Below are positions 1 to 64,000 of a stretch of DNA of 64,000 bases, one piece after another. Within the stretch, counting starts at the first letter, position 1. Each line of letters begins with the position of its first letter. The position numbers and the translations under genes are program-made. The notes under the pieces are model-generated. The model had not been told where the DNA came from and did no database searches. It saw nothing but the letters and a program-made list of their open reading frames with translations. Origin of the DNA: Rhizophlyctis rosea (lineage: Eukaryota > Chytridiomycota > Chytridiomycetes > Rhizophlyctidales > Rhizophlyctidaceae); assembly GCA_027596075.1 (NCBI GenBank), contig JADGJC010000049.1, positions 62,001 to 126,000 of the forward strand. The letters run 5' to 3'.

Positions 1-2103
1 CATGTTGCGGGCTGAAGCAGAGTTTCATGGTTCAGTCATCCAATGCTACTTGACTGTGGGAAGAGCATGATATATCATACCGATGTAGAGGGAGGAGCGG
101 ATGGGAAGGGAGGAAGGTGTTGCGCGTGAGGAGAGGCTGGTGGATCGTGCACACTGTGTGGTTGTTACATATTTGTGAGCAATGCAGGCCGATTGCACCA
201 GGTGTTCACCGTGTACATACTGTTCGAAGCCCACGAACAAGGGAAGCGGAAAGGACGGCATCTCCGCGGCGATAGTAACAAGTCAATACGGTTAGTCACA
301 TCCAGCTGTATGATCTCCACAACCCCGCCACGCAGCACTCACTACGAGGAGAAGTCTTTGCGGCAGAGACGCCTACTCTCCGCAAAGCAACAGTGGCAGC
401 TCGACAGTTCATCTTTCTTCGTCACGTTCTCCACCAGATAGAGGGGATACCTAGAGATCTCGCTATTGGGAAGGTGGGTGCTCAGAATAACCCCAATGTA
501 AACAGGGTCTTCCAAAGTGGACAGTCAGCGTGTGGCTTTTTTGTGGGTGACTCTTTCACTGAAATGATTGGCCAATCCATCATAACGTAAGCAAAAATCA
601 GGGATGCGATCACTCGGTGACCCAAGTTGCCCGTTGGTCTGGACTCTGGCTTCACATTTCCTCTCCAGTTTCTTCTTCCCACGCTTTTCATTCTCTCCCC
701 ATTGCGCATCTCAGCGCAAGTTTCGTTTGCGTTGCGCGAGTATCGGGGCCGCCCATTATATCCATCCATCCATCCACCATCCATCCATTCATCCAATGCA
801 TCATTTCACTCTGCCCGCGTTCAACTCCCTGCCGCCCTTGCCACACGGAAATGGGAGACAACACCTGGACCTGTCACTAACGTCATTCCGCCCATTCACA
901 GATGTTCACCTTTCGCAAGAACCAACATCAGCGGCTTCAGCTAGCGAATGTGCGCCCCACGTTTATGTGTATTTATACCTTGCCCAGGGGTAAGGGACCA
1001 GCTCTTCCTTTTTGGGGAGAGACGGCGGCGTGCTGCAGCATTCGCAATCTTTCTCGGAAAGAGCTCTGCAAAGGGTAAACTCTTTGCAACAGTGCTGGAA
1101 GACAGGTCATCCTGGCTTGGGGATGCGTACTTCACTCATTAATTCAATGAATTGGTGGAACGGCGGAACGAGTAACACAGGCCTGCCCATCCAAGACTTT
1201 GCAACTGCGCCAAAGTTGGCGTCAAGCAAGCACCTGCAATCCTCTTCGGAGGAGCTTTCAATGCGGTGACACGTTGAATTGCGCCGAGGATGACCTCAAG
1301 GCTAGGGACTCACATCATCAGATCAGATAGTTGTAATCACCCATAGTATAGTTTGGATCAATACCGGGGTAGGAACTCGTTCTCTCTTTGCCAGGGCGGA
1401 CACACTTTCGTCTACCTCTTCTTGGAAGAACTCGACGTTCGCCAACTATAGCTTTTCGCTCCCACTCGGGTTAAACAACTGCCTGGAGCCAAGTCCTTGC
1501 CTCGCAAGGCCAGATCCCCTGTGGGTCTGCTCCCCGTATCCGATATGGTCAAACCAGAGGGAGGCCGGGGTATTCTAGCAGTGGGGCAAAAGCTGTCGGA
1601 GGCTTCTACCAGGGGCGGCGAAGAGCGGACAAGTGCGGCAATTGCAGGTCAGCGTTGTGACTCTTGCTTTTGGGGTTGGGTGGGTGGGACGTAGCAAGGT
1701 GTGGCATTGAGTGGACAAGTGGCAACCGACATTTCGCTCGATCTTCGTCTTATTCCGCACACACCTCTTCCCGCGAACATAACCGCCGAGGTAAGTACAA
1801 ATTCATACTGTACATGCACCAACTCATCAGCGCTCTTGGCGAATTCCTTGTACATTTTCTCAACAAATGCTAATATATATCATCCATCGAATCATCACTG
1901 GTGACGACCACGCGCCGCCTCACACCTAAATTCTCATTACATACCAAATAAAACTACAACAAAAAGCCCAACCCCCTAATCTCTATATACAAGAAGCATT
2001 AAACCCTTACGGAAACGTACACCGTCACCGTCCCCACTCATCTATATAACTTACGCAACATAAAAAATAACAATAATAAGATAGACCCTCCCTAATCTTC
2101 AAT
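1..2103. other. Long intergenic stretch, no gene recognised
   Basis: Both strands were read. Only short open frames (under 130 codons) occur; they overlap each other on both strands and none resembles a known domain. An ATCC microsatellite lies at about 759-794. The last 150 bases, AT-rich just after 1870, are probably the 3' UTR of the minus-strand TypA gene that stops at 2104. Nothing supports a protein-coding gene here, although an exon of a gene lying to the left of the window cannot be excluded. Confidence 0.4.
759..797. repeat. ATCC microsatellite
   Basis: A run of imperfect ATCC tetranucleotides interrupted by ACC and ATTC. The same tetranucleotide recurs near 53104-53130 and, reversed, near 14370 and 15062, so it is a common simple repeat in this genome. 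Confidence 0.8.
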
Positions 2104-5014
2104 CTACAAAACCAGCCCCCCATCATTCTTCGCCTTCTTCCTCTCCGAAGCCCTCTGCTTAGGATCCAAAATCTTCTTCCTGATCCGAATACTCGACGGC
2201 GTGATTTCAATCACTTCGTCGGCTGCAGAGATCCACATATTGCATTAGCACATCACCCAGCTCCAAATCACTCGCCCACCAACACACGCAAAACCTCAAA
2301 CCCACACCAGCCAACGGAAGACAAACCTTGCACATAAGAAATCATCCTCTCCAAACTCATCTGCTCCGCCGGAATCAACCTAATCGCATCCTCCTTATTC
2401 ACACTCCGGATATTCGTCAACTGCTTCTGCTTAACAGGATTAACCTCCATATCCGCTTCCCGACTATTCTCGCCAATAATCATGCCGGGGTAAGTTTTCG
2501 TGCCGGGCGTGACGAACAACTTGCCGCGGGTCTGAATGTCCTGGAGGGCGTAGCCGGTGCATTCACCGCTGTGGGGAAAGTGTTAGGGCTGGAAGGGGGA
2601 AGGGGAGGAGGAGGGGAGAGAGACTTACGAAGCCATGGAGACGATGGAGCCTTTACGGAATTTGTCGAGGGGCCCTTTGTAGGGTTCGTAGCCGAGGAGC
2701 ATGTGGTTGAGTGTGCCTTGTCCGTGGGTCTACCAGACAAGTCCGTACACGTTAGGGGACATGACACACCAAAGAAACCCAACAACGCAGAAGACACTCA
2801 AGCACAAACTCACATCATTCTTAAACTCCGCCGGATACCCCAACAACCCCCTCGTCGGAATATGGAAAACCAATCTAGCCTTCTCCTCCCCCTCATAACT
2901 CTTCATCTCTCCCTTCCCCTTCGTCATCTTCTCAATAACAACCCCAGCATGCTCCTGATCACAATCAATCGTAACTTCCTCAATCGGTTCCAAAATAACT
3001 TTCTCCCTCCCCTCCCCTTCAACCTTATAAATAACTTTCGGCGGCGAAACGGAGAGCTCGAACCCTTCTCTCCGCATCGTTTCGATGAGGACGCCCATTT
3101 GGAGTTCACCGCGGCCTTTGACTTCGTAGGCTTCGCCGTGGTCGACGATTTGGAGGGCGACGTTGGTTTCGGCTTCTTTTAGGAGGCGGTCTTTGAGGAC
3201 TTGGGTGGTGAGCATTTTGCCTGGAGTGACGCGAAATATGGGTTGGTCAGCAGCTTGGTCAGAATGGGAAAATGATGATATGATGAGTGGACATACCCTC
3301 TTGTCCTCCCAAAGGAGAATCGTTGATGTAAAACATCATCGAAATTGTTGGCGCGTCCACGGGTTTAAACTGCAAGCCAGTCACACGTCAGCTTCCGATC
3401 ACGATATGCGACATCAACTTAACACACGTACAGGAAGAGACTGCTCAACTTCGGGCGCGCAAACGGTGTGGTTGACGGACGATCCTTCTACTCCCGCCAC
3501 TGACACGATATCTCCAGCCGCTGCTTCCCCAATGGGTACCTGTCAAGAGCCAACCTTAGTCCGCAATCACGCCGGAAGACTGACCACACTCTGTTACCTG
3601 TTCTAACCCCCGTCTCAAGAAAATCTTCGTTACCCTACCTTCAACCGCAACCTTTCCTTCCGTATCAATGGACTTGATATTGTCCCCAACTCTCAATGTT
3701 CCAGAGTGAATCTTCCCCATATAGCACTTCCCGACATATGGGTCGCTCTCAATTTGCTGTGAACCACTGTCAGACACCTTTTCTGAAAATCATCAAGAGC
3801 CGTCTCCAAGTACACACCGTAACGAGCATCGAAAAAGGTTGATCGCGATCAACTTTCGGATGTGGTACATGGTCCACAATAGCATCAAGCAACGGCAAAA
3901 TATCCTTCTGCTCGCCACCAAGCTGCGTCATGGCCCACCCATTCTTCGCCGATGCATATAATGTAGGGTATTCCAGCTGATCGTCGTTGGCCTCCAGTCC
4001 GCAGAACAGCTCCAGCAAATCTACGACAAGTCATTCAGCAATGATTCACTCGCTCAGGATTGACGAGATAATGAAAATACCATTCTCCACGGCATCAACG
4101 CGAGCTGTCGGCCGATCGACCTTGTTAATGACAACAAGCGGTTTCAATCCTCGCTCCAAAGCCTTCGACAGAACGAACTTTGTCTGAGTCATCGGCCCCT
4201 CTGTTGCGCACACTACTAGACACACTCCATCGACCATTGATAGCACCCGCTCTACTTCTCCACCAAAATCGGCGTGACCTGTTTTTCATGCACTCCATCA
4301 GCTACGTTCCAAAGGCATTTGAAAGCCAGTGCATGTACGCACCAGGCGTGTCCACAATATTGATACGGTGATTCTTGTACGTGATTCCGGTACTTTTTGA
4401 GAGGATAGTGATACCTCGCTCCTTCTCTAGGTCGTTAGAGTCCATGACACGTGCGCCGTTATCCATTTGTGCTGCCCCTGTTTGCAGCAGGAGGATCAGA
4501 ATTATAACATCACTTCCCGCACCGCTATCCGTGTCATACCGGATTGTTTGAGAAGTTGGTCTACCTGCAAATCAATGGATCGTTAGATAATAAAAGGAAG
4601 CGATAGGTAAGAAACGTGCAAACGTACTAAAGTGGTTTTCCCGTGATCTACGTGAGCGATAATGGCCAACTATACAACTTGCCGTTAGCGAGGTATGCGT
4701 GAGAACGTAGGACATATCCAACCACACACGTTACGAATTCGTCTGACATCGACTATATCGGACGCCACATTCGGCTCTTCCTCCTCAAGCGCAGCAGCGG
4801 CAGCGCTATACCATCTTGACTTCTGGGCGGTGACGCCCATCTTCGTAACAACCGTCCAGCGCGCCGGCCGGGCCGTTGCTGTCAGGTTGGTCCGTTGAGA
4901 AAAGGCCCGCAGACATTGTACCGAGACACTCCGCACCGACAAGTCCCGACGTGCTTGAGTAGCAGTGCGACAGATGCCACCAGCACAGAGGGATACAGGT
5001 CGTATGTGACGCAT
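2104..5014 (-). CDS. typA: TypA/BipA ribosome-associated GTPase, probably mitochondrial
   Basis: Translational GTPase of the TypA/BipA family, which binds the ribosome and assists subunit assembly and stress translation. Exon 1 (4730-5014) encodes about 95 residues rich in Arg, Ser and Ala and poor in acids, typical of a mitochondrial presequence. The next exon opens with the P-loop region [16 protein letters not shown]. Later exons give the switch II motif [15 protein letters not shown], the NKVDRP G4 motif, the EF-G-like domain II, the [19 protein letters not shown] segment and the TypA-specific C-terminus ending [11 protein letters not shown] then a Lys/Arg-rich tail. About ten introns are inferred from breaks in homology; the exact junctions near 3230-3560 were not all resolved. 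The start was chosen as the first ATG that gives a presequence in frame with exon 2. It is divergent from the serine-rich gene at 5476. Organellar location is inferred, since no signal was tested. Confidence 0.9.
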
Positions 5015-5475
5015 CTTGGGGTCACAAAATGGTCGAACGATCTAATGAAAGTGAAGACAGTGTTCAGGACCCGTTGACCGCGAAAAAGTTGCTAAAATTG
5101 GGTGTCTGGGCCCAACTTTTCGTGAGTCAAGTCGGTGTTTAGTCATACATCACGTAAACACGCACGTGCGTGATGTTTTGATCGCACAGCTGATTGATGG
5201 ATCCCTTGAGCATGGGCCACCCATTGCCTATTTTCCCACACTTTCCCCTTCGGCATGTCCCACGATCATCAACTCATTCCGTAAAAGACAAGAAAGCGCT
5301 CATCACTTCATATGCTTACTTGCTGCCAGGTGAGACTGTTAAGCGAGTGGTACTTGCAGAAGGGTAGCAAGCCAACACAGTCTTATCTGAACCGTATTCA
5401 AAGAAAGAAGACCCTGCAAAACGCCAAGCCGGACCATCACTGACATAAAATCGCAACCAACACAAAACAAACGTC
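5015..5475. promoter_or_regulatory. Divergent promoter with CACGTG palindrome
   Basis: This 461-bp stretch separates two divergently transcribed genes, so it must hold both promoters. Around 5160 lies the perfect palindrome CGCACGTGCG, which contains the E-box CACGTG bound by bHLH factors of the Pho4/Cbf1/USF type. An ATCACGTA sequence sits 10-15 bp upstream as a half-similar second site. No TATA box is obvious. Role as a functional site is inferred from the sequence and its position only. Confidence 0.45.
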
Positions 5476-6721
5476 ATGGATAGCAACTCTCCGCTCCCCC
5501 TCGGGTTTGTGCCAACAACAGCACCGAACAAGACCACGTACTCAAGCCGTCATGGGAAAGTATCGCGAAACCTGTTCAAGTCGCGTTACCCTGGGGAAAG
5601 AGGCCGGACGGGAAAGCAGTGGACAAGTGATGCCGAGAATATGTACCCCGCCAAACGTACAGGTAAATAATTATCTGAATCCTGGTTCATTACCTTCAAT
5701 ACTGACTACCGCTTGCATGCAGCTGAGACAAAGCGACAACATGATTCAGAAAGCGACAGAACTGCCCTGGGCCCGCTCAGCCAGCAGCGCAAAAGCGAGT
5801 CGCTCAAAATCAAACAACAATCAAGCCGTCAAAGCTTCCTACAACATCATCAGAAAAAGAAGGAGTCCTTCATCGTGTATCAGGATGCAGATATTGATGG
5901 TCAACACAAAAACGCTGTCTCAGCAAGTTCTAGGCACAAAGCAAAACGTGCTGACGCTGAGGCTTCAGGTACGCAATGCCTGATGCCCCTTATGTTGGAA
6001 TTGGAAAGCCTCATGCTCTTCCCATTCTGCAGGTGACCAGAACACAAAGAAAGTCGCGCAGATGGACGACCCTCCAAAATCGTCACACCTCCCGCTACCA
6101 CCACGTCGCAACACAATGGACTCTTTGCCAACTCCACCCAACAAAAATGAGACCGTGATCACAGAAGATTTGCAAAACAACAGCACGTCTTTGGGCCCAG
6201 AAACCGACGCGAGCACCCGCGAAACGTTCTCTTCGCAAGAAACCGTGTCGTCCAACTCCGACATGTCCATATCAGATGGCGTCCAAGATGGCATATCTGA
6301 CATCGACCCAGACGAACAAGATGGAGCCGACGAACCAGCCCAAACCAAACAAAATGCCACGCTGGCGCCCTCATCATTGAGTCCCACCTTGACGCCGCAC
6401 CTCCCCGCACCAAGATCACTTACCGGTCCGGCCAAATTGATTAATCCCGCGCCGGCGACCTCACCATCGAGTCCCACATTGACGCCGCAGCTCCCCGCAC
6501 CAAGATCACTCGCCGGTCCAGCCAAATCGACCAACCCCGCTCAAAACGCACTTCCGTTGCCGGACGACGACCTTGACGAACTCATTCAATGGATCGAGGC
6601 TCCTGACGAAGTCGATGATGACGAATACCCAAAGTATGGGTACGTGTGGATCCGGGAGGGGGAGCCGCTGCCAAAAACGACCGAGCCAGACGAGTTGCTT
6701 GCGGTGTGGGAGTCTGATTAG
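5476..6721 (+). CDS. Unknown low-complexity acidic/serine-rich protein
   Basis: Not recognised. Three exons join in frame: 5476-5662, 5723-5968 and 6033-6721, with introns of 60 and 64 nt bounded by GT..CAG. The product is 373 residues. Residues about 1-145 are basic and rich in Ser, Lys and Gln; the middle is Ser/Thr/Asp-rich and the last 50 residues are strongly acidic (Asp-Asp-Asp-Leu-Asp-Glu runs). A near-perfect direct duplication of about 30 residues (SPTLTPHLPAPRSL and SPTLTPQLPAPRSL cores) is encoded around 6369-6540. No membrane segment, signal peptide or catalytic motif was seen. The charge pattern suggests an intrinsically disordered nuclear or scaffold protein, but that is only a guess. 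The reading frame being open through two clean introns is the main evidence that it is a gene. Confidence 0.7.
6369..6540 (+). repeat. Two-copy in-frame direct repeat of about 81-90 bp
   Basis: The units share the core CACCAAGATCACT preceded by GACGCCGCA(C/G)CTCCCCG. They encode proline-rich copies inside the protein above. Differences are mostly single bases, pointing to a fairly recent tandem duplication. Confidence 0.85.
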
Positions 6722-7612
6722 GAAGATTGATCATGCTAGTAGTCTGTTGCGGAGTTGTATGATAGTTGTTAGTTGGGGTTGAGTCCTATTGTTGTACATG
6801 ATGTATTTAGTAGGCTTGCAGTCATCTGAACCGGTAGTGTAGTGATATGTGAATACCTTTGTCCGTAGTAAGAGGTCAATGTTGTTAGTAAATATTGCTG
6901 TACATCAATTGCATGTAGATAGTTGATTATGTTATCCCCCTGCAAACAAGGACGTTCTGCGCTCAATTTGGCGCTCAGTTTCTCGGTGGTAGCGGAGGAA
7001 GGCGTTCGTTGGATGATCTCCGCACATCCCCATACATCAGAACACGGAGAAGTGTCTCGACTCGCTCTCGATTGGCCATTCAGGAATGACTGTACCATCA
7101 AAACCACCGCATCCATTTGACTGCCCATTCGGAGCTGACCCTCCATGTTTACCAAATCGCTCCAAAGCCTTGGCCAATTCAGCGGATTTGTTTGCGGAGA
7201 CCAACCATCCCGAATGGATTCAATACTGTTCCACCAATGCAAACAGGTCATACGTTCAAAATCACCTACAATTTGGATCCAATTCAAGAACCCTTCCAGT
7301 CCCTTTCCCAGAACCCTAGTAACCCTCCCCTTCTCATGAAGACCCTCCAAAATTTTCGTCAGTAGCGGTAATCAGACATCTTCGTTGGCGAAGAAACGCA
7401 GTATTGCAGACTGCAAAGTTGCAGCCACATGCAATGTGATTCCACCATCAGCTTCTCATTCACCAAAAGAAGAATACAAAAACATCTACCCAAGCTCCCC
7501 CCACCCGCTATCCCCGCATCATCATCTTTTCGAATAACGACCCTCACAATTAGCTACAATCCAAAGGAATCTCTTACGAAACCCTTTACAGAATCAACCC
7601 CCACGTTCAAGA
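6722..7612. other. Intergenic stretch without a supported gene
   Basis: A minus-strand frame of 193 codons is open at 6769-7350, but three plus-strand frames overlap the same bases, no domain was recognised, and codon composition gives no clear winner. The stretch probably holds the 3' UTR of the upstream gene and the promoter of the small gene at 7613, which is preceded by C-rich and A-rich blocks. An unrecognised lineage-specific gene remains possible. Confidence 0.35.
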
Positions 7613-8018
7613 ATGAACAAAATCACAGGAGGTCAAAAGCTCTCCTTAGACACAAAGCTCCTACCAAAAGTCCCCTCATTAGCTGCCGATAAGAGGGTGG
7701 GGAGTCCTGATGACGATGTTGTGGTACGTTTGCGCGGATTTTTGTCTTCTCTGTCTTCCTTCATCGTTTGGGAACCTATCTGAAAATGAAGCGAAATAAC
7801 ATATCCACAATAGTATATCCAAGGCTCACCCACCATCGACACAAAAATGTGGCTAGGCGAAGACGTCGTGTACTTGATCAACACCCCGCGTGGTCAAAAC
7901 CTATGTAAGTTGGGAAAAGTTCACCGTCACGTCAACGTCTTCATCACCGTATGATCTTTACCTAATCCATCCTTCATCAGATTGTGAACAAAAAGACGTT
8001 AGCAAGAAGAACGATTGA
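7613..8018 (+). CDS. Small spliced protein of unknown function, 79 residues
   Basis: Three short exons, 7613-7723, 7814-7904 and 7981-8018, join in frame across introns of 90 and 76 nt, with donors GTACGT and GTAAGT and acceptors TAG and CAG. The translation begins MNKITGGQKL and ends KKND before TGA. It contains the hydrophobic strand-like segment MWLGEDVVYLINTP and is mildly basic at the N-terminus, with no signal peptide or full-length membrane helix. I do not recognise the family. Such small multi-exon genes are often missed by gene finders. Evidence is limited to the consistent splice phases and good splice sites. Confidence 0.55.
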
Positions 8019-8597
8019 AACTTCGGCAGAGGAGGGAAAGCTACTAAACTTGCCCCCCGTTTACCATGCCCAGAATGCAGTCGCATGACCATTTGAGTGG
8101 AGCGAGCTATATATAGGGACATTATCATTACACTCGGAAGAATTGATCATAGAGGACGGATTTCTTTACTCCTATATTTAGACACATCTGTATGTAAGAG
8201 TTATCAAATGGCCGCATGTTTGTAAATATATAGATTTTCAGTACCCATTATCTTTATTTTGGACTTGCTGCCTGGGATTTGGCAAATCATGGACAAATTC
8301 CCCGGGGGGTTTCAATAGGGTGAAAGCTCAATGTCAAAGATTTCTTTATTTCACCCCTTTCCTCCTGTCTAGCAGTTTGGCGTCTCATGGTTCCGACAAG
8401 GTAGCGGGAGCTTCACATGCATTTTGTCACATGCCGTTGCTGATTGCTTTGGTCAGAACAAGCATAGCATGTGGGAGAGTTCGTCAAACGGGTTGATTGA
8501 ATCAACAATGTAAGGCCTTCAGTTGAGTGATGGCTGACTAGTTGAATCAATGGATGCTGGGGCCAATGAATGCACGAGAAGACCGCCTCATCCACCA
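8019..8597. other. Intergenic stretch, AT-rich, nothing recognised
   Basis: Contains TATATATA-like tracts near 8108 and 8225 and several T-rich blocks. No open frame of note, no RNA gene and no repeat was recognised. It separates the small plus-strand gene from the 3' end of a minus-strand oxidoreductase remnant, so it is a 3'-3' convergent spacer. Confidence 0.4.
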
Positions 8598-9195
8598 TCA
8601 GATCTTTCCGCCATCCCACCTCCCCCTCCACCCCAGCCTAAACTCCTCAACAAACTCCCCTCCAACCTCCACACCCAAAACCATCCTCCCAATAGCCCTT
8701 CCACACAAAAACGCCCTCGGCATTCCATACCCCGAAAACCCCGCACAAATCCACCCCCCTCCTTCCCAGGAACACGTCCAACAAAAGGCATTCTATCCTC
8801 CGTAAATCCCAGAATGCCCATCCACTCGTATTCTGGTTGGATTTTCAGGGTGGGGATCAAGGAAGGTAGGAAGGCGCGGAGTTCGTTTTGGATGATGGGA
8901 TTGGGGTTTGAGTCGTCAAAGATGTTGATTTCTTTGTTGGGGACGGCATCACGTTTTCCGCCGAGGATTATGCGGTTGTTGGGCCGAAGTGACCAATATT
9001 CGTAGTCGGTGTTGTAGGAGAAAGCGGTTCTCCAAGTTGGCCTTTTGGAGCGGGAAAAGTTGCAGTGATAGGTTAGCAAAAGGGGCGTGATCCATTTGGA
9101 TGATTGCTGTGAGGACGAGCAGACAGAACATACCTCTTGGTTACAGGAGCTGTTGCTAAAACATGGTTCCGCACAGGCACAGGTGGAGTCGGCAT
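8598..9195 (-). pseudogene. C-terminal remnant of a FAD-dependent (DAO-type) oxidoreductase
   Basis: The minus strand encodes the C-terminal third of a DAO-family flavoprotein, the glycine/D-amino-acid oxidase fold. A short exon (9134-9195) ends in NHVLATAPVTK, as before the FAD-domain re-entry. After an intron (9042-9133, GTATGT..CTAAC..AAG) comes SYNTDYEYWSLRPNNRIILG, then the family signature MGILGFTEDRMPFVGR. The frame then breaks: past a run of six C at 8754-8759 (G on the coding strand) the expected GGWICAGFSGYGMPRAF helix continues in the next frame to a stop at 8598. The N-terminal Rossmann dinucleotide motif is absent, because only about 530 bp separate this from the next gene. A faint same-strand segment near 9320-9420 could be decayed remains of it. 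Either a truncated pseudogene, or a gene damaged by a homopolymer assembly error and missing its 5' part. Confidence 0.65.
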
Positions 9196-9724
9196 GCATG
9201 GTGACTGTGCCTTCTTTTAAAAGCCACACGCCACCGGTAGGTCCCTTACCGCACTATGCACAGATGCACTTGTGCTCCTTCTCTCCTTTCCCAGTCCCTG
9301 TGTCCCGCCCACAAAACGCTCAAAATAGCTTTCGTGAGCTTCTTTTTGAAACTCGTGATCCTCACTTCCTCCCTGCAAGACTGCCATCTCTCGGCATCCG
9401 CAACTAAGGTAGGCTTGGACTTATTCCAATTATACCTCGATACACGTCCTTCTTCGGTGCAGAAGGTCAGAAACCGGACGCCCAGGGGTCAAATACGTTG
9501 TGGGGAAACATAACGATGGTTTGAGGCCTTTCCGAGCTGTCGCGCGACCAACACAGGCTTGAAGTCTCGGTGAATGCTGGACCACTTCCTTCAGGATGAC
9601 ACTTCATCAAATGCATTGCGTCCGTCTCCCAGAGGAATATGCCTGCCACTTCCGTAACTCACCTCCTCACTACCATAGATCTACACGCTTCCGCGTCGCG
9701 CAACACCCCGTAACGTTTGACCCA
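9196..9724. other. Divergent spacer between oxidoreductase remnant and enolase-phosphatase
   Basis: Should carry the promoter of the plus-strand gene starting at 9725. On the minus strand, short frames around 9320-9420 and 9470-9650 look protein-like but do not join into a recognisable flavoprotein N-terminus. No other feature was seen. Confidence 0.35.
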
Positions 9725-10927
<1,203 letters not shown>

Positions 10928-11275
10928 GTTGTTGGATTAGATTGAGTTATACAGCGTATATAGTGGGTACATACTGAATAGTCTGTAAATTAACGCAATA
11001 GACATCCCTTAGACTTCGAACTCAGTTGACACGAACAGCATCCTCGATTGAGGGGCAAGCAGTTCGACACAAAGACGCAATCATTCTGACGAGATTTTTT
11101 GGTATTCCGCTCCCTTAACTTATAAATAAATTTGGAATTAAAACCTTTCGTTATGAACAAAAGCAAAAGTTACGAAAACGTCCACCCGGGAAACTGAAAC
11201 TGTACAAAAGAAGAAATCGCCCTCCAGCGAGGAGGGGGAAGGAGATTGTGGGGTTTTGTAACGGGCAGGAATGAT
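10928..11275. other. Convergent 3' spacer
   Basis: Lies between the stops of the enolase-phosphatase and the centrin gene. AT-rich with an AATAAA-like TAAATAAATTT near 11124, usable as 3'-end signals. No gene seen. Confidence 0.4.
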
Positions 11276-12055
11276 TCATTCGTTAGTATCCGTCATGATT
11301 CCGATGAATTCTTGTTCGTTGACTGTTGCGATGGGAAATGATGGGTAGCCATCAGTCAATTTGCCCGAGGAAACGATGGACAAAACTCATCCACGGCGCG
11401 CGGACTGGAACGAACGCAAACAACAACATCCTTCCCCTAAAATCCATTACTCACTTTCACCATCCTGATCCAAATCAAACTCATCAATCATAGCCTGCAA
11501 CTCATCATCATCCAAATTCTCGCCAATCTCCTTCGCGACGCGTCTTAGGTTCCTCAACGAGATCTTGCCCGTCCCGTCGTCGTCGAAGAGTTGGAAGGCC
11601 TTTTTGATTTCTTCCAGCGGGTCACGGTCTAGCATGCGTTCTGTCACTGTTGGGGAGGTGTTATCAGAAGTTGGCGGGGAGTGAAAGGGAGGGGGGAGAA
11701 GATGGGGTTGGAGGTTGATACGCACTGACTTTATTGAAGTCATCGAATTCGATCATCCCGTGTCCTTCTTTGTCGTATTCGCGGAGGATTTTGAGGACTT
11801 CGGCCTTTTTCACGTCAAAGCCTAGTGCTCGCATCGCGACCTGTTTCCAAAAGCACCCCCTTCAGTATCCATATTCCTTGATTGATCACTCCCCATAACG
11901 TTCTACCATACCTTCAACTCATGGTAATCCAAAGCATTATCCTTATCCGTATCAAAGAGCTCGAACGCCTCTTTTATCTCCAGCTTTTGCTCTTCGGTCA
12001 GTTCCGGTCGGGCGTGTCGTCGCTTTTGCTTGGGGTTTGTGTAGAGCAGACTCAT
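11276..12055 (-). CDS. CDC31: Centrin (EF-hand protein of centrioles / spindle pole body)
   Basis: Four exons join in frame: 11912-12055, 11726-11840, 11455-11646 and 11276-11322, giving 165 residues, the usual centrin size. The N-terminus is short and basic, then [20 protein letters not shown] opens EF-hand 1. EF-hand 3 reads [18 protein letters not shown] and EF-hand 4 has the loop DLDQDGEINEQEF. EF-hands 1 and 2 show substituted loop positions, as in many centrins. The segment [20 protein letters not shown] is nearly the same as in animal CETN2. Centrins bind Ca2+ and organise centrosomes, basal bodies and the spindle pole body, and act in XPC/TREX-2 complexes. Close similarity to the animal form fits, but does not prove, a flagellated fungus. 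The final exon contributes only about 15 residues. Confidence 0.95.
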
Positions 12056-12480
12056 GTTTGCTTTACGAGTTGCTCGTGAGAGCGATCTGACTTTTGATGC
12101 GTGTGAGAAGGGTTTTGGATGGTGTTGAGGGGTGTTGGTGGATCTACACGCGTTTAGGGATGGTGGCGGAAGGGCAGGGTTCGTTGCTGGTCGGGATTCG
12201 CAAGGCAGAAGTGGTTTCGGACTTTCGGTGGCACCCTGGTGTGGCTGTCACGTGGCTTGCGCGTCAAACATCTCATTTCGGACATATTCGGGAAGGCCTT
12301 CTTGCTTGCTGCGGTTTCAGTTCTTTCCCAAACCTTCTTTGCCCATTTGTCAGCCCCGCCAGGGTGTTCCTTCACACTTTGACAGTCTCATACAAGACAT
12401 GTAGTCCGGCGCAGGCAGAAAGGCCATCCTACCGCACTTCAACTTTCTTTCCCTAAACTCTATTCCTCATAAGACTCAAA
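12056..12480. promoter_or_regulatory. Divergent promoter region, centrin / WSS1
   Basis: A 425-bp divergent spacer. A pyrimidine-rich block at about 12410-12455 immediately precedes the WSS1 start, as is usual around fungal transcription starts. No specific factor site was recognised. Confidence 0.35.
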
Positions 12481-13798
12481 ATGGCGTTCAGCGAGTTCAT
12501 AGGCGAAGTCCGAGCCCTCCAAAAACGTCCGAAAAACGAGGAAGCCTTGCAACTCCTCAAGCGGATAGCTTCAATGGTATCATTGAAAGACATCGTACTT
12601 TTCTGCTGAGTCCTATCCTCACTCACAAAGACATGAATAGGTAAAACCCATCATGCGAAAACGAGGCTGGAAAGTCGGCCTTCTGGTCGAATTCTTTCCC
12701 AACAACCCCAACCTCCTCGGTCTCAACGTTAACCGCGGGCAACAAATCAAAATACGGTTGCGTCCAGCGTCAGACGATGCCCGGTTTTTGGACTTTGAGA
12801 GTTTGGTTGGGACTATGCTGCACGAGTAAGTGCTGTTGGACTTTTGGTAACAAAAGTACCATTCGCTGATGACTCCTCAACTTCTCTACAGACTAACACA
12901 CATAGTCCACGGCCCCCACGACGCAAAATTCTACAAACTCCTCGACGAACTCTACTCCGAATACGAATCCAATTTCGCCGCAGGATACAAAGGCGAAGGC
13001 TTCGAAGGCCCCGGCGCCCGAGTCGGACAAGGCGTCTCCCACGACCTTCCACCCCACCTCGCTCGACAAGCCGCTATCGACGCGGCGGAAAAGCGGCGAA
13101 AGAGGAACGACATGATGACGCCTAGTGGTGGGAGGCGGTTGGGCGGGGAGAGGGATTCGAAGATGTTGGAGAAAGTTTTGGGACCGGGGCAGTTGGCGGC
13201 TATGGCGGCTGAGAGGAGGGCGGCGCAGGATCGGATTTGGTGTGGGAGTGGGGAGGGGGAGGAGGCGGGTGGGGCGAGTGGGAGTGGGAGTGGTGTCGGT
13301 GGTGCGGGTGTGGATATGGGGGATGATGGGGTGGTGTTGGTTGGAGGGAAGACCAAGCCCAGTGTCAAGGCACCGCTTGGGAAGGTGGGAGCAAAAGACG
13401 TGCCGGTGGTGGTGGATGCTGTAAGTATCGCGGCGACGGGTCAATTGGAAACCCCACGGCGCAAAGCGGAGACTGGTGGTCCGTCGTCGGGAGATGGGCG
13501 TAAGCGGAAACTGTCGACGTCGGAGGAGACTTGGACGTGTCCCTCTTGCACACTCATTAATGCGCCGTTGGTGCTTCAATGTGCTGTGTGTTGGACGTTG
13601 CGACCGCATGCCGCTGCCGACTTTGAAACACTGGATGACACTGCGTCATTTGGTGGTGGAAGCACAAGCAAAGCACGTACCAAAACTCCACAACGCGAGG
13701 ACGTAAGCACAGGCGGATGGCTCTGTCCACGTTGCACCCTCATGAACGAGTCGCAATTCCGTATGTGCTCCGCCTGTGGATACCTTCGTCCACTTTGA
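12481..13798 (+). CDS. WSS1: Wss1-type WLM metalloprotease with two RanBP2 zinc fingers
   Basis: Zinc protease that degrades DNA-protein crosslinks and SUMO/ubiquitin-modified proteins in the nucleus (Wss1/SPRTN group). Exons 12481-12576, 12641-12825 and 12892-13798 join in frame for 395 residues. The WLM domain covers about residues 1-200. It has the GLNVNRGQQIKIRLR strand and the catalytic GTMLHELTHIVHGPHD motif, where HELTH supplies two His and the Glu, and a third metal ligand follows in HGPHD. A Gly/Ser-rich linker then leads to two RanBP2-type CxxC-x10-CxxC fingers near the C-terminus, beginning TWTCPSCTLINAP and GWLCPRCTLMNES. In Wss1 the tail binds SUMO and Cdc48; no clear SHP box or SIM was pinned down here. 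The splice junction falls inside the HELTH motif codon run, which supports the exon model. Confidence 0.93.
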
Positions 13799-13955
13799 GT
13801 TTACAGCAAAGAGCAAGCATTTTGAACATATTGTATAGTTGTATATAGCGTACTCTTTGTTGATTAGTGTATAGTAGCGTTTGTATATATTTACAATATC
13901 AGCAATGATGATGAACCGCGCACCTTCGACCAAACCAATACAAATAGCACGAATG

Positions 13956-14346
13956 GTCCTTGGTGGGAATCGAACCCACTTGCGCAACTCCAACCTGAAC
14001 AACCTTCAGTACGTGTTTGCCTCCGCAAACACAGCCCTTCTACTGAGGTGCTCGAACTATGCGAGGGAAACCTTATTTTCTGCCCGTTTTTTTCCTTCGC
14101 CTTCGCTGTGCGTGAGGCCCTATCATCAGTAGATTCGTGTGGGCTCCAAAAGGGTACTGAATTCTGTTCAGATGGAAATTGCACACCGGCCAAGCGAAAC
14201 GATTGTTCTTAGCATCATCCAGAAAAGCCTTGCTGCACGGTTCAACAACTCACACCCGCCCAGGCTGAGTGTGCAGCAGTGTGGCCCTGACCAAGGGTCA
14301 GTTACTGGACTTGGGTCGAACAATCGCGACACTTTCCGACAAGGAC
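13956..14346 (-). ncRNA. tRNA-ended structured RNA element, copy A (391 nt)
   Basis: Read on the minus strand, the element begins GTCCTTGTCGGAAAGTG and ends with a perfect T-arm, GTGGGTTCGATTCCCAC, followed by CAAGGAC. The two ends form a 7-bp acceptor-like stem (GTCCTTG with CAAGGAC). Internal features shared with the other copies are the CTGACC-CTT-GGTCAG hairpin, a GGCCACAC box, a CTGCTGCAC/GTGCAGCA stem (plus-strand 14271-14279 and 14231-14238), the GATGCTAAGAACA box, a GGCCGGTGTGCA box and a GTTTGC..GCAAAC hairpin. It is the longest copy and is not next to an ankyrin gene; it lies convergent to WSS1. No T-run terminator follows the 3' end. An ordinary tRNA is excluded by the roughly 300-nt insert. 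See the first finding for interpretation. Confidence 0.7.
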
Positions 14347-15453
14347 TTGTGATTGCTGTAGGGAAAAGGATGGATGGAAGGTACGAGCATGAAAGCTGTA
14401 CAAAATCATGCTTTCTAATGCATGTACTAATGTGGAAGCTAACTACCTACATCCGCCACGAGCGGAAGAGGATGCAGGCCGAAAAGCGGTGCAAATCACT
14501 AGGAAAGATCCTCTCTTTTCCTGGAGACTGGTCTTGTGTGAGGCGGATGCGCGCACGAGTGTCTTGCCCGGTGGTTCTTGCGTTGGGTATAGTGCTGGTG
14601 CTTGATGGTTATGGGGATGGACGGAGGAGGGCGGCGGCGGTAGGAGGTGAGGAAGGAAGGGGAAGAACGAAGTAAGGAAGGTCGAGCGGGAAGGACCACA
14701 GTAGAGACTTGAATAGGTGTGACCAAGCGGGATGCCCCTTGGGGCCGAAAACCTGCTGGAGCAAAGGAGAATCAGTCCTCGAAAAGAACATGGGTGACGA
14801 ATGGAGAGGAACACCAAGATGCCACGTCAGGTGCCCCAAATAGGCAGCGACCATATTTTTGCGAAGAGGGTAGAGTCGCGTCACCCTTCCAAGGAGGCCT
14901 CATGCGAGACTTACAACCGAGTCCGTCTTCCCCCCGTCGAGATCATGCACGTCGTCTTTATAACCACTCTCCTTTCGGTTGCGTGACACCCCAGTAGAAC
15001 CATCTCACACTCGTCACCCAGAAAGAAAGTAGCGAGGCACTTAACTGATAAACTCCACAGATCTCGTTGGATGGATGGATTGATGGTGTTGTTGATGTTG
15101 GTGACGAGCATGTGACAGTGTCGATGACCAGTCGTCTGATCGTGCAGTGGTGAAAATTGGAGGGGAAACAAGGTGATCGACATTTGGGTCTGACCGCCCA
15201 ACCTTGTTGATCAATAATGTGGCGTATGCTGTGGCCGCGTGGCAATTCTAAGCCGCGTGCCACATATTGGCGCAGTTACAACCCCCAGCTTCGCAGTCTT
15301 CACTGTGCAGACTCCCACATGCAGTCCCACACCATCAACTTCACGATCGCAATTACTCCCGTAGATCAGCCAGTCACATAGCATCGAAATAGCAGAGCAT
15401 AAGATATCAAAGCAAAAAGACGAAACCCACGCTTCAACCATACCATCCGGAGA
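14347..15453. other. Intergenic stretch of about 1.1 kb
   Basis: Holds short opposing frames only. The segment just left of 14380 would be the upstream region of RNA copy A and includes a pyrimidine tract on its strand. An imperfect GGAT/GATT tetranucleotide patch occurs near 15062. The last 100 bases are the promoter and leader of the nucleoporin gene. No gene recognised. Confidence 0.35.
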
Positions 15454-17301
15454 ATGTTTGGCGGGGGATCTACGTTCGGTAAGATTATCAGTGAGACTTT
15501 GTCCGGCTTCACCAACTTACATCGTGCTTCGCTCGTTTAGGTGGGCAGTCCGCGTTCGGGGCACCTAAACCCGCAACCGCGCCAACGTTCGGTGCATTCG
15601 GAACCCCCGCTTCCACACAAGCACAAGGAACCACTTCCTTCGGCTTCGGTGCAACACCCGCCTCACAACCTGCAACCGGTGGGGGCTTTGGTGGGTTTGG
15701 AGCATCCACACAAACGACATCTGCACCAACTTTCGGCGGCTTTGGAGCCACGACGCAACAAACCGCCACGCCCAGCTTCACCGGCTTCGGTCAAACCGCC
15801 ACCACGCAAGCTGGAGCAACATCATCATTTACGGGCTTCGGGGCTTCCGGGCAGCAACAAGCAGGGACGGGCACAACGGGGTTCGGTGGGTTTGGGCAAC
15901 CCAATGCAACAGGGTTCAGTCAAACGTCTCAACCGACTTCTGCGTTTGGAACGGCCGCGACTGCGACACCATTTGGAGGGAAGACGCAGTTGCAGACAGG
16001 ATTTGGCGGGTCGACGTTTGGGGGGCAGACGCAACAAACGCCAGGGTTCGGTGGGTTTGGATCGTCGCTGGGGGCGGGTGGTGGGTTTGGGCAGCAGCAG
16101 CAGCCTGTGGCGGGTGGATTCGGTCAGTCCATGAATGGAATGGGTAAGTTTGGCAAACGTGGTCAAAATAACGCATTTGACTTCTCTTAACGCGTTCTCC
16201 GTATTTCAAAGCGCCAGGACAACCGCAACAGGCCACAATAACCGAACATCTGAGCGTCGCGCAGTCACAATGGGACAAAAGTCACCCTAATTATCAATTC
16301 AAGGTAGAATCTAGCATATTCAAGTCCCATGGCACCGGCTAACAATGCATATCGCAGCATTACTTCTACAACCTCGTGCATCCGGACGAAGTACAACGGT
16401 ACGCCGCACCGAATGATCACAATGCCGAAATATACAGACAAGCAATGATCAACAATCCAGATCCAAAATGGTATGCAATAGTGAGACTGAGATAATTATG
16501 TATTGTCATATCTGACTTTTATGGCCTGAAAGCTTGGTACCGGTTCTGGCATTGGGTTTCGATGACATCAAGAAGCGGACGGAGATCCAAGACAGACAAT
16601 GTCAAGCACACGCCAACAAATTGAAGGTACATCCATAGATGGTTGAAAACCGACCCACTTTGCGGGAACTGATGGAATATTGTGAATCGGTAGGAACTTT
16701 CAACAACATTGAGCACTATCAGAAACAAGCATTACGTGGAGACGCTGCGAGCGATCGAAAGAGCCAAGTTCAAACACCGAGAAATCGTGCAAAAGACCTT
16801 ACAGGTACGCTAACACTCGACCACTGACAACTTTCCCACCCCACCCACTCATATCCCCCACCCACAGCTATACAAACAAATCCAACTCCTCAGACAACGC
16901 GGCTACTCCATCCGGGCGGACGAAGAAATGCTGCGGTCGCGGCTGGAAGCCATGCAACGGGAACTGCAAAAGCCCGCGGCGTTCCGGGGCCGGTTGAATG
17001 AGATTCGGGCGGTTGTGAATCAGTTGAAGGATTCGCAGCGGTTGGCGGGGGGTACGGTGGATGATTTGTATGCTGTGGCGGATGAGAGGACTTTGGAGCT
17101 TATTTATGAGGTGAGGTTTGGCGTACACTTGTTTGGGAGTGGGATTTGGAAACTGATTACTTTTTGTTTCTGTGGTGGCATTAGGCTTTGGGAGGGCAAC
17201 AGGAAGGGTTGATGCGTTTGACGGAGATTGTGCAGAGTGATAAGGGTGATGTGGAGATGATGGCGAGGAAGTATGGGGAGAAACCGCATGGGACGAGTTA
17301 G
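15454..17301 (+). CDS. NUP57: FG nucleoporin Nup54/Nup57
   Basis: Central-channel nucleoporin of the Nup62-Nup54-Nup58 (yeast Nsp1-Nup57-Nup49) complex. Eight exons join in frame: 15454-15478, 15541-16143, 16212-16303, 16358-16470, 16533-16626, 16694-16804, 16868-17110 and 17185-17301, for 465 residues. Residues 1-210 are an FG domain with many GFG, FGG and TFG repeats in a Gly/Ala/Thr/Gln background, which binds karyopherins and forms the permeability barrier. After about residue 215 comes the conserved NPNYQFKHYFYNLVHP-type segment with NNPDP and VPVLALGFDDIKKR, the Nup54 alpha/beta region. The C-terminal half is a heptad-rich coiled coil including YVETLRAIERAKFKHREI, used for trimer assembly. 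The ATG-containing first exon is only 25 nt. Neighbours on the minus strand are unrelated. Confidence 0.93.
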
Positions 17302-17519
17302 TGACCTCGTCTTTGCGAGTTTTTTGTGATATCCACGGATCGAATGATTCCACCTCCTTATCATTCAACACCTTTTACTTCCAACTTCCCACATTATTCC
17401 CCCGCCCCTATGTAAATTGCAAGATGGCAAAATAAGGCCAAAACTTTTGTATAATACATTTGAGAAGAAGATTTTTGACCCTCGTCTCGCTTTGCTAAAC
17501 ATCACCCAGCTCTACAACC

Positions 17520-18252
17520 TCAATGCCCACCATAAATCCGCTGGAACGTGCTCATCCCACTCTTCTCCGGGTCATTCCTCGTCAAGAACAAATACGCCAA
17601 CAACCCAATCGCCAAACCCCACAACAAATAACTCGTGTCTTTTGGTTGACCCATACCACCGCCGCCGCCGCCTGCCCCTCCGGCGACTGGTGCGCCACTG
17701 CCTAGTACGCGTCCGCCGGAGGATGGGAAGCCAGTAGAGGAGGAGGATGAAGCGTGTTTACGGACGAGACGTTCTACGGTGTTGATGTCAGCTCCGACGA
17801 CTTCTTCAAGTTTTTTGCCGTTGCGGTAGAGTTGGAATGTTGGCATTGCTGTTACGGAGCATTCGCGGGCTATGCTCTGGTGGTTTTGCATGGTGGGGAA
17901 GGGAGAGGACGTGTTATGGGTTAGTATATCGTCGAAACAGAGGGTCGCGTGGTGGAGGTGAGGAGTTCATGTGGGAATTCTTATCGTACCTGGTGCTCGT
18001 CAACATCGACTTTCAAGAACGTGACGTTGGTTACTTCGTTGGAAAGCTTTTCGAAACGGGGTGCGATGGCTTTGCAGGGGCCGCACCATGTTGCGTGGAA
18101 GTCTACCACGACCTGTTGGTGGAGGTTCGGGTTATAAAACGGGATGCCAAATTCAGACGTGCGTGGGAAGTGGTAAGTTGAGGGCTTACCAGTTTCGAGC
18201 CGTTGATGGCTTTCGTGAATTCGGAGTGGGAGGAGACGTGAACGGTGGGCAT
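17520..18252 (-). CDS. Tail-anchored thioredoxin
   Basis: Three exons, 18190-18252, 17990-18112 and 17520-17876, join in frame to 180 residues. Residues 1-105 are a thioredoxin domain with the redox motif [12 protein letters not shown], the buried Asp of the VVVDFHA strand and the cis-Pro loop [13 protein letters not shown]. Then follow a Ser/Gly-rich linker and a single hydrophobic segment, [17 protein letters not shown], about 20 residues before the C-terminus. The order suggests a cytosol-facing disulfide reductase anchored in a membrane (ER, outer mitochondrial or peroxisomal) by its tail. Ordinary thioredoxins are about 105 residues and soluble, so the added anchor is the notable part. 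The gene is convergent with the nucleoporin gene, 218 bp from its stop. Confidence 0.88.
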
Positions 18253-18601
18253 TGTTTCGTAAGTAGGAGGGACGCAGTTGGAGGATACCAGCAGTGGGAA
18301 TGTAGATGGTGGGAATAAAAGGTGGGGAGGGGAAAGGCTGCAAGGGCGGAATTGAATTACGAAGAAACTCGCGTGCCCACGTGGCGTTCTCCAGGTGAAG
18401 AGCCCCAGGACGCGCCCCCCAGACCCTGGCTGGTCCCAGGCCAGGCCCCAATACATAATTTTAGCCACTGAGGTCTTGAGGTCTTCTTTCCATCAAACCG
18501 TTTCCCACGATCTACCAGCACGTTCCCACACCCTTACAATTGCAACGCTCCGTACCCGACTTCTCCCGTCTACCACCAGCCAAAACCTTACTCACACCAC
18601 C
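18253..18601. promoter_or_regulatory. Divergent promoter, thioredoxin / F-box gene
   Basis: A 349-bp spacer between divergent starts, with pyrimidine-rich leaders on both sides (C/T-rich at about 18480-18600 before the F-box ATG). No specific site recognised. Confidence 0.3.
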
Positions 18602-19926
18602 ATGCAACCCACAACAATCCTCCCAGACCTCCTAATCCTAATCTTCGCCCAACCCGACATATCAGTCCCAACTCTCCTCATGTGCGAGCGCGTCTGCAAG
18701 CAGTGGTGCACAATCATCCGCACCAGCAACATGCAGATATGGAAGGCGAAGGTCGTTCGCGGGTTTCCGGAGGGGTGTTTGCCGGTGCTATATGGGGAGG
18801 AGTGTTGGCGGGATGTGGCGACCTTGTGGTGGGCTTGGAGGCGGTTGGGGCGGCGGTTGAAGACACGAAACCGAGTAAAAAAGCCGGAATCAGTTGACGT
18901 AGTGGAGGGAGTGCGGCATTCGGATGATTTGAAAAGGAGGAGTGATGGGCTTGTACGGGATTTGGCAACAGTATATCCCCACCATTCTTCTGCCTCCTGT
19001 CCGTATGGGGTGCGATGGGTTGGCCAGATTTTCGTTGAAGACATGTACGACACAAGCATGTGGATTGATTCTGTGTTCGCCGATCAGATGCGACCACGCG
19101 AGCGATTGAGTCTGCACCTTCCCAAATCACCTACCAACGCCCTGACATCGTCGAATACGAACCACACGTCGATCACTTCGTATACGAGAACCTCAGCACA
19201 TGCAAGGCAGTCGCGTCGCCCACACTCCCTCGCCCATCGTCAGATGGTGATAAAGTTATCTGCGGCTCTATCATGACGGTACGGTGGTGGGAGGACTTGT
19301 CCAAGATGGCACTAGTCTCATTGGGCGAGCAAACATCGTCCGTCAGAATGCGCTCATTTGACTCGGAAACCGTATTCTTCGAGCATAACGAAAGTATATT
19401 GGTGTACGTCCTGCATGACCACCCCGACCAAATCATTCTTGAGCATTTGAACACCGGCCGCCAACTCGCCTCGTACCATCTTCCTGACTCGGAGATAGTA
19501 ATGGATCTGTATATCACCAGATTCAATGTCGTCGTGGAGCTTGCATCAGAAGAGTTGTGGGTCTTTGACTTCAACTTAACCCTCCTCTACAAAATTCCGA
19601 AATCCTTCAACCTAAACATCAACAATCGTCATTTCTTCTGCTCGTACGCAACGGTGGAGGATTGGTTTGTAGTTTTTGACGCACGCGAAGGGAACAAGAG
19701 AGCTTGGATGGTGTTGGACCCGAAGTCTGGAGGTAGAAAGTACGTTATGGTTGACGAGACAATTAGGAGCGTTGGGGAGGACGGATATCACTTCACCACG
19801 ATTGAATATCCTGTTGATGAGGAGGGAAGGAGGACGGGTGCTGGGGGGGTCAATTGCTACTACTGGCGCACTAAGAAGCCTTCTTGGGGATCAGTAGAAA
19901 CAGATCCAACTTATCCGACTTATTAA
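18602..19926 (+). CDS. F-box protein of unknown target
   Basis: The N-terminus, starting MQPTTILPDLLILIFAQPD, carries an F-box (about residues 5-50) with LLMCERVCKQWCTIIRTSN and IW. It should bind Skp1 and act as substrate adaptor of an SCF ubiquitin ligase. The C-terminal half (from about 19110 to the stop at 19924-19926) has alternating hydrophobic strands such as ILVYVLHD, LWVFDFNLTLLYKIP and DWFVVFDAREG, in the style of a beta-propeller or WD-like substrate domain, but no repeat family was recognised. The two halves lie in different frames. An intron is expected between about 18953 and 19110, with candidate donors GTACGG at 18953 and GTATAT at 18971, but no acceptor is convincing. A frameshift remains an alternative. 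Confidence 0.65.
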
Positions 19927-20139
19927 AAACAAACGAGCAACGTCCGTTGGTCTTCATTGTAAATATGATATACCTACACACCATGCTTTGAACGGAGATC
20001 ATGACCAAATAATAAACGGAAGAAAACTTTCTGTTCTACCATCGTTTGTGACCGATTAAATTCAAACTTTGACCTTTATTCAAACCGCAAACATAATTTG
20101 TCCAAGTATTTGAATACCGGCTATTGGCTCAGAAGAGCT

Positions 20140-20945
20140 TGCACGGTTCCCCGGTAGAGAGCTCGATTCGCACATTTACCTTCCTTCCAACCATTCGCAA
20201 AATTGCGCGGGCTGAGAGATCCCACCTCTTCCCTCCGCCATCAAGCGAATTGCCAAAGTTGAGGCGTTGACGAAAATCTTTCCTCCACCCATGCGCAAAA
20301 ATTGCAAGAGCTGAGGGACGAATGAGACCTGCCCCCTAACCATGCGTAAAGATTGCAAGACTGGAGGTGTGCACGCCTTCCATGCGCCATCAATGCCATT
20401 GCCAGAGCTGAGGCGCTGCGAGACCCTTTCCCGCCAGCCATTACGCGACTGCAGAACAAGTTGTGAACACCTTCCATCCGCCATCAATGCAATCGCCAGA
20501 GTTAAGGTACCTGTCCCTTCCCTCCCAGCTTTCAGCAATTTGCCAGAGTTAAGGAGGTGGACCTTCCCTCCCACCTTCACAAAATTGCCAGAGCTGAGGC
20601 GTCGGTAGTCCAACCACCTGGACATTTCCGAGAATGCGAGAGTTGCGATGGAAACCTTCCCCGTGCCCTTTCTGCAGTTGCCAAAGTTGAGGAAGATCTT
20701 GCCAAATCCTTCCCTCCAACCACTTGCAGGAATGCGAGAGCTGAGGCGTCCAGTCCTTCCCTCCACCTTCTTGAAGTTGCGCGGGATGAGGGTGTTCACC
20801 CTTCCTCCGACAACAAACAAAAATGCAAGAGTTGAGGCGTGCCGATTGCCTTCCCTCCGCCTTCTTGAGATTGCCATGGTTGAGAGTTGAACCCTTCCCC
20901 CTAGCCTTTCTACAAGAATGCAAGAGCTGAGGTACTTGATGTCGA
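20140..20945. repeat. Minisatellite array 1, about 16 degenerate units of 43-53 bp
   Basis: Units follow the pattern CCTTCCCTCC, 10-20 variable bases, then (A)AATTGCCAGAGCTGAGGCGT. Roughly 16 units were counted by eye from 20140 to 20945. Unit length varies between 43 and 53 bp and is mostly not a multiple of three. A minus-strand frame stays open over 286 codons across the array, but since the units are out of register it is unlikely to be a repeat protein. The array is preceded by a header containing GAGCTTGCACGGTTCCC and ATTCGCACA, which recurs before array 2. Confidence 0.85.
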
Positions 20946-21277
20946 GTGTTGAAGTGCCTGCCGAAGTTCTAGTCGAGCCAAAAAGTTTCCGATGCGGATG
21001 TGAGGCACGGCGGTCCACAACAAAAGAAGCAAACACTCATACATAATACCCCGCATCGGAACTGCCCGATATCCCTTGTGTAATGAAGACCGCTGCCAGC
21101 AGCGAAGGTATTGCTGGTATGCTATGATTCCGACTGATCAAGATACTTTTCAAATACAAGCAGTGTCAGTACGTCCAAGTCATCAAGTCCATGTCCTTAG
21201 CCACCAACCAGAAAGAAAGTCCCCGTTCACGGCCCACAAATCTCAAACCCTGTGCCAGTCCAGAGTTGTGTTACCGG

Positions 21278-21690
21278 CTCTCGGCTCCTGGTGGAGCTTA
21301 CACGGTTCCCAAAGAAGGGGCTTGATTCGCACAAACCTTACCCTGATTCCCAAGGGACCACGAGAGTTGAAAGGAAGTCCTCTCACTCGCATTATCCACA
21401 TGGGTGCCAGAATTAAGGTGCCATCATCTTCATCCTGATGCTCAAGAGACGACAGAGCCAATAGCTCTATTGTCAATTTGAGTGCCAGTGTTGAAGTGCC
21501 ACAAAACCTCACCCTGATGCTCAACAGACTACAGAGCTGATGCTCTATTGTCAACTTGAGTGCCAGAGTTGAGGTGTTGCCCACAAAACTTCACCCTGAT
21601 GCTCAAGAGACCACGAAGAGCTGGACGGGTATCACCCCTTCCCTCTCATCGTCAACTTGAGTGCCAGGATTGAAGTGAGGTCGCCAAGAG
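21278..21690. repeat. Minisatellite array 2, about 4 units of 80-90 bp
   Basis: Units share CACCCTGATGCTCAAGAGAC, a short variable part, then TCAACTTGAGTGCCAGAGTTG and a GAAGTG or GAGGTG end. About four degenerate units are visible. The array is introduced by GAGCTTACACGGTTCCC and ATTCGCACA, the same header as array 1. The GCCAGAGTTGAGGTG part of the unit also resembles the end of the array 1 unit, so both arrays seem to derive from one ancestral element. Confidence 0.8.
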
Positions 21691-23183
21691 CCGAGAGCCG
21701 AGAGACCATCGTCAAAGCCGTCGCAGAACCAATCGGGGTAGCCATTGAAGCGTATATCCAATTTCTAAAATGGGTGTAATGGTTTCATTGAGTATACGAA
21801 GCAGGATGGCCGTGCGGTAGGCAAAGCTGGGAAGAGACGATGCAATACCTGAGCAAGAGGTTGAGCCAGTTTAGCAACCAATGGCATATGCCGAGACCGT
21901 GCGGCGCGCTCGACCGGTTGATACTTCGCTTGAAGAAAGTGGAGGGAGGAAGACAAGCGGGGGAGGAGTGTTCGCGGATGATGAAGGGGTTGGTTTTGGG
22001 GTATTGACTAACAGGCCGTTGTATCTATATTATTCTACGTGAGTATGGTGTTTTGATCAATCCGCTGTTACAGTATGTCGATATACTTACGATGGATGAA
22101 TGTCGCAAACATTAATATGTATCTTGAATGTACTTGGTCTTGGTGTTGGATTGAATGTTGGTGTCGAATGGGGAGAGTGGGCTCTGTCTTTACAGGGGCT
22201 TGCCACCCTCATGACTGCGAAGTCATGGCGACATTACAGCCTTCCCCAGACTGCCCCCGCGGACCGTGGGGTCGATTATTCTTGTGTATAAGGGGGTAGT
22301 AAAGCGTCTTGTATAATGGTAGGATATGTGAAGTATGTGACAATCTGTGGATGGAAAGCTGATGGATTAAAGTGTTCAACAACCGATGCTCAAAGTCATT
22401 GGAGCAGGAAATGCTGGTGCCTTGTGCTGTCGCGGACGCTCCGCCAAAAAGGACGGACGTCTAAACCTGACACCGGTCGGACAGCAACCCACCCGGGCCC
22501 TGCATGTCGTCTGGGGTAGGCAAAAGCCAGCGGACCCCAAAACCTCACGTGCATGTACATGTCGAAGGAAGAACGATACTCCCCGAAGGGGATCAGACTT
22601 GTAAGGGGGGGACATTTATGCGACGTGGTTTGAAAAGTTTCGCCGACAGTGGCCAGCCCAAGTAACATCGCCCGCGATACAGCATAGACACACTGAAGTC
22701 CTGCTCTACCTGATACCCTCTCCTCCCGACTTGATCCGCAAATTTGCTGCCGATGGCCATGTGCCACCTCGCCGGGACTTGTGCTTGTAGGTGACATCGG
22801 AGATCGCTTGTTGCAGTTGATGGTGAAGGTTGTGGTGGATGGGTGGATGTATGACACCCGGATAGGCAAGACTTCGCGTCATCGACGGTACCGGTAGATG
22901 GAAGAATTTTAGTTGGAAAGGATGGTTTCCAAAGTGCAACAACTGCGCTTTGGTCGTGTAGACGACTAGATCAGCATATACATCAAAATTTACGTGGCTT
23001 AGATCACTATTGATCTAGTGGCTGATGGCTCAAGACTTCACTCTCCCAGCTTCTGATAAACAACCTTCCACACCTATTTTTACAACGATCCCCAACTTGA
23101 CTATCATATCTACAATACCCTAGTCTGCAACAAGGAACTCATCAGTCCCGACAATACCTTGTACCCCTTTGTCACGAAACGCA
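21691..23183. other. Intergenic stretch of about 1.5 kb, nothing recognised
   Basis: No domain-bearing frame, tRNA or repeat family was found on either strand. Open frames are at most 157 codons and overlap each other. A pyrimidine-rich leader precedes the SPF27 start at 23184. Confidence 0.4.
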
Positions 23184-24126
23184 ATGTCAGCTCTGGACAG
23201 CAGTCAGGACGTCACCCTTGACAGGTTGGTAACTGGAGTCGTTCTGCGTGGGAACGGTCTTCCCTACCCTGTGATTTATATTTATTTGCCTCCTCTACCA
23301 GCTTACCATACGTGGACGGGGAAGTGTCTGCCGAATGTAAGCATATCGCACAGAGCTGATGTGTTCATCAGAAACCTTACCCGTTGTGACCTCCAGACGC
23401 AGAACTAGCAGACAAGCTCATAGCCGAGGAAGTTAAGCGTGGACCCGCCGTCACAACCTCATCCCTACCAGTGCATATCGAGTTGTTCAAGGTACGTGCG
23501 ATTCTGTTCTACAGATAGGGAACATCTTTTCAAACCTTGCTTTCAACCACCAGAACAACCCCGTCCTCCAAGAAGAACTCGCCCGCGTAAGCCGCGGCGA
23601 AAAACTCCAAGCCCTCGACGTTGCCCGTCTCCGTCTCGAACCCCCAAAACCCTCCTCCGACAACACACCCATCACATCAGAAGACTGGCGGTTAGCTGTT
23701 GAAAACTCTCAAGCGCAGCTAGAACACCAATGGAACCGCGTCATCAACCTCGAACTCATGTCCAAATTCGGAAGCAACGCTTGGCGGCTGCATAATTTCC
23801 AATTGGACGATGCGGTGGGGAAGTTGAAGAAGGATGTTGGGTCGAATAAGGAGGAGGTGTTGGCGGTCAATAAGCAAAGAAAATTGGAGCAGGTTCGTAC
23901 TGGAGGGGTTTAGGAAAGACGTTGCTTCGCGTATAGGGTTACGCCCACTAACCCTCCACATTGCCTCTGTTGGTAGATCAAAGCTGGACACGCTCTGAAT
24001 GGAATGGAGCTACGGCGGAACGAGCTGCTGGGACGAGTACTACAGGTTGACCTAGCAAATGACGCATTGGAGAAAGAGCTCGAACTACTGAGGGCACGGA
24101 AAGCACAGATGGAGGCTGCCGCTTAG
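23184..24126 (+). CDS. cwf7: Spliceosome core protein SPF27/BCAS2 (Cwf7)
   Basis: Component of the Prp19/NineTeen complex that activates the spliceosome. Exons 23184-23224, 23302-23336, 23397-23491, 23554-23892 and 23977-24126 join in frame to 219 residues, close to the human protein (225). Diagnostic segments are SLPYVDGEVSAEY (as DALPYFD in animals), LADKLIAEEVKR, RLEPPKPSSD and, most clearly, NSQAQLEHQWNRVINLELMS followed by GSNAWRLHN. The C-terminal half is predicted to be coiled coil (heptads through VLAVNKQRKLEQIKAGHALN), which binds Prp19 and Cdc5. The five introns of the host's own genes illustrate its workload. Confidence 0.93.
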
Positions 24127-24369
24127 TGCGATCTCGTAATGGTAAACATCTTCCCACACTTGTAAATATTTCTCAAACATAGCAACAGTCTACTGTAAAG
24201 CGACTTGGAAAACTGCTGGGACAAAGTGCTCAGAAATCATTGAAAAGCGCTTGGCATTCCTTTGTGGACAACTGAACATCGTCGTTGCAAAGACCGCATT
24301 GATTGACATGATTTACAGATGACTTGGATGCTAACAAAAACAGCCACACCTCAAATGATTATACCCTCA

Positions 24370-26576
24370 TCAAAGCGCAGTTTTCATGACGACAGCTTTC
24401 ACCTCTGCAGGTTGCGCAAAAGATGCGAGTTAGTAGGGGCTCTGCTCTGTCATTCAACAATCCCAAAATACGTACGAGTGTATTCGCGAATGGAACATTC
24501 GCCGCCCTCCCTTCCAAATCCGGACATCTTGTAACCGCCGAACGGAACCATGGCCGACAGATCTTTGGGAGTAAAGACGGAAGATCAGTACTTGACAATC
24601 CCACATTCACTGTGCAAACTTCCACAAGCTCGTGCAAAAAACTCAAAGGAACAAAAACACCCACCACTATACGTATTAACCCACACAGTCCCAGCCTTCA
24701 ACTCCCTCGCCAACCGATCCGCAATCCTCAAATCCCTCGTATGAACCGCAGCCGCCAATCCATACTCCGTATCATTCGCCCGTTCAATAACCTCCTCAAC
24801 ACTCCCAAACTTAAACACACACACAACCGGGCCGAAAATCTCCTCTTTCGCGATCTTCATGTTGTCCGCAACACCCGTGAACAGCGTCGGAGCGACGTGG
24901 AAGCCCTTTTCGCCGACGCGCTTGCCGCCGGTTTCGAGATGGGCGCGTTCGGCGATGCCGTCTTTGATGTATTGTTGGACGCGGTCGAATTGGAGGGAGT
25001 CGACTAGGGGGCCGATGTCTGTTGTGGGGTCGGTGGGGTTGCCGACTTTTGTTTGTGAGATCTGTAGGTTGGTCGATATCAATGGTGTTGGCCTTCGGTG
25101 ATGAGCAGACATCAAAAAGGGAGGAACGGCGAATCATACCCTCTTCTTAAACCTCTCCACAAACTCCCCATAAACCCCCTCATGCACAAACACCCGACTC
25201 CCCGCACAACAACACTGCCCCTGATTGAAAAAAATCCCCATATGCGCCGCCTCAACAGCCTCCTCCAAATCCGCATCCGGAAACACAATATTCGGACTCT
25301 TCCCTCCAAGTTCCAAAGACACTTTCTTTAGATTCGTCTCAGCGGCCGCGGTGAGGATCTTGCGTCCGCTTTGGGTGGAGCCGGTGAATGCGATTTTGCT
25401 GATTTGCGGGTGCCGGGCGATGGCGTCGCCGGCGGTTGGGCCGTAACCGGACAGGATGTTGATGACGCCGGGGGGGAAGCCGGCTTCGAGGAAGAGGTGG
25501 CAGAATTTGAGGGCGGAGAGGGGGGTTTTTTCGGATGTCTGGTGGCGTGGATTGGGTAAGATCGTGAAAGGGAGTCGTTGCTCTGTATTTGGGTTACCTT
25601 CAAAACCACAACATTGCCCGCTGCAAGAGCTGGTGCAATCTTCCACGACTGCAAATCAGCGCGTCAGTTCCATCGAAACGAAATAAGTGAGCAATGGGGC
25701 CAAGTTTACCAGCATCAAAAGTGGGAAGTTCCATGGAATGACCTGCGTAAGAAAAGCATTGCACCATAAGCTCATCATGTTTCTTATAGTCGCAGCAACC
25801 CGCATTACTTGCCTGACCAACAACTCCATACGGCTCAAGCCTCGTATAAATATGATGGTCCGGATCACGATCAATAACTTGTCCAAGAATCTTGTCCGCC
25901 CATCCGCCAAAATAGCTGAAGGTTTGATGTTCAGATTCGTACACTCGGCCCTAATTCATTTCAAACTCTGCCAACATACCGAAAATTGGTCGAAACCCCC
26001 TCCAAATCAATCCTAGCCGACTTGACCGGTTTCCCATTATTCAATGATTCAAGCTGCGCGAGACTCTCTGCGTCACGTTCGATGAGGGTTGCCAAAGTCG
26101 CGAGGAGACGTGCTCGTTCCGGTGATGTGACTCTAAACGAAGGTGCAATGCCTGAAGTGTCAATACCATACAATGGAATGCATAATTTTTATGACATACT
26201 GTTTCCATTTAGGCAACGCCTTCAAAGCCGCCCGAACCGCCCTATCGACATCCTCCTTCTTGGCTTCCGCGATGTGTGTGATGACTTCTTCCGTGTTGCT
26301 ACAATCGATGGCAGTCAAACGTCAGGGTTCATGAGTCTTTGCATCCAGACCCCTTGAGCGAACACGCCTGGTGAAAGTTACGGGTTGATGGTCTCGAACG
26401 TCGACCCATCCACAGCGTCAACAAACTCATTGTTGATGAAGAGGCCTGTGGGTACTTGGACGGACTTCCCGTCAAGGGTGAGCGTAACGTCCGTTGTCTG
26501 AATAGGAGGTGATGAGTTTCGTCCTTTTAACCCGTAGGAGTAATGATATCAATACACATACGTTGGAGCTGGTCAT
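24370..26576 (-). CDS. NAD(P)-dependent aldehyde dehydrogenase (ALDH1/2 class)
   Basis: Oxidises aldehydes to carboxylic acids. Eleven exons were resolved and total 1485 nt, 494 residues, the normal ALDH length: 26562-26576, 26382-26497, 26200-26298, 25980-26132, 25813-25915, 25710-25742, 25598-25648, 25140-25538, 24668-25061, 24476-24562 and 24370-24404. Motifs in order are [27 protein letters not shown], the cofactor loop [11 protein letters not shown], the general-base Glu in [12 protein letters not shown], the catalytic Cys in [27 protein letters not shown], and [13 protein letters not shown]. There is no obvious presequence (start MTSSNTTDVTL), so a cytosolic location is likely. One intron uses a GC donor (CAG|GCAAGT at 25812). 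The last exon encodes only 11 residues. Substrate cannot be read from sequence. Confidence 0.95.
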
Positions 26577-28105
26577 TGTAAATAAGCAAGGATGTTAATG
26601 TTTGACAGGTAAGAAACAGATGGTATACCGGGAGACACGTATATATATATGAATTTGGGCACCAATACGTGTGGGAGACATATTTCGGAGGTTAAGTGGG
26701 GTATAGTGTAGAGACATTGGTTTGGAATATGCGTGACGTATGGGACTCGGCGCATATGAACGAGGGTTACAGTCACGGGTCCATCTCCTTTGTCTCCCAT
26801 TTGCCTATGTGGGTCCTGAGTCCTGACGGGGAGAATCGGCGATTCCCTTCATTGACCATTGCTTCCATGATCGAAGTTACCACAAATGCGCAGACATATG
26901 GCGGCGTGTGAATGGGAGACGGGATTTGAAGTTGCCCCGAAGAGCCGAAGGTCTCTCACTTGCGCATACTTTTGAATCAACTTCACCTAGCTTCATGGTT
27001 AGTCACAAGGTCAGCATAAAGAAATGCAGGATGCATGTCTTCCGAATCCCGGTCTCACGTGTCGAGGCGGAAGACCGCTCTGATCTCATAATGAAGGGAT
27101 AGTAAAGGATACGTTCTTTCTCTTCAACAAATGCTGGCAATGCACTGTCCAGGCGTGGAGGCACATGATGATGACGCGTCCTTTCGGTAAGACCCTCGCG
27201 ATTGGAAGCCACAGCGCATCCCGCTCCAAATCAAAAATCCGTATTGACAAAAACATTAAGGCGGGACAGCAATCAGTGCATGCAAGAAACGGGAGACTTT
27301 CCAAAATCCTGAACTTTGAAACAACTAATGGCATGGGCGTATTCTGCCAATGGTGACAGCTGGTGGACTACAGTATGGTTGAGTGATAGCTGTGTGATTC
27401 TTACAAGGGGCTGGACCCGCACACTACTGCGTGTTTATCAGATTGCAAAAAAAATGTTTTGTGATTGACAGGGTGGAGGGTAACTGCACCGAAAGATGTT
27501 GAAGCACAGCCACCGTCGCCTGACTGAGGCTGCATCAGCTGCATGACCCTAGTCTGAAGTGAAAGAATATCGATGGTCTGATGGAGCCATGTGGAGGTGG
27601 TTTAACCTATTTCATGCTTTGTCATATGCAATGCATGCCAAATGTTGACTCCTCATTGTGAACAATAGTGCGCTGTTGGAAGTCCTGGAGGAGGCAGCAG
27701 TGGACAGTTTTGGCACCATCGAAGTTTCACACCTCACAACGGCACCGTTACACCAAGATGATGCTATGGTCCTCATTTTGTGACCTCCTTCCATGCGTGA
27801 CAACCAAAACTATTTATGGGAAGATGAACCTCCGAAACCTACAATATTGATCCGCTTCCTAACGCATGTGCGAACTCATCTATGTCCGGTCCACCCAAAC
27901 TATGGTGGGGAACGCACAAATCCCCCTCATTTGCGTTCATCTCCGCGCGGAGCACTTCCGTCATGATGTTTTCAGCGGCCATATAGTAGGCTACTACTGA
28001 ATGCACTGTCTGCTTTTGTTAATGAACCTTCAACATGAACATCGCCCATAAATACAAGCGGCGGTCCCATCACCTCGCTCCGCAACAGGTCCAAGTTCAC
28101 CAAAA
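26577..28105. other. Divergent intergenic stretch of about 1.5 kb
   Basis: Separates the aldehyde dehydrogenase start from that of a secreted protein. A TATATATATATG tract lies at 26640-26652. Around 28020-28100 a CATAAATACAAGCGG TATA-like block precedes the secreted protein's ATG by about 60 bp. No further gene recognised. Confidence 0.4.
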
Positions 28106-29478
28106 ATGCACGCCCCTGCCATTCTCTCTGCTACGGCAGTGCTACTGACCGTCACCAAAGCTGCACCTTCGGTTGACCTCCACCGCCGTCAGTCCGCATG
28201 GAACCCGCCCTCCAACCTCACCACCGCCCTGGACCAAGTGTGGCAACATGAAATGTCAACCTACTCCAACCCATTGGGGTTCAAGAACTACGGATACGAT
28301 CAAATTTTCGCCAACGGTGGAAAGATCAACTACTGCGTGCGATGGGAATCAACGCAGAAAGTGTCGGCTACATTGCGGACGGTAAGTATCCAACGACTCA
28401 AGGCATCTGGGATGAAAAGCTAAATGGACCTCATCATACACAGCAAATCGAAACTGCTGTCGCACGCTCCTTCAAGAAATGGATTGACACTCTTGTCGGT
28501 TTCGATGGATGGCCTTATGCTGACGTTCCCATCAAAGTCGTTGGCTGGGCCGCCAAGGACCGATCCCTCTTCGACTTTACCGACACAAGCATCGACTACT
28601 ACATCGGCATCAATGATGAAGGCGGTATTCCCCAATGCGACCCACGCTGCGGTCGCTTCTTCCACCAAGACGGAAACTACAACACCTGTCCTGGGGGCGC
28701 GTCCCACCACTACGACCTGTCTCTCTGGCTTACATCCGGCATGACAGGCGGAGCCGGCGGAGATTGGGGTCAAAGAATTGGAAGCGAGTACATGGTCAGC
28801 AACGTCAACACTGACAACATCCACATCTTGTTACATGAGATGGGGCATACCTTTGCTCTTGATGACTTTTATGATTGGACCCCAACGGGCGTGACGAACT
28901 TCATTATGTTGGCTGGGTCGGCGATGCAGATTACTGAGTTTGATAAGTGGATGTTGAGGGATTGGTGGAGGCATTTGAAGAGTAGGTATAATTTGGCGGG
29001 ATCGGGGACTACCACTACCACGACCAGGTGCGTATCCGCTATCAAATTTCACCATTGATGAAGAGATGTAAATAAACATTGTCATTCAACGCAGGACAAC
29101 CACCACCACGGCCAAAACAACCACGCTTGCCACATCGACCACACGAACCACCTCCACAACGCGCAGCACATCCACCTCTAGCAACAAGACCACCTCCACT
29201 ACTTCCCGCTCTACTACTACTGCCTCAACAGGCGGGAACTGTTCTCAGAAGTGGGGTCAATGGTAAGGATCTTGAGTCTCCGCTCTTCTCGCCTACTCCT
29301 CGGGTTTAAGCAAATTCGATCTATTTAGCGGCGGACAAGGCTGGACTGGGCCGACATGCTGCGCGACGGGCAGCGCATGCCAAGTTCAGAACCAGTGGTA
29401 CAGTCAGGTAGGATCAAGTGCAGTGTGCATGCATGAATTCCAACTAATGTGTTGCTTTCATGCTTGCAGTGCCTGTGA
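28106..29478 (+). CDS. Secreted zinc metallopeptidase-like protein with CBM1 cellulose-binding module
   Basis: Exons 28106-28381, 28444-29027, 29095-29262, 29329-29407 and 29470-29478 join in frame to 371 residues. Residues 1-19 form a signal peptide (MHAPAILSATAVLLTVTKA). The central domain (about 25-270) contains ILLHEMGHTFALDDFYDW, an HExxH zinc site with a downstream Asp and a later Met in FIMLAGSAM that may form a Met-turn. It also has several Cys suited to the secretory pathway. A Thr/Ser-rich O-glycosylation linker follows. The C-terminus is a fungal CBM1: WGQCGGQGWTGPTCC and then NQWYSQCL, with conserved aromatic and Cys residues. The module order is signal, peptidase-like, linker, CBM1, so the enzyme is probably delivered to plant cell walls. 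The final exon supplies only Cys-Leu-stop. The substrate is unknown. Confidence 0.9.
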
Positions 29479-29868
29479 ACGGTCTCACCCCATGTGCTGA
29501 GCGGATCGATGATCTGTTGCCAATGCATACCTACCGCAAGTATTGGAGTATATGATACAGTCATGCTAGGCAAGCCATCAGTAGATAGAAATAATTCATG
29601 AATGAACATTTGATTGCAGACTATAAAGCTAAAGGCTGCATCAAAGTGCCCTGACTGCCCAAAGAGTAATCACTATCTGCTCCACTAAACACCACATTAC
29701 GAATCATTAACTGGCATTGTCATAGTGCACAATATCATTCTCATCAATTTAGTAGCATATGCACATCTGAATGCAATCAGGACGTATACGTACAACAATG
29801 CAAAATACACAGCTCCGCAAACTTTTAAAGCATTAACAAGCACATTCCCCGAGCCCTCAAATAAAAGA

Positions 29869-31726
29869 TCACATCTTCAATCCAAATGCCTCCCGAATTC
29901 TAGCAGGCAAAGTAGACTTCACCCCTTTTTCCACATCCGCCATGTGCATCATCTTATATATCTCCCTGCTGTATCGTGTCACCGGATCCGCCGTCCACAC
30001 CTTTCCCGTGCCCTCCAGTGGCTGTAAACACCGTTCTCCAAATGCTACCCAGTCCACGGCCCTCCGAGCGGTGATCAACTCTTCTCTTGCATTTGATAAA
30101 TCTCCTGTCGAGGCGAATACCTGAGTGGTGAATACGGCGTCAAGTGAGGTATGGAAACCGCGATTGATGCCTAGACCTTGGGGCCAGAAGGGGTTTTGGA
30201 GGGCATCGCCTGAGTGAAGGAAGCGACTGTGATTAGATGTCGAGCCCAGTATTGATATTGTAATCAGATTTCTACATACCAATAGGCATCACCAAACTGC
30301 TCATCTCCCCATCCACCCCACCAGACAAAACCTTGACCTGCTCCAAACAAACCCCCTTCGACGAAAAATCAAAAATCTGCACCCCATTCCTCTCACTAAA
30401 TGCCGCCTCCTCCGGCACACCCCCAGCACTCGCCACCCTCCTCGCAAACTCCCTCAACCTCCCCAAATCCACATTCTCAACCCCCAACGTCTCCCTCGTC
30501 GTCCCCTTCGCCTCCCTCACAACCCCAAAATCCACAAGCGTCCCTTTCTTAACCGTCAACACAAAGAAATGCGTATCCGTGCCCCGCATATATTCCAAAT
30601 TCTCCACGTTCAGGCCTATGGTTGCAAGTTTGCCCAGTGGACCAGAGCGCCATTCCGCGTCCGACTGAGAGGTGATGTATTCGGGAAGTTGGCGTTCTGG
30701 AGCGGATGAGGAGGTTGTTGCGGTTGCAGAGAAGTGGAGGTTGATGACGATGCCTATTGCTTCAGCGAATTTTGTGACGCGGCGGGTGAAGCCTAGGTGG
30801 CGGATGAGGCGGGAGGATTCGCCTTCTGCTATTAGGAAGGTGGTGAAGGGGAGGAGGTGGGAGGATGGTGGTTTGGTGTTTGTGAGGTGGGATAGTGTAG
30901 CGGATGATGGCGTGATGATGGCGCCGTCTTGGGAGATGGCGGGTTCAGTAAAGTCAACCTTGTTCAGCCGTGTGAGACGAGATGTATCCGTTTCGCTAGG
31001 TTTCAATGACAGCTCCGCCGGAATATCATGTTGAATGGTCCCATCCATCGCTCCAGTCCCCATATGCTCCTTGATGAACCCTCGAGCCTCCACCGCTGGC
31101 AAACACCAAACTCTCCACACCCCATCAAACCCTCCATCCCCCTCCACCTTCACGTCCGGACTCAAAATCCCACAAACCCCAACCCCATACAAAACCCTAA
31201 CCCCCAACACCAACGCCGCCTTCAAAAGCACCATCTGAATCTGCCTGATCCCCAAATGCGGATGCCCATGCACCCGAACATTCGGCATGAAACTCCCCAA
31301 TCCAAGACTCATCAAATCGTAAATCGTACATCGCCAAGTCTTGATGACATTATGCCTACTGAACTCAGTTCGGATTTCGATAACCGTGACATCATGACCT
31401 AGGATTGCGGATTCAACAGCTGCGCGTAAGCCGCAGGGGCCGGCACCACTGATGACGGTTCGGGGAGGAGAGTCGGTGGGAAGGCTTGATCGGATGTGAG
31501 ACGAGGAGAGGCGTTTGGCATCGAGGGTTGCGAAGAGGGTTTTTTGGCGGTATATTAAGTGAGGGAGGAGAGATTGTTTAAGAACTTCGTAGCGCTCAAA
31601 GGGAGGAAAGGCGTATAAGTCTGTGCTGAGAGCGGATGTACGTAAAGCTTCAAATTCTTCCAACGTGTCTTGTACATCCACAGCGTCCATGAATTGGACA
31701 AAATGCACTCGTATTGCTTCCACCAT
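29869..31726 (-). CDS. MICAL-like FAD monooxygenase (single-domain)
   Basis: Two exons, 30280-31726 and 29869-30209, join in frame to 595 residues. The N-terminal part has the flavin fold motif VISGAGPCGLRAAVESAILG (GxGPxGLR), EIRTEFSRHNVIKTW and IRQIQMVLLKAALVLGV. These correspond segment by segment to the MICAL monooxygenase domain. Later come YMRGTDTHFFVLTVKKGTLVDF, IFDFSS, the FAD-closing GDALQNPFWPQGLGINRGF and DPVTRYS. MICALs oxidise actin methionines using NADPH and disassemble filaments. Here the CH, LIM and Rab-binding domains of animal MICAL are missing, so it may act on actin directly or on another substrate. No signal peptide. The only intron interrupts the GD of the GDALQNPFW motif, and both sides match the family. 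Confidence 0.88.
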
Positions 31727-32121
31727 GGTTAGCGAGTACCGGTGTTCAATAATCCTTTCAGACGTTCTTATCAGCGCACCAATGCTGTCTTATAAAGTTT
31801 GTTGCGTGCTACGAACCGTCTTCCATCAATAAATGGGCAAGAGTGGTCCCAGACTGCTGGGACGATGGCAGCAAGTCTGGAATGTCCTATGTGCTTGGAG
31901 GTGGATGTTTGAAAGTGGATAGACAAGGAAACTGATGTTTCCGGGGAATCTGTCAAACTTGGACGGACAAAAAAGTGGCGACAAGGGTGGAGAACAGTCA
32001 CCATCGCGCATACTCGAGCTTTTGCAGCCACAGACCCTCGCGTCTCCACCCCCCCGAGGTCTCCCTAGCAAGGTACCAGCAATCAATCCATTGAGACCAT
32101 TTATAATGACACTCAACAATT
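31727..32121. promoter_or_regulatory. Upstream region of MICAL-like gene and tRNA-Glu
   Basis: A 395-bp spacer with no protein-like frame. It must hold the minus-strand Pol II promoter of the monooxygenase; the tRNA gene uses internal A and B boxes. Confidence 0.3.
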
Positions 32122-32192
32122 CCTCAGTCGTCTAGTGGCTAGGATACGACGCTCTCACCGTCGGGGCCGGGGTTCAATTCCCCGCTGGGGAA
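32122..32192 (+). tRNA. tRNA-Glu (anticodon CUC)
   Basis: Cloverleaf seen by eye: the acceptor stem TCCTCAG pairs with CTGGGGA (one G-U pair). The A-box region is TCGTCTAGTGGCTAGGAT. The anticodon loop CTCTCAC gives CUC, and the T-arm reads CCGGGGTTCAATTCCCCG. The sequence follows the eukaryotic tRNA-Glu pattern closely, with no intron and no encoded CCA. Confidence 0.95.
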
Positions 32193-32214
32193 CTTGAAGT
32201 TTTCTTGAGTACGA

Positions 32215-32222
32215 TTTTTTTT
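32215..32222 (+). terminator. RNA polymerase III T-run terminator
   Basis: Eight consecutive T about 22 nt past the tRNA-Glu 3' end, followed by further T4 and T6 runs. Confidence 0.85.
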
Positions 32223-32615
32223 GTTTTCATTTTTTATGTCATCTTTCCGTCACTCCCATCCTCGCAGGTCTTGGCGATTCAACAGCCCATATGTATTCCT
32301 ATTTCTTTCACGCCAAAGCTGCATTCTCTGCCGCCGGCACCCATAGCATCTATTCATTGGGGTGCAAATCCCCGCTCAGGGGCACCTTTTGATGCCTGCA
32401 ATCAACTTCTGTAAGTCACCTGACGTCCACCCAATTATCAATGATTGCATTCCCAACAAATAAGCAAGATGCGTATTCTTTCAACACTAACAATAATCCA
32501 AATCCTCGCCAAAATATCTTAATTTATTACATAATAAACAAAGAAAAACAACAAACACATAAAATTACAAGATTTGACAAGAACCAAAAGCCCGCTAACA
32601 AAAGGAAGATACTAT

Positions 32616-35600
32616 TTACTCATCATCTACATCCATACCATCTGCCTCTTCTTCGTCCTCTTCGTCTTCCTCGTCGTCACCCTCCGACTCTCCATCATCC
32701 TCTTCATCATCACTATCTCCAGCCAAGCTAACACCATTGGTTTTCCCGTTCACTCTTCCCCCACCTTCCTCCTCCCCCGCCCGCCCCGGCCCCGCCCCCC
32801 CCCCCCCCCACCCCGCGCCGCCCCGCGGCGCGGCGCCCGGGCGCGCCGCCCCGCGGCCGGCGCGGCGGCCCGCGGCCGCCCCCCNNNNNNNNNNCAACCA
32901 CAAAGCTCCTCGTAACAAGCTGATTCGTATGCCCATAATGCCGTTCCGTATACGGTATCAACCCCTCCAAGATCTCTTTCGCCTTCGGAAGGTCCAAGAT
33001 CCTATCCAGGGAGAAAGACGTCAGGACGAGATTGAGCACGCATTGAGCTACGGTGGCGTGTTTGCTGTTTGTGTTCCAGGTTCGGATGAAGAGGAGGAGT
33101 TTTTCGAGCTTTGTTTGGAGGGGTAGGAGGGGGAGTGTGAGGCTTCGTACGTCGAATGGAAAGATGCACTGAATCGGGGATACAAACCTCCTCATCTCCA
33201 AACTCCCCAACAACTTTCTCCACATCCTTACTCCCGACCACACTGCTCTTGTCTCTCCCCTTCTCAATGACTTCCCAGAAGATACCTAATAGCTTGAAAG
33301 GCTGATTCAAGTCCATCGCCAATTTGATCGCGTTCTTATAATCGCGTTTCAGAAGGAAGTTGGACAAGTCTTGTTCTCTGCAAAAATCGCATGGGTAAAT
33401 CAGCAAGCTATCTCTCGCCCCACCATTGCAGGTAAATCCCAAAAACGACGATTCCAACATACTTAGTGACCCTCTCCTCCATCTCCCGCATCTTCTCCTC
33501 CTCCTCCTGCTGCGTCACATCATCCCAAACCACAACCGTCGAATCGGCCGCACCAGTAATGACCTGCGTCTCATCCCCCTTGACCGCCAAAGCCCAAATC
33601 CGGTCCTCATGGTTGTCCAAAGTCGCGACACACTCGTTCGTCTTGATGGTCCACAATTTTACTAGCCCGTCCGCCGACGTCGAAACTAACTGCATGCCGG
33701 AAGAGAGGAAAGAAATTTGGAGTACGGTGTTGAGGTGACCTTCAAAAGTCTGTTGAATGATTGGATTGACATATGCCGTTAGTTTCTTTGACTCCAAAAA
33801 CTTTTGGATGCAGACTGAAAAAAACACAAAAGGTCTTACCTTCACACAAGAGAAATCCGTAACATTCCACAACTTGATCGTCTTATCGGTAGAGCACGTC
33901 GCCAAAATCTGGTCCACAGGCGAAAACTTGACACACCAGATACCCCGGCGATGTCCCTTGAATGTGCCCAACAACGTCCCGTCTTCCACCGACCATAGCT
34001 TCACGCAGAAAATGGCAACGTCAGCATTGAAGCAACTTAACAGACAGACTCTGAAATTATTCTCATACCTTGGCAGTCTTATCCAACGCAGCAGTAGCAA
34101 ACACTTTATCGTTCGGTGCCACCGCCAACGATTGAATGTCCTTATCGTGTGCGTGGAACGTGTATCGTGCTTTCAGCTTCATAGGTTCAGAGTCCGTGAA
34201 AGTTTTGCCTACGCAACGAACACAACATCAGTCCTAGATTGTTCCTTTCCGCAATGAGGGTATTGACCATCCTCACCTCCGTCAGGCAAATCCCACAACT
34301 TAACCGTCCGGTCATGACTCCCCGTCAAAACAAAACTATTTGATTTTCTAGGGAACCCAACAGCGCCAACAGGTTCCGTATGACCGACGCAGACTCCTAT
34401 TCTCTGGAATCTGTACAAATTTCAACTCATGGGTTAGACAACCTCCAAAATGGTGTAATGCGTGTTGGCCAATTCTCTCAATCACCTTCTCTCAGGCTCC
34501 TCCTCCGGATTAAATCTCCATACAATAGCCTTATGATCCCGCGCACCCGAAATCAACAGTTTCCCATCCCGTGATTTGTCCACATTGAGTACGATTTCCG
34601 TGTGACCATACAGAATATCAACATCAGACGTGGCCATGTCGTATACGCGAATCTGATTATCATAAGGTCAGCCACAAAGACAGTGATTGTTGTCCATTGA
34701 AGTGGTACGCGTAACGCACCTGCTCCGAGTTTGTCAAAACCGCCAAATGAGAATCCCCCTCCCCAACCAAGGACAACCCAAGCACTTCCTCATTATAACC
34801 CGCAATCTGCCGCGTACGCCGTAGACCGCCACGCACGTCGTAAAAGAGGATATTTTGATCGCTGGTTAGAGCGATGATCGTATTTGTGGCTGGGAGATAT
34901 CTAATGTGTAATCAGACGGTCAGAGGGGGTGCATGTTCCAAAATGTAGGGAAAAATGGGTATAACTCACATTGACCCCACAATCTCGTGCTTGCTGCCCG
35001 GCTCCTTTTCTTGCTCTAATACTGATTTGTGCCCTCGAACATCCCATATTCGGATAATGCCTGCAAACAAGTCAGTGTCAACGACCGCGAGATGCGTAAA
35101 GCCATGCCAAGGAATCCATACCCTTGTCTCCTCCGGTATATACCACCAAGCTTCCATGATCTCCTACGCTGTCCGGAAGGGGATTTGAAACCGTCAAGAC
35201 GCCAAGTGTTTCTACCGACTGATTCGCAGGGTTAGCGCAAAAGAGGAATCTGCCACCATCTGCAAAACTGTGCTCACCTCAAAAACAGGCAGCGTCGATT
35301 CCAGTGTTGAAGACTGCAGATTCCACAAATTTACGACCTTGTCCCGCCCACCGGAAACCAAAAACCGACCATCTGGACTGAAGTCTAATGCGCGGACCAC
35401 ACTGACGTGGCTGTCCAGTACTGCGGAACAGCTAAAGGCGATGTTTTTAGCTCGGATTTACTTCTACTCAGGCTGATGCGCGTTCAATTCCTCCATGCCC
35501 TCACCTTCGGCTTTCGAGGTCCCACACTCTGATCTTGCAATCGTCACTTCCAGAAAATAGACTAAGTTGTCTTCGACCGGGGTGGAACCGAACCACACTG

Positions 35601-36256
35601 ATGATCCCGCTATGCCCTTTGAAATTATGCGTACAATATCCTCGTTCTACGTCCCATACTTTGACGGTACTGTCTGCGGAACCGGTTGCGACGAGCGTGG
35701 ACGTCGGGTCAAAATCCATGGTAATGACTGGTGCTTCGTGAGCCTATGCGGGATGCCGGATGATGAGAACTTCCTCAACCACCATGCTCAGAGCACATGT
35801 TGAGCAAACAATACCTTCCAACTCCGTACTTCTTCCCCATTCGACAAGTTCCATAGTTTGAGGAGTAGACTTTGACTCGCGGTAACCAAGTGCTTTCCAT
35901 CAGGACTGACTGCAAAGCAGGTGATAGTATCTGTTCCCTTGATTGAGTGTCAGTTTCCTCAAAGTCGCAATTGCTCTTCATATGAACGCTTTGGCACCCA
36001 CTCCTTTCAATTTTAGCTGAGTTCGCCCAGTTTCCAGGTCCAGTATATTGATATCCTCCCCAACGGTTGTTATCAAAAACCGCCCCTCCTGCGTGACTGA
36101 CGCTTTTCCACCCGTATATACCGACTCGAACGTGTGGGATACTTTGAAGCTGTTGGAGAGTGGGCCTGATAAGTTATACCGGAACGTGCATCGTGTACAG
36201 TTTGCAGGTTGTTCATACCTCGTTCGGAGGTGCAGCTTTCCAGACGGCGCCGCCAT
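32616..36256 (-). CDS. UTP13: Utp13/TBL3, WD40 protein of the SSU processome (interrupted by assembly gap)
   Basis: Subunit of the UTP-B complex that binds pre-rRNA and U3 snoRNP in the nucleolus. The N-terminus begins [13 protein letters not shown], then [19 protein letters not shown]. Multiple WD40 repeats follow in two propellers, with typical GH..WD spacing ([72 protein letters not shown]). The C-terminal Utp13 helical domain appears as [19 protein letters not shown] and [18 protein letters not shown]. The end is a strongly acidic tail stopping at 32616. Roughly 14 short introns are implied; not every junction was set. The gap at 32885-32894 and its GC-rich flank replace the last conserved stretch, so the printed 3' end is unreliable there. 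The identity rests on order and sequence of the C-terminal domain, which is specific to TBL3/Utp13 among WD proteins. Confidence 0.93.
32764..32894. other. Assembly gap with GC-rich artefactual flank
   Basis: Ten N at 32885-32894 are preceded by about 120 bases composed almost wholly of C and G (poly-C, CGCGG and GGCGCC blocks), unlike any other part of the window. It interrupts the UTP13 coding region between the ..[19 protein letters not shown] segment and the acidic tail, where about 40-60 codons of conserved sequence should be. Most likely low-quality read ends rather than true genomic DNA. Confidence 0.85.
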
Positions 36257-36819
36257 CTTGACGTCCAGTGTTCAAAGTATGACAGGAGAGAAGGCGCTAG
36301 TGCAAGTTAATGACAGCCTTAGGCGGTGCTTGGGGTGAAATGACGGGTATGAAGGTGCATGGGAAAGTTAAACTTACGACAGCAGATACAGTACCGGTAG
36401 TAGGATAAAAATAACACCACGAAGTTGAACAGCGCAGCGACCACCAAGTGGCGTATGGCGGCAAAAAGAATTCAAGCCACTGCACCGTGCCTCTCCCATG
36501 CCCATCCGATAGTGTGGACAATCCCAAATTGGAATCACTTCATACAGACTCATTACAGTTAAATGAATTGCATATGATGACGTGACACCAAAAAAGGCTC
36601 AGGGTCTTCACGCACATTTGCACACTTGCACACCTTTCCTCCACCGCTTTGGCTTTTACCAAATTTTCATCTTGTGCATTTTTTGGATTTGACATATATA
36701 TCGCGCAACACCGCTCGCAATCAATGAACGCGCAATACTAATCGTCTCAACGCATCATCCTATTCCAAAAAATCGAAGCGCGATCGCACCGAAGAGCTAC
36801 TTTACACATCGTCTTCATC
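36257..36819. promoter_or_regulatory. Divergent promoter, UTP13 / F-box-like gene
   Basis: A 563-bp spacer. T/C-rich tracts lie at about 36640-36670 and 36745-36815 before the plus-strand ATG. A weak minus-strand open frame at 36297-36527 shows no domain. No factor site recognised with confidence. Confidence 0.3.
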
Positions 36820-38565
36820 ATGCATCACAATAAGCTCATCCCCAAGTACGACATCATTGAAAGCGGAGCAGTAACTGAGTTCATGACGTGCGCGGAAGGT
36901 GCTGATGGTGCCTGGGCATCATCAGACTCTGAATCTATCAATCAAACAACTGTGCAGGCTGGTAAGTCTTTTGACGTTGGGAGCTCTCAACATAAGTTGC
37001 GGACGGTGACGATACAGAACAAAGATCAGTGATCGTTAATCTCACATATCAATGGCTGTAACTAATCCATCATAATAATCCTCAGGAATGCCGGAGGCAG
37101 TCGCCATCCCAGAACTACTGCTCCAGATCTGTCGCAACGTTTCGAGCAAGGATCTATTCAAACTCCGTCTTGTATGCCGCCATTTCAAGGATCTAACCCG
37201 TCAAGCATATAACGACCGCGTCTCAACATGTATCCGCTTGTCCCTCGTAGTGGTAGACAACCGCACCCTGCTCAAAACCGTAGACATGACTGCCCTCGAA
37301 ACCGGAATGCGCATAGCTGCCGCGGACGGATCGGACCCCGCAAAGGCACTGCCACGCGGCTGTCGACTAATCCACATCATCATGAGCTGCCGAAACCACA
37401 TCCTAATAGACGGTAAACGCTTAGTCCTCCAATTCCGTCCCGTCCGCGCACGTCACATCATGAAAGCCATAACAATCTGGGACAGCTGCGTCGTAGCATT
37501 CCAATCAACTCGCATTCGTCCATCACCAACCGTACCCCTTTACACCCCATCCGAACTCGTCCCCCTCGCTCCTCCCATTTTCCGCCGCACAATGGGTCCA
37601 TTCACTCAGTGCGGCAACATCCGAGACGGAATGTACGGACCCGACTTCATTCTCAATTTCTCACTGAGAAATAACCGTCCTCCCGCACTTCCAAGTATGC
37701 ATGCCACGACCACACAACTACATAAAACAACGCTCCACATAGAAGACTTCTTTGTGCCTTATAGCTGGTTGAACACAGGTACCAACGACTCCGCCCCGCC
37801 GCAACAGCCGTTACGGTGGGAGGATAGCATCTACCCTGTACAGCCCTGGAGGCGGCTCGTCAGGCTTTGTCGGGAGAACGCGTTGGAAGGTCTACTGAAG
37901 GAGATGACCGGCGACCGGAACGCGTGCGCGGTCCGGAAATGGCTTTGGTGTGGTGGAGAGGAGAGGGCAAAGGTTCAACAGGCTGTGAAGACGATAGCGG
38001 AGCAATGGCTAGAAAAGGTACGGAACATATTCACGCTCTGTTCTTCCCCTGCCTCTCGCATACTACCACACCGCTTCCCCTTCTGCATCCACAATTGGTT
38101 TTCAACCCACTAACTCCCCACTCCCACCAGCTCTCAACTTTCCTAGACGACACAATAAAGACAAAACAAAAACAAGTCGAAATAGTCTCCCTGATGTCCT
38201 TCCCAACCTCCCCAACCCGCACCGAAATCCTCCACAAACTCCGTACCACCGCCGTCACGAACTTCTTCACTCTCCCCCTCGCACGACAATACCTAACCGC
38301 AACAGGCATGGAAGCCGTGGGCGCAGGGGATACGGACAGGGTGTTCGAGCACTTGGTAGGGTTGAGTCGCCTGGATCCGCGGCCGGGGGAGAGGAAGGGA
38401 AGGGCGTTTGTGGAGCGGGTTGCGGGGGTTGTGGAGGCTGTTGAGACGGGGGAGGGGGTTGGGAGGTGGTGGGAGAGGGTTGTGGATTGTGGGGAGGTGC
38501 GGGGTGCGGGGAGGGGGAGGGGTGGGGAGGAGTGGATTGCTAGGGCTGTTGAGGCGGAGGTTTAG
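36820..38565 (+). CDS. F-box-like protein, 502 residues
   Basis: Exons 36820-36961, 37086-38017 and 38131-38565 join in frame. After an acidic N-terminal 48 residues, an F-box-like motif covers about residues 50-95 (AIPELLLQICRNVSSKDLFKLRLVCRHFKDLTRQ is its span; key pattern LL..I...-S..DL...RLVCR.F). The middle and C-terminal parts were not recognised. The last exon is Gly/Arg/Glu-rich and unusually G-rich. The domain suggests an SCF adaptor or an F-box protein acting without Skp1. The resident ankyrin family just downstream also carries an F-box-like PPEI module, so this gene may be a distant relative or a coincidental neighbour. Confidence 0.75.
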
Positions 38566-38861
38566 TTTCTTATGGACTTTATAATGAAAGGGTCGTTGAA
38601 TCTCAAGTGCCATGTATTGGGAACATTGGGCGAGATTGTCACGTTCGTCCGATTTCAGATTGAATGGATTTGGACGAACAATGGGTCACGCAGCCACACA
38701 ATGACAAGACAAGTTTCGAACAACATAACAAGATTGAAGTTTATTCGTCAAAACCCCAGTACAACTTCTAATCCCACACAAAACACTACAAGTATGTTCT
38801 TTCCCTGGTACTAATCGACCCGCCGTACCCCTGTGATGTCGCCCAAGCAAATTACTCCCCG

Positions 38862-40040
38862 TCACCTTATATTTGCTCCCTCACGCCGTAATCTCGGTGC
38901 AAATCTCTGAAATGTCCGCCGCTGTTGCTGGCGCCCCACCCGCCCTCTCCAACATAGCCATAATCTGCTCGTACTCACTTTCCCCGTTTCCGTAACCAAC
39001 GCCCGCGCACGCTTCCAAGCAATGCAGGTACCGAGCCAGGGCAACACGTAAGGGATCATGATGTGAACGATGTCGACGTATCCCAAGGAGACTGCCATCA
39101 AGAATGAAGGCTGGAACTTGGTAAGTCTTGATTGATGGAGCATGAGTTCCACGACTTTGACGTGTTTGCTGCTGATACCGTCATTCAGAACTCTGATGAG
39201 GAGCGAGATGCTGTATTGATGATGGTCGAGAAGGAGCGAGACTGTGGCGACGTGACCGTATGTAGCGGCTGCTCGTATGGCTGGTTGCGCATAGTCCTTT
39301 TCGTCGGCTAGCGTTTGGTCCGTTGGTGTAACGATGGCGATGGAGCTGAACTCGTTCTTATCTCGGACTCCCCAACTCAATAGCTGCCTGATGACCATGG
39401 TGTGTCCCCTCCTAGCAGCTGCAAAGAACACCTGTGAAAGCAATACACGATCCTTCCGGGCCCCGGGACACATTTCCACAATTCCCTGCAAAGCGTCGAC
39501 ACAGCCTAGGTGCCCAGAACGCAGAAGATGCATGGTCTGTGGATTCTTGTAATCCTGCGCAGCTCGTGGCACCTTCTTGCCAAAGGACTTCAACACTTCA
39601 GCGTGCCCGTTCCTCAATGCCCAAAGCCAAGTCCACTGGTATTCTCTCGACGAACCCAGATGGTAGTAGAGGAACCGACCTGCCAAGGCCCAAGCGAAGT
39701 CTTCCTTCCTGATGAGTATAAACATCCCGCGCGAAAGAAGACGGAACCGCTCCGGGTTATGGCTCATGCGCACGATCATACGGAATATCTCCGGTGGTAT
39801 GTGCTGCCATGTCGCGGGTTGGAGGCGACGCGCTTCTTCGTGCTCTGCTGCGATGACGTGGACGCATCCCAAGAGTTGCTCCCACATGTTGTGATTGCAG
39901 TTGTCCATGTGGTCGATGGGTTTGGCCTCATGGAAGACTGAGTAAGGGAGATGTGGGTTTTCAATCACTCTTGCCCGTCGTGGAGGGTTGATAGTTGGGC
40001 GTGGTGGGGGAGGGGAGATTACGGACAGCAAGACACCCAT
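38862..40040 (-). CDS. Ankyrin-family protein A with F-box-like module, frameshifted near its end
   Basis: Intronless, 392 codons as printed. The start MGVLLSVIS fits an N-myristoylation signal (Gly2, Ser6). An F-box-like segment HIPPEIFRMIVRMSHNPERFRLLSRG precedes DFAWALA, as in paralogues C and D. Degenerate ankyrin repeats then appear as AFFAAARRGHTMVIRQLLSWG-like and AIRAAATYGHVATVSLLLDH units. After KRARALVTETG the frame changes at the C4 run 38982-38985. The family C-terminus (SEYEQIMAMLERAGGAP) continues in the next frame to a stop at 38881, while the printed frame runs on to 38862. So it is either a recent frameshift or a homopolymer error. RNA copy B starts 330 bp upstream on the opposite strand. 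Function unknown; ankyrin plus F-box-like suggests protein binding and ubiquitin targeting. Confidence 0.75.
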   Translation of the reverse strand: MGVLLSVISPPPPRPTINPPRRARVIENPHLPYSVFHEAKPIDHMDNCNHNMWEQLLGCVHVIAAEHEEARRLQPATWQHIPPEIFRMIVRMSHNPERFRLLSRGMFILIRKEDFAWALAGRFLYYHLGSSREYQWTWLWALRNGHAEVLKSFGKKVPRAAQDYKNPQTMHLLRSGHLGCVDALQGIVEMCPGARKDRVLLSQVFFAAARRGHTMVIRQLLSWGVRDKNEFSSIAIVTPTDQTLADEKDYAQPAIRAAATYGHVATVSLLLDHHQYSISLLIRVLNDGISSKHVKVVELMLHQSRLTKFQPSFLMAVSLGYVDIVHIMIPYVLPWLGTCIAWKRARALVTETGKVSTSRLWLCWRGRVGRQQQRRTFQRFAPRLRREGANIR

Positions 40041-40228
40041 TGTGGAAGGTGTGGTTGGAGGAGGTATGGTATCACTTCTATCGTCAGGAACTTGCAGATA
40101 CTGGCGGCGCTTTATGGCTGAACCACTGCTTTTAATGGCAGATGTAACACAAAGGATTGGTGTGGAGCGAGGGGAAAAGGAATTGAATAAGAACCGAACG
40201 AAATTTGCAACAAGATCGATGGGCTGAA

Positions 40229-40243
40229 TGACTCAGAATGACA
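40229..40243 (+). promoter_or_regulatory. Shared motif TGANYCAKAATGACA (unit B)
   Basis: Reads TGACTCAGAATGACA. It lies between ankyrin gene A (-) and RNA copy B (+), about 190 bp from the gene start and 127 bp from the RNA 5' end. Matching sequences sit in the same place in the three other units. The TGACTCA core resembles the bZIP (Gcn4/AP-1) site. Confidence 0.6.
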
Positions 40244-40369
40244 CAAAATAGCAAGCGAAGCCATGATAAGCCAGGTCAAAATTGATCAAAAGGTCTGAGA
40301 CCACTTCTTTCTACTTGATCTTTCTTCCTGCCTTCCTATTTAGATACTTCCCACACAATCAACCAACAC

Positions 40370-40745
40370 GTTCTTGTCGGAAAGTGCGGGCTTTTGTTCA
40401 ACCCAATCCCAGTATCTGGCCGCAAGGTCAGAGGCCACACTGCTGTACACCTCACCCACCCAAAGGGAGGCATGGTTATTCAGCCGTACAGCAGGCCCGC
40501 TGGAGGATGCTAAGAACAACTGCTCACACTTGGCCGGTGCACATTCCCACCAAACCCCAAATCCAGTATCTAACTAAAGCCTACACAACTCAACTGTACA
40601 AGCCTCACGCAGGAGCGGTGGTGTTTTCCTCGAGTTCCCGTTGAAAACAGTACTGGTTGAAGAGGCTGTGTTTGCGTTCGCAAACCGTGCTGGAGGATGG
40701 TTTTGGTTGGGTTTTGCGCAAGTGGGTTCGATTCCCACCAAGGAC
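40370..40745 (+). ncRNA. tRNA-ended structured RNA element, copy B (376 nt)
   Basis: The best-preserved copy. The acceptor stem GTTCTTG (40370-40376) pairs with CAAGGAC (40739-40745) with one G-U pair. A D-arm-like TC-GGAA-AGTG-CGGG carries the A14, R15, G18 and G19 equivalents. ACCCA (40401-40405) pairs with TGGGT (40708-40712) as an anticodon-stem equivalent. The T-arm is GTGGG-TTCGATT-CCCAC (40722-40738). Internal hairpins are CTGGCC-GCAA-GGTCAG, CTGCTGTAC/GTACAGCAG (40440-40448 with 40486-40494) and GTTTGC-GTTC-GCAAAC. Boxes shared by the family are GGCCACAC, GATGCTAAGAACA and GGCCGGTGCACA. A C/T-rich tract and an A/C-rich leader precede the 5' end, as at fungal Pol II starts, and internal TTTT runs argue against Pol III. 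Confidence 0.75.
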
Positions 40746-40989
40746 ATTCATGACTGTGTGCGAAGTGGATACGGAGTGTGGATCATGTTCTTGAGGGGTT
40801 TTTAGCTTTGGGAATCACTATCACTGTCGTAGCAGATGGTTGTTGCGAGTTTTGGGGGGAAGGGGAAAAGTGAGTTGCTGGGGCTGTTGACGCGGTCGAA
40901 GACATGGGCGTGATAGACGACGAAAGGCGGGTCCTGCCACGTCCCATTTGCGCGAATCTTGTGAAGTTGCCGACGGAAGCTGACACATC

Positions 40990-41367
40990 ATGTGCGGCGC
41001 TCGGCGCTGCATGGTATTTTCAAAATACCACGATGGTGACCTACCTTCTTCCACAAAAGGCATATCACCCCACTTCGATTTCAGTTCTGTTTTGGTATAC
41101 GTTGGAGAGTGGGCATACCAACATGCTGTCGTACTATTATATGTCAACGACTTGGCATATCATGTTCCGAGGGCTGCCCTAGCGAGGGTCGTGCATTTGG
41201 GTCAAGTCGAGATCGTGGAGATTCTGTTGAAGGGTAATATAGGATTAGCGGACAAGCACTTCGCATACGACCGGGGGATGGAAGTTAGGCAGAACAAGAA
41301 GGACCTCAGCGGTGCAGTTTTGGAATGTTTGAAGTTGCTGGAAGGGGCGAATGGACGACCCTGGTAA
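40990..41367 (+). pseudogene. Inverted 3' fragment of an ankyrin-family gene
   Basis: On the plus strand, opposite to all relatives, a frame ends with ALARVVHLGQVEIVEILLKG, NIGLADKHFAYDRGMEV and LLEGANGRPW. These align with the C-terminal ankyrin and tail of paralogues C and D (YALKKAVETANVGIVRTVL; GIGLVDKNKAYRRAKDL; EEAGGKPG). No start or upstream repeats are present. It lies about 245 bp past the 3' end of RNA copy B. Together with the broken gene at 41664-42569 it looks like one unit split and inverted. Confidence 0.65.
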
Positions 41368-41663
41368 TAATGGGAGTTTGTGGGCTTATGTTTGTTTTAG
41401 TTCTCCTCTTTTGTGGGTAATATAAGTTGTTCTTGAGGTAACCGTCGGTATTCTTTGCGTGGTGTGGAGGTGACAAGGCTAGGAATCGAGATAGATATGC
41501 TGCGTGGGGTTCTGGCAAATTAGACTAGCCGCTGTGACGATGATGTGAGAATTCGGTGCTTCCCGAAAGTCATAGGTTAACGTTTGAGACTCTACTGCAC
41601 CAGATTGAGTTGATAGGTCATTCATATATTTACGACAAGGTTTATGACCATATGTTCCGTTCA

Positions 41664-42569
41664 TCAAAAACCCTCAACATCCAAGAATTTGACGATGTCG
41701 ATGTGGCCCTTCCGTGCTGCAATGTACAAGAGAGCCTGTTTCAAGTTCATCGCTTCCGGCGACATATCGGTCCGCAGTTGAACATCAGGGAGGGTCGGAT
41801 CAAATCCAAATGATCGATCCATATAGAGATCGACCATATCCAAACGCCCATTGTGCGCAGCCCACTGAATAACATCAATCATATCCTCCGGCTTCAGATC
41901 CTGTGGCCCTTCTGATCCAAAAACTTTGATAACCTCCGAAAGATCCTTCGCAACGGCCCACCGATACGTATCAATCAACGCGCGTTCGGGGGCATGGGGA
42001 TCATACATCTTCTGTCACGCAAGAGCCCATGCAACATCAGTTTTCGTTACGAGCTTACGAAACGACCGACACGTCGCTCGGATCTTTGGAGCCATGACGC
42101 TCATGCGAGCGATGATGAGGATGATTTCCGGGGGGAGGTAGGGGATGTACCGGTGCAGGAGGGGGTTCGTGTCGATGTTCGGGGATGGGTCGTGATGTTG
42201 AGTGTTGATGGGTGTGAGTGAGAAGGGCGGTTTGGAAGGTTGTTGTTGTTGGGAGGGCAGAGCACCTGCTTCCTCCTCCTCCTCCTCCGCCTTCCGGTTC
42301 TTGTTGCCCCCTCCCACCCCTTCGCCCGTCCCCCGAAGTCCAGCTTCAACTTTCCTCCTCCGAACCCCACACTCCAAATCTTCCGATCCCTCCTCCCATC
42401 CGACAACCCTTTCAAGAAGCCCCTGCAACGTGAGGCTATACGACGGCGTCGACGAAGAAGCGTTTACAGGCAAGGTAGTATGCGGGTATGGAGGTGCGTC
42501 CGTGGAAGCTTGTTGTCGGAATCTGAAGGCGTTCTGACCCATTTTGCGGAGAGAGCGGAGGAAATGCAT
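41664..42569 (-). pseudogene. Ankyrin-family gene B, broken by an in-frame stop and 3' truncation
   Basis: The frame from 42569 encodes a basic/acidic low-complexity leader (MGQNAFRF near its start, poly-Glu and poly-Gln runs). The F-box-like YLPPEIILIIARMSVMAPK follows, then CRSFRKLVTKTDVAWALA, after which TGA occurs at 42015-42017. The same frame continues past it with MYDPHAPERALIDTYRWAVA, DMIDVIQWAAHNGRLDMVDL and ALLYIAARKGHIDIVKFL, which are ankyrin repeats of this family, and stops at 41664. The last repeat and the C-terminal tail are absent and found inverted at 40990-41367. It is probably non-functional, though a short F-box-like protein could still be made. No RNA element was found upstream. 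Confidence 0.7.
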
Positions 42570-43394
42570 TTTGTCTTTTTGACGCCGCGAGAGGAATAGG
42601 ACTAGGTTTCGTTGATATGTTCTTTGCGTTCGAAAAAGACTATTGCCAACCCGCGTTTGCCGATGAGACTACCAAAATGGGATTATGGAGTGGAATTGGC
42701 GGTTTTATGACAAGGAGTCCCAACAACAATTTGCGGCTTCTTGTTCGCCAACTTGTCCCTGTCCGATTGAATCGTCGTTCCACCGTAGAAAACGCCAGTC
42801 TTCACCTCAGGCATGTACTTCGAGAGGCGAACAAACTCGTTCCTGATTTAGAAAGCAAGCTCGCGGGTGGGGCAAAGGACAAGGACAGATGTTGCCGTTC
42901 GGGTTAGTTGGATGTTGAGTGTGTCCGCTACGTGGGTGCAGTGCAGGAAATCTATGCCCACAACCTAGCTATAGTGCAGTCTAGTGCAATGAGCAGGCTG
43001 GTGCCGAGGTATACTTAGGTTTTCGGAAACTCAAAAAAATAGCTGTTCAATGGTCAAGGAAGATTCCAAGTCGGAAAAGGAAGCCAGCACTCTGGCCAGC
43101 GCTTAAAGTTCCTGAATATGGTCGTCCGACCGAGCCGGACAACCCGATTTTGCAAGCCACATCGCACACAGGCGTCTTGTGAAGTGAGGTAGCATTTTGA
43201 CGCTGTGACGCAGGTATTAGTGGCACAAAATAACAGTAACAATCATGGGTCATGGCACAGATGCAAAGCTCATTATGGAAAACCTTCATCTATTCTTGCT
43301 AGCTACTTATTTAGTTCCTGACATCTGTTTCCGCCCCAAAAAGTGCTAACATTGAAATCTACCAGAATGATCCAACTACCACCACCAACTCCTC
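42570..43394. other. Intergenic stretch between ankyrin units B and C
   Basis: Read for a missing RNA copy; no T-arm, acceptor pair or GATGCTAAG box was found. Short frames only. Nothing else recognised. Confidence 0.4.
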
Positions 43395-44575
43395 TCACTC
43401 TCTCTTACGTTTCTTCGAACTCGTTTGTGACGGTCCCGGCCTCCCGCCCGCCTCCTCCAAAACGCCCATCAAAGCCAGGAACTTCCCATCCCGATCCCGA
43501 GTCAACTTTTTCAACTCCTTGGCTCGTCGATACGCCTTGTTGATGTCCCACAACTCATTATTGCCCTGCAACAATGCCCTGACAATCCCCTCATTTGCCG
43601 CTTCGACGGCCTTCTTCAACGCGTAGCTGGGAATGTGGGCGGGCTGTCGATTCACGAAAACCTCGACGATATCTAGATGTTCATTTACAATAGCCTCCGT
43701 CAAAGCCGTCTCAAGAAGCTTCGGCTCATATTGCTGATGATCCAGAAGATAACGCACGACATGAACGTGCCCGTACGCCGACGCCGCCCTGATACCCCCA
43801 CGTCCGTAGTCCGCCTGATTCGGATGTCCTGCGTCCGAACCAGAATGAAGCGGATGCAGTCCGGTTATCTGGTCCGTGCCACCCCGTTCACACAGAAGCC
43901 GAACGATGTCAGGGTACCCTTTCCTTGCGGACGCAAATATGGCCTTTGAGGTATCATGACTGTTTGCCAGGGATGCGGGTTCCGGGTACTTCTGTAACAA
44001 GCCTTCCAGAACTTTCACAAAATTGTGCTTCGCCGCCATTCGTATCACCAAACACTGTTGCCTCTTATTCAGGCCGTCAGGTATACCGCTTCCAAAGGCT
44101 TTGATGACCTGCTCATGTCCCTGGTGCAGAGCCCACAGCCAGGTAGGCCGAAACCCTTCAACGCCAAGCTTATGTTTCGCGTGCCCCCAAGCAACGTCTG
44201 ATGTCCGAATGAGTTCGCGCGTGTGGCGAGAAAGGTACTTGATCTTATGCCCAACATTATTGACTCGGCATATGGCTATGAGAATCTCCGGTGGGATGTT
44301 CAGTAAGGAGAGCGACGTGTCAGTTTGCGTGGCCACAGTCACAGACGCATCGGAGAGCGGGTGCGGGCGCTCGGGTGTACCAGGCAAGGTAGCAACTGGG
44401 GGGAATTGCAACGTTTCGACGGCGGGACTTGACGTGAGGTCGGAGGGTGTTGTTGTTGGACTTGTTAAGTGGGAGTTAAGGGAGGAAAAAGAAGTAGCGT
44501 CGGGTAACAAGGAGGCGGGAACGCATACACATCCCTTTCACTCGTCCAACTTGGTCGCGACTGTTTGTTTCCCAT
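43395..44575 (-). CDS. Ankyrin-family protein C with F-box-like module
   Basis: Two exons proposed: 44529-44575 (MGNKQSRPSWTSERD) and 43395-44460, joined across a 68-nt intron with donor GTATGC, branch-like CTTAAC and acceptor AAG, giving 370 residues. The N-terminus matches paralogue D (MGTKLSRP) and fits N-myristoylation. Then come a Ser/Thr/Pro leader, the F-box-like NIPPEILIAICRVNNVGHKI, a DVAWGHAKHKL link and degenerate ankyrin repeats (AIFASARKGYPDIVRLLCE; GIRAASAYGHVHVVRYLLDH; YALKKAVEAANEGIVRALLQ). The tail is AYRRAKELKK..LEEAGGRPG..KKRKRE. The polybasic KRKRE end is shared with D. RNA copy C begins 424 bp upstream, divergently. Alternative without the intron: start inside exon 2, losing the myristoylation site. 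Confidence 0.78.
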
Positions 44576-44842
44576 GGCAAGGTGTGTTGCACTTGTGTGG
44601 TTGTGTGGAGGGGAACCGAATTGCCAAAGTATCTGGATGAAGGATACGATCACGCTGGTCCTTAGACAAGAAGTCTATCTCACTTGCTATTCATAAAGTT
44701 ACACTGTTGTTAAAAGTGGGTGCGGCACTTGTGCTTGCAAAAGATCTATGGAAACAGTGAGTGGGTGTTTTGAGGCATGAGGCCGGTTTGGTCCTTCACA
44801 AGTCAGTGGGCACGAACGATCGCGATGCCGATCAAGATTGTG

Positions 44843-44857
44843 TGATTCATAATGACA
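44843..44857 (+). promoter_or_regulatory. Shared motif TGANYCAKAATGACA (unit C)
   Basis: Reads TGATTCATAATGACA, 142 bp before the 5' end of RNA copy C and 268 bp upstream of ankyrin gene C. Same order and strand as in units B and D. Confidence 0.6.
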
Positions 44858-44998
44858 CAACTGCGAAGCCACAAAATTCGAAGTGATAACTGTGTGCCGA
44901 TTTTGAGCAGTTGGGCTTTCCCTCTTTCTTTCCTCTTCCAATTCTGTCAGGCCTTTCCATCCTCGACTTTCGCTTGCGCACTGCAACTACCTCAAAAC

Positions 44999-45369
44999 GT
45001 TCTTGTCGGAAAGTGCGGCAATTTGTTTGACCCAACTCCAGTATTGGCTGAATGGTTTTGCAGTGAGAGGCCACACCGCCGTACCCCTCTTGTGGGTATG
45101 GTTTTTCAACCGTACGGCTGGCCGCTGGTTGACGCTAAGAACAAACTGTCTTATGAGGCCGGTGCTCAATTTATCCTAACCCAAACCTAGTACCTGATAT
45201 CAGGGCCTACACAACTCCACTGTACAACCTTGCGCAAGAGCGGAGGTAGTTTTGTCATATTCTTCGCGTGGCAAACGTACAGCTGGAAGGGCCGTGTTTG
45301 CGTTTGCAAACCGTACTGGACGATGCTAAAGGTTGGGTTGCGCAAGTGGGTTCGATTCCCACCAAGGAC
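44999..45369 (+). ncRNA. tRNA-ended structured RNA element, copy C (371 nt)
   Basis: Begins GTTCTTGTCGGAAAGTG and ends CAAGGAC, with T-arm GTGGG-TTCGATT-CCCAC just before. ACCCA near the 5' end pairs with TGGGT in GGTTGGGTTGCGCAAG. The long internal hairpin is GCCGTAC (45078-45084) with GTACGGC (45112-45118), both arms changed relative to copies A, B and D, so base pairing is kept. It has the GGCCACAC and GACGCTAAGAACA boxes and the GTTTGC..GCAAAC hairpin. GGCCGGTGCTCA replaces GGCCGGTGCACA. A C/T-rich tract lies upstream. Confidence 0.72.
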
Positions 45370-46355
45370 AATAAGCTGTGCGCAAAGTGCTATTGAGGCG
45401 GAAGAAGTAAAGCAGAAGGTATCCAGAACATGATGAGCCTTCTGACGATGAAGACTCAACACACCCCCACTTACGGTGTTGCCCCAAAATATCCATATGC
45501 GCACAAAGTTTCCAATCTCTGTCCTAGATTAGAGTGGGCGTCATCACTTCGAATCATTGTAGAAGTAACCACATAGGATGGGTAATGTTAATATCAATTG
45601 TCAATCCGTCCTGATATATCACCATGCTGCTCCAACATCTTTGTGTATGTCGCCCATGTCAAAGTGGACATGGAATACCCAATCATACATCAATCGATTG
45701 CTGATATTGTCTTCTCCCATTGACATAGAATTCGGAAGAAAGGTTGAAGAATCCTTTCCTTTTTCGTACTTTCCCACTGACAGTGAAGCAACGTGATGAA
45801 ACGCAAACACCAACGTTCACCTTTTTCCCACTGACAGTGAAGCAACGTAATGAAACGCAAACACCAACCTTCACCTTTGTCAGCACAATGTTCATCACTT
45901 GCACCACGAACAGTAACCCCGCCTCGTCTTAAAATGTCTAAAGCTATGCAGGTTTCCCAATGATGTTATGCGATCTTGATTGTGTCACTAAATGACTTTC
46001 AAATGATAACGCATAGTAGATCAAACACAGAATGGAACATTTCGTGCGCATGCCGCAGTTGGCGGATAATGTGTGAGATTTACGTCAAGTAGATGCTGAT
46101 GAGTGCGAAGGCTGCAACGCAATCATTCCTCCTTCATTATTGGATTGGTGCTGCAACGGCTCCACCGCGTTAGATGCTGTATAAAGAACCCGAGAAGCAA
46201 GCAATACATGGAAGTTTTCTGTTGCGTGGGACAGGCTGCTTGCCATCGTATATTTCTGCTGAACCAAGTACAAGCAAAGCCCCTTCGAGCGGCCCAAAAG
46301 TGCGACATATCTGATCCTTCCGTTCCGTCGCCGTCGGCGCAAAGTGCCGTGCCCT
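45370..46355. other. Spacer between RNA copy C and ankyrin gene D
   Basis: About 1 kb with the direct repeat listed separately and no gene. The last part is the 3' region of ankyrin gene D. Confidence 0.4.
45768..45885. repeat. Two-copy direct repeat of about 56 bp
   Basis: The unit includes TTTCCCACTGACAGTGAAGC, AACG(T/A)GATGAAACGC and AAACACCAAC(G/C)TTCACCT. The two copies differ at only a few bases. Each has an internal CACTGACAGTG inverted repeat. It lies between RNA copy C and ankyrin gene D. Confidence 0.8.
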
Positions 46356-47564
46356 TCACTCCCTCTTGCGCTTCCTCGGGTTCGGCGGCGTTGCTCCCGG
46401 CTTCCCACCCGCCTCTTCCAAAGCAACCAAGATAGCCGAGAATTTCGGAATCAAATGCCGGATATTCTTCTTTCTCAAGTCCTTCGCTCGTCGGTACGCC
46501 TTGTTCTTGTCAACCAAGCCAATGCCCCCATTCAACACCGTCCTGACGATTCCCACATTGGCAGTCTCCACAGCCTTCTTCAACGCATACGAAGGAAACC
46601 GAAACGACGTCCGATTCACGAAAATCTCCACAACATCCTGACGTTCATTCACAATCGCTTCCGTGCAAGCCGCTTCAAGAACTCGCGGGATATACGTCTG
46701 ATGCTCCAAGAGATACCTCACAACCTCAGCATGCCCGTACGCCGACGCCGCCCTGATACCACCCAACCCATATTCGCCCCGCATGGGCTCTCCCTCATCC
46801 GAAGCCGACAGAAGCGGGAATACGCCCGTAACATTGTCCTTGCCGCCCCGTCCGCACAGAAGCCGTACAATCTCAATGTACCCTTTCCGTGCAGCGACAA
46901 AAATTGCCCTCAATGCCTCTGCACTCAACGCCCCACATAGTGGCAGAGGATGGGTGTGCAAGTACCCTTGCAGGACCTTCACGTAATTGAACCTTGCCGC
47001 CATGCGTATCACCAAACATTGCTCCCTGGCGTACAGCGCGGACGGTACGTTCCTTCCGAGTCCTTTGATGACCTCGTCGTGGTCTTGTTTTAGAGCCCAT
47101 AACCATGTCAGACGAAGCCCCTCTGTAGCCAACTTGTGCTGCGCGTGCCCCCAAGCAACGTCTGCCGTCCGGATGAGCTTTCGCGTGTCGCGACAGAGGT
47201 ATTTGATCTTGTGTCCGATGTTGCTGACGCGACATATGTTGATGAGGATTTCGGGTGGCACGTCTGGGAGAAGGAGCGGGGTATCGGTTTGCGTGCCTGT
47301 GGAGACTGTTGAACGAGACTGGGATGACGTGGATCCACCGACAGAGGCGAGGACTGTGTGAGACTGTGTCGCTGGGAAAGCGGGTGAGACTGGGAAATTG
47401 GTGGGTAGTGGTGGAGCGGGATGGAAGAAGGGGGTTGAGGTTGTGGGGGTTGAGGTGGTGGGAATTGACGGGGTGGGAATTGACGGGGTGGGGAGAGAGT
47501 GAGTGGAAGTGGGTTTAGCGGGGCCGCCTCTTGCGCCGTTGGGTCGCGAGAGTTTGGTTCCCAT
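46356..47564 (-). CDS. Ankyrin-family protein D with F-box-like module
   Basis: The one intact, intronless member, 402 residues. It starts MGTKLSRPNGARGG (N-myristoylation pattern, Gly2 and Ser6). A Pro/Ser/Thr-rich leader has a PTPSIPTPSIP-type repeat. The F-box-like DVPPEILINICRVSNIGHKIKY spans residues about 110-135, then TADVAWGHAQHKLATEG. Ankyrin-type repeats follow: LTWLWALKQDHDEVIKGLG, AIFVAARKGYIEIVRLLCG, GIRAASAYGHAEVVRYLLEH, YALKKAVETANVGIVRTVL. The tail ends NPRKRKRE. It is about 60 percent similar to C by eye. RNA copy D begins 359 bp upstream on the other strand. A membrane-tethered ubiquitin adaptor is a reasonable guess. Only the domain assignment is supported. Confidence 0.85.
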   Translation of the reverse strand: MGTKLSRPNGARGGPAKPTSTHSLPTPSIPTPSIPTTSTPTTSTPFFHPAPPLPTNFPVSPAFPATQSHTVLASVGGSTSSQSRSTVSTGTQTDTPLLLPDVPPEILINICRVSNIGHKIKYLCRDTRKLIRTADVAWGHAQHKLATEGLRLTWLWALKQDHDEVIKGLGRNVPSALYAREQCLVIRMAARFNYVKVLQGYLHTHPLPLCGALSAEALRAIFVAARKGYIEIVRLLCGRGGKDNVTGVFPLLSASDEGEPMRGEYGLGGIRAASAYGHAEVVRYLLEHQTYIPRVLEAACTEAIVNERQDVVEIFVNRTSFRFPSYALKKAVETANVGIVRTVLNGGIGLVDKNKAYRRAKDLRKKNIRHLIPKFSAILVALEEAGGKPGATPPNPRKRKRE

Positions 47565-47728
47565 TGCAGGTATATGACAGAGATGTTTGATGTGACTTGG
47601 ATGGTGGTTATGCAGATGAGACTAGATCAGAGGGGAGGTTGTGGTGGGGGGTGATTTGCCAGTGATTTGCGTGGTGATTGAATGGTCCTGGCTCCTGACT
47701 CCTGGCTGTGCCAGGGTCCATTTGTCAG

Positions 47729-47743
47729 TGAGTCAGAATGACA
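47729..47743 (+). promoter_or_regulatory. Shared motif TGANYCAKAATGACA (unit D)
   Basis: Reads TGAGTCAGAATGACA, 165 bp upstream of ankyrin gene D and 180 bp before RNA copy D. Confidence 0.6.
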
Positions 47744-47922
47744 TTTGCATCCCCACAAATGCTGACACAGCACAGAGGCACAGTGAAGCAAAAAGCGAAG
47801 TTGATTGCCCAGCGATCCTGAACTTCTTTGGCGTATTTGTCCCTTGCTTCCCTCTCCTCCTTCACTTCCTTCTCTTCCAGACTTCGCCAATCACTCCAAT
47901 CTCTCATACACCACACAAACAA

Positions 47923-48239
47923 GTTCTTGTCGGAAAGTGGGAGCAACTATTCAACCCAAATCCAGTTACTGACCCATGGTCGGGGCCACACTGCTGCACA
48001 CTCGGCCTTCTCAAACCCGTGCAGCGCGGTTTTGCTGGACGATGCTAAGAACAGTAGGCATGCGCTTGGCCGGTGCACAAACCATCTTGACCTGACACCG
48101 GTGCCTTACAAAGCCGGAACACCTCGTCTAAGCACCTGGAGCTCAGCTACCTTGGAGGGGCTAGTTTGCTTTCGCAAACTGTGCTGGTGTATGTGAAAGA
48201 TGTATCGTACTCAAAGTGGGTTCGACGCCCACCAAGAAC
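47923..48239 (+). ncRNA. tRNA-ended structured RNA element, copy D (317 nt)
   Basis: The acceptor stem is GTTCTTG with CAAGAAC. The 3' arm has changed from CAAGGAC to CAAGAAC, exactly restoring a Watson-Crick pair against the T of GTTCTTG, a compensatory change. The T-arm has G-TTCGACG-CC in the loop region, still pairing GTGGG with CCCAC. Internal CTGCTGCAC (47991-47999) pairs with GTGCAGC (48019-48025), CTGACC-CAT-GGTCGG forms a hairpin, and the GATGCTAAGAACA and GGCCGGTGCACA boxes are intact. The anticodon-like stem is lost (TATCGTACTC replaces GGTTGGGT). Confidence 0.72.
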
Positions 48240-48890
48240 ATTGATAAGTCGTGCTGTGTCGCGTTGTTGGTGCAGTCTTGGAGTAGGTGACGCTTTTGGA
48301 GCAATTGATATATAATGATACGCATTGCACTTTCCGATGTATCAAAATATGGGAACTATTCTTGTCATCAAGAGAATGTGGAATTGATGTCACCACCGCT
48401 TCTCCTTTCCTATTCACATCACCGTGGCCGGTGTGGCCCTTTCGTACTTAACTTTCTTCAACAGACCTCCATCCCTACGTGTCATTTGCCAATCTGTCAG
48501 CTCCAAGTCGCAAGAAGAAAAATGGTGGGAGATGACAGTGGGGCCTTGGCGCAACAGGCGCCGATATCGTGCCCCCATTCGCACAATCGTAATAGAAAGT
48601 GCGGCCTGTGAACCATACATTTGGTGGAATTGAATGTGCATCCCTTCAATCAAATCCTGAATTTGTGCATGGCGCGCATTGCCCTACGTCTCTCAAACCA
48701 AAGCATAACGTGACGCCGATTTGTATTCCCTTAAAATCATACAACACAGATCGGCGCAGAGCATGAGTTCCAGGCCTCGCCTTAAATGACATCCGCACTG
48801 TCCACCATCACCTTCGCAGTTTTCTCACTGCTTTATACGCTTGGTGACTTCAAGACTGTGAACATGATGCCCTTAGTCTCCCTCTCCTCC
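48240..48890. other. Spacer of about 650 bp, nothing recognised
   Basis: Short overlapping frames only. It leads into the exportin-derived fragment at about 48892. Confidence 0.35.
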
Positions 48891-48891
48891 C

Positions 48892-49085
48892 TATGCTGCA
48901 ACCCCCATCCCCAACGCCCGTCATCTTCCCTCAAGACGAGCCGCCTGCACAAAGGACCCAAAGTCGTTGACCAGTGCATTCAAAAGGTCAGCACAGTCGT
49001 GCGGATCCTGGATGCGACGCACAGTTAAGTTACGCTTCAGAAACAGAAACATCCAACTCAGCAACGACAAATTCACACTCTTAGT
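48892..49085 (-). pseudogene. Duplicated 3' end of the exportin-6 gene
   Basis: Minus-strand translation gives DPHDCADLLNALVNDFG and FVQAARLEGR before a stop. This matches the last exon of the XPO6 gene at 53475 (DPHNCADLLNTLVNDFG; FVQAARVEGR). Similarity at the DNA level continues into the 3' flank (TATGCTGCAACCCCCATCCCC) and weakly into the preceding intron, so it is a segmental copy, not a retrocopy. It abuts a Brr2-like fragment on the same strand. Confidence 0.8.
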
Positions 49086-49099
49086 TTCTGAGCCATTAA

Positions 49100-50120
49100 C
49101 CATTATTGATCACTATGCGTGCATAGATGCGAGGGTTGCGATTGATTATGCTGTGTGTTCTTCAACATACGCACATACGAATACTCCAACCACTACACCG
49201 CCTCCTCCTACCGGACCGTACCCACACAATCTCCGCATTCAAGTTGTCCGCCATCGTCCTCATGAACTGGCTCCCAATCGGCAACTGTTGGTTCAACAAC
49301 GACAAGTACTACTGCAGCTCCTGTTGCGTCGTGATGATGATGCCTTCACCGTGCTTATTGGAACTGCGGCCGACGGGCACGTCCTAATATCCGCAGTATA
49401 TTCAAATCGATTTATCGTCCCTTCTCCGGGTTGTACATCTGCATCCAATTGATGACGATCATGGGTTAACACCCCACGCCAACGTCGCAGTCGACACCTT
49501 TGATATGCCCATCAGCAAGCAACTCCTTCACAAATGTCCGTTCCGCACGGGACATCCCAGTATGATGAAAAGAGCGTTCATATGACAAGATGTCCTGTAA
49601 ATGACCTTGACCGTAGCTACTTCCTCCTGAGAATCGTCCAACTAACGGCATCCAACGGCAAGATCTGACCGACCGTTTCCTTCTCGACCGCCATGTCCCG
49701 GATTGCCTGCGCCGTCTTGGTCGTCTCCTTCCGTGGATGCTCAAATACAAGCACCTGCCTCTTCCCTGCCTCGTCCATCAATTACTTATACACAATCTCG
49801 TTCATCAGCGCCAAGCGCTTCTCGATTATACCGATGTGCTTACACCGCAAGGAAGAAAGCTGTTGTCGAAGAAGAATGACCCGTGTCGGATTCACGCGCA
49901 TGAAGTGGCCAACATCGACATAGTTGGGAAGTATAACACTGAGACCAACCAACCGAACCGCTTCCCGATTTTGCCGGATCTGACGAATAGTACGGCTAAC
50001 AACGCTTTCCAAAATCGGACCACGTTCATCGTGAAGCAAGTGGATGTCGTCGATGATGATGCAAGCGCACGCGGTTGGTGTACGGCCGACCCGTAGCTGA
50101 CTTCTCAACCTGGCAAACAC
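49100..50120 (-). pseudogene. Decayed fragment of a Brr2-like Ski2 helicase
   Basis: Reading down from 50120 on the minus strand, consecutive pieces match the first helicase cassette of spliceosomal Brr2. They are IIIDDIHLLHDERGPILES (motif II, normally DEIH), VRLVGLSVILPNYVDV (motif III, normally SATLPNY), VLVFEHPRKETTKTAQAIRDM, DILSYERSFHHTGMSRAERT, STATLAWG (frame-shifted), MYNPEKG, YLSLLNQQLPIGSQ, MADNLNAEI and WLEYSYVRMLKNT. Between them lie in-frame stops and shifts, and motifs II and III are altered, so no active helicase can be made. It ends next to the exportin-6 copy. A functional BRR2 must exist elsewhere in the genome. Confidence 0.85.
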
Positions 50121-50520
50121 ATACAGCTATAAAGGCGGTGTGTAGTCAACTGTGTCTCTGACTTCATGAACGCTCAACCCTTCCGTAATCAAAATGTGAG
50201 AAAAATCACCTATCCACTCGAGGAGCCTAACATCTCCTTCATCAACGTCAAGAACCACAAAACACTTTCCATGCGATCATTCAAACATACATGTTACGAT
50301 GGTACTGATGTATTTGAATAGTAACAATCAACATGCATCCTAACCGATCACTCCTTCCCCAATCCACACACTCCCCATCAAACCTTCCCTCCGCACAACT
50401 CCAACAACTCCATCGCTCTACCATGGTCCAAACTCCCCGTCCGTTCCCAAACCCCCTTCGCAATCCGATACGCCTTCTGCTTGACCCCCAAATCGAAACT
50501 CCTTCCCACCAAACAAATCC
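50121..50520. other. Spacer between Brr2 remnant and ankyrin gene E
   Basis: 400 bp, including the 3' region of gene E. No feature seen. Confidence 0.35.
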
Positions 50521-52194
50521 TTAGAATCTCCTCCCGTCCCAACTCTGTGGCCTATAAACAACCTTCGGTTTATACCGCAACCCCCTCTCCGAAAAAGCTT
50601 GAAACACCCCAACCTTCCCTCCCGTAACCGCCAACTCCATGGCCTCCTTGACGACTTGCTCAGAATACGTCTGTAACGTCAAAAGAAGCTTCACCACTTC
50701 CGTATGACCGTAGAAACCAGCCGACACAACAGCGGGACAAAGTTCTTCTCCCGCATTGTCCAACCAGCCGGTACGCGCCGGGACCACCCATCCGGGAGAA
50801 AAGCGCGTAAGATCCCTTCCACCCCGCGAATGCAACTCCCGAATACATCTCACATTCCCTTCCCGCCCAGCAATCAAAAGCGCATGCGACATGAGTAATT
50901 GGAAGGATCCCACACCCGCGTCGTCGTCCGGAGGAGGTCGAAAATGCTTGATGGAGCCGGCCCAATCGAGGTGAGCTGCCAACAGGATCGTAGCGGGAGG
51001 GGCAACTGTTTTGATGTTAGGAGTGTAAACGAACCCGGTCCAGGCTTGCAGCTGCTCATCCGTCATCGGTTCGTATCGTCCCAGAATGATGTGGCCGACG
51101 AGAGCCTTCAGAACCTCCAAATGAAACCCTTGAAATGCCCATACGAACGCATACCAAACCCCCAAAGTCTCACACATGATCCGTCCCTGGGCCCAAATGA
51201 TATCTTCTTTCTTGATCTCCCTTCTCGTTGCTTTACACATTGCCCGGATGTGGAATGCAGTGATCGGATGTGCCCATCTAGCAATTGGCCTGATGAGCTC
51301 GACCGGGAGTTTGGACGTGAAATCCCAAAGAGGGTTTTGCGGTTTCGCATCGTCGACGCAGAGGTAACCCTTCATATGAGCAGCGCGGGCAGCGGCGTCC
51401 TCGTTTTTGGTTGTGTTGCATTGGGGACAGTATGCTTCCTCCATTGAGTGGCTTGTTGAACAACCATAGCATACCCAGCCATCCGCGAAACCTTTACGGG
51501 TGGAACATGCAACACAAACGGACGAAGAACCGCGATTAGGGACCATGCAGGCATTGCAGGTCCAGGCTTTTGCAGGCCGACGGTTGCTTGGAATGATGAT
51601 ATGATAGAAGTGGGATTTTTTCAGTTTTGTTTCGACGTCACGCACTGGACTCGGTGGGGCAGGATCTTGATTGTGGACGTGATGGGCAGTCCGCTCGGAA
51701 AAGCATTCGGCACACACCCGCTTAGGCAGCAGAGGCACGATGATGAGCTCCAACAGACAATCTTGGTGACCGAAAGCGTCGCAGCAATCGCATGGACATT
51801 TGGGTTTGGATAGGGAGAAGGCAAGGTGACACAGCGCACAGAGGTCTGCCTGTTGACTGAGAACAGCGGTCGTAGGTTCGGTTGGTATCGCGGACAGTGC
51901 AGATGAGACAAACGGTGCATATATCAATTCCAGATGTTGGTCCTTCAAGTGCTCAACCAAACGCGCTTCCGAGTGAAAGAACCATTTACACCGAGAACAA
52001 GTATAGGAAAATCCGGTGCGAACGATGAGACTGGGTGGTACGGAGATGTCGACGGAGTTCCAGCTTTCGTCAGAAAGTGAAGGAGAAGCTCTCGGTGTGG
52101 GAACTGGCGGTACGAACTGGGTCGGGTTGGGCGTCGACAACTGTTGCGGATAGATTTGTTCAGAGGGTTGCGGCCCTTGCTCCACCGTCCACAT
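50521..52194 (-). CDS. Ankyrin-family protein E with C2H2, PHD/RING-like and two RanBP2-type zinc fingers
   Basis: Intronless, 557 residues, stop at 50521. Residues about 60-85 form a C2H2-like finger (YTCSRCKWFFHSEARLVEHL). Residues about 115-165 form a Cys/His cluster (CALCHLAFSLSKPKCPCDCC, then GHQDCL and CAECF) in a PHD/RING style. Two RanBP2-type fingers follow, starting WTCNACMVPNRGSS and GWVCYGCSTSHSM. The F-box-like KLPVELIRPIARWAHPITAF and EDIIWAQGRI align with the PPEI and DVAWGHA segments of C and D. The C-terminus has degenerate ankyrin repeats (ALLIAGREGNVRCIRELHSRG; AVVSAGFYGHTEVVKLLLTL). It lacks the MGxxxS start and the KRKRE tail. RNA copy E lies 537 bp upstream, divergently. 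RanBP2-type fingers bind ubiquitin or RNA, so this paralogue may have a different partner. Confidence 0.85.
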   Translation of the reverse strand: MWTVEQGPQPSEQIYPQQLSTPNPTQFVPPVPTPRASPSLSDESWNSVDISVPPSLIVRTGFSYTCSRCKWFFHSEARLVEHLKDQHLELIYAPFVSSALSAIPTEPTTAVLSQQADLCALCHLAFSLSKPKCPCDCCDAFGHQDCLLELIIVPLLPKRVCAECFSERTAHHVHNQDPAPPSPVRDVETKLKKSHFYHIIIPSNRRPAKAWTCNACMVPNRGSSSVCVACSTRKGFADGWVCYGCSTSHSMEEAYCPQCNTTKNEDAAARAAHMKGYLCVDDAKPQNPLWDFTSKLPVELIRPIARWAHPITAFHIRAMCKATRREIKKEDIIWAQGRIMCETLGVWYAFVWAFQGFHLEVLKALVGHIILGRYEPMTDEQLQAWTGFVYTPNIKTVAPPATILLAAHLDWAGSIKHFRPPPDDDAGVGSFQLLMSHALLIAGREGNVRCIRELHSRGGRDLTRFSPGWVVPARTGWLDNAGEELCPAVVSAGFYGHTEVVKLLLTLQTYSEQVVKEAMELAVTGGKVGVFQAFSERGLRYKPKVVYRPQSWDGRRF

Positions 52195-52581
52195 TTTGTG
52201 ATATTGTACAGGTACTTTTTACTGTGAGCGCGTTCTATGGATGGGGGATCTAATTGGAGGATGAAGTGAGAGATTTGGAAGGGGCGTGTAATGTGTTGGT
52301 GACTTCGGTGGGCGCGAAACACGGGAGGATCACTTGACTGATGCACAATTCAGGTTTTGACGTTGACAAAGTAGGGTATGGCGTAGGAGATGAGACTATT
52401 CACGGGGTGTCACTATTGTACCTTTAGGTTCGCAAAACTGTAAGAATTTACAGATGGACGGCGTGATGAACACTGAACCAACCACTGAACAATGCACAAG
52501 AGAACAAGAAAGGTTAAGGTGCTGACATCATCGGGTGGAGAACACTGGATCCAACATGTGTGCCAGCCAGGATTGATATAG

Positions 52582-52596
52582 TGTCATTATGGGTCA
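52582..52596 (-). promoter_or_regulatory. Shared motif TGANYCAKAATGACA (unit E, reversed)
   Basis: On the minus strand it reads TGACCCATAATGACA, 135 bp before RNA copy E. It is the only one of the four in reverse orientation relative to the RNA. Confidence 0.5.
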
Positions 52597-52730
52597 CTGC
52601 TACTCCACAACACATCGGGTCGCGCTTCAAACCCGTTATCAAAACCAATCCCACCCAATCTTTCCTCTCCAATTTCTCTTCACCCAACAGATCATCCGAT
52701 CTGCACATTCACATTCACCAATTCAAGCAA

Positions 52731-53057
52731 GTCCTTGTCGGAGGGGACCCTCTCATCCAACCCGGAAACCCAGTTCACTGAACACATTAGTGGGCACCGT
52801 ACCCGTGTTCAGGTCGGCGGTCTAGGGACCATTGCCTGGCCGTGCTGTAAAAGGCACTGGGGGCGGGAAGGATGAGTGCGTGAGCCAACGGCCGGTGTGC
52901 AACTGTCGTCGAAGCGGAGTCTGGTCGTTGATCTTGACAATCAAATGGGCACCGTACCTAGTCAAGGTCAGGCACCTTAGGGACCATTGCCTAGGTGTTA
53001 GACTGGACAATGCCTAGAAGGCTGTTTGCATAAGTGGGTTCGACTCCCACCAAGGAC
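52731..53057 (+). ncRNA. tRNA-ended structured RNA element, copy E (327 nt, diverged)
   Basis: The acceptor stem GTCCTTG pairs perfectly with CAAGGAC. The T-arm pairs GTGGG with CCCAC around TTCGACT. The D-arm start TC-GGAG changes with TCC at the other side, keeping G-C pairs. The interior is largely replaced: the GGCCGGTGTGCA box remains, but the GGCCACAC and GATGCTAAGAACA boxes are gone. About 60 bp is present twice (GGGCACCGTAC ... TAGGGACCATTGCCT near 52793-52850 and 52949-53000). It is either a decayed copy or a remodelled variant. Confidence 0.6.
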
Positions 53058-53474
53058 CATAATGGCGTTGTTGTGTGTATGCCTGTGTTATGTGTATCTG
53101 TTTCATCCATCCATCCATCCATCCACCCATCGTGAAAGATGGTAGCAAGGTATTCTTGAACGTTCGGTTGCCCTATTGTCACGGCGGCATAGCCTGCGTG
53201 CTCCCGCTGAAATGTGTTTAGAGTGCCGTGTGCCGGGGGTATCCGACACCGTCTTGTATATAATACAACGTACTACAACCTAATGAAGAAGCTTGATTGA
53301 AGTAGACTGGCGTCATCAAACTGTTCTCAATGCACAATCGGAATACTTTGCAGCTGGCATGAAAATGTTCAACAGCATCTATGCTACATATGCAAGAATG
53401 ACACCCAGTCTGATCGGTCCTTGTCATAACATCCCATACACCCATATGCTACAAACCCCCATCCCCAACGCCCG
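53058..53474. other. 3' spacer between RNA copy E and exportin-6
   Basis: Convergent region with the ATCC repeat. No gene; the plus-strand open frame from 53293 is antisense to the exportin-6 3' exons. Confidence 0.4.
53104..53130. repeat. ATCC microsatellite
   Basis: Six consecutive ATCC units directly downstream of RNA copy E. Confidence 0.85.
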
Positions 53475-56400
53475 TCATCTTCCCTCCACACGAGCCGCCT
53501 GCACAAAGAACCCAAAGTCGTTTACCAGCGTATTCAAAAGGTCAGCACAGTTGTGCGGATCCTGGAGTGGACGTACGGATGGTCAGGGAACAGGAACAAA
53601 GCCCACAACGCAAATAGCTTTGCACTCGCACCTGTATGCTTCGCAAATAACTCGCAAATGTCGCCTGCTGCTCGGGTCCCATCCCAGCGCATCGAGTGCC
53701 GATGAAGTTAGGTATGAACTACCGAAACAGAGCAGATATCAGTATAAGAACGAAGAAGACCATCCCGTCTACACCAACGAACTTACCCTTCCACGAAACA
53801 ACTCCAAATCCGTCAAGATCATGCTCGTCAACGCAGAAATGAGCTCATCCCGAAGGAAGTCTCGCGACTTCTCCAGCAGGCAATCCAGCAGTATCTCGAT
53901 GAACGGCAACAGCATCGATTGTTTGAACACGTCCTATTGGTGGAAGTCAAGATCTTGATTCATTCTAAGAGATGAGAGTGATGAGAGCACCCACCTTCGA
54001 GTACAAATTCGTTTTGGCGTCAACATCTTGAAGCGTCATCAAATTTTGTCGGAAAATGTCGGTGTTCGACATTCGGAAGGTTTGTGCAATCATCTATGGC
54101 CAATGGTTTGAGCAAGAGCAGAAGATAGAGACCAAGGCGATAACCAACATTAAGTATCTGCGTCAGCTCCTTCTCATGCGTTTCATCACCTCCCTTCCGT
54201 CCAGCCCATTGGTTGACTTGACTCCCAACAAAGAATCTCGAGTGATGCAGCAAGATCTGATGCAACACCTCATAGAAATGGCTCCGCACGTCGTCGATAG
54301 GAAGACTCTATGAACACAACACCGATGTTAGTTTCACAATCACACAGTAACAAGCAGAACTAGAGTACCCCACAAACCCACCTCATCAACAATACACTTC
54401 ACAAACAACTCCTCCTGAATGAACTGTATGCTATCCGGCAACATCTTCTGGAACGCCTTGGAGCTATCGCCTACAAGTGATCCGACAAAAAGCACAAGCT
54501 TGTCAAGAACTTCACTGCCCGATTCGTCCCGGATAGCGGTCCTCAATTGATCGCCACGCATAAAGCTCATAAAGAGTCCCAAAGTGTCGTTGATTATACC
54601 TTCATCCCGCACAACTTGTTTCCGGAGACTGGAAAAGAGGTGGAGGATGAAGTCCAGAAGGAGCAGGAGCATTGCTGGAGTGATTGGAAGTGGTGAATGG
54701 AGAGCTATTGGGCCGAACACTTGCCACCCGAAATGAGAGGGACAAACACTCACTGTTATCTCGACTATACACATGCACCAACTTGATGGTAGGTCGAATG
54801 AGCGGCGCAAGAAGCCCGTGAACAGCTTCCTTCGGTTGCGTGCCTTCCGATTGAACGGCTTCGGTCATGGCACACATGATCTCGATTGTATGCTTGATTG
54901 CGATTTTCGCTATCATTCCTGTAAGCTACAATGCCATCCGTGAAATGGATCCCGATGCATCTTTTCCCTACCTTCGTTTTTCTGATTTCCCACATCCAAA
55001 TTGGATGATAATATTCCATGGTAATGGCTGAGTAGCGGCTGCATGAACCGACTGAACTCTCGCGTCCTTTCCTAATGACGTTTGTTTAAGCGTGAGGTCA
55101 CCAATAAACCTCGGATCTGAGTTGTCCCAGCAGGATCACTGTATGTAACTCACCTCAGTGACGGCCCCGGCGTAGGGTAATACATACATGGCGGTGATGA
55201 ATTTATACACGTTCTTTTTGGTGGTATATGAGTAGTTGATAGATGTGGTATGTACATTGGAGAGATACTGATTTATTGCTGGATAGTCTGCGGCGAAGGG
55301 TAAGTATGACGTCGATGAGACAGCAAAATATGACATGTTACCTATGATATGTGCCTTGACTGTGCTTGATAAAGAATATAACAGTGCAGATGCAGCCACG
55401 CTGACCCGCTCGGCCTATGCGAAGGAATGGCCCGATAAGTCTATCGATCGTGGCCTTGTTTCTTGACAGACTTACGTTTGTCAATGATGCCAAACTGAAG
55501 GTGATGATGGGTACAGCTAGCTGTTGAAATTGCGCCATGTCCCCTTCGCTCCTGACCGCCTTGTCATAGTACATTTTGAACCAGTGTATGAACAATGACA
55601 AGAATGAGAAGATCTGGGCCGTCCTGAAAAAGGGCATTATTGGAAATGTTGCCAAAGGATCCAAGGCGAGTGACACTCACAACTTCTCAAATGCTTCTCG
55701 TACCGGCCCTTCCGATATCATTTCAGGATGACGAGCAGCGTCTAAGTTCAGGATGCTGAGCAATTTCCCAATGACTGCGGTGACGGGCCCTAATCCACCA
55801 CGAAAGTTCGTCGTGAAGACATGTGCAACACTGCCAAAGATGACTGTCACCGGAATGAGGTCCAGAGCTGGATAAGAGTAAAGTAAGATAGTGCCCTTGC
55901 TGTAAGTCTACTGTTCCGAAAGAGCATTACCAGCATACTGTACTGCTCTGGTTGAAACCCGGCCATTGTAAGTGGAGAGAGTATCAGAGTGCTTTACGAG
56001 GAGCCCAAATAGGGGTTGGAGCACGGCATCGGTATATAGCGCGGAAGTTTTCGCTGCATCAAAGGTGAGAAAAAAATAGGAGCACAAAATAACGCGTACC
56101 GACCTACTAAGTCGCATGACGCATGAAGATACACATCCCATTCGCTCTGATCCTATAGATACACATTAAGGGCTGGATGCTTTGTATAGACATTGTGCAC
56201 GGACAGACCTCTCCTTCTTGCTCGTTGCTCAAAGTTGTCAACTCATCTCCGTTCTCTGAGAATTGTACTTTGCGCAGAACTTCTGTTGTTATTCCGAGCA
56301 GGCCTCCTCGAAATCTAAAACAAAGCGTCGGACAAGGCCGAGTTGTAAATCAAGATGGCGATAGCATACCTCTCTACACTTGAAGGGTCTCCTTTTGGAT

Positions 56401-58109
56401 CTTCCTTCATGGCAATCAGATAGTCCTCAAATATGTCCCATATGTGCAAACATGCCCGATAGCCTTCTAATGACGACTTCAAAAATTGTTAGTCGATGGT
56501 TCGCGATTGCCGATTGTGGTGGTGTAGGGTACCTGATGAAACGTAAATCGGCACAACAGGCCCAAGAAATCGTTGAGTGGGAACTCCGGCACAGACAGTG
56601 CTCGCGCAATGTGCTTGCTGACGAAATGCTCCAGAAATTCGGTAAACTTTTCTCGGTAGCTGCAGATATGTTGAGTTCCGAAACCTGATCCACATGACGG
56701 TCATGTTCAGACTTACTTGTCGTCCAATCCACTTACTCTCGGAGAAGAGCCGGGTACGTCGGCGATCAAATATCGCATCAGTTCACAGACTTGTGTCGAT
56801 ACTAGCATGATGAAGCGGACGAATTCCCGTGGGACGTAATTGCGGGCCATGACCTCATTTATACATGACATGCCCATAGATCCAAGTTTTACGGTTGCAT
56901 CATCGCTCAACTGTAAACAAAGAGTCAGAAGGATGTCGTGCCAGAAGCAAACCTCATACTGTGCCTGTGCATATTTGAAGATTGCATCGAGAAGGGTGCT
57001 CGCGTGCGTCTCTTCTGAAATTGGTATCCAAGCCAGTAGAGTATGGAGAGTGTCCATTGATATTCGGCACAGGATGATGTTGTCGTCATGAATACGTCCT
57101 CCGTGTACAATGGCATCATTGGATCCTCTCGAAGACCCATTTGGTGACAGGGGGAATGCAGCCTTCGAGGGCGATTCGCCGACTGCCGGGAGATTGACCG
57201 CATAGGGCGAGCGGACAGGAGAATGCATCCCAATGCCGAACCCCCCCGGCACACCGTCGGCAGGAGAGGCGAAAGGCGGTGACTTGATGCATGTCTCGTG
57301 AATGTGCAGCAGAACATCGATCACCAGTAAGATGATGGAAGGAGCTTCGCGAAGGAGATGCGTCCTCAAATCTGCTTTTCGAGCTGCTGTGATGTCCTCA
57401 CGGTTTGAAACGAACTCTTCTGAGACCGTTTTGCAAAGCACAAGGCAAAGTAGCAAAGAGGATTGCCGCAAGTTGTAGACTTGCTGCATGAAATTGGGCC
57501 AATCATGAGGGAACTCTTTCCTGGCAATGTCCACCACTAATTTGACCTGTGGGATTCCTTTTAGTAGTGGATTCGAGGATCACGCCAAGTACTGGTGGCG
57601 CATACCAATTTGTTCGACACAAATGCAGGGTATTCTTGGAACTTGGAAGTGAGCAAGTTGAAGAGAAAGTTCCGATGATTTGCTCGGTCGGATGCAGACG
57701 TGTCGTACCACCGAACAAATAAATACTTGTTCATGAAAACATCAGCATGAATCACCCCATGCTATATCTTCGACAATATCCACTAACTTCAAATATCGAC
57801 AAGCTGTAGAACGCTACATAAGGCGAAATTTCATCCTGCTGAAGCCAACCCTGTGCGAAGGCAAGTGCTTCCGGTTGGCGTTTGAAGTTTGCAAGATTAT
57901 ACTCTTGAGACAGCCGCAAAGGTAAGCATATTGGCTTGAACACACATAGGCACTAAGAAACTGTAAATACCTATTTCACGTTTTCGATCTGGTGTAGTCC
58001 GGTGATTTTCGTAAAATTCGACAAGGAGGCTGTGGAGACCCGTCTCATTCTACAGTCACCGGAGATCAGTGGCAAGCACGCGTTTGTGTCAGCGTCAGTA
58101 CCTCACCAT
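53475..58109 (-). CDS. XPO6: Exportin-6, nuclear export receptor for profilin-actin
   Basis: Importin-beta-family receptor that carries actin-profilin out of the nucleus with RanGTP. About 20 short exons; those at the 5' end were placed as 58107-58109, 57971-58049, 57788-57903, 57606-57761, 56953-57546 and 56717-56910. The N-terminal part reads LHSLLVEFYENHRTT, then EALAFAQGWLQQDEISPYVAFYSLSIFE and VVDIARKEFPHDWPNFMQQ, the Xpo1-type HEAT region. Next come CKTVSEEFVSNREDITAARK, MSCINEVMARNYVPREF, YREKFTEFLEHFV and FLGLLCRFTFHQ. Each matches XPO6 in order. The C-terminus ends DPHNCADLLNTLVNDFG..FVQAARVEGR. Exportin-6 is typical of animals and some protists and lower fungi, and is absent from yeasts. 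The first exon appears to be the ATG alone, followed by GTGAGG. This is inferred because the frame upstream is closed by TGA. Confidence 0.92.
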
Positions 58110-58716
58110 TCTTGACACCTTGTCCCTGATCAGATTCCTTCAAGTAGCACGCAAGTTGGATGTTGGGGGGATGTGTGGGAAAATGGCCTGGGAGAGAGGG
58201 GCAAAACGCGGCAGGTGAGGGTGAAACTTGATGGAGCTATGGCAATATAACCAAATTTAGGCTGTGCATGATCAACGAGCCGATTTACAGCGTGTGGCTG
58301 GCAATTCCAATGGTGACCGCTGCACATATTCAGGGTCCTATGAAAACCAAATTTCACCTTTCCCACACACTCACCAGCCGCTTGTACTTGTACAATAAAT
58401 GGGTTGACGTATATGCAAAAGCGATGATATGCTGAAAAACACGTGAATATCTCAAAAAGTAGTACATGCTTAAAGGGCTCAGTTTTTTTGTTTACTTGCA
58501 TGCTGTGTGAGCTTACTGCATGTGATTGTCTTGACACATTTGTGGCGAAGCAGCGCCTCCAATCGGATCGCTGGGTCTCACCTGAGCGTCCCAGATATTG
58601 CCAATTTGCGCTTCCCTCGTCCTTTCGTTCCATCTTCAGCCCCATGTTGTAACGGCAAACCCATAGGTATAGGAAAGTCGCAAACGCTACAATCTAAACG
58701 TTCTACCAGCATTGTG
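58110..58716. promoter_or_regulatory. Divergent promoter, XPO6 / RhoGEF
   Basis: A 607-bp spacer between divergent starts. In-frame sequence upstream of the RhoGEF ATG lacks an earlier good start. No specific site recognised. Confidence 0.35.
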
Positions 58717-61700
58717 ATGGGAGATGATGGCTCAGGAAGGAAAGCGTTACCACTAAATGACTTGAGTCTGGTGGGGGAACCCGAGCGGAGTGGGCCTTCC
58801 GAAGACACCTCCAATACTCAACATAGAACAAAGCGTCGGAGCGGAGCGAACAACGAATCTTCAATGGATAACAATAAGCATAAGCCTGGCGGCAACACGG
58901 AGGCGTCAAAAGCCCCCGAGGGGGAAAGAATCTCCAGGGCTAACAGTCGAGTGAAAGCTCTTAGCACTGAAGAGCGGGTAATGCAGAGGGTATCTTTCGC
59001 CGATCCTGTGGTCGATCATAAAACCAGTAGTCGCCGTGGTAGTGGACCAGAGCTTTCCCTGCAACCGACGAAGGCAGAGACTCAAACTCCAACCGAAGCG
59101 CTGCAAGGTATATCTCTATTTTCATTAAAAGTTCCCTTTCCACCTCTCAAAAGGCTCAAATCTTAGGTCTACATATTCTCTCTCCACCAGGAGATTCCCG
59201 GTCTTCATCCCCCATTGCCTTCTCAGCCAGTCCTCAATCAATATCTCGGGGTGAAAGTATGGAGTTGGCCCCAGATCCATATCCTTATCGGCGGAGTGAA
59301 GACGGCCCAGACCACCACGCAGATCATATTGCGTCTCGTAGCTCGACATTGAGCCGGACAAACGATGCATCAGATGTTGTTCGAAACAGCCCGGCCAGTC
59401 ATCAATCAGCAGATGTCAACGGCATTTCCAGAGATTTCGTAGATTCCCAATCCATTGTACCAGCGGGTCCTGATGAAGTTGGGAGCGAAGCATTTGCAGA
59501 AGGCATAGTGGAAGGGAGGCGAATGGAGAATGGGATAGGAGAGGCAGAACCCAACAGCCATCAGAAGAGACTGTCTTTGTCTCAATTGACTTCGGGTATG
59601 TCTCTGCGGGTGGTGGCAGCTCATCAGGCGGGAGACACCGAAGAGCTTGAGTTGGAAGTGGGTGATATCATTGAATTGGATACACTGCCAGCAAATGTGG
59701 AAGAATATTGGTGGCACGGAGTGAATCGTGCGTGGGGACCGAATAATGGACAGGTCGGATTCTTTCCTAAAGACTGTGTGGAGATGGAAAATTGGGAACC
59801 GCCTCCACCAGAACCTCAGATTGAGACCAGCCCATCTCCTCATGTGGTTGAAGATACTTCCGACCATGTGAGCGACACTGGCAATGGCGGGGCGGACGAA
59901 GATGTTGCAGAGGAGGAGCTAGAGATACCAAAGCCGGTACCTCCTGGAACGCAAGTGACCGTCATAATGGAATATGAGATGATGAAAGCAGATGAGATTG
60001 ATCTCAAAGTGGGAGAGACAGTGGTGGTTACGAGCGCTCCAGAGGGCGGTTGGTGGAGAGGGACGAAGGATTTGGGCGGAAAGAATCCGAAACAAGGATG
60101 GTTTCCTGCAACACACGTCAAAGTGGAAACAGACGATGACGCTATTTCCGTGAAGTCAGGTCCCGCTCAAACGGAATCATCACCATTTGCTAGCGTGGGG
60201 CAGTCCATGGGGTCCTTTGTAGGCGATTCGACAACATCCTTGAATGAAGGGCCCGGGAAGCGGAAATCATGGTTCAAGCGCATGGTTCCGAAGAAGGGGG
60301 CCGAGGGGATGAAGGGGAAGCGCTCGCGCTCTTTATCAGCTCCTCTTCCACATGTTGGACTCAATTCAACAACGCAGGGAAAATCTCTTAGTGCTCTACC
60401 AGATGCTTCCGAGACCAGCCTAACCGGAGGTCCATCAGCCGAAAGTCTGACTCGTCCTAGCGTTGCCTGCAGTATGAGAGAAGATCGAGATTATTGCGAA
60501 GAAATGATCGATTTCACTCAATCCGAAGGCCAACATAAACGATCCCATAGTGCTCCCGCCGTGTCGTTGTCCGATTTACGGCAACTCCAAGTGGAAAGAG
60601 AACCTTCAATTCCAGCACGGACCTCCACCATTATGACACCCGAAGTGCTGCCCAGCATTCCAACACCAGTGGAGCCAGCCGTCAGAACCCGACCATCAAG
60701 CACGGTGGAGGTTATCCGCCCCAAATCCATTGCTGAAGACATTAGCAAGTCTTGGCAAGATCGCGTTTCAAAGGAGACGCTTGAAATGATGTCTGCCAGA
60801 GATAAAAAAAGGACGACAGCAATTTGGGAGCTGATAGAAACGGAACGCGATTATGTGCGGGATCTTGTCATCATTATTGAGGTAAAGTACGGAATTGCGT
60901 TCAATGCACAGCAATAAATGTGCATGCTCAGACGTTGCACTATCAGACTTTTATGAAACCTTTGGCGGACCGTAAAATCCTCACACAAAAGCAGATTGAA
61001 GTTCTCTTCATGAATGTACCGCAGCTGCACAAGATCAATGAGGTAATTTGCTTGACATCTTCATTCTCATTGGATACAACAATCAACCTAACACTCGCTC
61101 ATTCTAGAAATTTCTTAGCCGACTGGAAGCGAAATGGTCGGAAGCGGAGGTACCTGATTCCATCGGTGATGTCCTCATGGACGGGGTACGTGCCATTAGT
61201 GGCAGATTATGCTTGGCAGCTTCCCATATTGATATCGGGTCCAGGTGGAGCATTTTGTCAGCTACACGGTATATTGCGGCAACCAGACGGCATCGGTCGC
61301 AAAGATGAATAGCTGGAAGGAGAACAAGAAGGAGTTCAGAGCGTTCCTAGATGTATGTCTTGCATCGCGCATATAGGTTTCATACAATTCAGGCTGATAC
61401 ATGCCCCCCCAGGATACTCACCGAAATCCCATAACTCGCAATTTGGATCTGGGAGGATTCTTGATCAAACCTGTACAACGCATTTGTAAATATCCACTTC
61501 TAATCAAGGTATGGGTCGCTTGGACATAATAGGTGGACATATTGTTGATTTCCATGGTGCAGGAAATCATGAAATATACCGAAGAAACGAATCCAGACCA
61601 TGCTCAGCTTAAGGCTGCATTGGACCGTGTGCAAGGTGTGATAAGTATTGTGAACGAGGGAGCTCGCCAGGTGGAGGGCGTTCGAAACATTGCCAGCATA

Positions 61701-64000
61701 CAGGCGAACTTCACGGAGGTAAATATCAGTGATTTCAAGAGCAATGATCACACTATACCAAGCAGGCCTTTTTTGTAGAGATTGAACATCGCAACACCTA
61801 CCCGTCATTTTGTACGAGAGGACGCAGTTTGGATCCACTTTGACGGATTCAAAAAGCCACGACGACTATTCGTCTTCAACGACCTCCTCATTCTTGCTCG
61901 TAAAGATTGGAGGGATAAGTATCATCTCATTGACAAGGCGGCTTTGCGGGATGTCAGAATGGCGGATGTGTCTGATGATGCTGGAAGTAAGTCTAGATTT
62001 GAGGTCAACTCTGGTGCATATGCTCATAACTCACGTTAGGCAACTTAACCAACTACATGGAGCTGGAAATAGTCCCAACGGACGGCGGGCAATCTCCAGA
62101 TCGCTATCTGCTATCCACACAAACTCAGCAAGCAAAACAGTCATGGCTGGACACATACCGCAACCTAACCCAACTCGCCGTTCGTACAAAACTTCTATCC
62201 GAGACCAATTCATCCAGCTCCGCACAAATGCATAGCGACAATGAAGATGATTCTGGCGGCCGTCGACGACGAAGACAGTCCACCACTGAGGCTGCTGCAT
62301 CAGCAAAGGAGTTAGAACAAGTCCGGGCAGAACTAGTGGCGGCGGAGAAGCGTTCGGTAGTTTTGGAAGAAAAATGGAAAGCTGAGAAGGACGAGCTAGA
62401 AGCCAAAATGAACGAGCTCCGCAATAGTTTGCAGTCAACCGAGAGTCGGGAGGCGGCACTGGTGGGGAAGCTCCGGAGTCGGGAAATCGAGATGGAACTC
62501 AAAGTTAGCGAGTTGGAGATGGAAGGGAAGAATATGCTGAACCGTAAGCAAGAGGATATGGATGCAAAAGTCATTGAGTTGGAACTGAAAATGGCGAACA
62601 AGCTTAGGGAGAGTGATGAAAGCAAAGCAGAGGTGCAAAAGTCATTGGAGGAGGGTCGGGATCGGATGGCGGTTGTGGAGCAAGCTCTGGCTACGGTTCG
62701 AAAACAGGCGGCGGCCCTCGGCACCGAAGTCAAGGAACTTAGTGGGGCAAATGAGGCATTGAGTAAGCGGGGAGAGTCCCTGTCGGCAGAACTTGGTGCT
62801 AGCAAGGCGCGAGTGGAAATTCTCCAGAAAGAATTGGTTGATCAGGAGTTGGGATGGTCGGAGCGGTACACAAGACGGGAACATGAGCTGGCGGAGGAAC
62901 TGAGCGCAAAGCATGCCACAATAGTAAAGGACTTACAATCAAGTCATGCAAAGGCGGTTGGGGAGCTTGAAACAAATCATGCTGAAGAAGTGCGGAGCCT
63001 CCAGGCAGAAATCAGTAGTCTCAGACAAAAGTCCGGAGCCGAAGTAGATAGCCTACGCCAGGAAGGGGAAGAGAAGTTGAGAACCCTGCGCCAAGATGCT
63101 GATGAAAAGATCAATACCATCCGCCGAGATGCTGACGAGAAGATCAGAGCCACGCGAGAAGAGGCCGAACAGAAGCTCGGCAGGCAGCGGCAGGAAGCAG
63201 ACGCAAAACTGGCAGCTCATATAGAGGAGTTCAACCAGAGATTAGCACAGCAGAAGGAGGAAAGCCTGGAAAGAGGTCATGCCCTCCAAGCTGCTTCCGC
63301 GCGGGAGCAGGAGAAGTCAGCACAGATACAGCGTCTAACAATGGAGCTCGAATCGGTTCGGTCCAGTTCAAAGGAATCCAACGAGAACCTGAAGCAAGCG
63401 CTATCGGAAGCACAGAGTCAACTGCGGGAACGGGAGGCCGTCATGAGGGCGCGAGAGGATGCGTTGCGGGAACGGGATGTTGAGAACCGGAAATTAGAAT
63501 TAGACCGAAACCAGCATGTGAACGAAATCGCTCGGCTGCGTGCGTCTGCTGAAGCTTCCAAGACCGAATATGAAAATGTTAGGAAGAGTTTAGAGAAGGC
63601 GTTGGATGAGCGGCAACAAATGATTTCAAAGAAGGATTGGGAAATCAATGAGCTTTCTCGGAAAGTAGCTGAATCTGTTGGGCAAGTGAAGGCGTTGGAG
63701 ATGGAGATGAGCCATCTGAAGGAGGAGCTGGCGCACCGGCGGAAATCTGGGGATGAGATTAACGCTAGGCAAACGGAGGAGATCATGCATCTAAGGGGTC
63801 AGCAGGCTAAATTAGAACAAACAGCGCGGGCGCTGGAGCAGAGGAACGGAGAACTCAATCAACAACTGGAACGAGGGAAAGTGCACTTGACGCAGGTCTC
63901 GGAAGCCAACCGCCAACTAGCGACAGACCTTGCACGGGCCAAAGACACCGCTGCCAAACAAGCCACGCAGCGCGACGAACTTTCGAGAGATCATAATGAC
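58717..64000 (+). CDS. RhoGEF with two SH3 domains, DH-PH and long coiled coil (3' end outside window)
   Basis: Nine exons join in frame to at least 1600 residues: 58717-59107, 59191-60881, 60932-61042, 61108-61185, 61245-61352, 61413-61508, 61563-61718, 61779-61986 and 62040 to beyond 64000. The N-terminal 280 residues are Ser-rich and disordered. SH3-1 (LRVVAAHQAGDTEELELEVG, WWHGVN, GFFPKDCVEM) and SH3-2 (VTVIMEYEMMKADEIDLKVG, GWWRGTK, GWFPATHV) follow. The DH domain starts TAIWELIETERDYVRDLVII and contains GGFLIKPVQRICKYPLLIK, the signature helix. The PH domain has RRLFVFNDLLILARKD. Beyond residue 950 the chain is almost pure coiled coil with heptads and repeated ADEKI/REEAE units. It should activate a Rho/Cdc42-type GTPase at the cortex, and the coiled coil may oligomerise or link it to the cytoskeleton. 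Start chosen at the first in-frame ATG of a good coding stretch. Confidence 0.92.

Follow-up and report, generated by a model that had tools for sequence, protein, structure and literature searches.

Structured RNAs closed by a tRNA-like acceptor and T-arm half in the chytrid Rhizophlyctis rosea: a putative family of non-coding RNA genes

Copies in the window and in the genome

The window, a stretch of 64,000 nucleotides, carries five copies of an RNA family (A to E) with a common plan. Their coordinates and strands proved to be as given in the preliminary description, with lengths of 391, 376, 371, 317, and 327 nt, respectively. The copies and their parts are as follows.

13956..14346, minus strand: RNA copy A, class 1, two arms with one module each; fold z -6.46
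13956..13962, minus strand: copy A, 3' acceptor strand
13963..13979, minus strand: copy A, T-arm
14340..14346, minus strand: copy A, 5' acceptor strand
40290..40369, plus strand: copy B, upstream flank, putatively promoter-like; 70% C+T at -80..-40, then C/A-rich
40370..40745, plus strand: RNA copy B, class 1; fold z -4.55
40370..40376, plus strand: copy B, 5' strand of the acceptor stem, GTTCTTG; 7/7 pairs with 40739..40745
40377..40537, plus strand: copy B, arm filling the D-arm slot and closed, in the consensus register, by helix TCGG/CCGG, helices 2-9; module 1 lies inside, with boxes ACCCAA and GATGCTAAG
40538..40720, plus strand: copy B, arm in the anticodon-arm slot with module 2 inside, helices 10-19
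40722..40738, plus strand: copy B, T-arm GTGGG-TTCGATT-CCCAC; 5/5 pairs
40739..40745, plus strand: copy B, 3' strand of the acceptor stem, CAAGGAC
44999..45369, plus strand: RNA copy C, class 1, T-arm at 45346..45362; fold z -1.85
47923..48239, plus strand: RNA copy D, class 1, T-arm at 48216..48232, compensatory acceptor GTTCTTG/CAAGAAC; fold z only -0.55
52731..53057, plus strand: RNA copy E, class 3, T-arm at 53034..53050; fold z -2.76

The T-arm pattern, allowing up to two mismatches, occurs at 26 places in 44.1 Mb versus none for the reversed control, and a DNA search with one class 2 RNA returned at least 11 places, 11 of 11 lying inside the tRNA-like frame. In this single genome, 28 copies were tabulated, about 200-400 nt long and falling into four sequence classes on 19 contigs, with one multi-module array counted apart. 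Copies are few, in keeping with the preliminary description. Excluded from the 28 before all counts were C614 (L056), whose T-arm is present with an unconvincing 5' partner; C542 (L055), which is class 4-like by eye and has two acceptor mismatches; and the array, located at C431:132 kb, which contains a run of N. Weak 5'-pattern places at C5, C28, C121, C286, C520, C595, and C442:235645 were dropped when no 3' partner was found, and those at C178 and C201 were likewise kept out of the family. Bacterial and archaeal genomes gave no exact match to one 28-base pattern. The sole exact viral match (L068) is an ordinary phage tRNA-Arg, and a viral origin was discarded.

Fold, modules, and covariation

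Comparison of the 28 copies shows a multi-way junction that retains the acceptor/T-arm half of a tRNA. Acceptor positions are paired in 191 of 196 cases and T-stem positions in 140 of 140, which amounts to the tRNA-like acceptor/T stack characteristic of mascRNA-like RNAs. In the window, the acceptor-like ends form 7/7 pairs and the T-stem 5/5 pairs in each of the five copies; the compensatory change reported for copy D is real, and copies B and C combine GTTCTTG with CAAGGAC through one G-U pair. The acceptor of C23 has 5/7 pairs, and the T-loop differs from TTCGAYT/TTCAATT in 4 of the 28 copies (D, C23, C20, and C431s). Across the 28 copies, CCA is not encoded directly after base 73. The base that follows the acceptor stem varies between C, A, and T, so that aminoacylation appears unlikely.

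The earlier reading of a structured family closed by a tRNA-like acceptor/T half stands; its D-arm start is not upheld, and its anticodon-like stem has weak backing. The stretch TC-GGAA-AGTG, taken for the start of a D-arm, is actually the 5' strand of helices 2 and 3, with CACTTGGCCGG as its partner. A proposed anticodon-like stem, ACCCA/TGGGT, is possible in the three class 1 copies of 12 that have an exact TGGGT before the T-arm (B, C, and C367), but is paired in 46 of 67 cells (69%) versus 90.8% for the consensus structure, and was not taken into the model. In the folds of copies A and B, the ACCCA box lies mostly in internal loops, with CA paired.

The D-arm and/or anticodon-arm slots are instead filled by long arms built of modules of about 100 nt. 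A long arm occupies the D-arm slot, and the anticodon slot also holds a long arm in class 1 and, by eye, in class 3. The number of modules is variable (one, two, or at least three in one array), and among the class 2 RNAs with two modules, the sister module of the same RNA was the nearest overall in 4 of 8 cases and ranked second in a fifth. Some internal boxes of the modules are near-invariant in sequence while the module helices covary. The minimum-energy fold of copy B places the junction, at the boundary of both arms, one base off the consensus register, and that of copy E does not form the T-arm. Copy E contains, by eye, two occurrences of a module unlike that of class 1.

Folding z-scores were below -2 in 19 of the 28 copies (median -2.5); the nine others are C (-1.85), D (-0.55), C46a (-0.01), C124 (-0.74), C442b (-0.97), C431s (+0.37), and the class 4 copies (-0.5 to -1.1). 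In class 1 (12 sequences), 90.8% of cells were paired versus 36-44% in slid controls, and 59 double-change cells were counted versus 24.4 +/- 4.2 in shuffled controls, which here and below ignore the relatedness of the copies. The corresponding values for the class 2 modules (19) were 92.2% versus 32-44%, and 26 versus 8.7 +/- 2.1. Two of five covariation measures in class 2 were not clearly above shuffles, with further pair types as high in 453 of 500 shuffles and pairs changed on both sides in 25 of 500. Furthermore, structures derived from one half of the sequences paired 86% and 90% of cells in the other half, versus 41% and 36% in slid controls; since one half predicts the other, selection acts on a genuine RNA structure. 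The covariation first noticed by eye is thereby upheld, with most measures above shuffled and slid controls and the signal holding out of sample, and we regard the predicted RNA structure of the family as well supported.

Flanks and alternative readings

The upstream flanks of the copies are pyrimidine-rich and then C/A-rich, while the downstream flanks are GT-rich without a nearby T-run. Over the 28 copies, this signature amounts to 71% C+T at -80..-40, 8% G at -40..-1, and 65% G+T at 0..+40, each value being matched by 0 of 10,000 random sets taken from the window and the other loci retrieved. The 5' ends of 19 long ORFs did not show it, but this comparison says little, since many of these starts are probably internal exons. 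A comparable pyrimidine-rich flank is described for fungal polymerase II core promoters in the available part of PMC9703631. Judged from these sequence features, the flanks seem to fit RNA polymerase II better than polymerase III. The assignment is nevertheless uncertain, since GGTTCGAYTCC, one of the least variable stretches across the four classes, also fits the B box consensus of polymerase III.

SCR1 and RPR1 are polymerase III transcripts with internal A and B boxes, and the R. rosea RNAs could be made in the same way from boxes in their tRNA-like ends, which we consider rather unlikely. Besides the B-box-like stretch, class 1 has by eye an A-box-like TCGGAAAGTG, but this stretch differs in classes 2 and 4. 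Moreover, 2 of 28 copies have a T4 run in the first 40 nt downstream, versus 3 of 3 tRNA genes from this genome. T4 runs also lie inside 16 of 28 copies and T5 runs inside 5 of 28, and the external pyrimidine-rich flank resembles that of the polymerase II promoters mentioned above.

The copies are also dispersed low-copy repeats, and might be non-autonomous SINE-like retroposons whose structure is kept for recognition of the transcript by a helper reverse transcriptase; we see this as improbable. Copying from RNA would leave a common segment that begins at the 5' end and extends into the 3' trailer, which is what several pairs suggest. Copy E and its sister copy C334 are identical at 306 of 327 aligned bases, with strong similarity beginning at the first acceptor base, weak similarity upstream (z 1.2 over 60 nt, 2.1 over 120 nt), and some similarity continuing beyond the 3' end (z 3.4 and 2.1). 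Upstream z is likewise below 3 for B/C367, C460/C20, and C84b/C442a, the latter two pairs having downstream z of 3.2-4.8. AfuSINE2 of Aspergillus fumigatus offers a fungal parallel, its copies being tRNA-related, low-copy, dispersed repeats of 140-493 bp that carry 4-14 bp target duplications and features of a polymerase III promoter, according to the available part of PMC5063351.

Unlike AfuSINE2, the R. rosea RNAs form the tRNA half from both ends, covary in structure through compensatory evolution between diverged copies, and show no target-site duplications in any of the 28 copies (longest shared word 4.2 nt for own pairs versus 4.5 nt for mismatched pairs). No poly(A) or simple-repeat tail was seen by eye directly after the 3' end, a tRNA-like 5' head with a D-arm is absent, and the promoter-like flanks sit outside the element. 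Of the internal polymerase III promoter and 3' tail expected of a SINE, the B-box-like T-arm would fit the former, and T4 is absent within 40 nt in 26 of 28 copies. SINE copies should have unrelated flanks; E/C334 and others lack upstream similarity, but several pairs share flanks, C46a/C442b and C84a/C431r doing so on both sides, with about 40-115 nt shared upstream and 60-80 nt downstream. The SINE origin entertained in the preliminary description is thus weakened by the missing duplications and tail and by the covariation, while the flanks of some pairs still speak for it.

In bacterial tmRNA, a tRNA acceptor/T half closes a long structured insert, and the earlier comparison with it holds for this general plan. 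That the family represents a eukaryotic tmRNA-like RNA, charged with an amino acid and rescuing ribosomes, is nonetheless very hard to sustain. Rfam yields a single tmRNA match, which is no better than chance (beta_tmRNA, E 0.45, 16.1 bits versus a cut-off of 84). The position following the acceptor is not fixed, and an ARAGORN scan of the window and a set of loci gives no tmRNA. No tag-peptide frame with a stop, nor any other common reading frame, was seen in the class 1 alignment, where lengths are unequal modulo 3 and the longest internal ATG frame ranges from 0 to 67 codons. At the gathering score, the single Rfam 15 match in the window is a tRNA-Glu at 32121, and at E up to 1 there is one chance-level match in 9 loci, these being the places of ten of the 28 tabulated copies, or candidates. 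The R. rosea RNAs further differ from bacterial tmRNA in their insert of repeated modules and in belonging to a nuclear fungal genome. Finally, tRNA genes with giant structured introns, also suggested earlier, are scarcely credible and contradicted by the fold, since the acceptor and T-arm are canonical but a full set of acceptor, T-arm, D-arm, and anticodon arm (5 bp with a 7-nt loop) is not present: D-arm and D-loop are absent, in the anticodon slot, class 1 has a long arm, C20 a hairpin of 4 bp and a 4-nt loop, and class 2a by eye nothing, and neither ARAGORN nor Rfam reports a tRNA at the copies.

Possible role, comparable RNAs, and neighboring genes

The family is best read as new structured non-coding RNA genes, for which a described counterpart was not found; a chytrid RNA of this kind does not appear in the available portions of the literature matches listed. 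The full explanation that we favor, and hold to be probable, is that of nuclear chytrid genes whose RNAs combine a tRNA-half handle with modules serving as binding platforms. Transcription would be driven by their own upstream promoter, by RNA polymerase II more likely than III. The tRNA-like half may then act as a handle for RNase P, tRNase Z, the CCA-adding enzyme, or protective proteins, allowing these to define and stabilize the RNA ends. The modules could be repeated binding platforms for a protein or another partner, and for that reason the RNA might work as a multivalent scaffold or decoy.

Bacteria and phages are well known for non-coding RNAs that are large, ornate, and covarying; in eukaryotic nuclei such RNAs are rare. 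The vertebrate mascRNA and menRNA (of MALAT1 and NEAT1) resemble the R. rosea RNAs in having a tRNA-like acceptor/T half in a non-tRNA RNA. They are made by polymerase II and processed by RNase P, RNase Z, and the CCA-adding enzyme, and MALAT1 and NEAT1 are the only long non-coding RNAs named as using a tRNA half as an end-processing handle in the available part of PMC12941219. The counterpart of their polymerase II origin in R. rosea is presumptive. In addition, mascRNA is a small tRNA-like fragment that is freed from the 3' end of a much longer transcript, a very long RNA, whereas the R. rosea half closes a whole RNA of 200-400 nt, with arms that are duplicated modules. The fungal candidate structured RNAs of PMC8216456 and PMC5640933 are likewise conserved and structured; the terms chytrid, Rhizophlyctis, tRNA-like, and tmRNA are absent from the main texts of these two articles in their available form.

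More tentatively, the family may exemplify a eukaryotic RNA chassis, in which polymerase II genes yield transcripts that are closed as a whole by a tRNA acceptor/T-arm half and whose two ends are matured by tRNA enzymes. Duplicable modules of about 100 nt would be added, lost, and homogenized in the slots of the D-arm and the anticodon arm, and multivalent binding would be tuned in this way. The available portions of the literature matches listed contain no described counterpart of such a chassis. One fungus here supplies 28 diverged paralogues and a clear structural model, with modules able to occupy either of two slots of the tRNA frame, and thus a natural case of RNA module duplication, with apparently concerted evolution, within one gene. 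If the RNAs are transcribed, it becomes directly testable how a tRNA half can be put to new use as a handle for processing the ends of a non-tRNA RNA.

In the window, four copies (B, C, D, and E) have their starts at a distance of 330-540 bp from a divergent ankyrin or F-box ORF. A protein search with one such ORF gave at least 70 genome-wide matches (78 of 122 candidates scored), and among the matches listed, proximity to an RNA copy is confined to C431 and the surroundings of C442b. The Pfam F-box-like model gave at least 148 matches (150 of 379 candidates scored); among those listed, only two lie within about 5 kb of a copy, one at C135 and the other in the window at 37088, which is about as many as the match density would lead one to expect. 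Coupling of the RNA copies to these genes was set aside with genome-wide proximity at about the density expectation, and we provisionally attribute the association to co-duplication within a single cluster. In favor of a link, however, another F-box ORF of the window, at 18395-19276, has short matches (56-57 aa) near two of the three class 4 copies, L053 and L042.

Extent and architecture of the RNA family

The preliminary description proposed a family of five RNA copies in the window (A, on the minus strand, and B to E, on the plus strand), and this family proved both real and larger than claimed. Searching the genome (44.1 Mb, 634 contigs) by DNA similarity and by pattern, and then pairing both ends, yielded 28 copies across 19 contigs; here, as for every copy number given, best-scoring candidates were counted and the figure is a lower bound. 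The copies fall into four classes (copies elsewhere in the genome are labelled by contig).

Classes of the RNA family
Class 1: 12 copies (A-D, C1, C36, C142, C23, C533, C367, C212, C149)
Class 2: 11 copies
Class 3: 2 copies (E, C334)
Class 4: 3 copies

On contig C431 (189,176 bases, the window being bases 62001-126000), eight places lie inside about 66 kb, with classes 1, 2 and 3 intermingled. One of them is a tandem array just beyond the window.

Tandem array
L065 (C431:126001-135900), ending near C431:132388, minus strand: tRNA-like frame filled with modules

All 28 copies share a tRNA-like frame, in which the acceptor ends are paired at 191 of 196 positions and the T-stem at 140 of 140. Acceptor position 5 is T-A in 14 copies, A-T in 12, T-G in one and unpaired in one, while T-stem position 2 is T-A in 25, C-G in two and T-G in one. 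The T-loop reads TTCGAYT or TTCAATT in 24 copies (exceptions: D, C23, C20 and C431s), and the acceptor is followed by exact CATAA in 11 of 28 and by close variants of it in some others. The consensus structure of class 1 places an arm with the closing helix TCGG/CCGG in the D-arm slot, directly after the acceptor; a second arm, in the anticodon slot, abuts it, and a single base then leads to the T-arm. The register of this junction is shifted by one base in the minimum-energy fold of B and unshifted in that of A. By eye, related class 1 modules with the boxes ACCCAA and GATGCTAAG fill both arms, the first arm keeping the boxes better than the second. Class 2a has, by eye, only the first arm, in which up to two modules are stacked. 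The two-arm reading of class 3 was made by eye only, and the T-arm is not formed in E's own minimum-energy fold. The plainest frame is that of C20, whose D slot holds one module and whose anticodon slot holds a 4-bp hairpin (TGCG-CTTA-CGCA), followed by the T-arm.

Neither the window nor the nine loci scanned gave a match to any Rfam 15 family beyond chance level. The terms "chytrid" and "tRNA-like" are absent from the main text of two surveys of fungal structured RNAs (PMC8216456, PMC5640933), and no such RNAs appeared among the literature matches listed, the subscription literature lying outside this coverage.

Pairing, covariation and module duplication

Covariation was counted for class 1 and the class 2 modules. 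In class 1 (12 sequences, 87 pairs), 90.8% of cells were paired compared with 36-44% for slid partners; double-change cells numbered 59 against 24.4 +/- 4.2 in shuffles, and none of 500 shuffles scored as high on any of five measures. The class 2 modules (19 sequences, 30 pairs) behaved similarly for cells paired (92.2% versus 32-44% slid) and double changes (26 versus 8.7 +/- 2.1, 0/500 as high), but 25 of 500 shuffles were as high for pairs changed on both sides and 453 of 500 for further pair types. The ACCCA/TGGGT anticodon-like stem put forward earlier does pair in 46 of 67 cells, but falls short of the class 1 consensus.

Because the tested structures came from the same rows, we also derived the structure from a random half of the sequences and counted on the other half, 20 times. 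Held-out halves of class 1 were 86% paired (lowest 81%) versus 41% slid, with 23.1 double changes against 8.8, and those of class 2 were 90% paired (lowest 85%) versus 36% slid, with 15.4 against 3.3; since the halves are related sequences, this split does not equal a phylogenetic test such as R-scape. Of the 28 copies, 19 had a thermodynamic z-score below -2, a level not reached by C, D, C46a, C124, C442b, C431s and all three class 4 copies. These comparisons, all among paralogues within one genome, show the fold and its conservation.

Comparison of modules likewise shows their duplication. A single class 2 RNA used as query matched, by DNA similarity only, at least 11 places, 11 of 11 within the tRNA-like frame. 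At least three modules, each about 110 nt long, can be read in tandem in the C431 array: two are identical and the first has diverged. They repeat the ACCCAA and GATGCTAAG boxes (by eye) and have a small hairpin between them; a run of 89 N interrupts the array. In four of eight two-module class 2 RNAs (C84b, C135, C442a and C442b), the nearest of all modules is the sister within that RNA; the sister is second closest in C46a and ranks 3 to 11 in C84a, C124 and C431r. Such likeness fits repeated duplication or conversion inside one gene.

Proposed transcription and possible modes of copying

Mean flanks over the 28 copies are 71% C+T at -80..-40, 8% G and 70% A+C at -40..-1, and 65% G+T at 0..+40. 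None of 10,000 random 28-position sets from the window and other loci examined was equally extreme on any of four measures, suggesting that the copies sit in a transcription-unit-like setting; single copies depart from the mean, with C+T at -80..-40 of 0.53 or less in A, C367, C212 and C334. In fungi, polymerase II core promoters with a pyrimidine-rich stretch upstream of the start site have been described (PMC9703631). As polymerase III controls, three tRNA genes from this genome, including an ordinary tRNA-Glu (CTC) with a downstream T-run at window 32121-32193, carry T4 at 6, 35 and 20 nt downstream. T4 lies within 40 nt downstream of only 2 of 28 RNA copies and is absent within 400 nt of 8 of 28; 16 of 28 contain an internal T4. 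Flanks and scarce downstream T4 thus favour polymerase II over polymerase III, a tentative assignment given that few stretches of the family are as constant as the B-box-like T-arm and that the signature was not shown upstream of 19 long ORFs, many of whose starts are probably internal exons.

A rival reading of the family is a SINE-like mobile element. No target duplications were found at the 28 copies, and some pairs (C46a/C442b and C84a/C431r) share both their upstream and their downstream flanks, a pattern that DNA duplication would produce. The mobile element draws its strongest support from E and C334, which are identical at 306 of 327 aligned bases with small upstream similarity (z 1.2 and 2.1), the similarity beginning at the acceptor's first base and fading beyond the 3' end. 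RNA-mediated copying would leave such a trace, as would strong constraint on an old duplicate.

In the mechanism we propose, the copies would be transcribed, their tRNA-like handle would direct end maturation and their modules may allow multivalent binding. The vertebrate lncRNAs MALAT1 and NEAT1 offer a precedent for the handle (PMC12941219). The missing D-loop and variable base 73 argue against charging of these RNAs with an amino acid.

Neighbouring genes and other window features

Four diverged ORFs form a cluster at window 38862-52194 on the minus strand.

Cluster ORFs
38862-40040, minus: ankyrin or zinc-ribbon F-box-like
43395-44510, minus: ankyrin or zinc-ribbon F-box-like
46356-47564, minus: ankyrin or zinc-ribbon F-box-like
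50521-52194, minus: ankyrin or zinc-ribbon F-box-like

Each is divergent to one RNA copy (B, C, D or E), with starts 330-540 bp apart, and two of the four are 62% identical. Two of the three class 4 copies have nearby a short match (56-57 aa; L053:3270-3437 and L042:3790-3960) to another F-box-like ORF of the window (18395-19276). A 125-bp piece, 92% identical, occurs downstream of copies D and E (48889-49012 and 53442-53566). The window also holds a short C-rich low-complexity tract at 32774-32882 (CCCCG/CCCCGCGCCG repeats), a strong purine skew at 62001-64000 (AT skew 0.33, GC skew 0.19) and, at 63000-63600, what appears by eye to be coiled-coil coding sequence.
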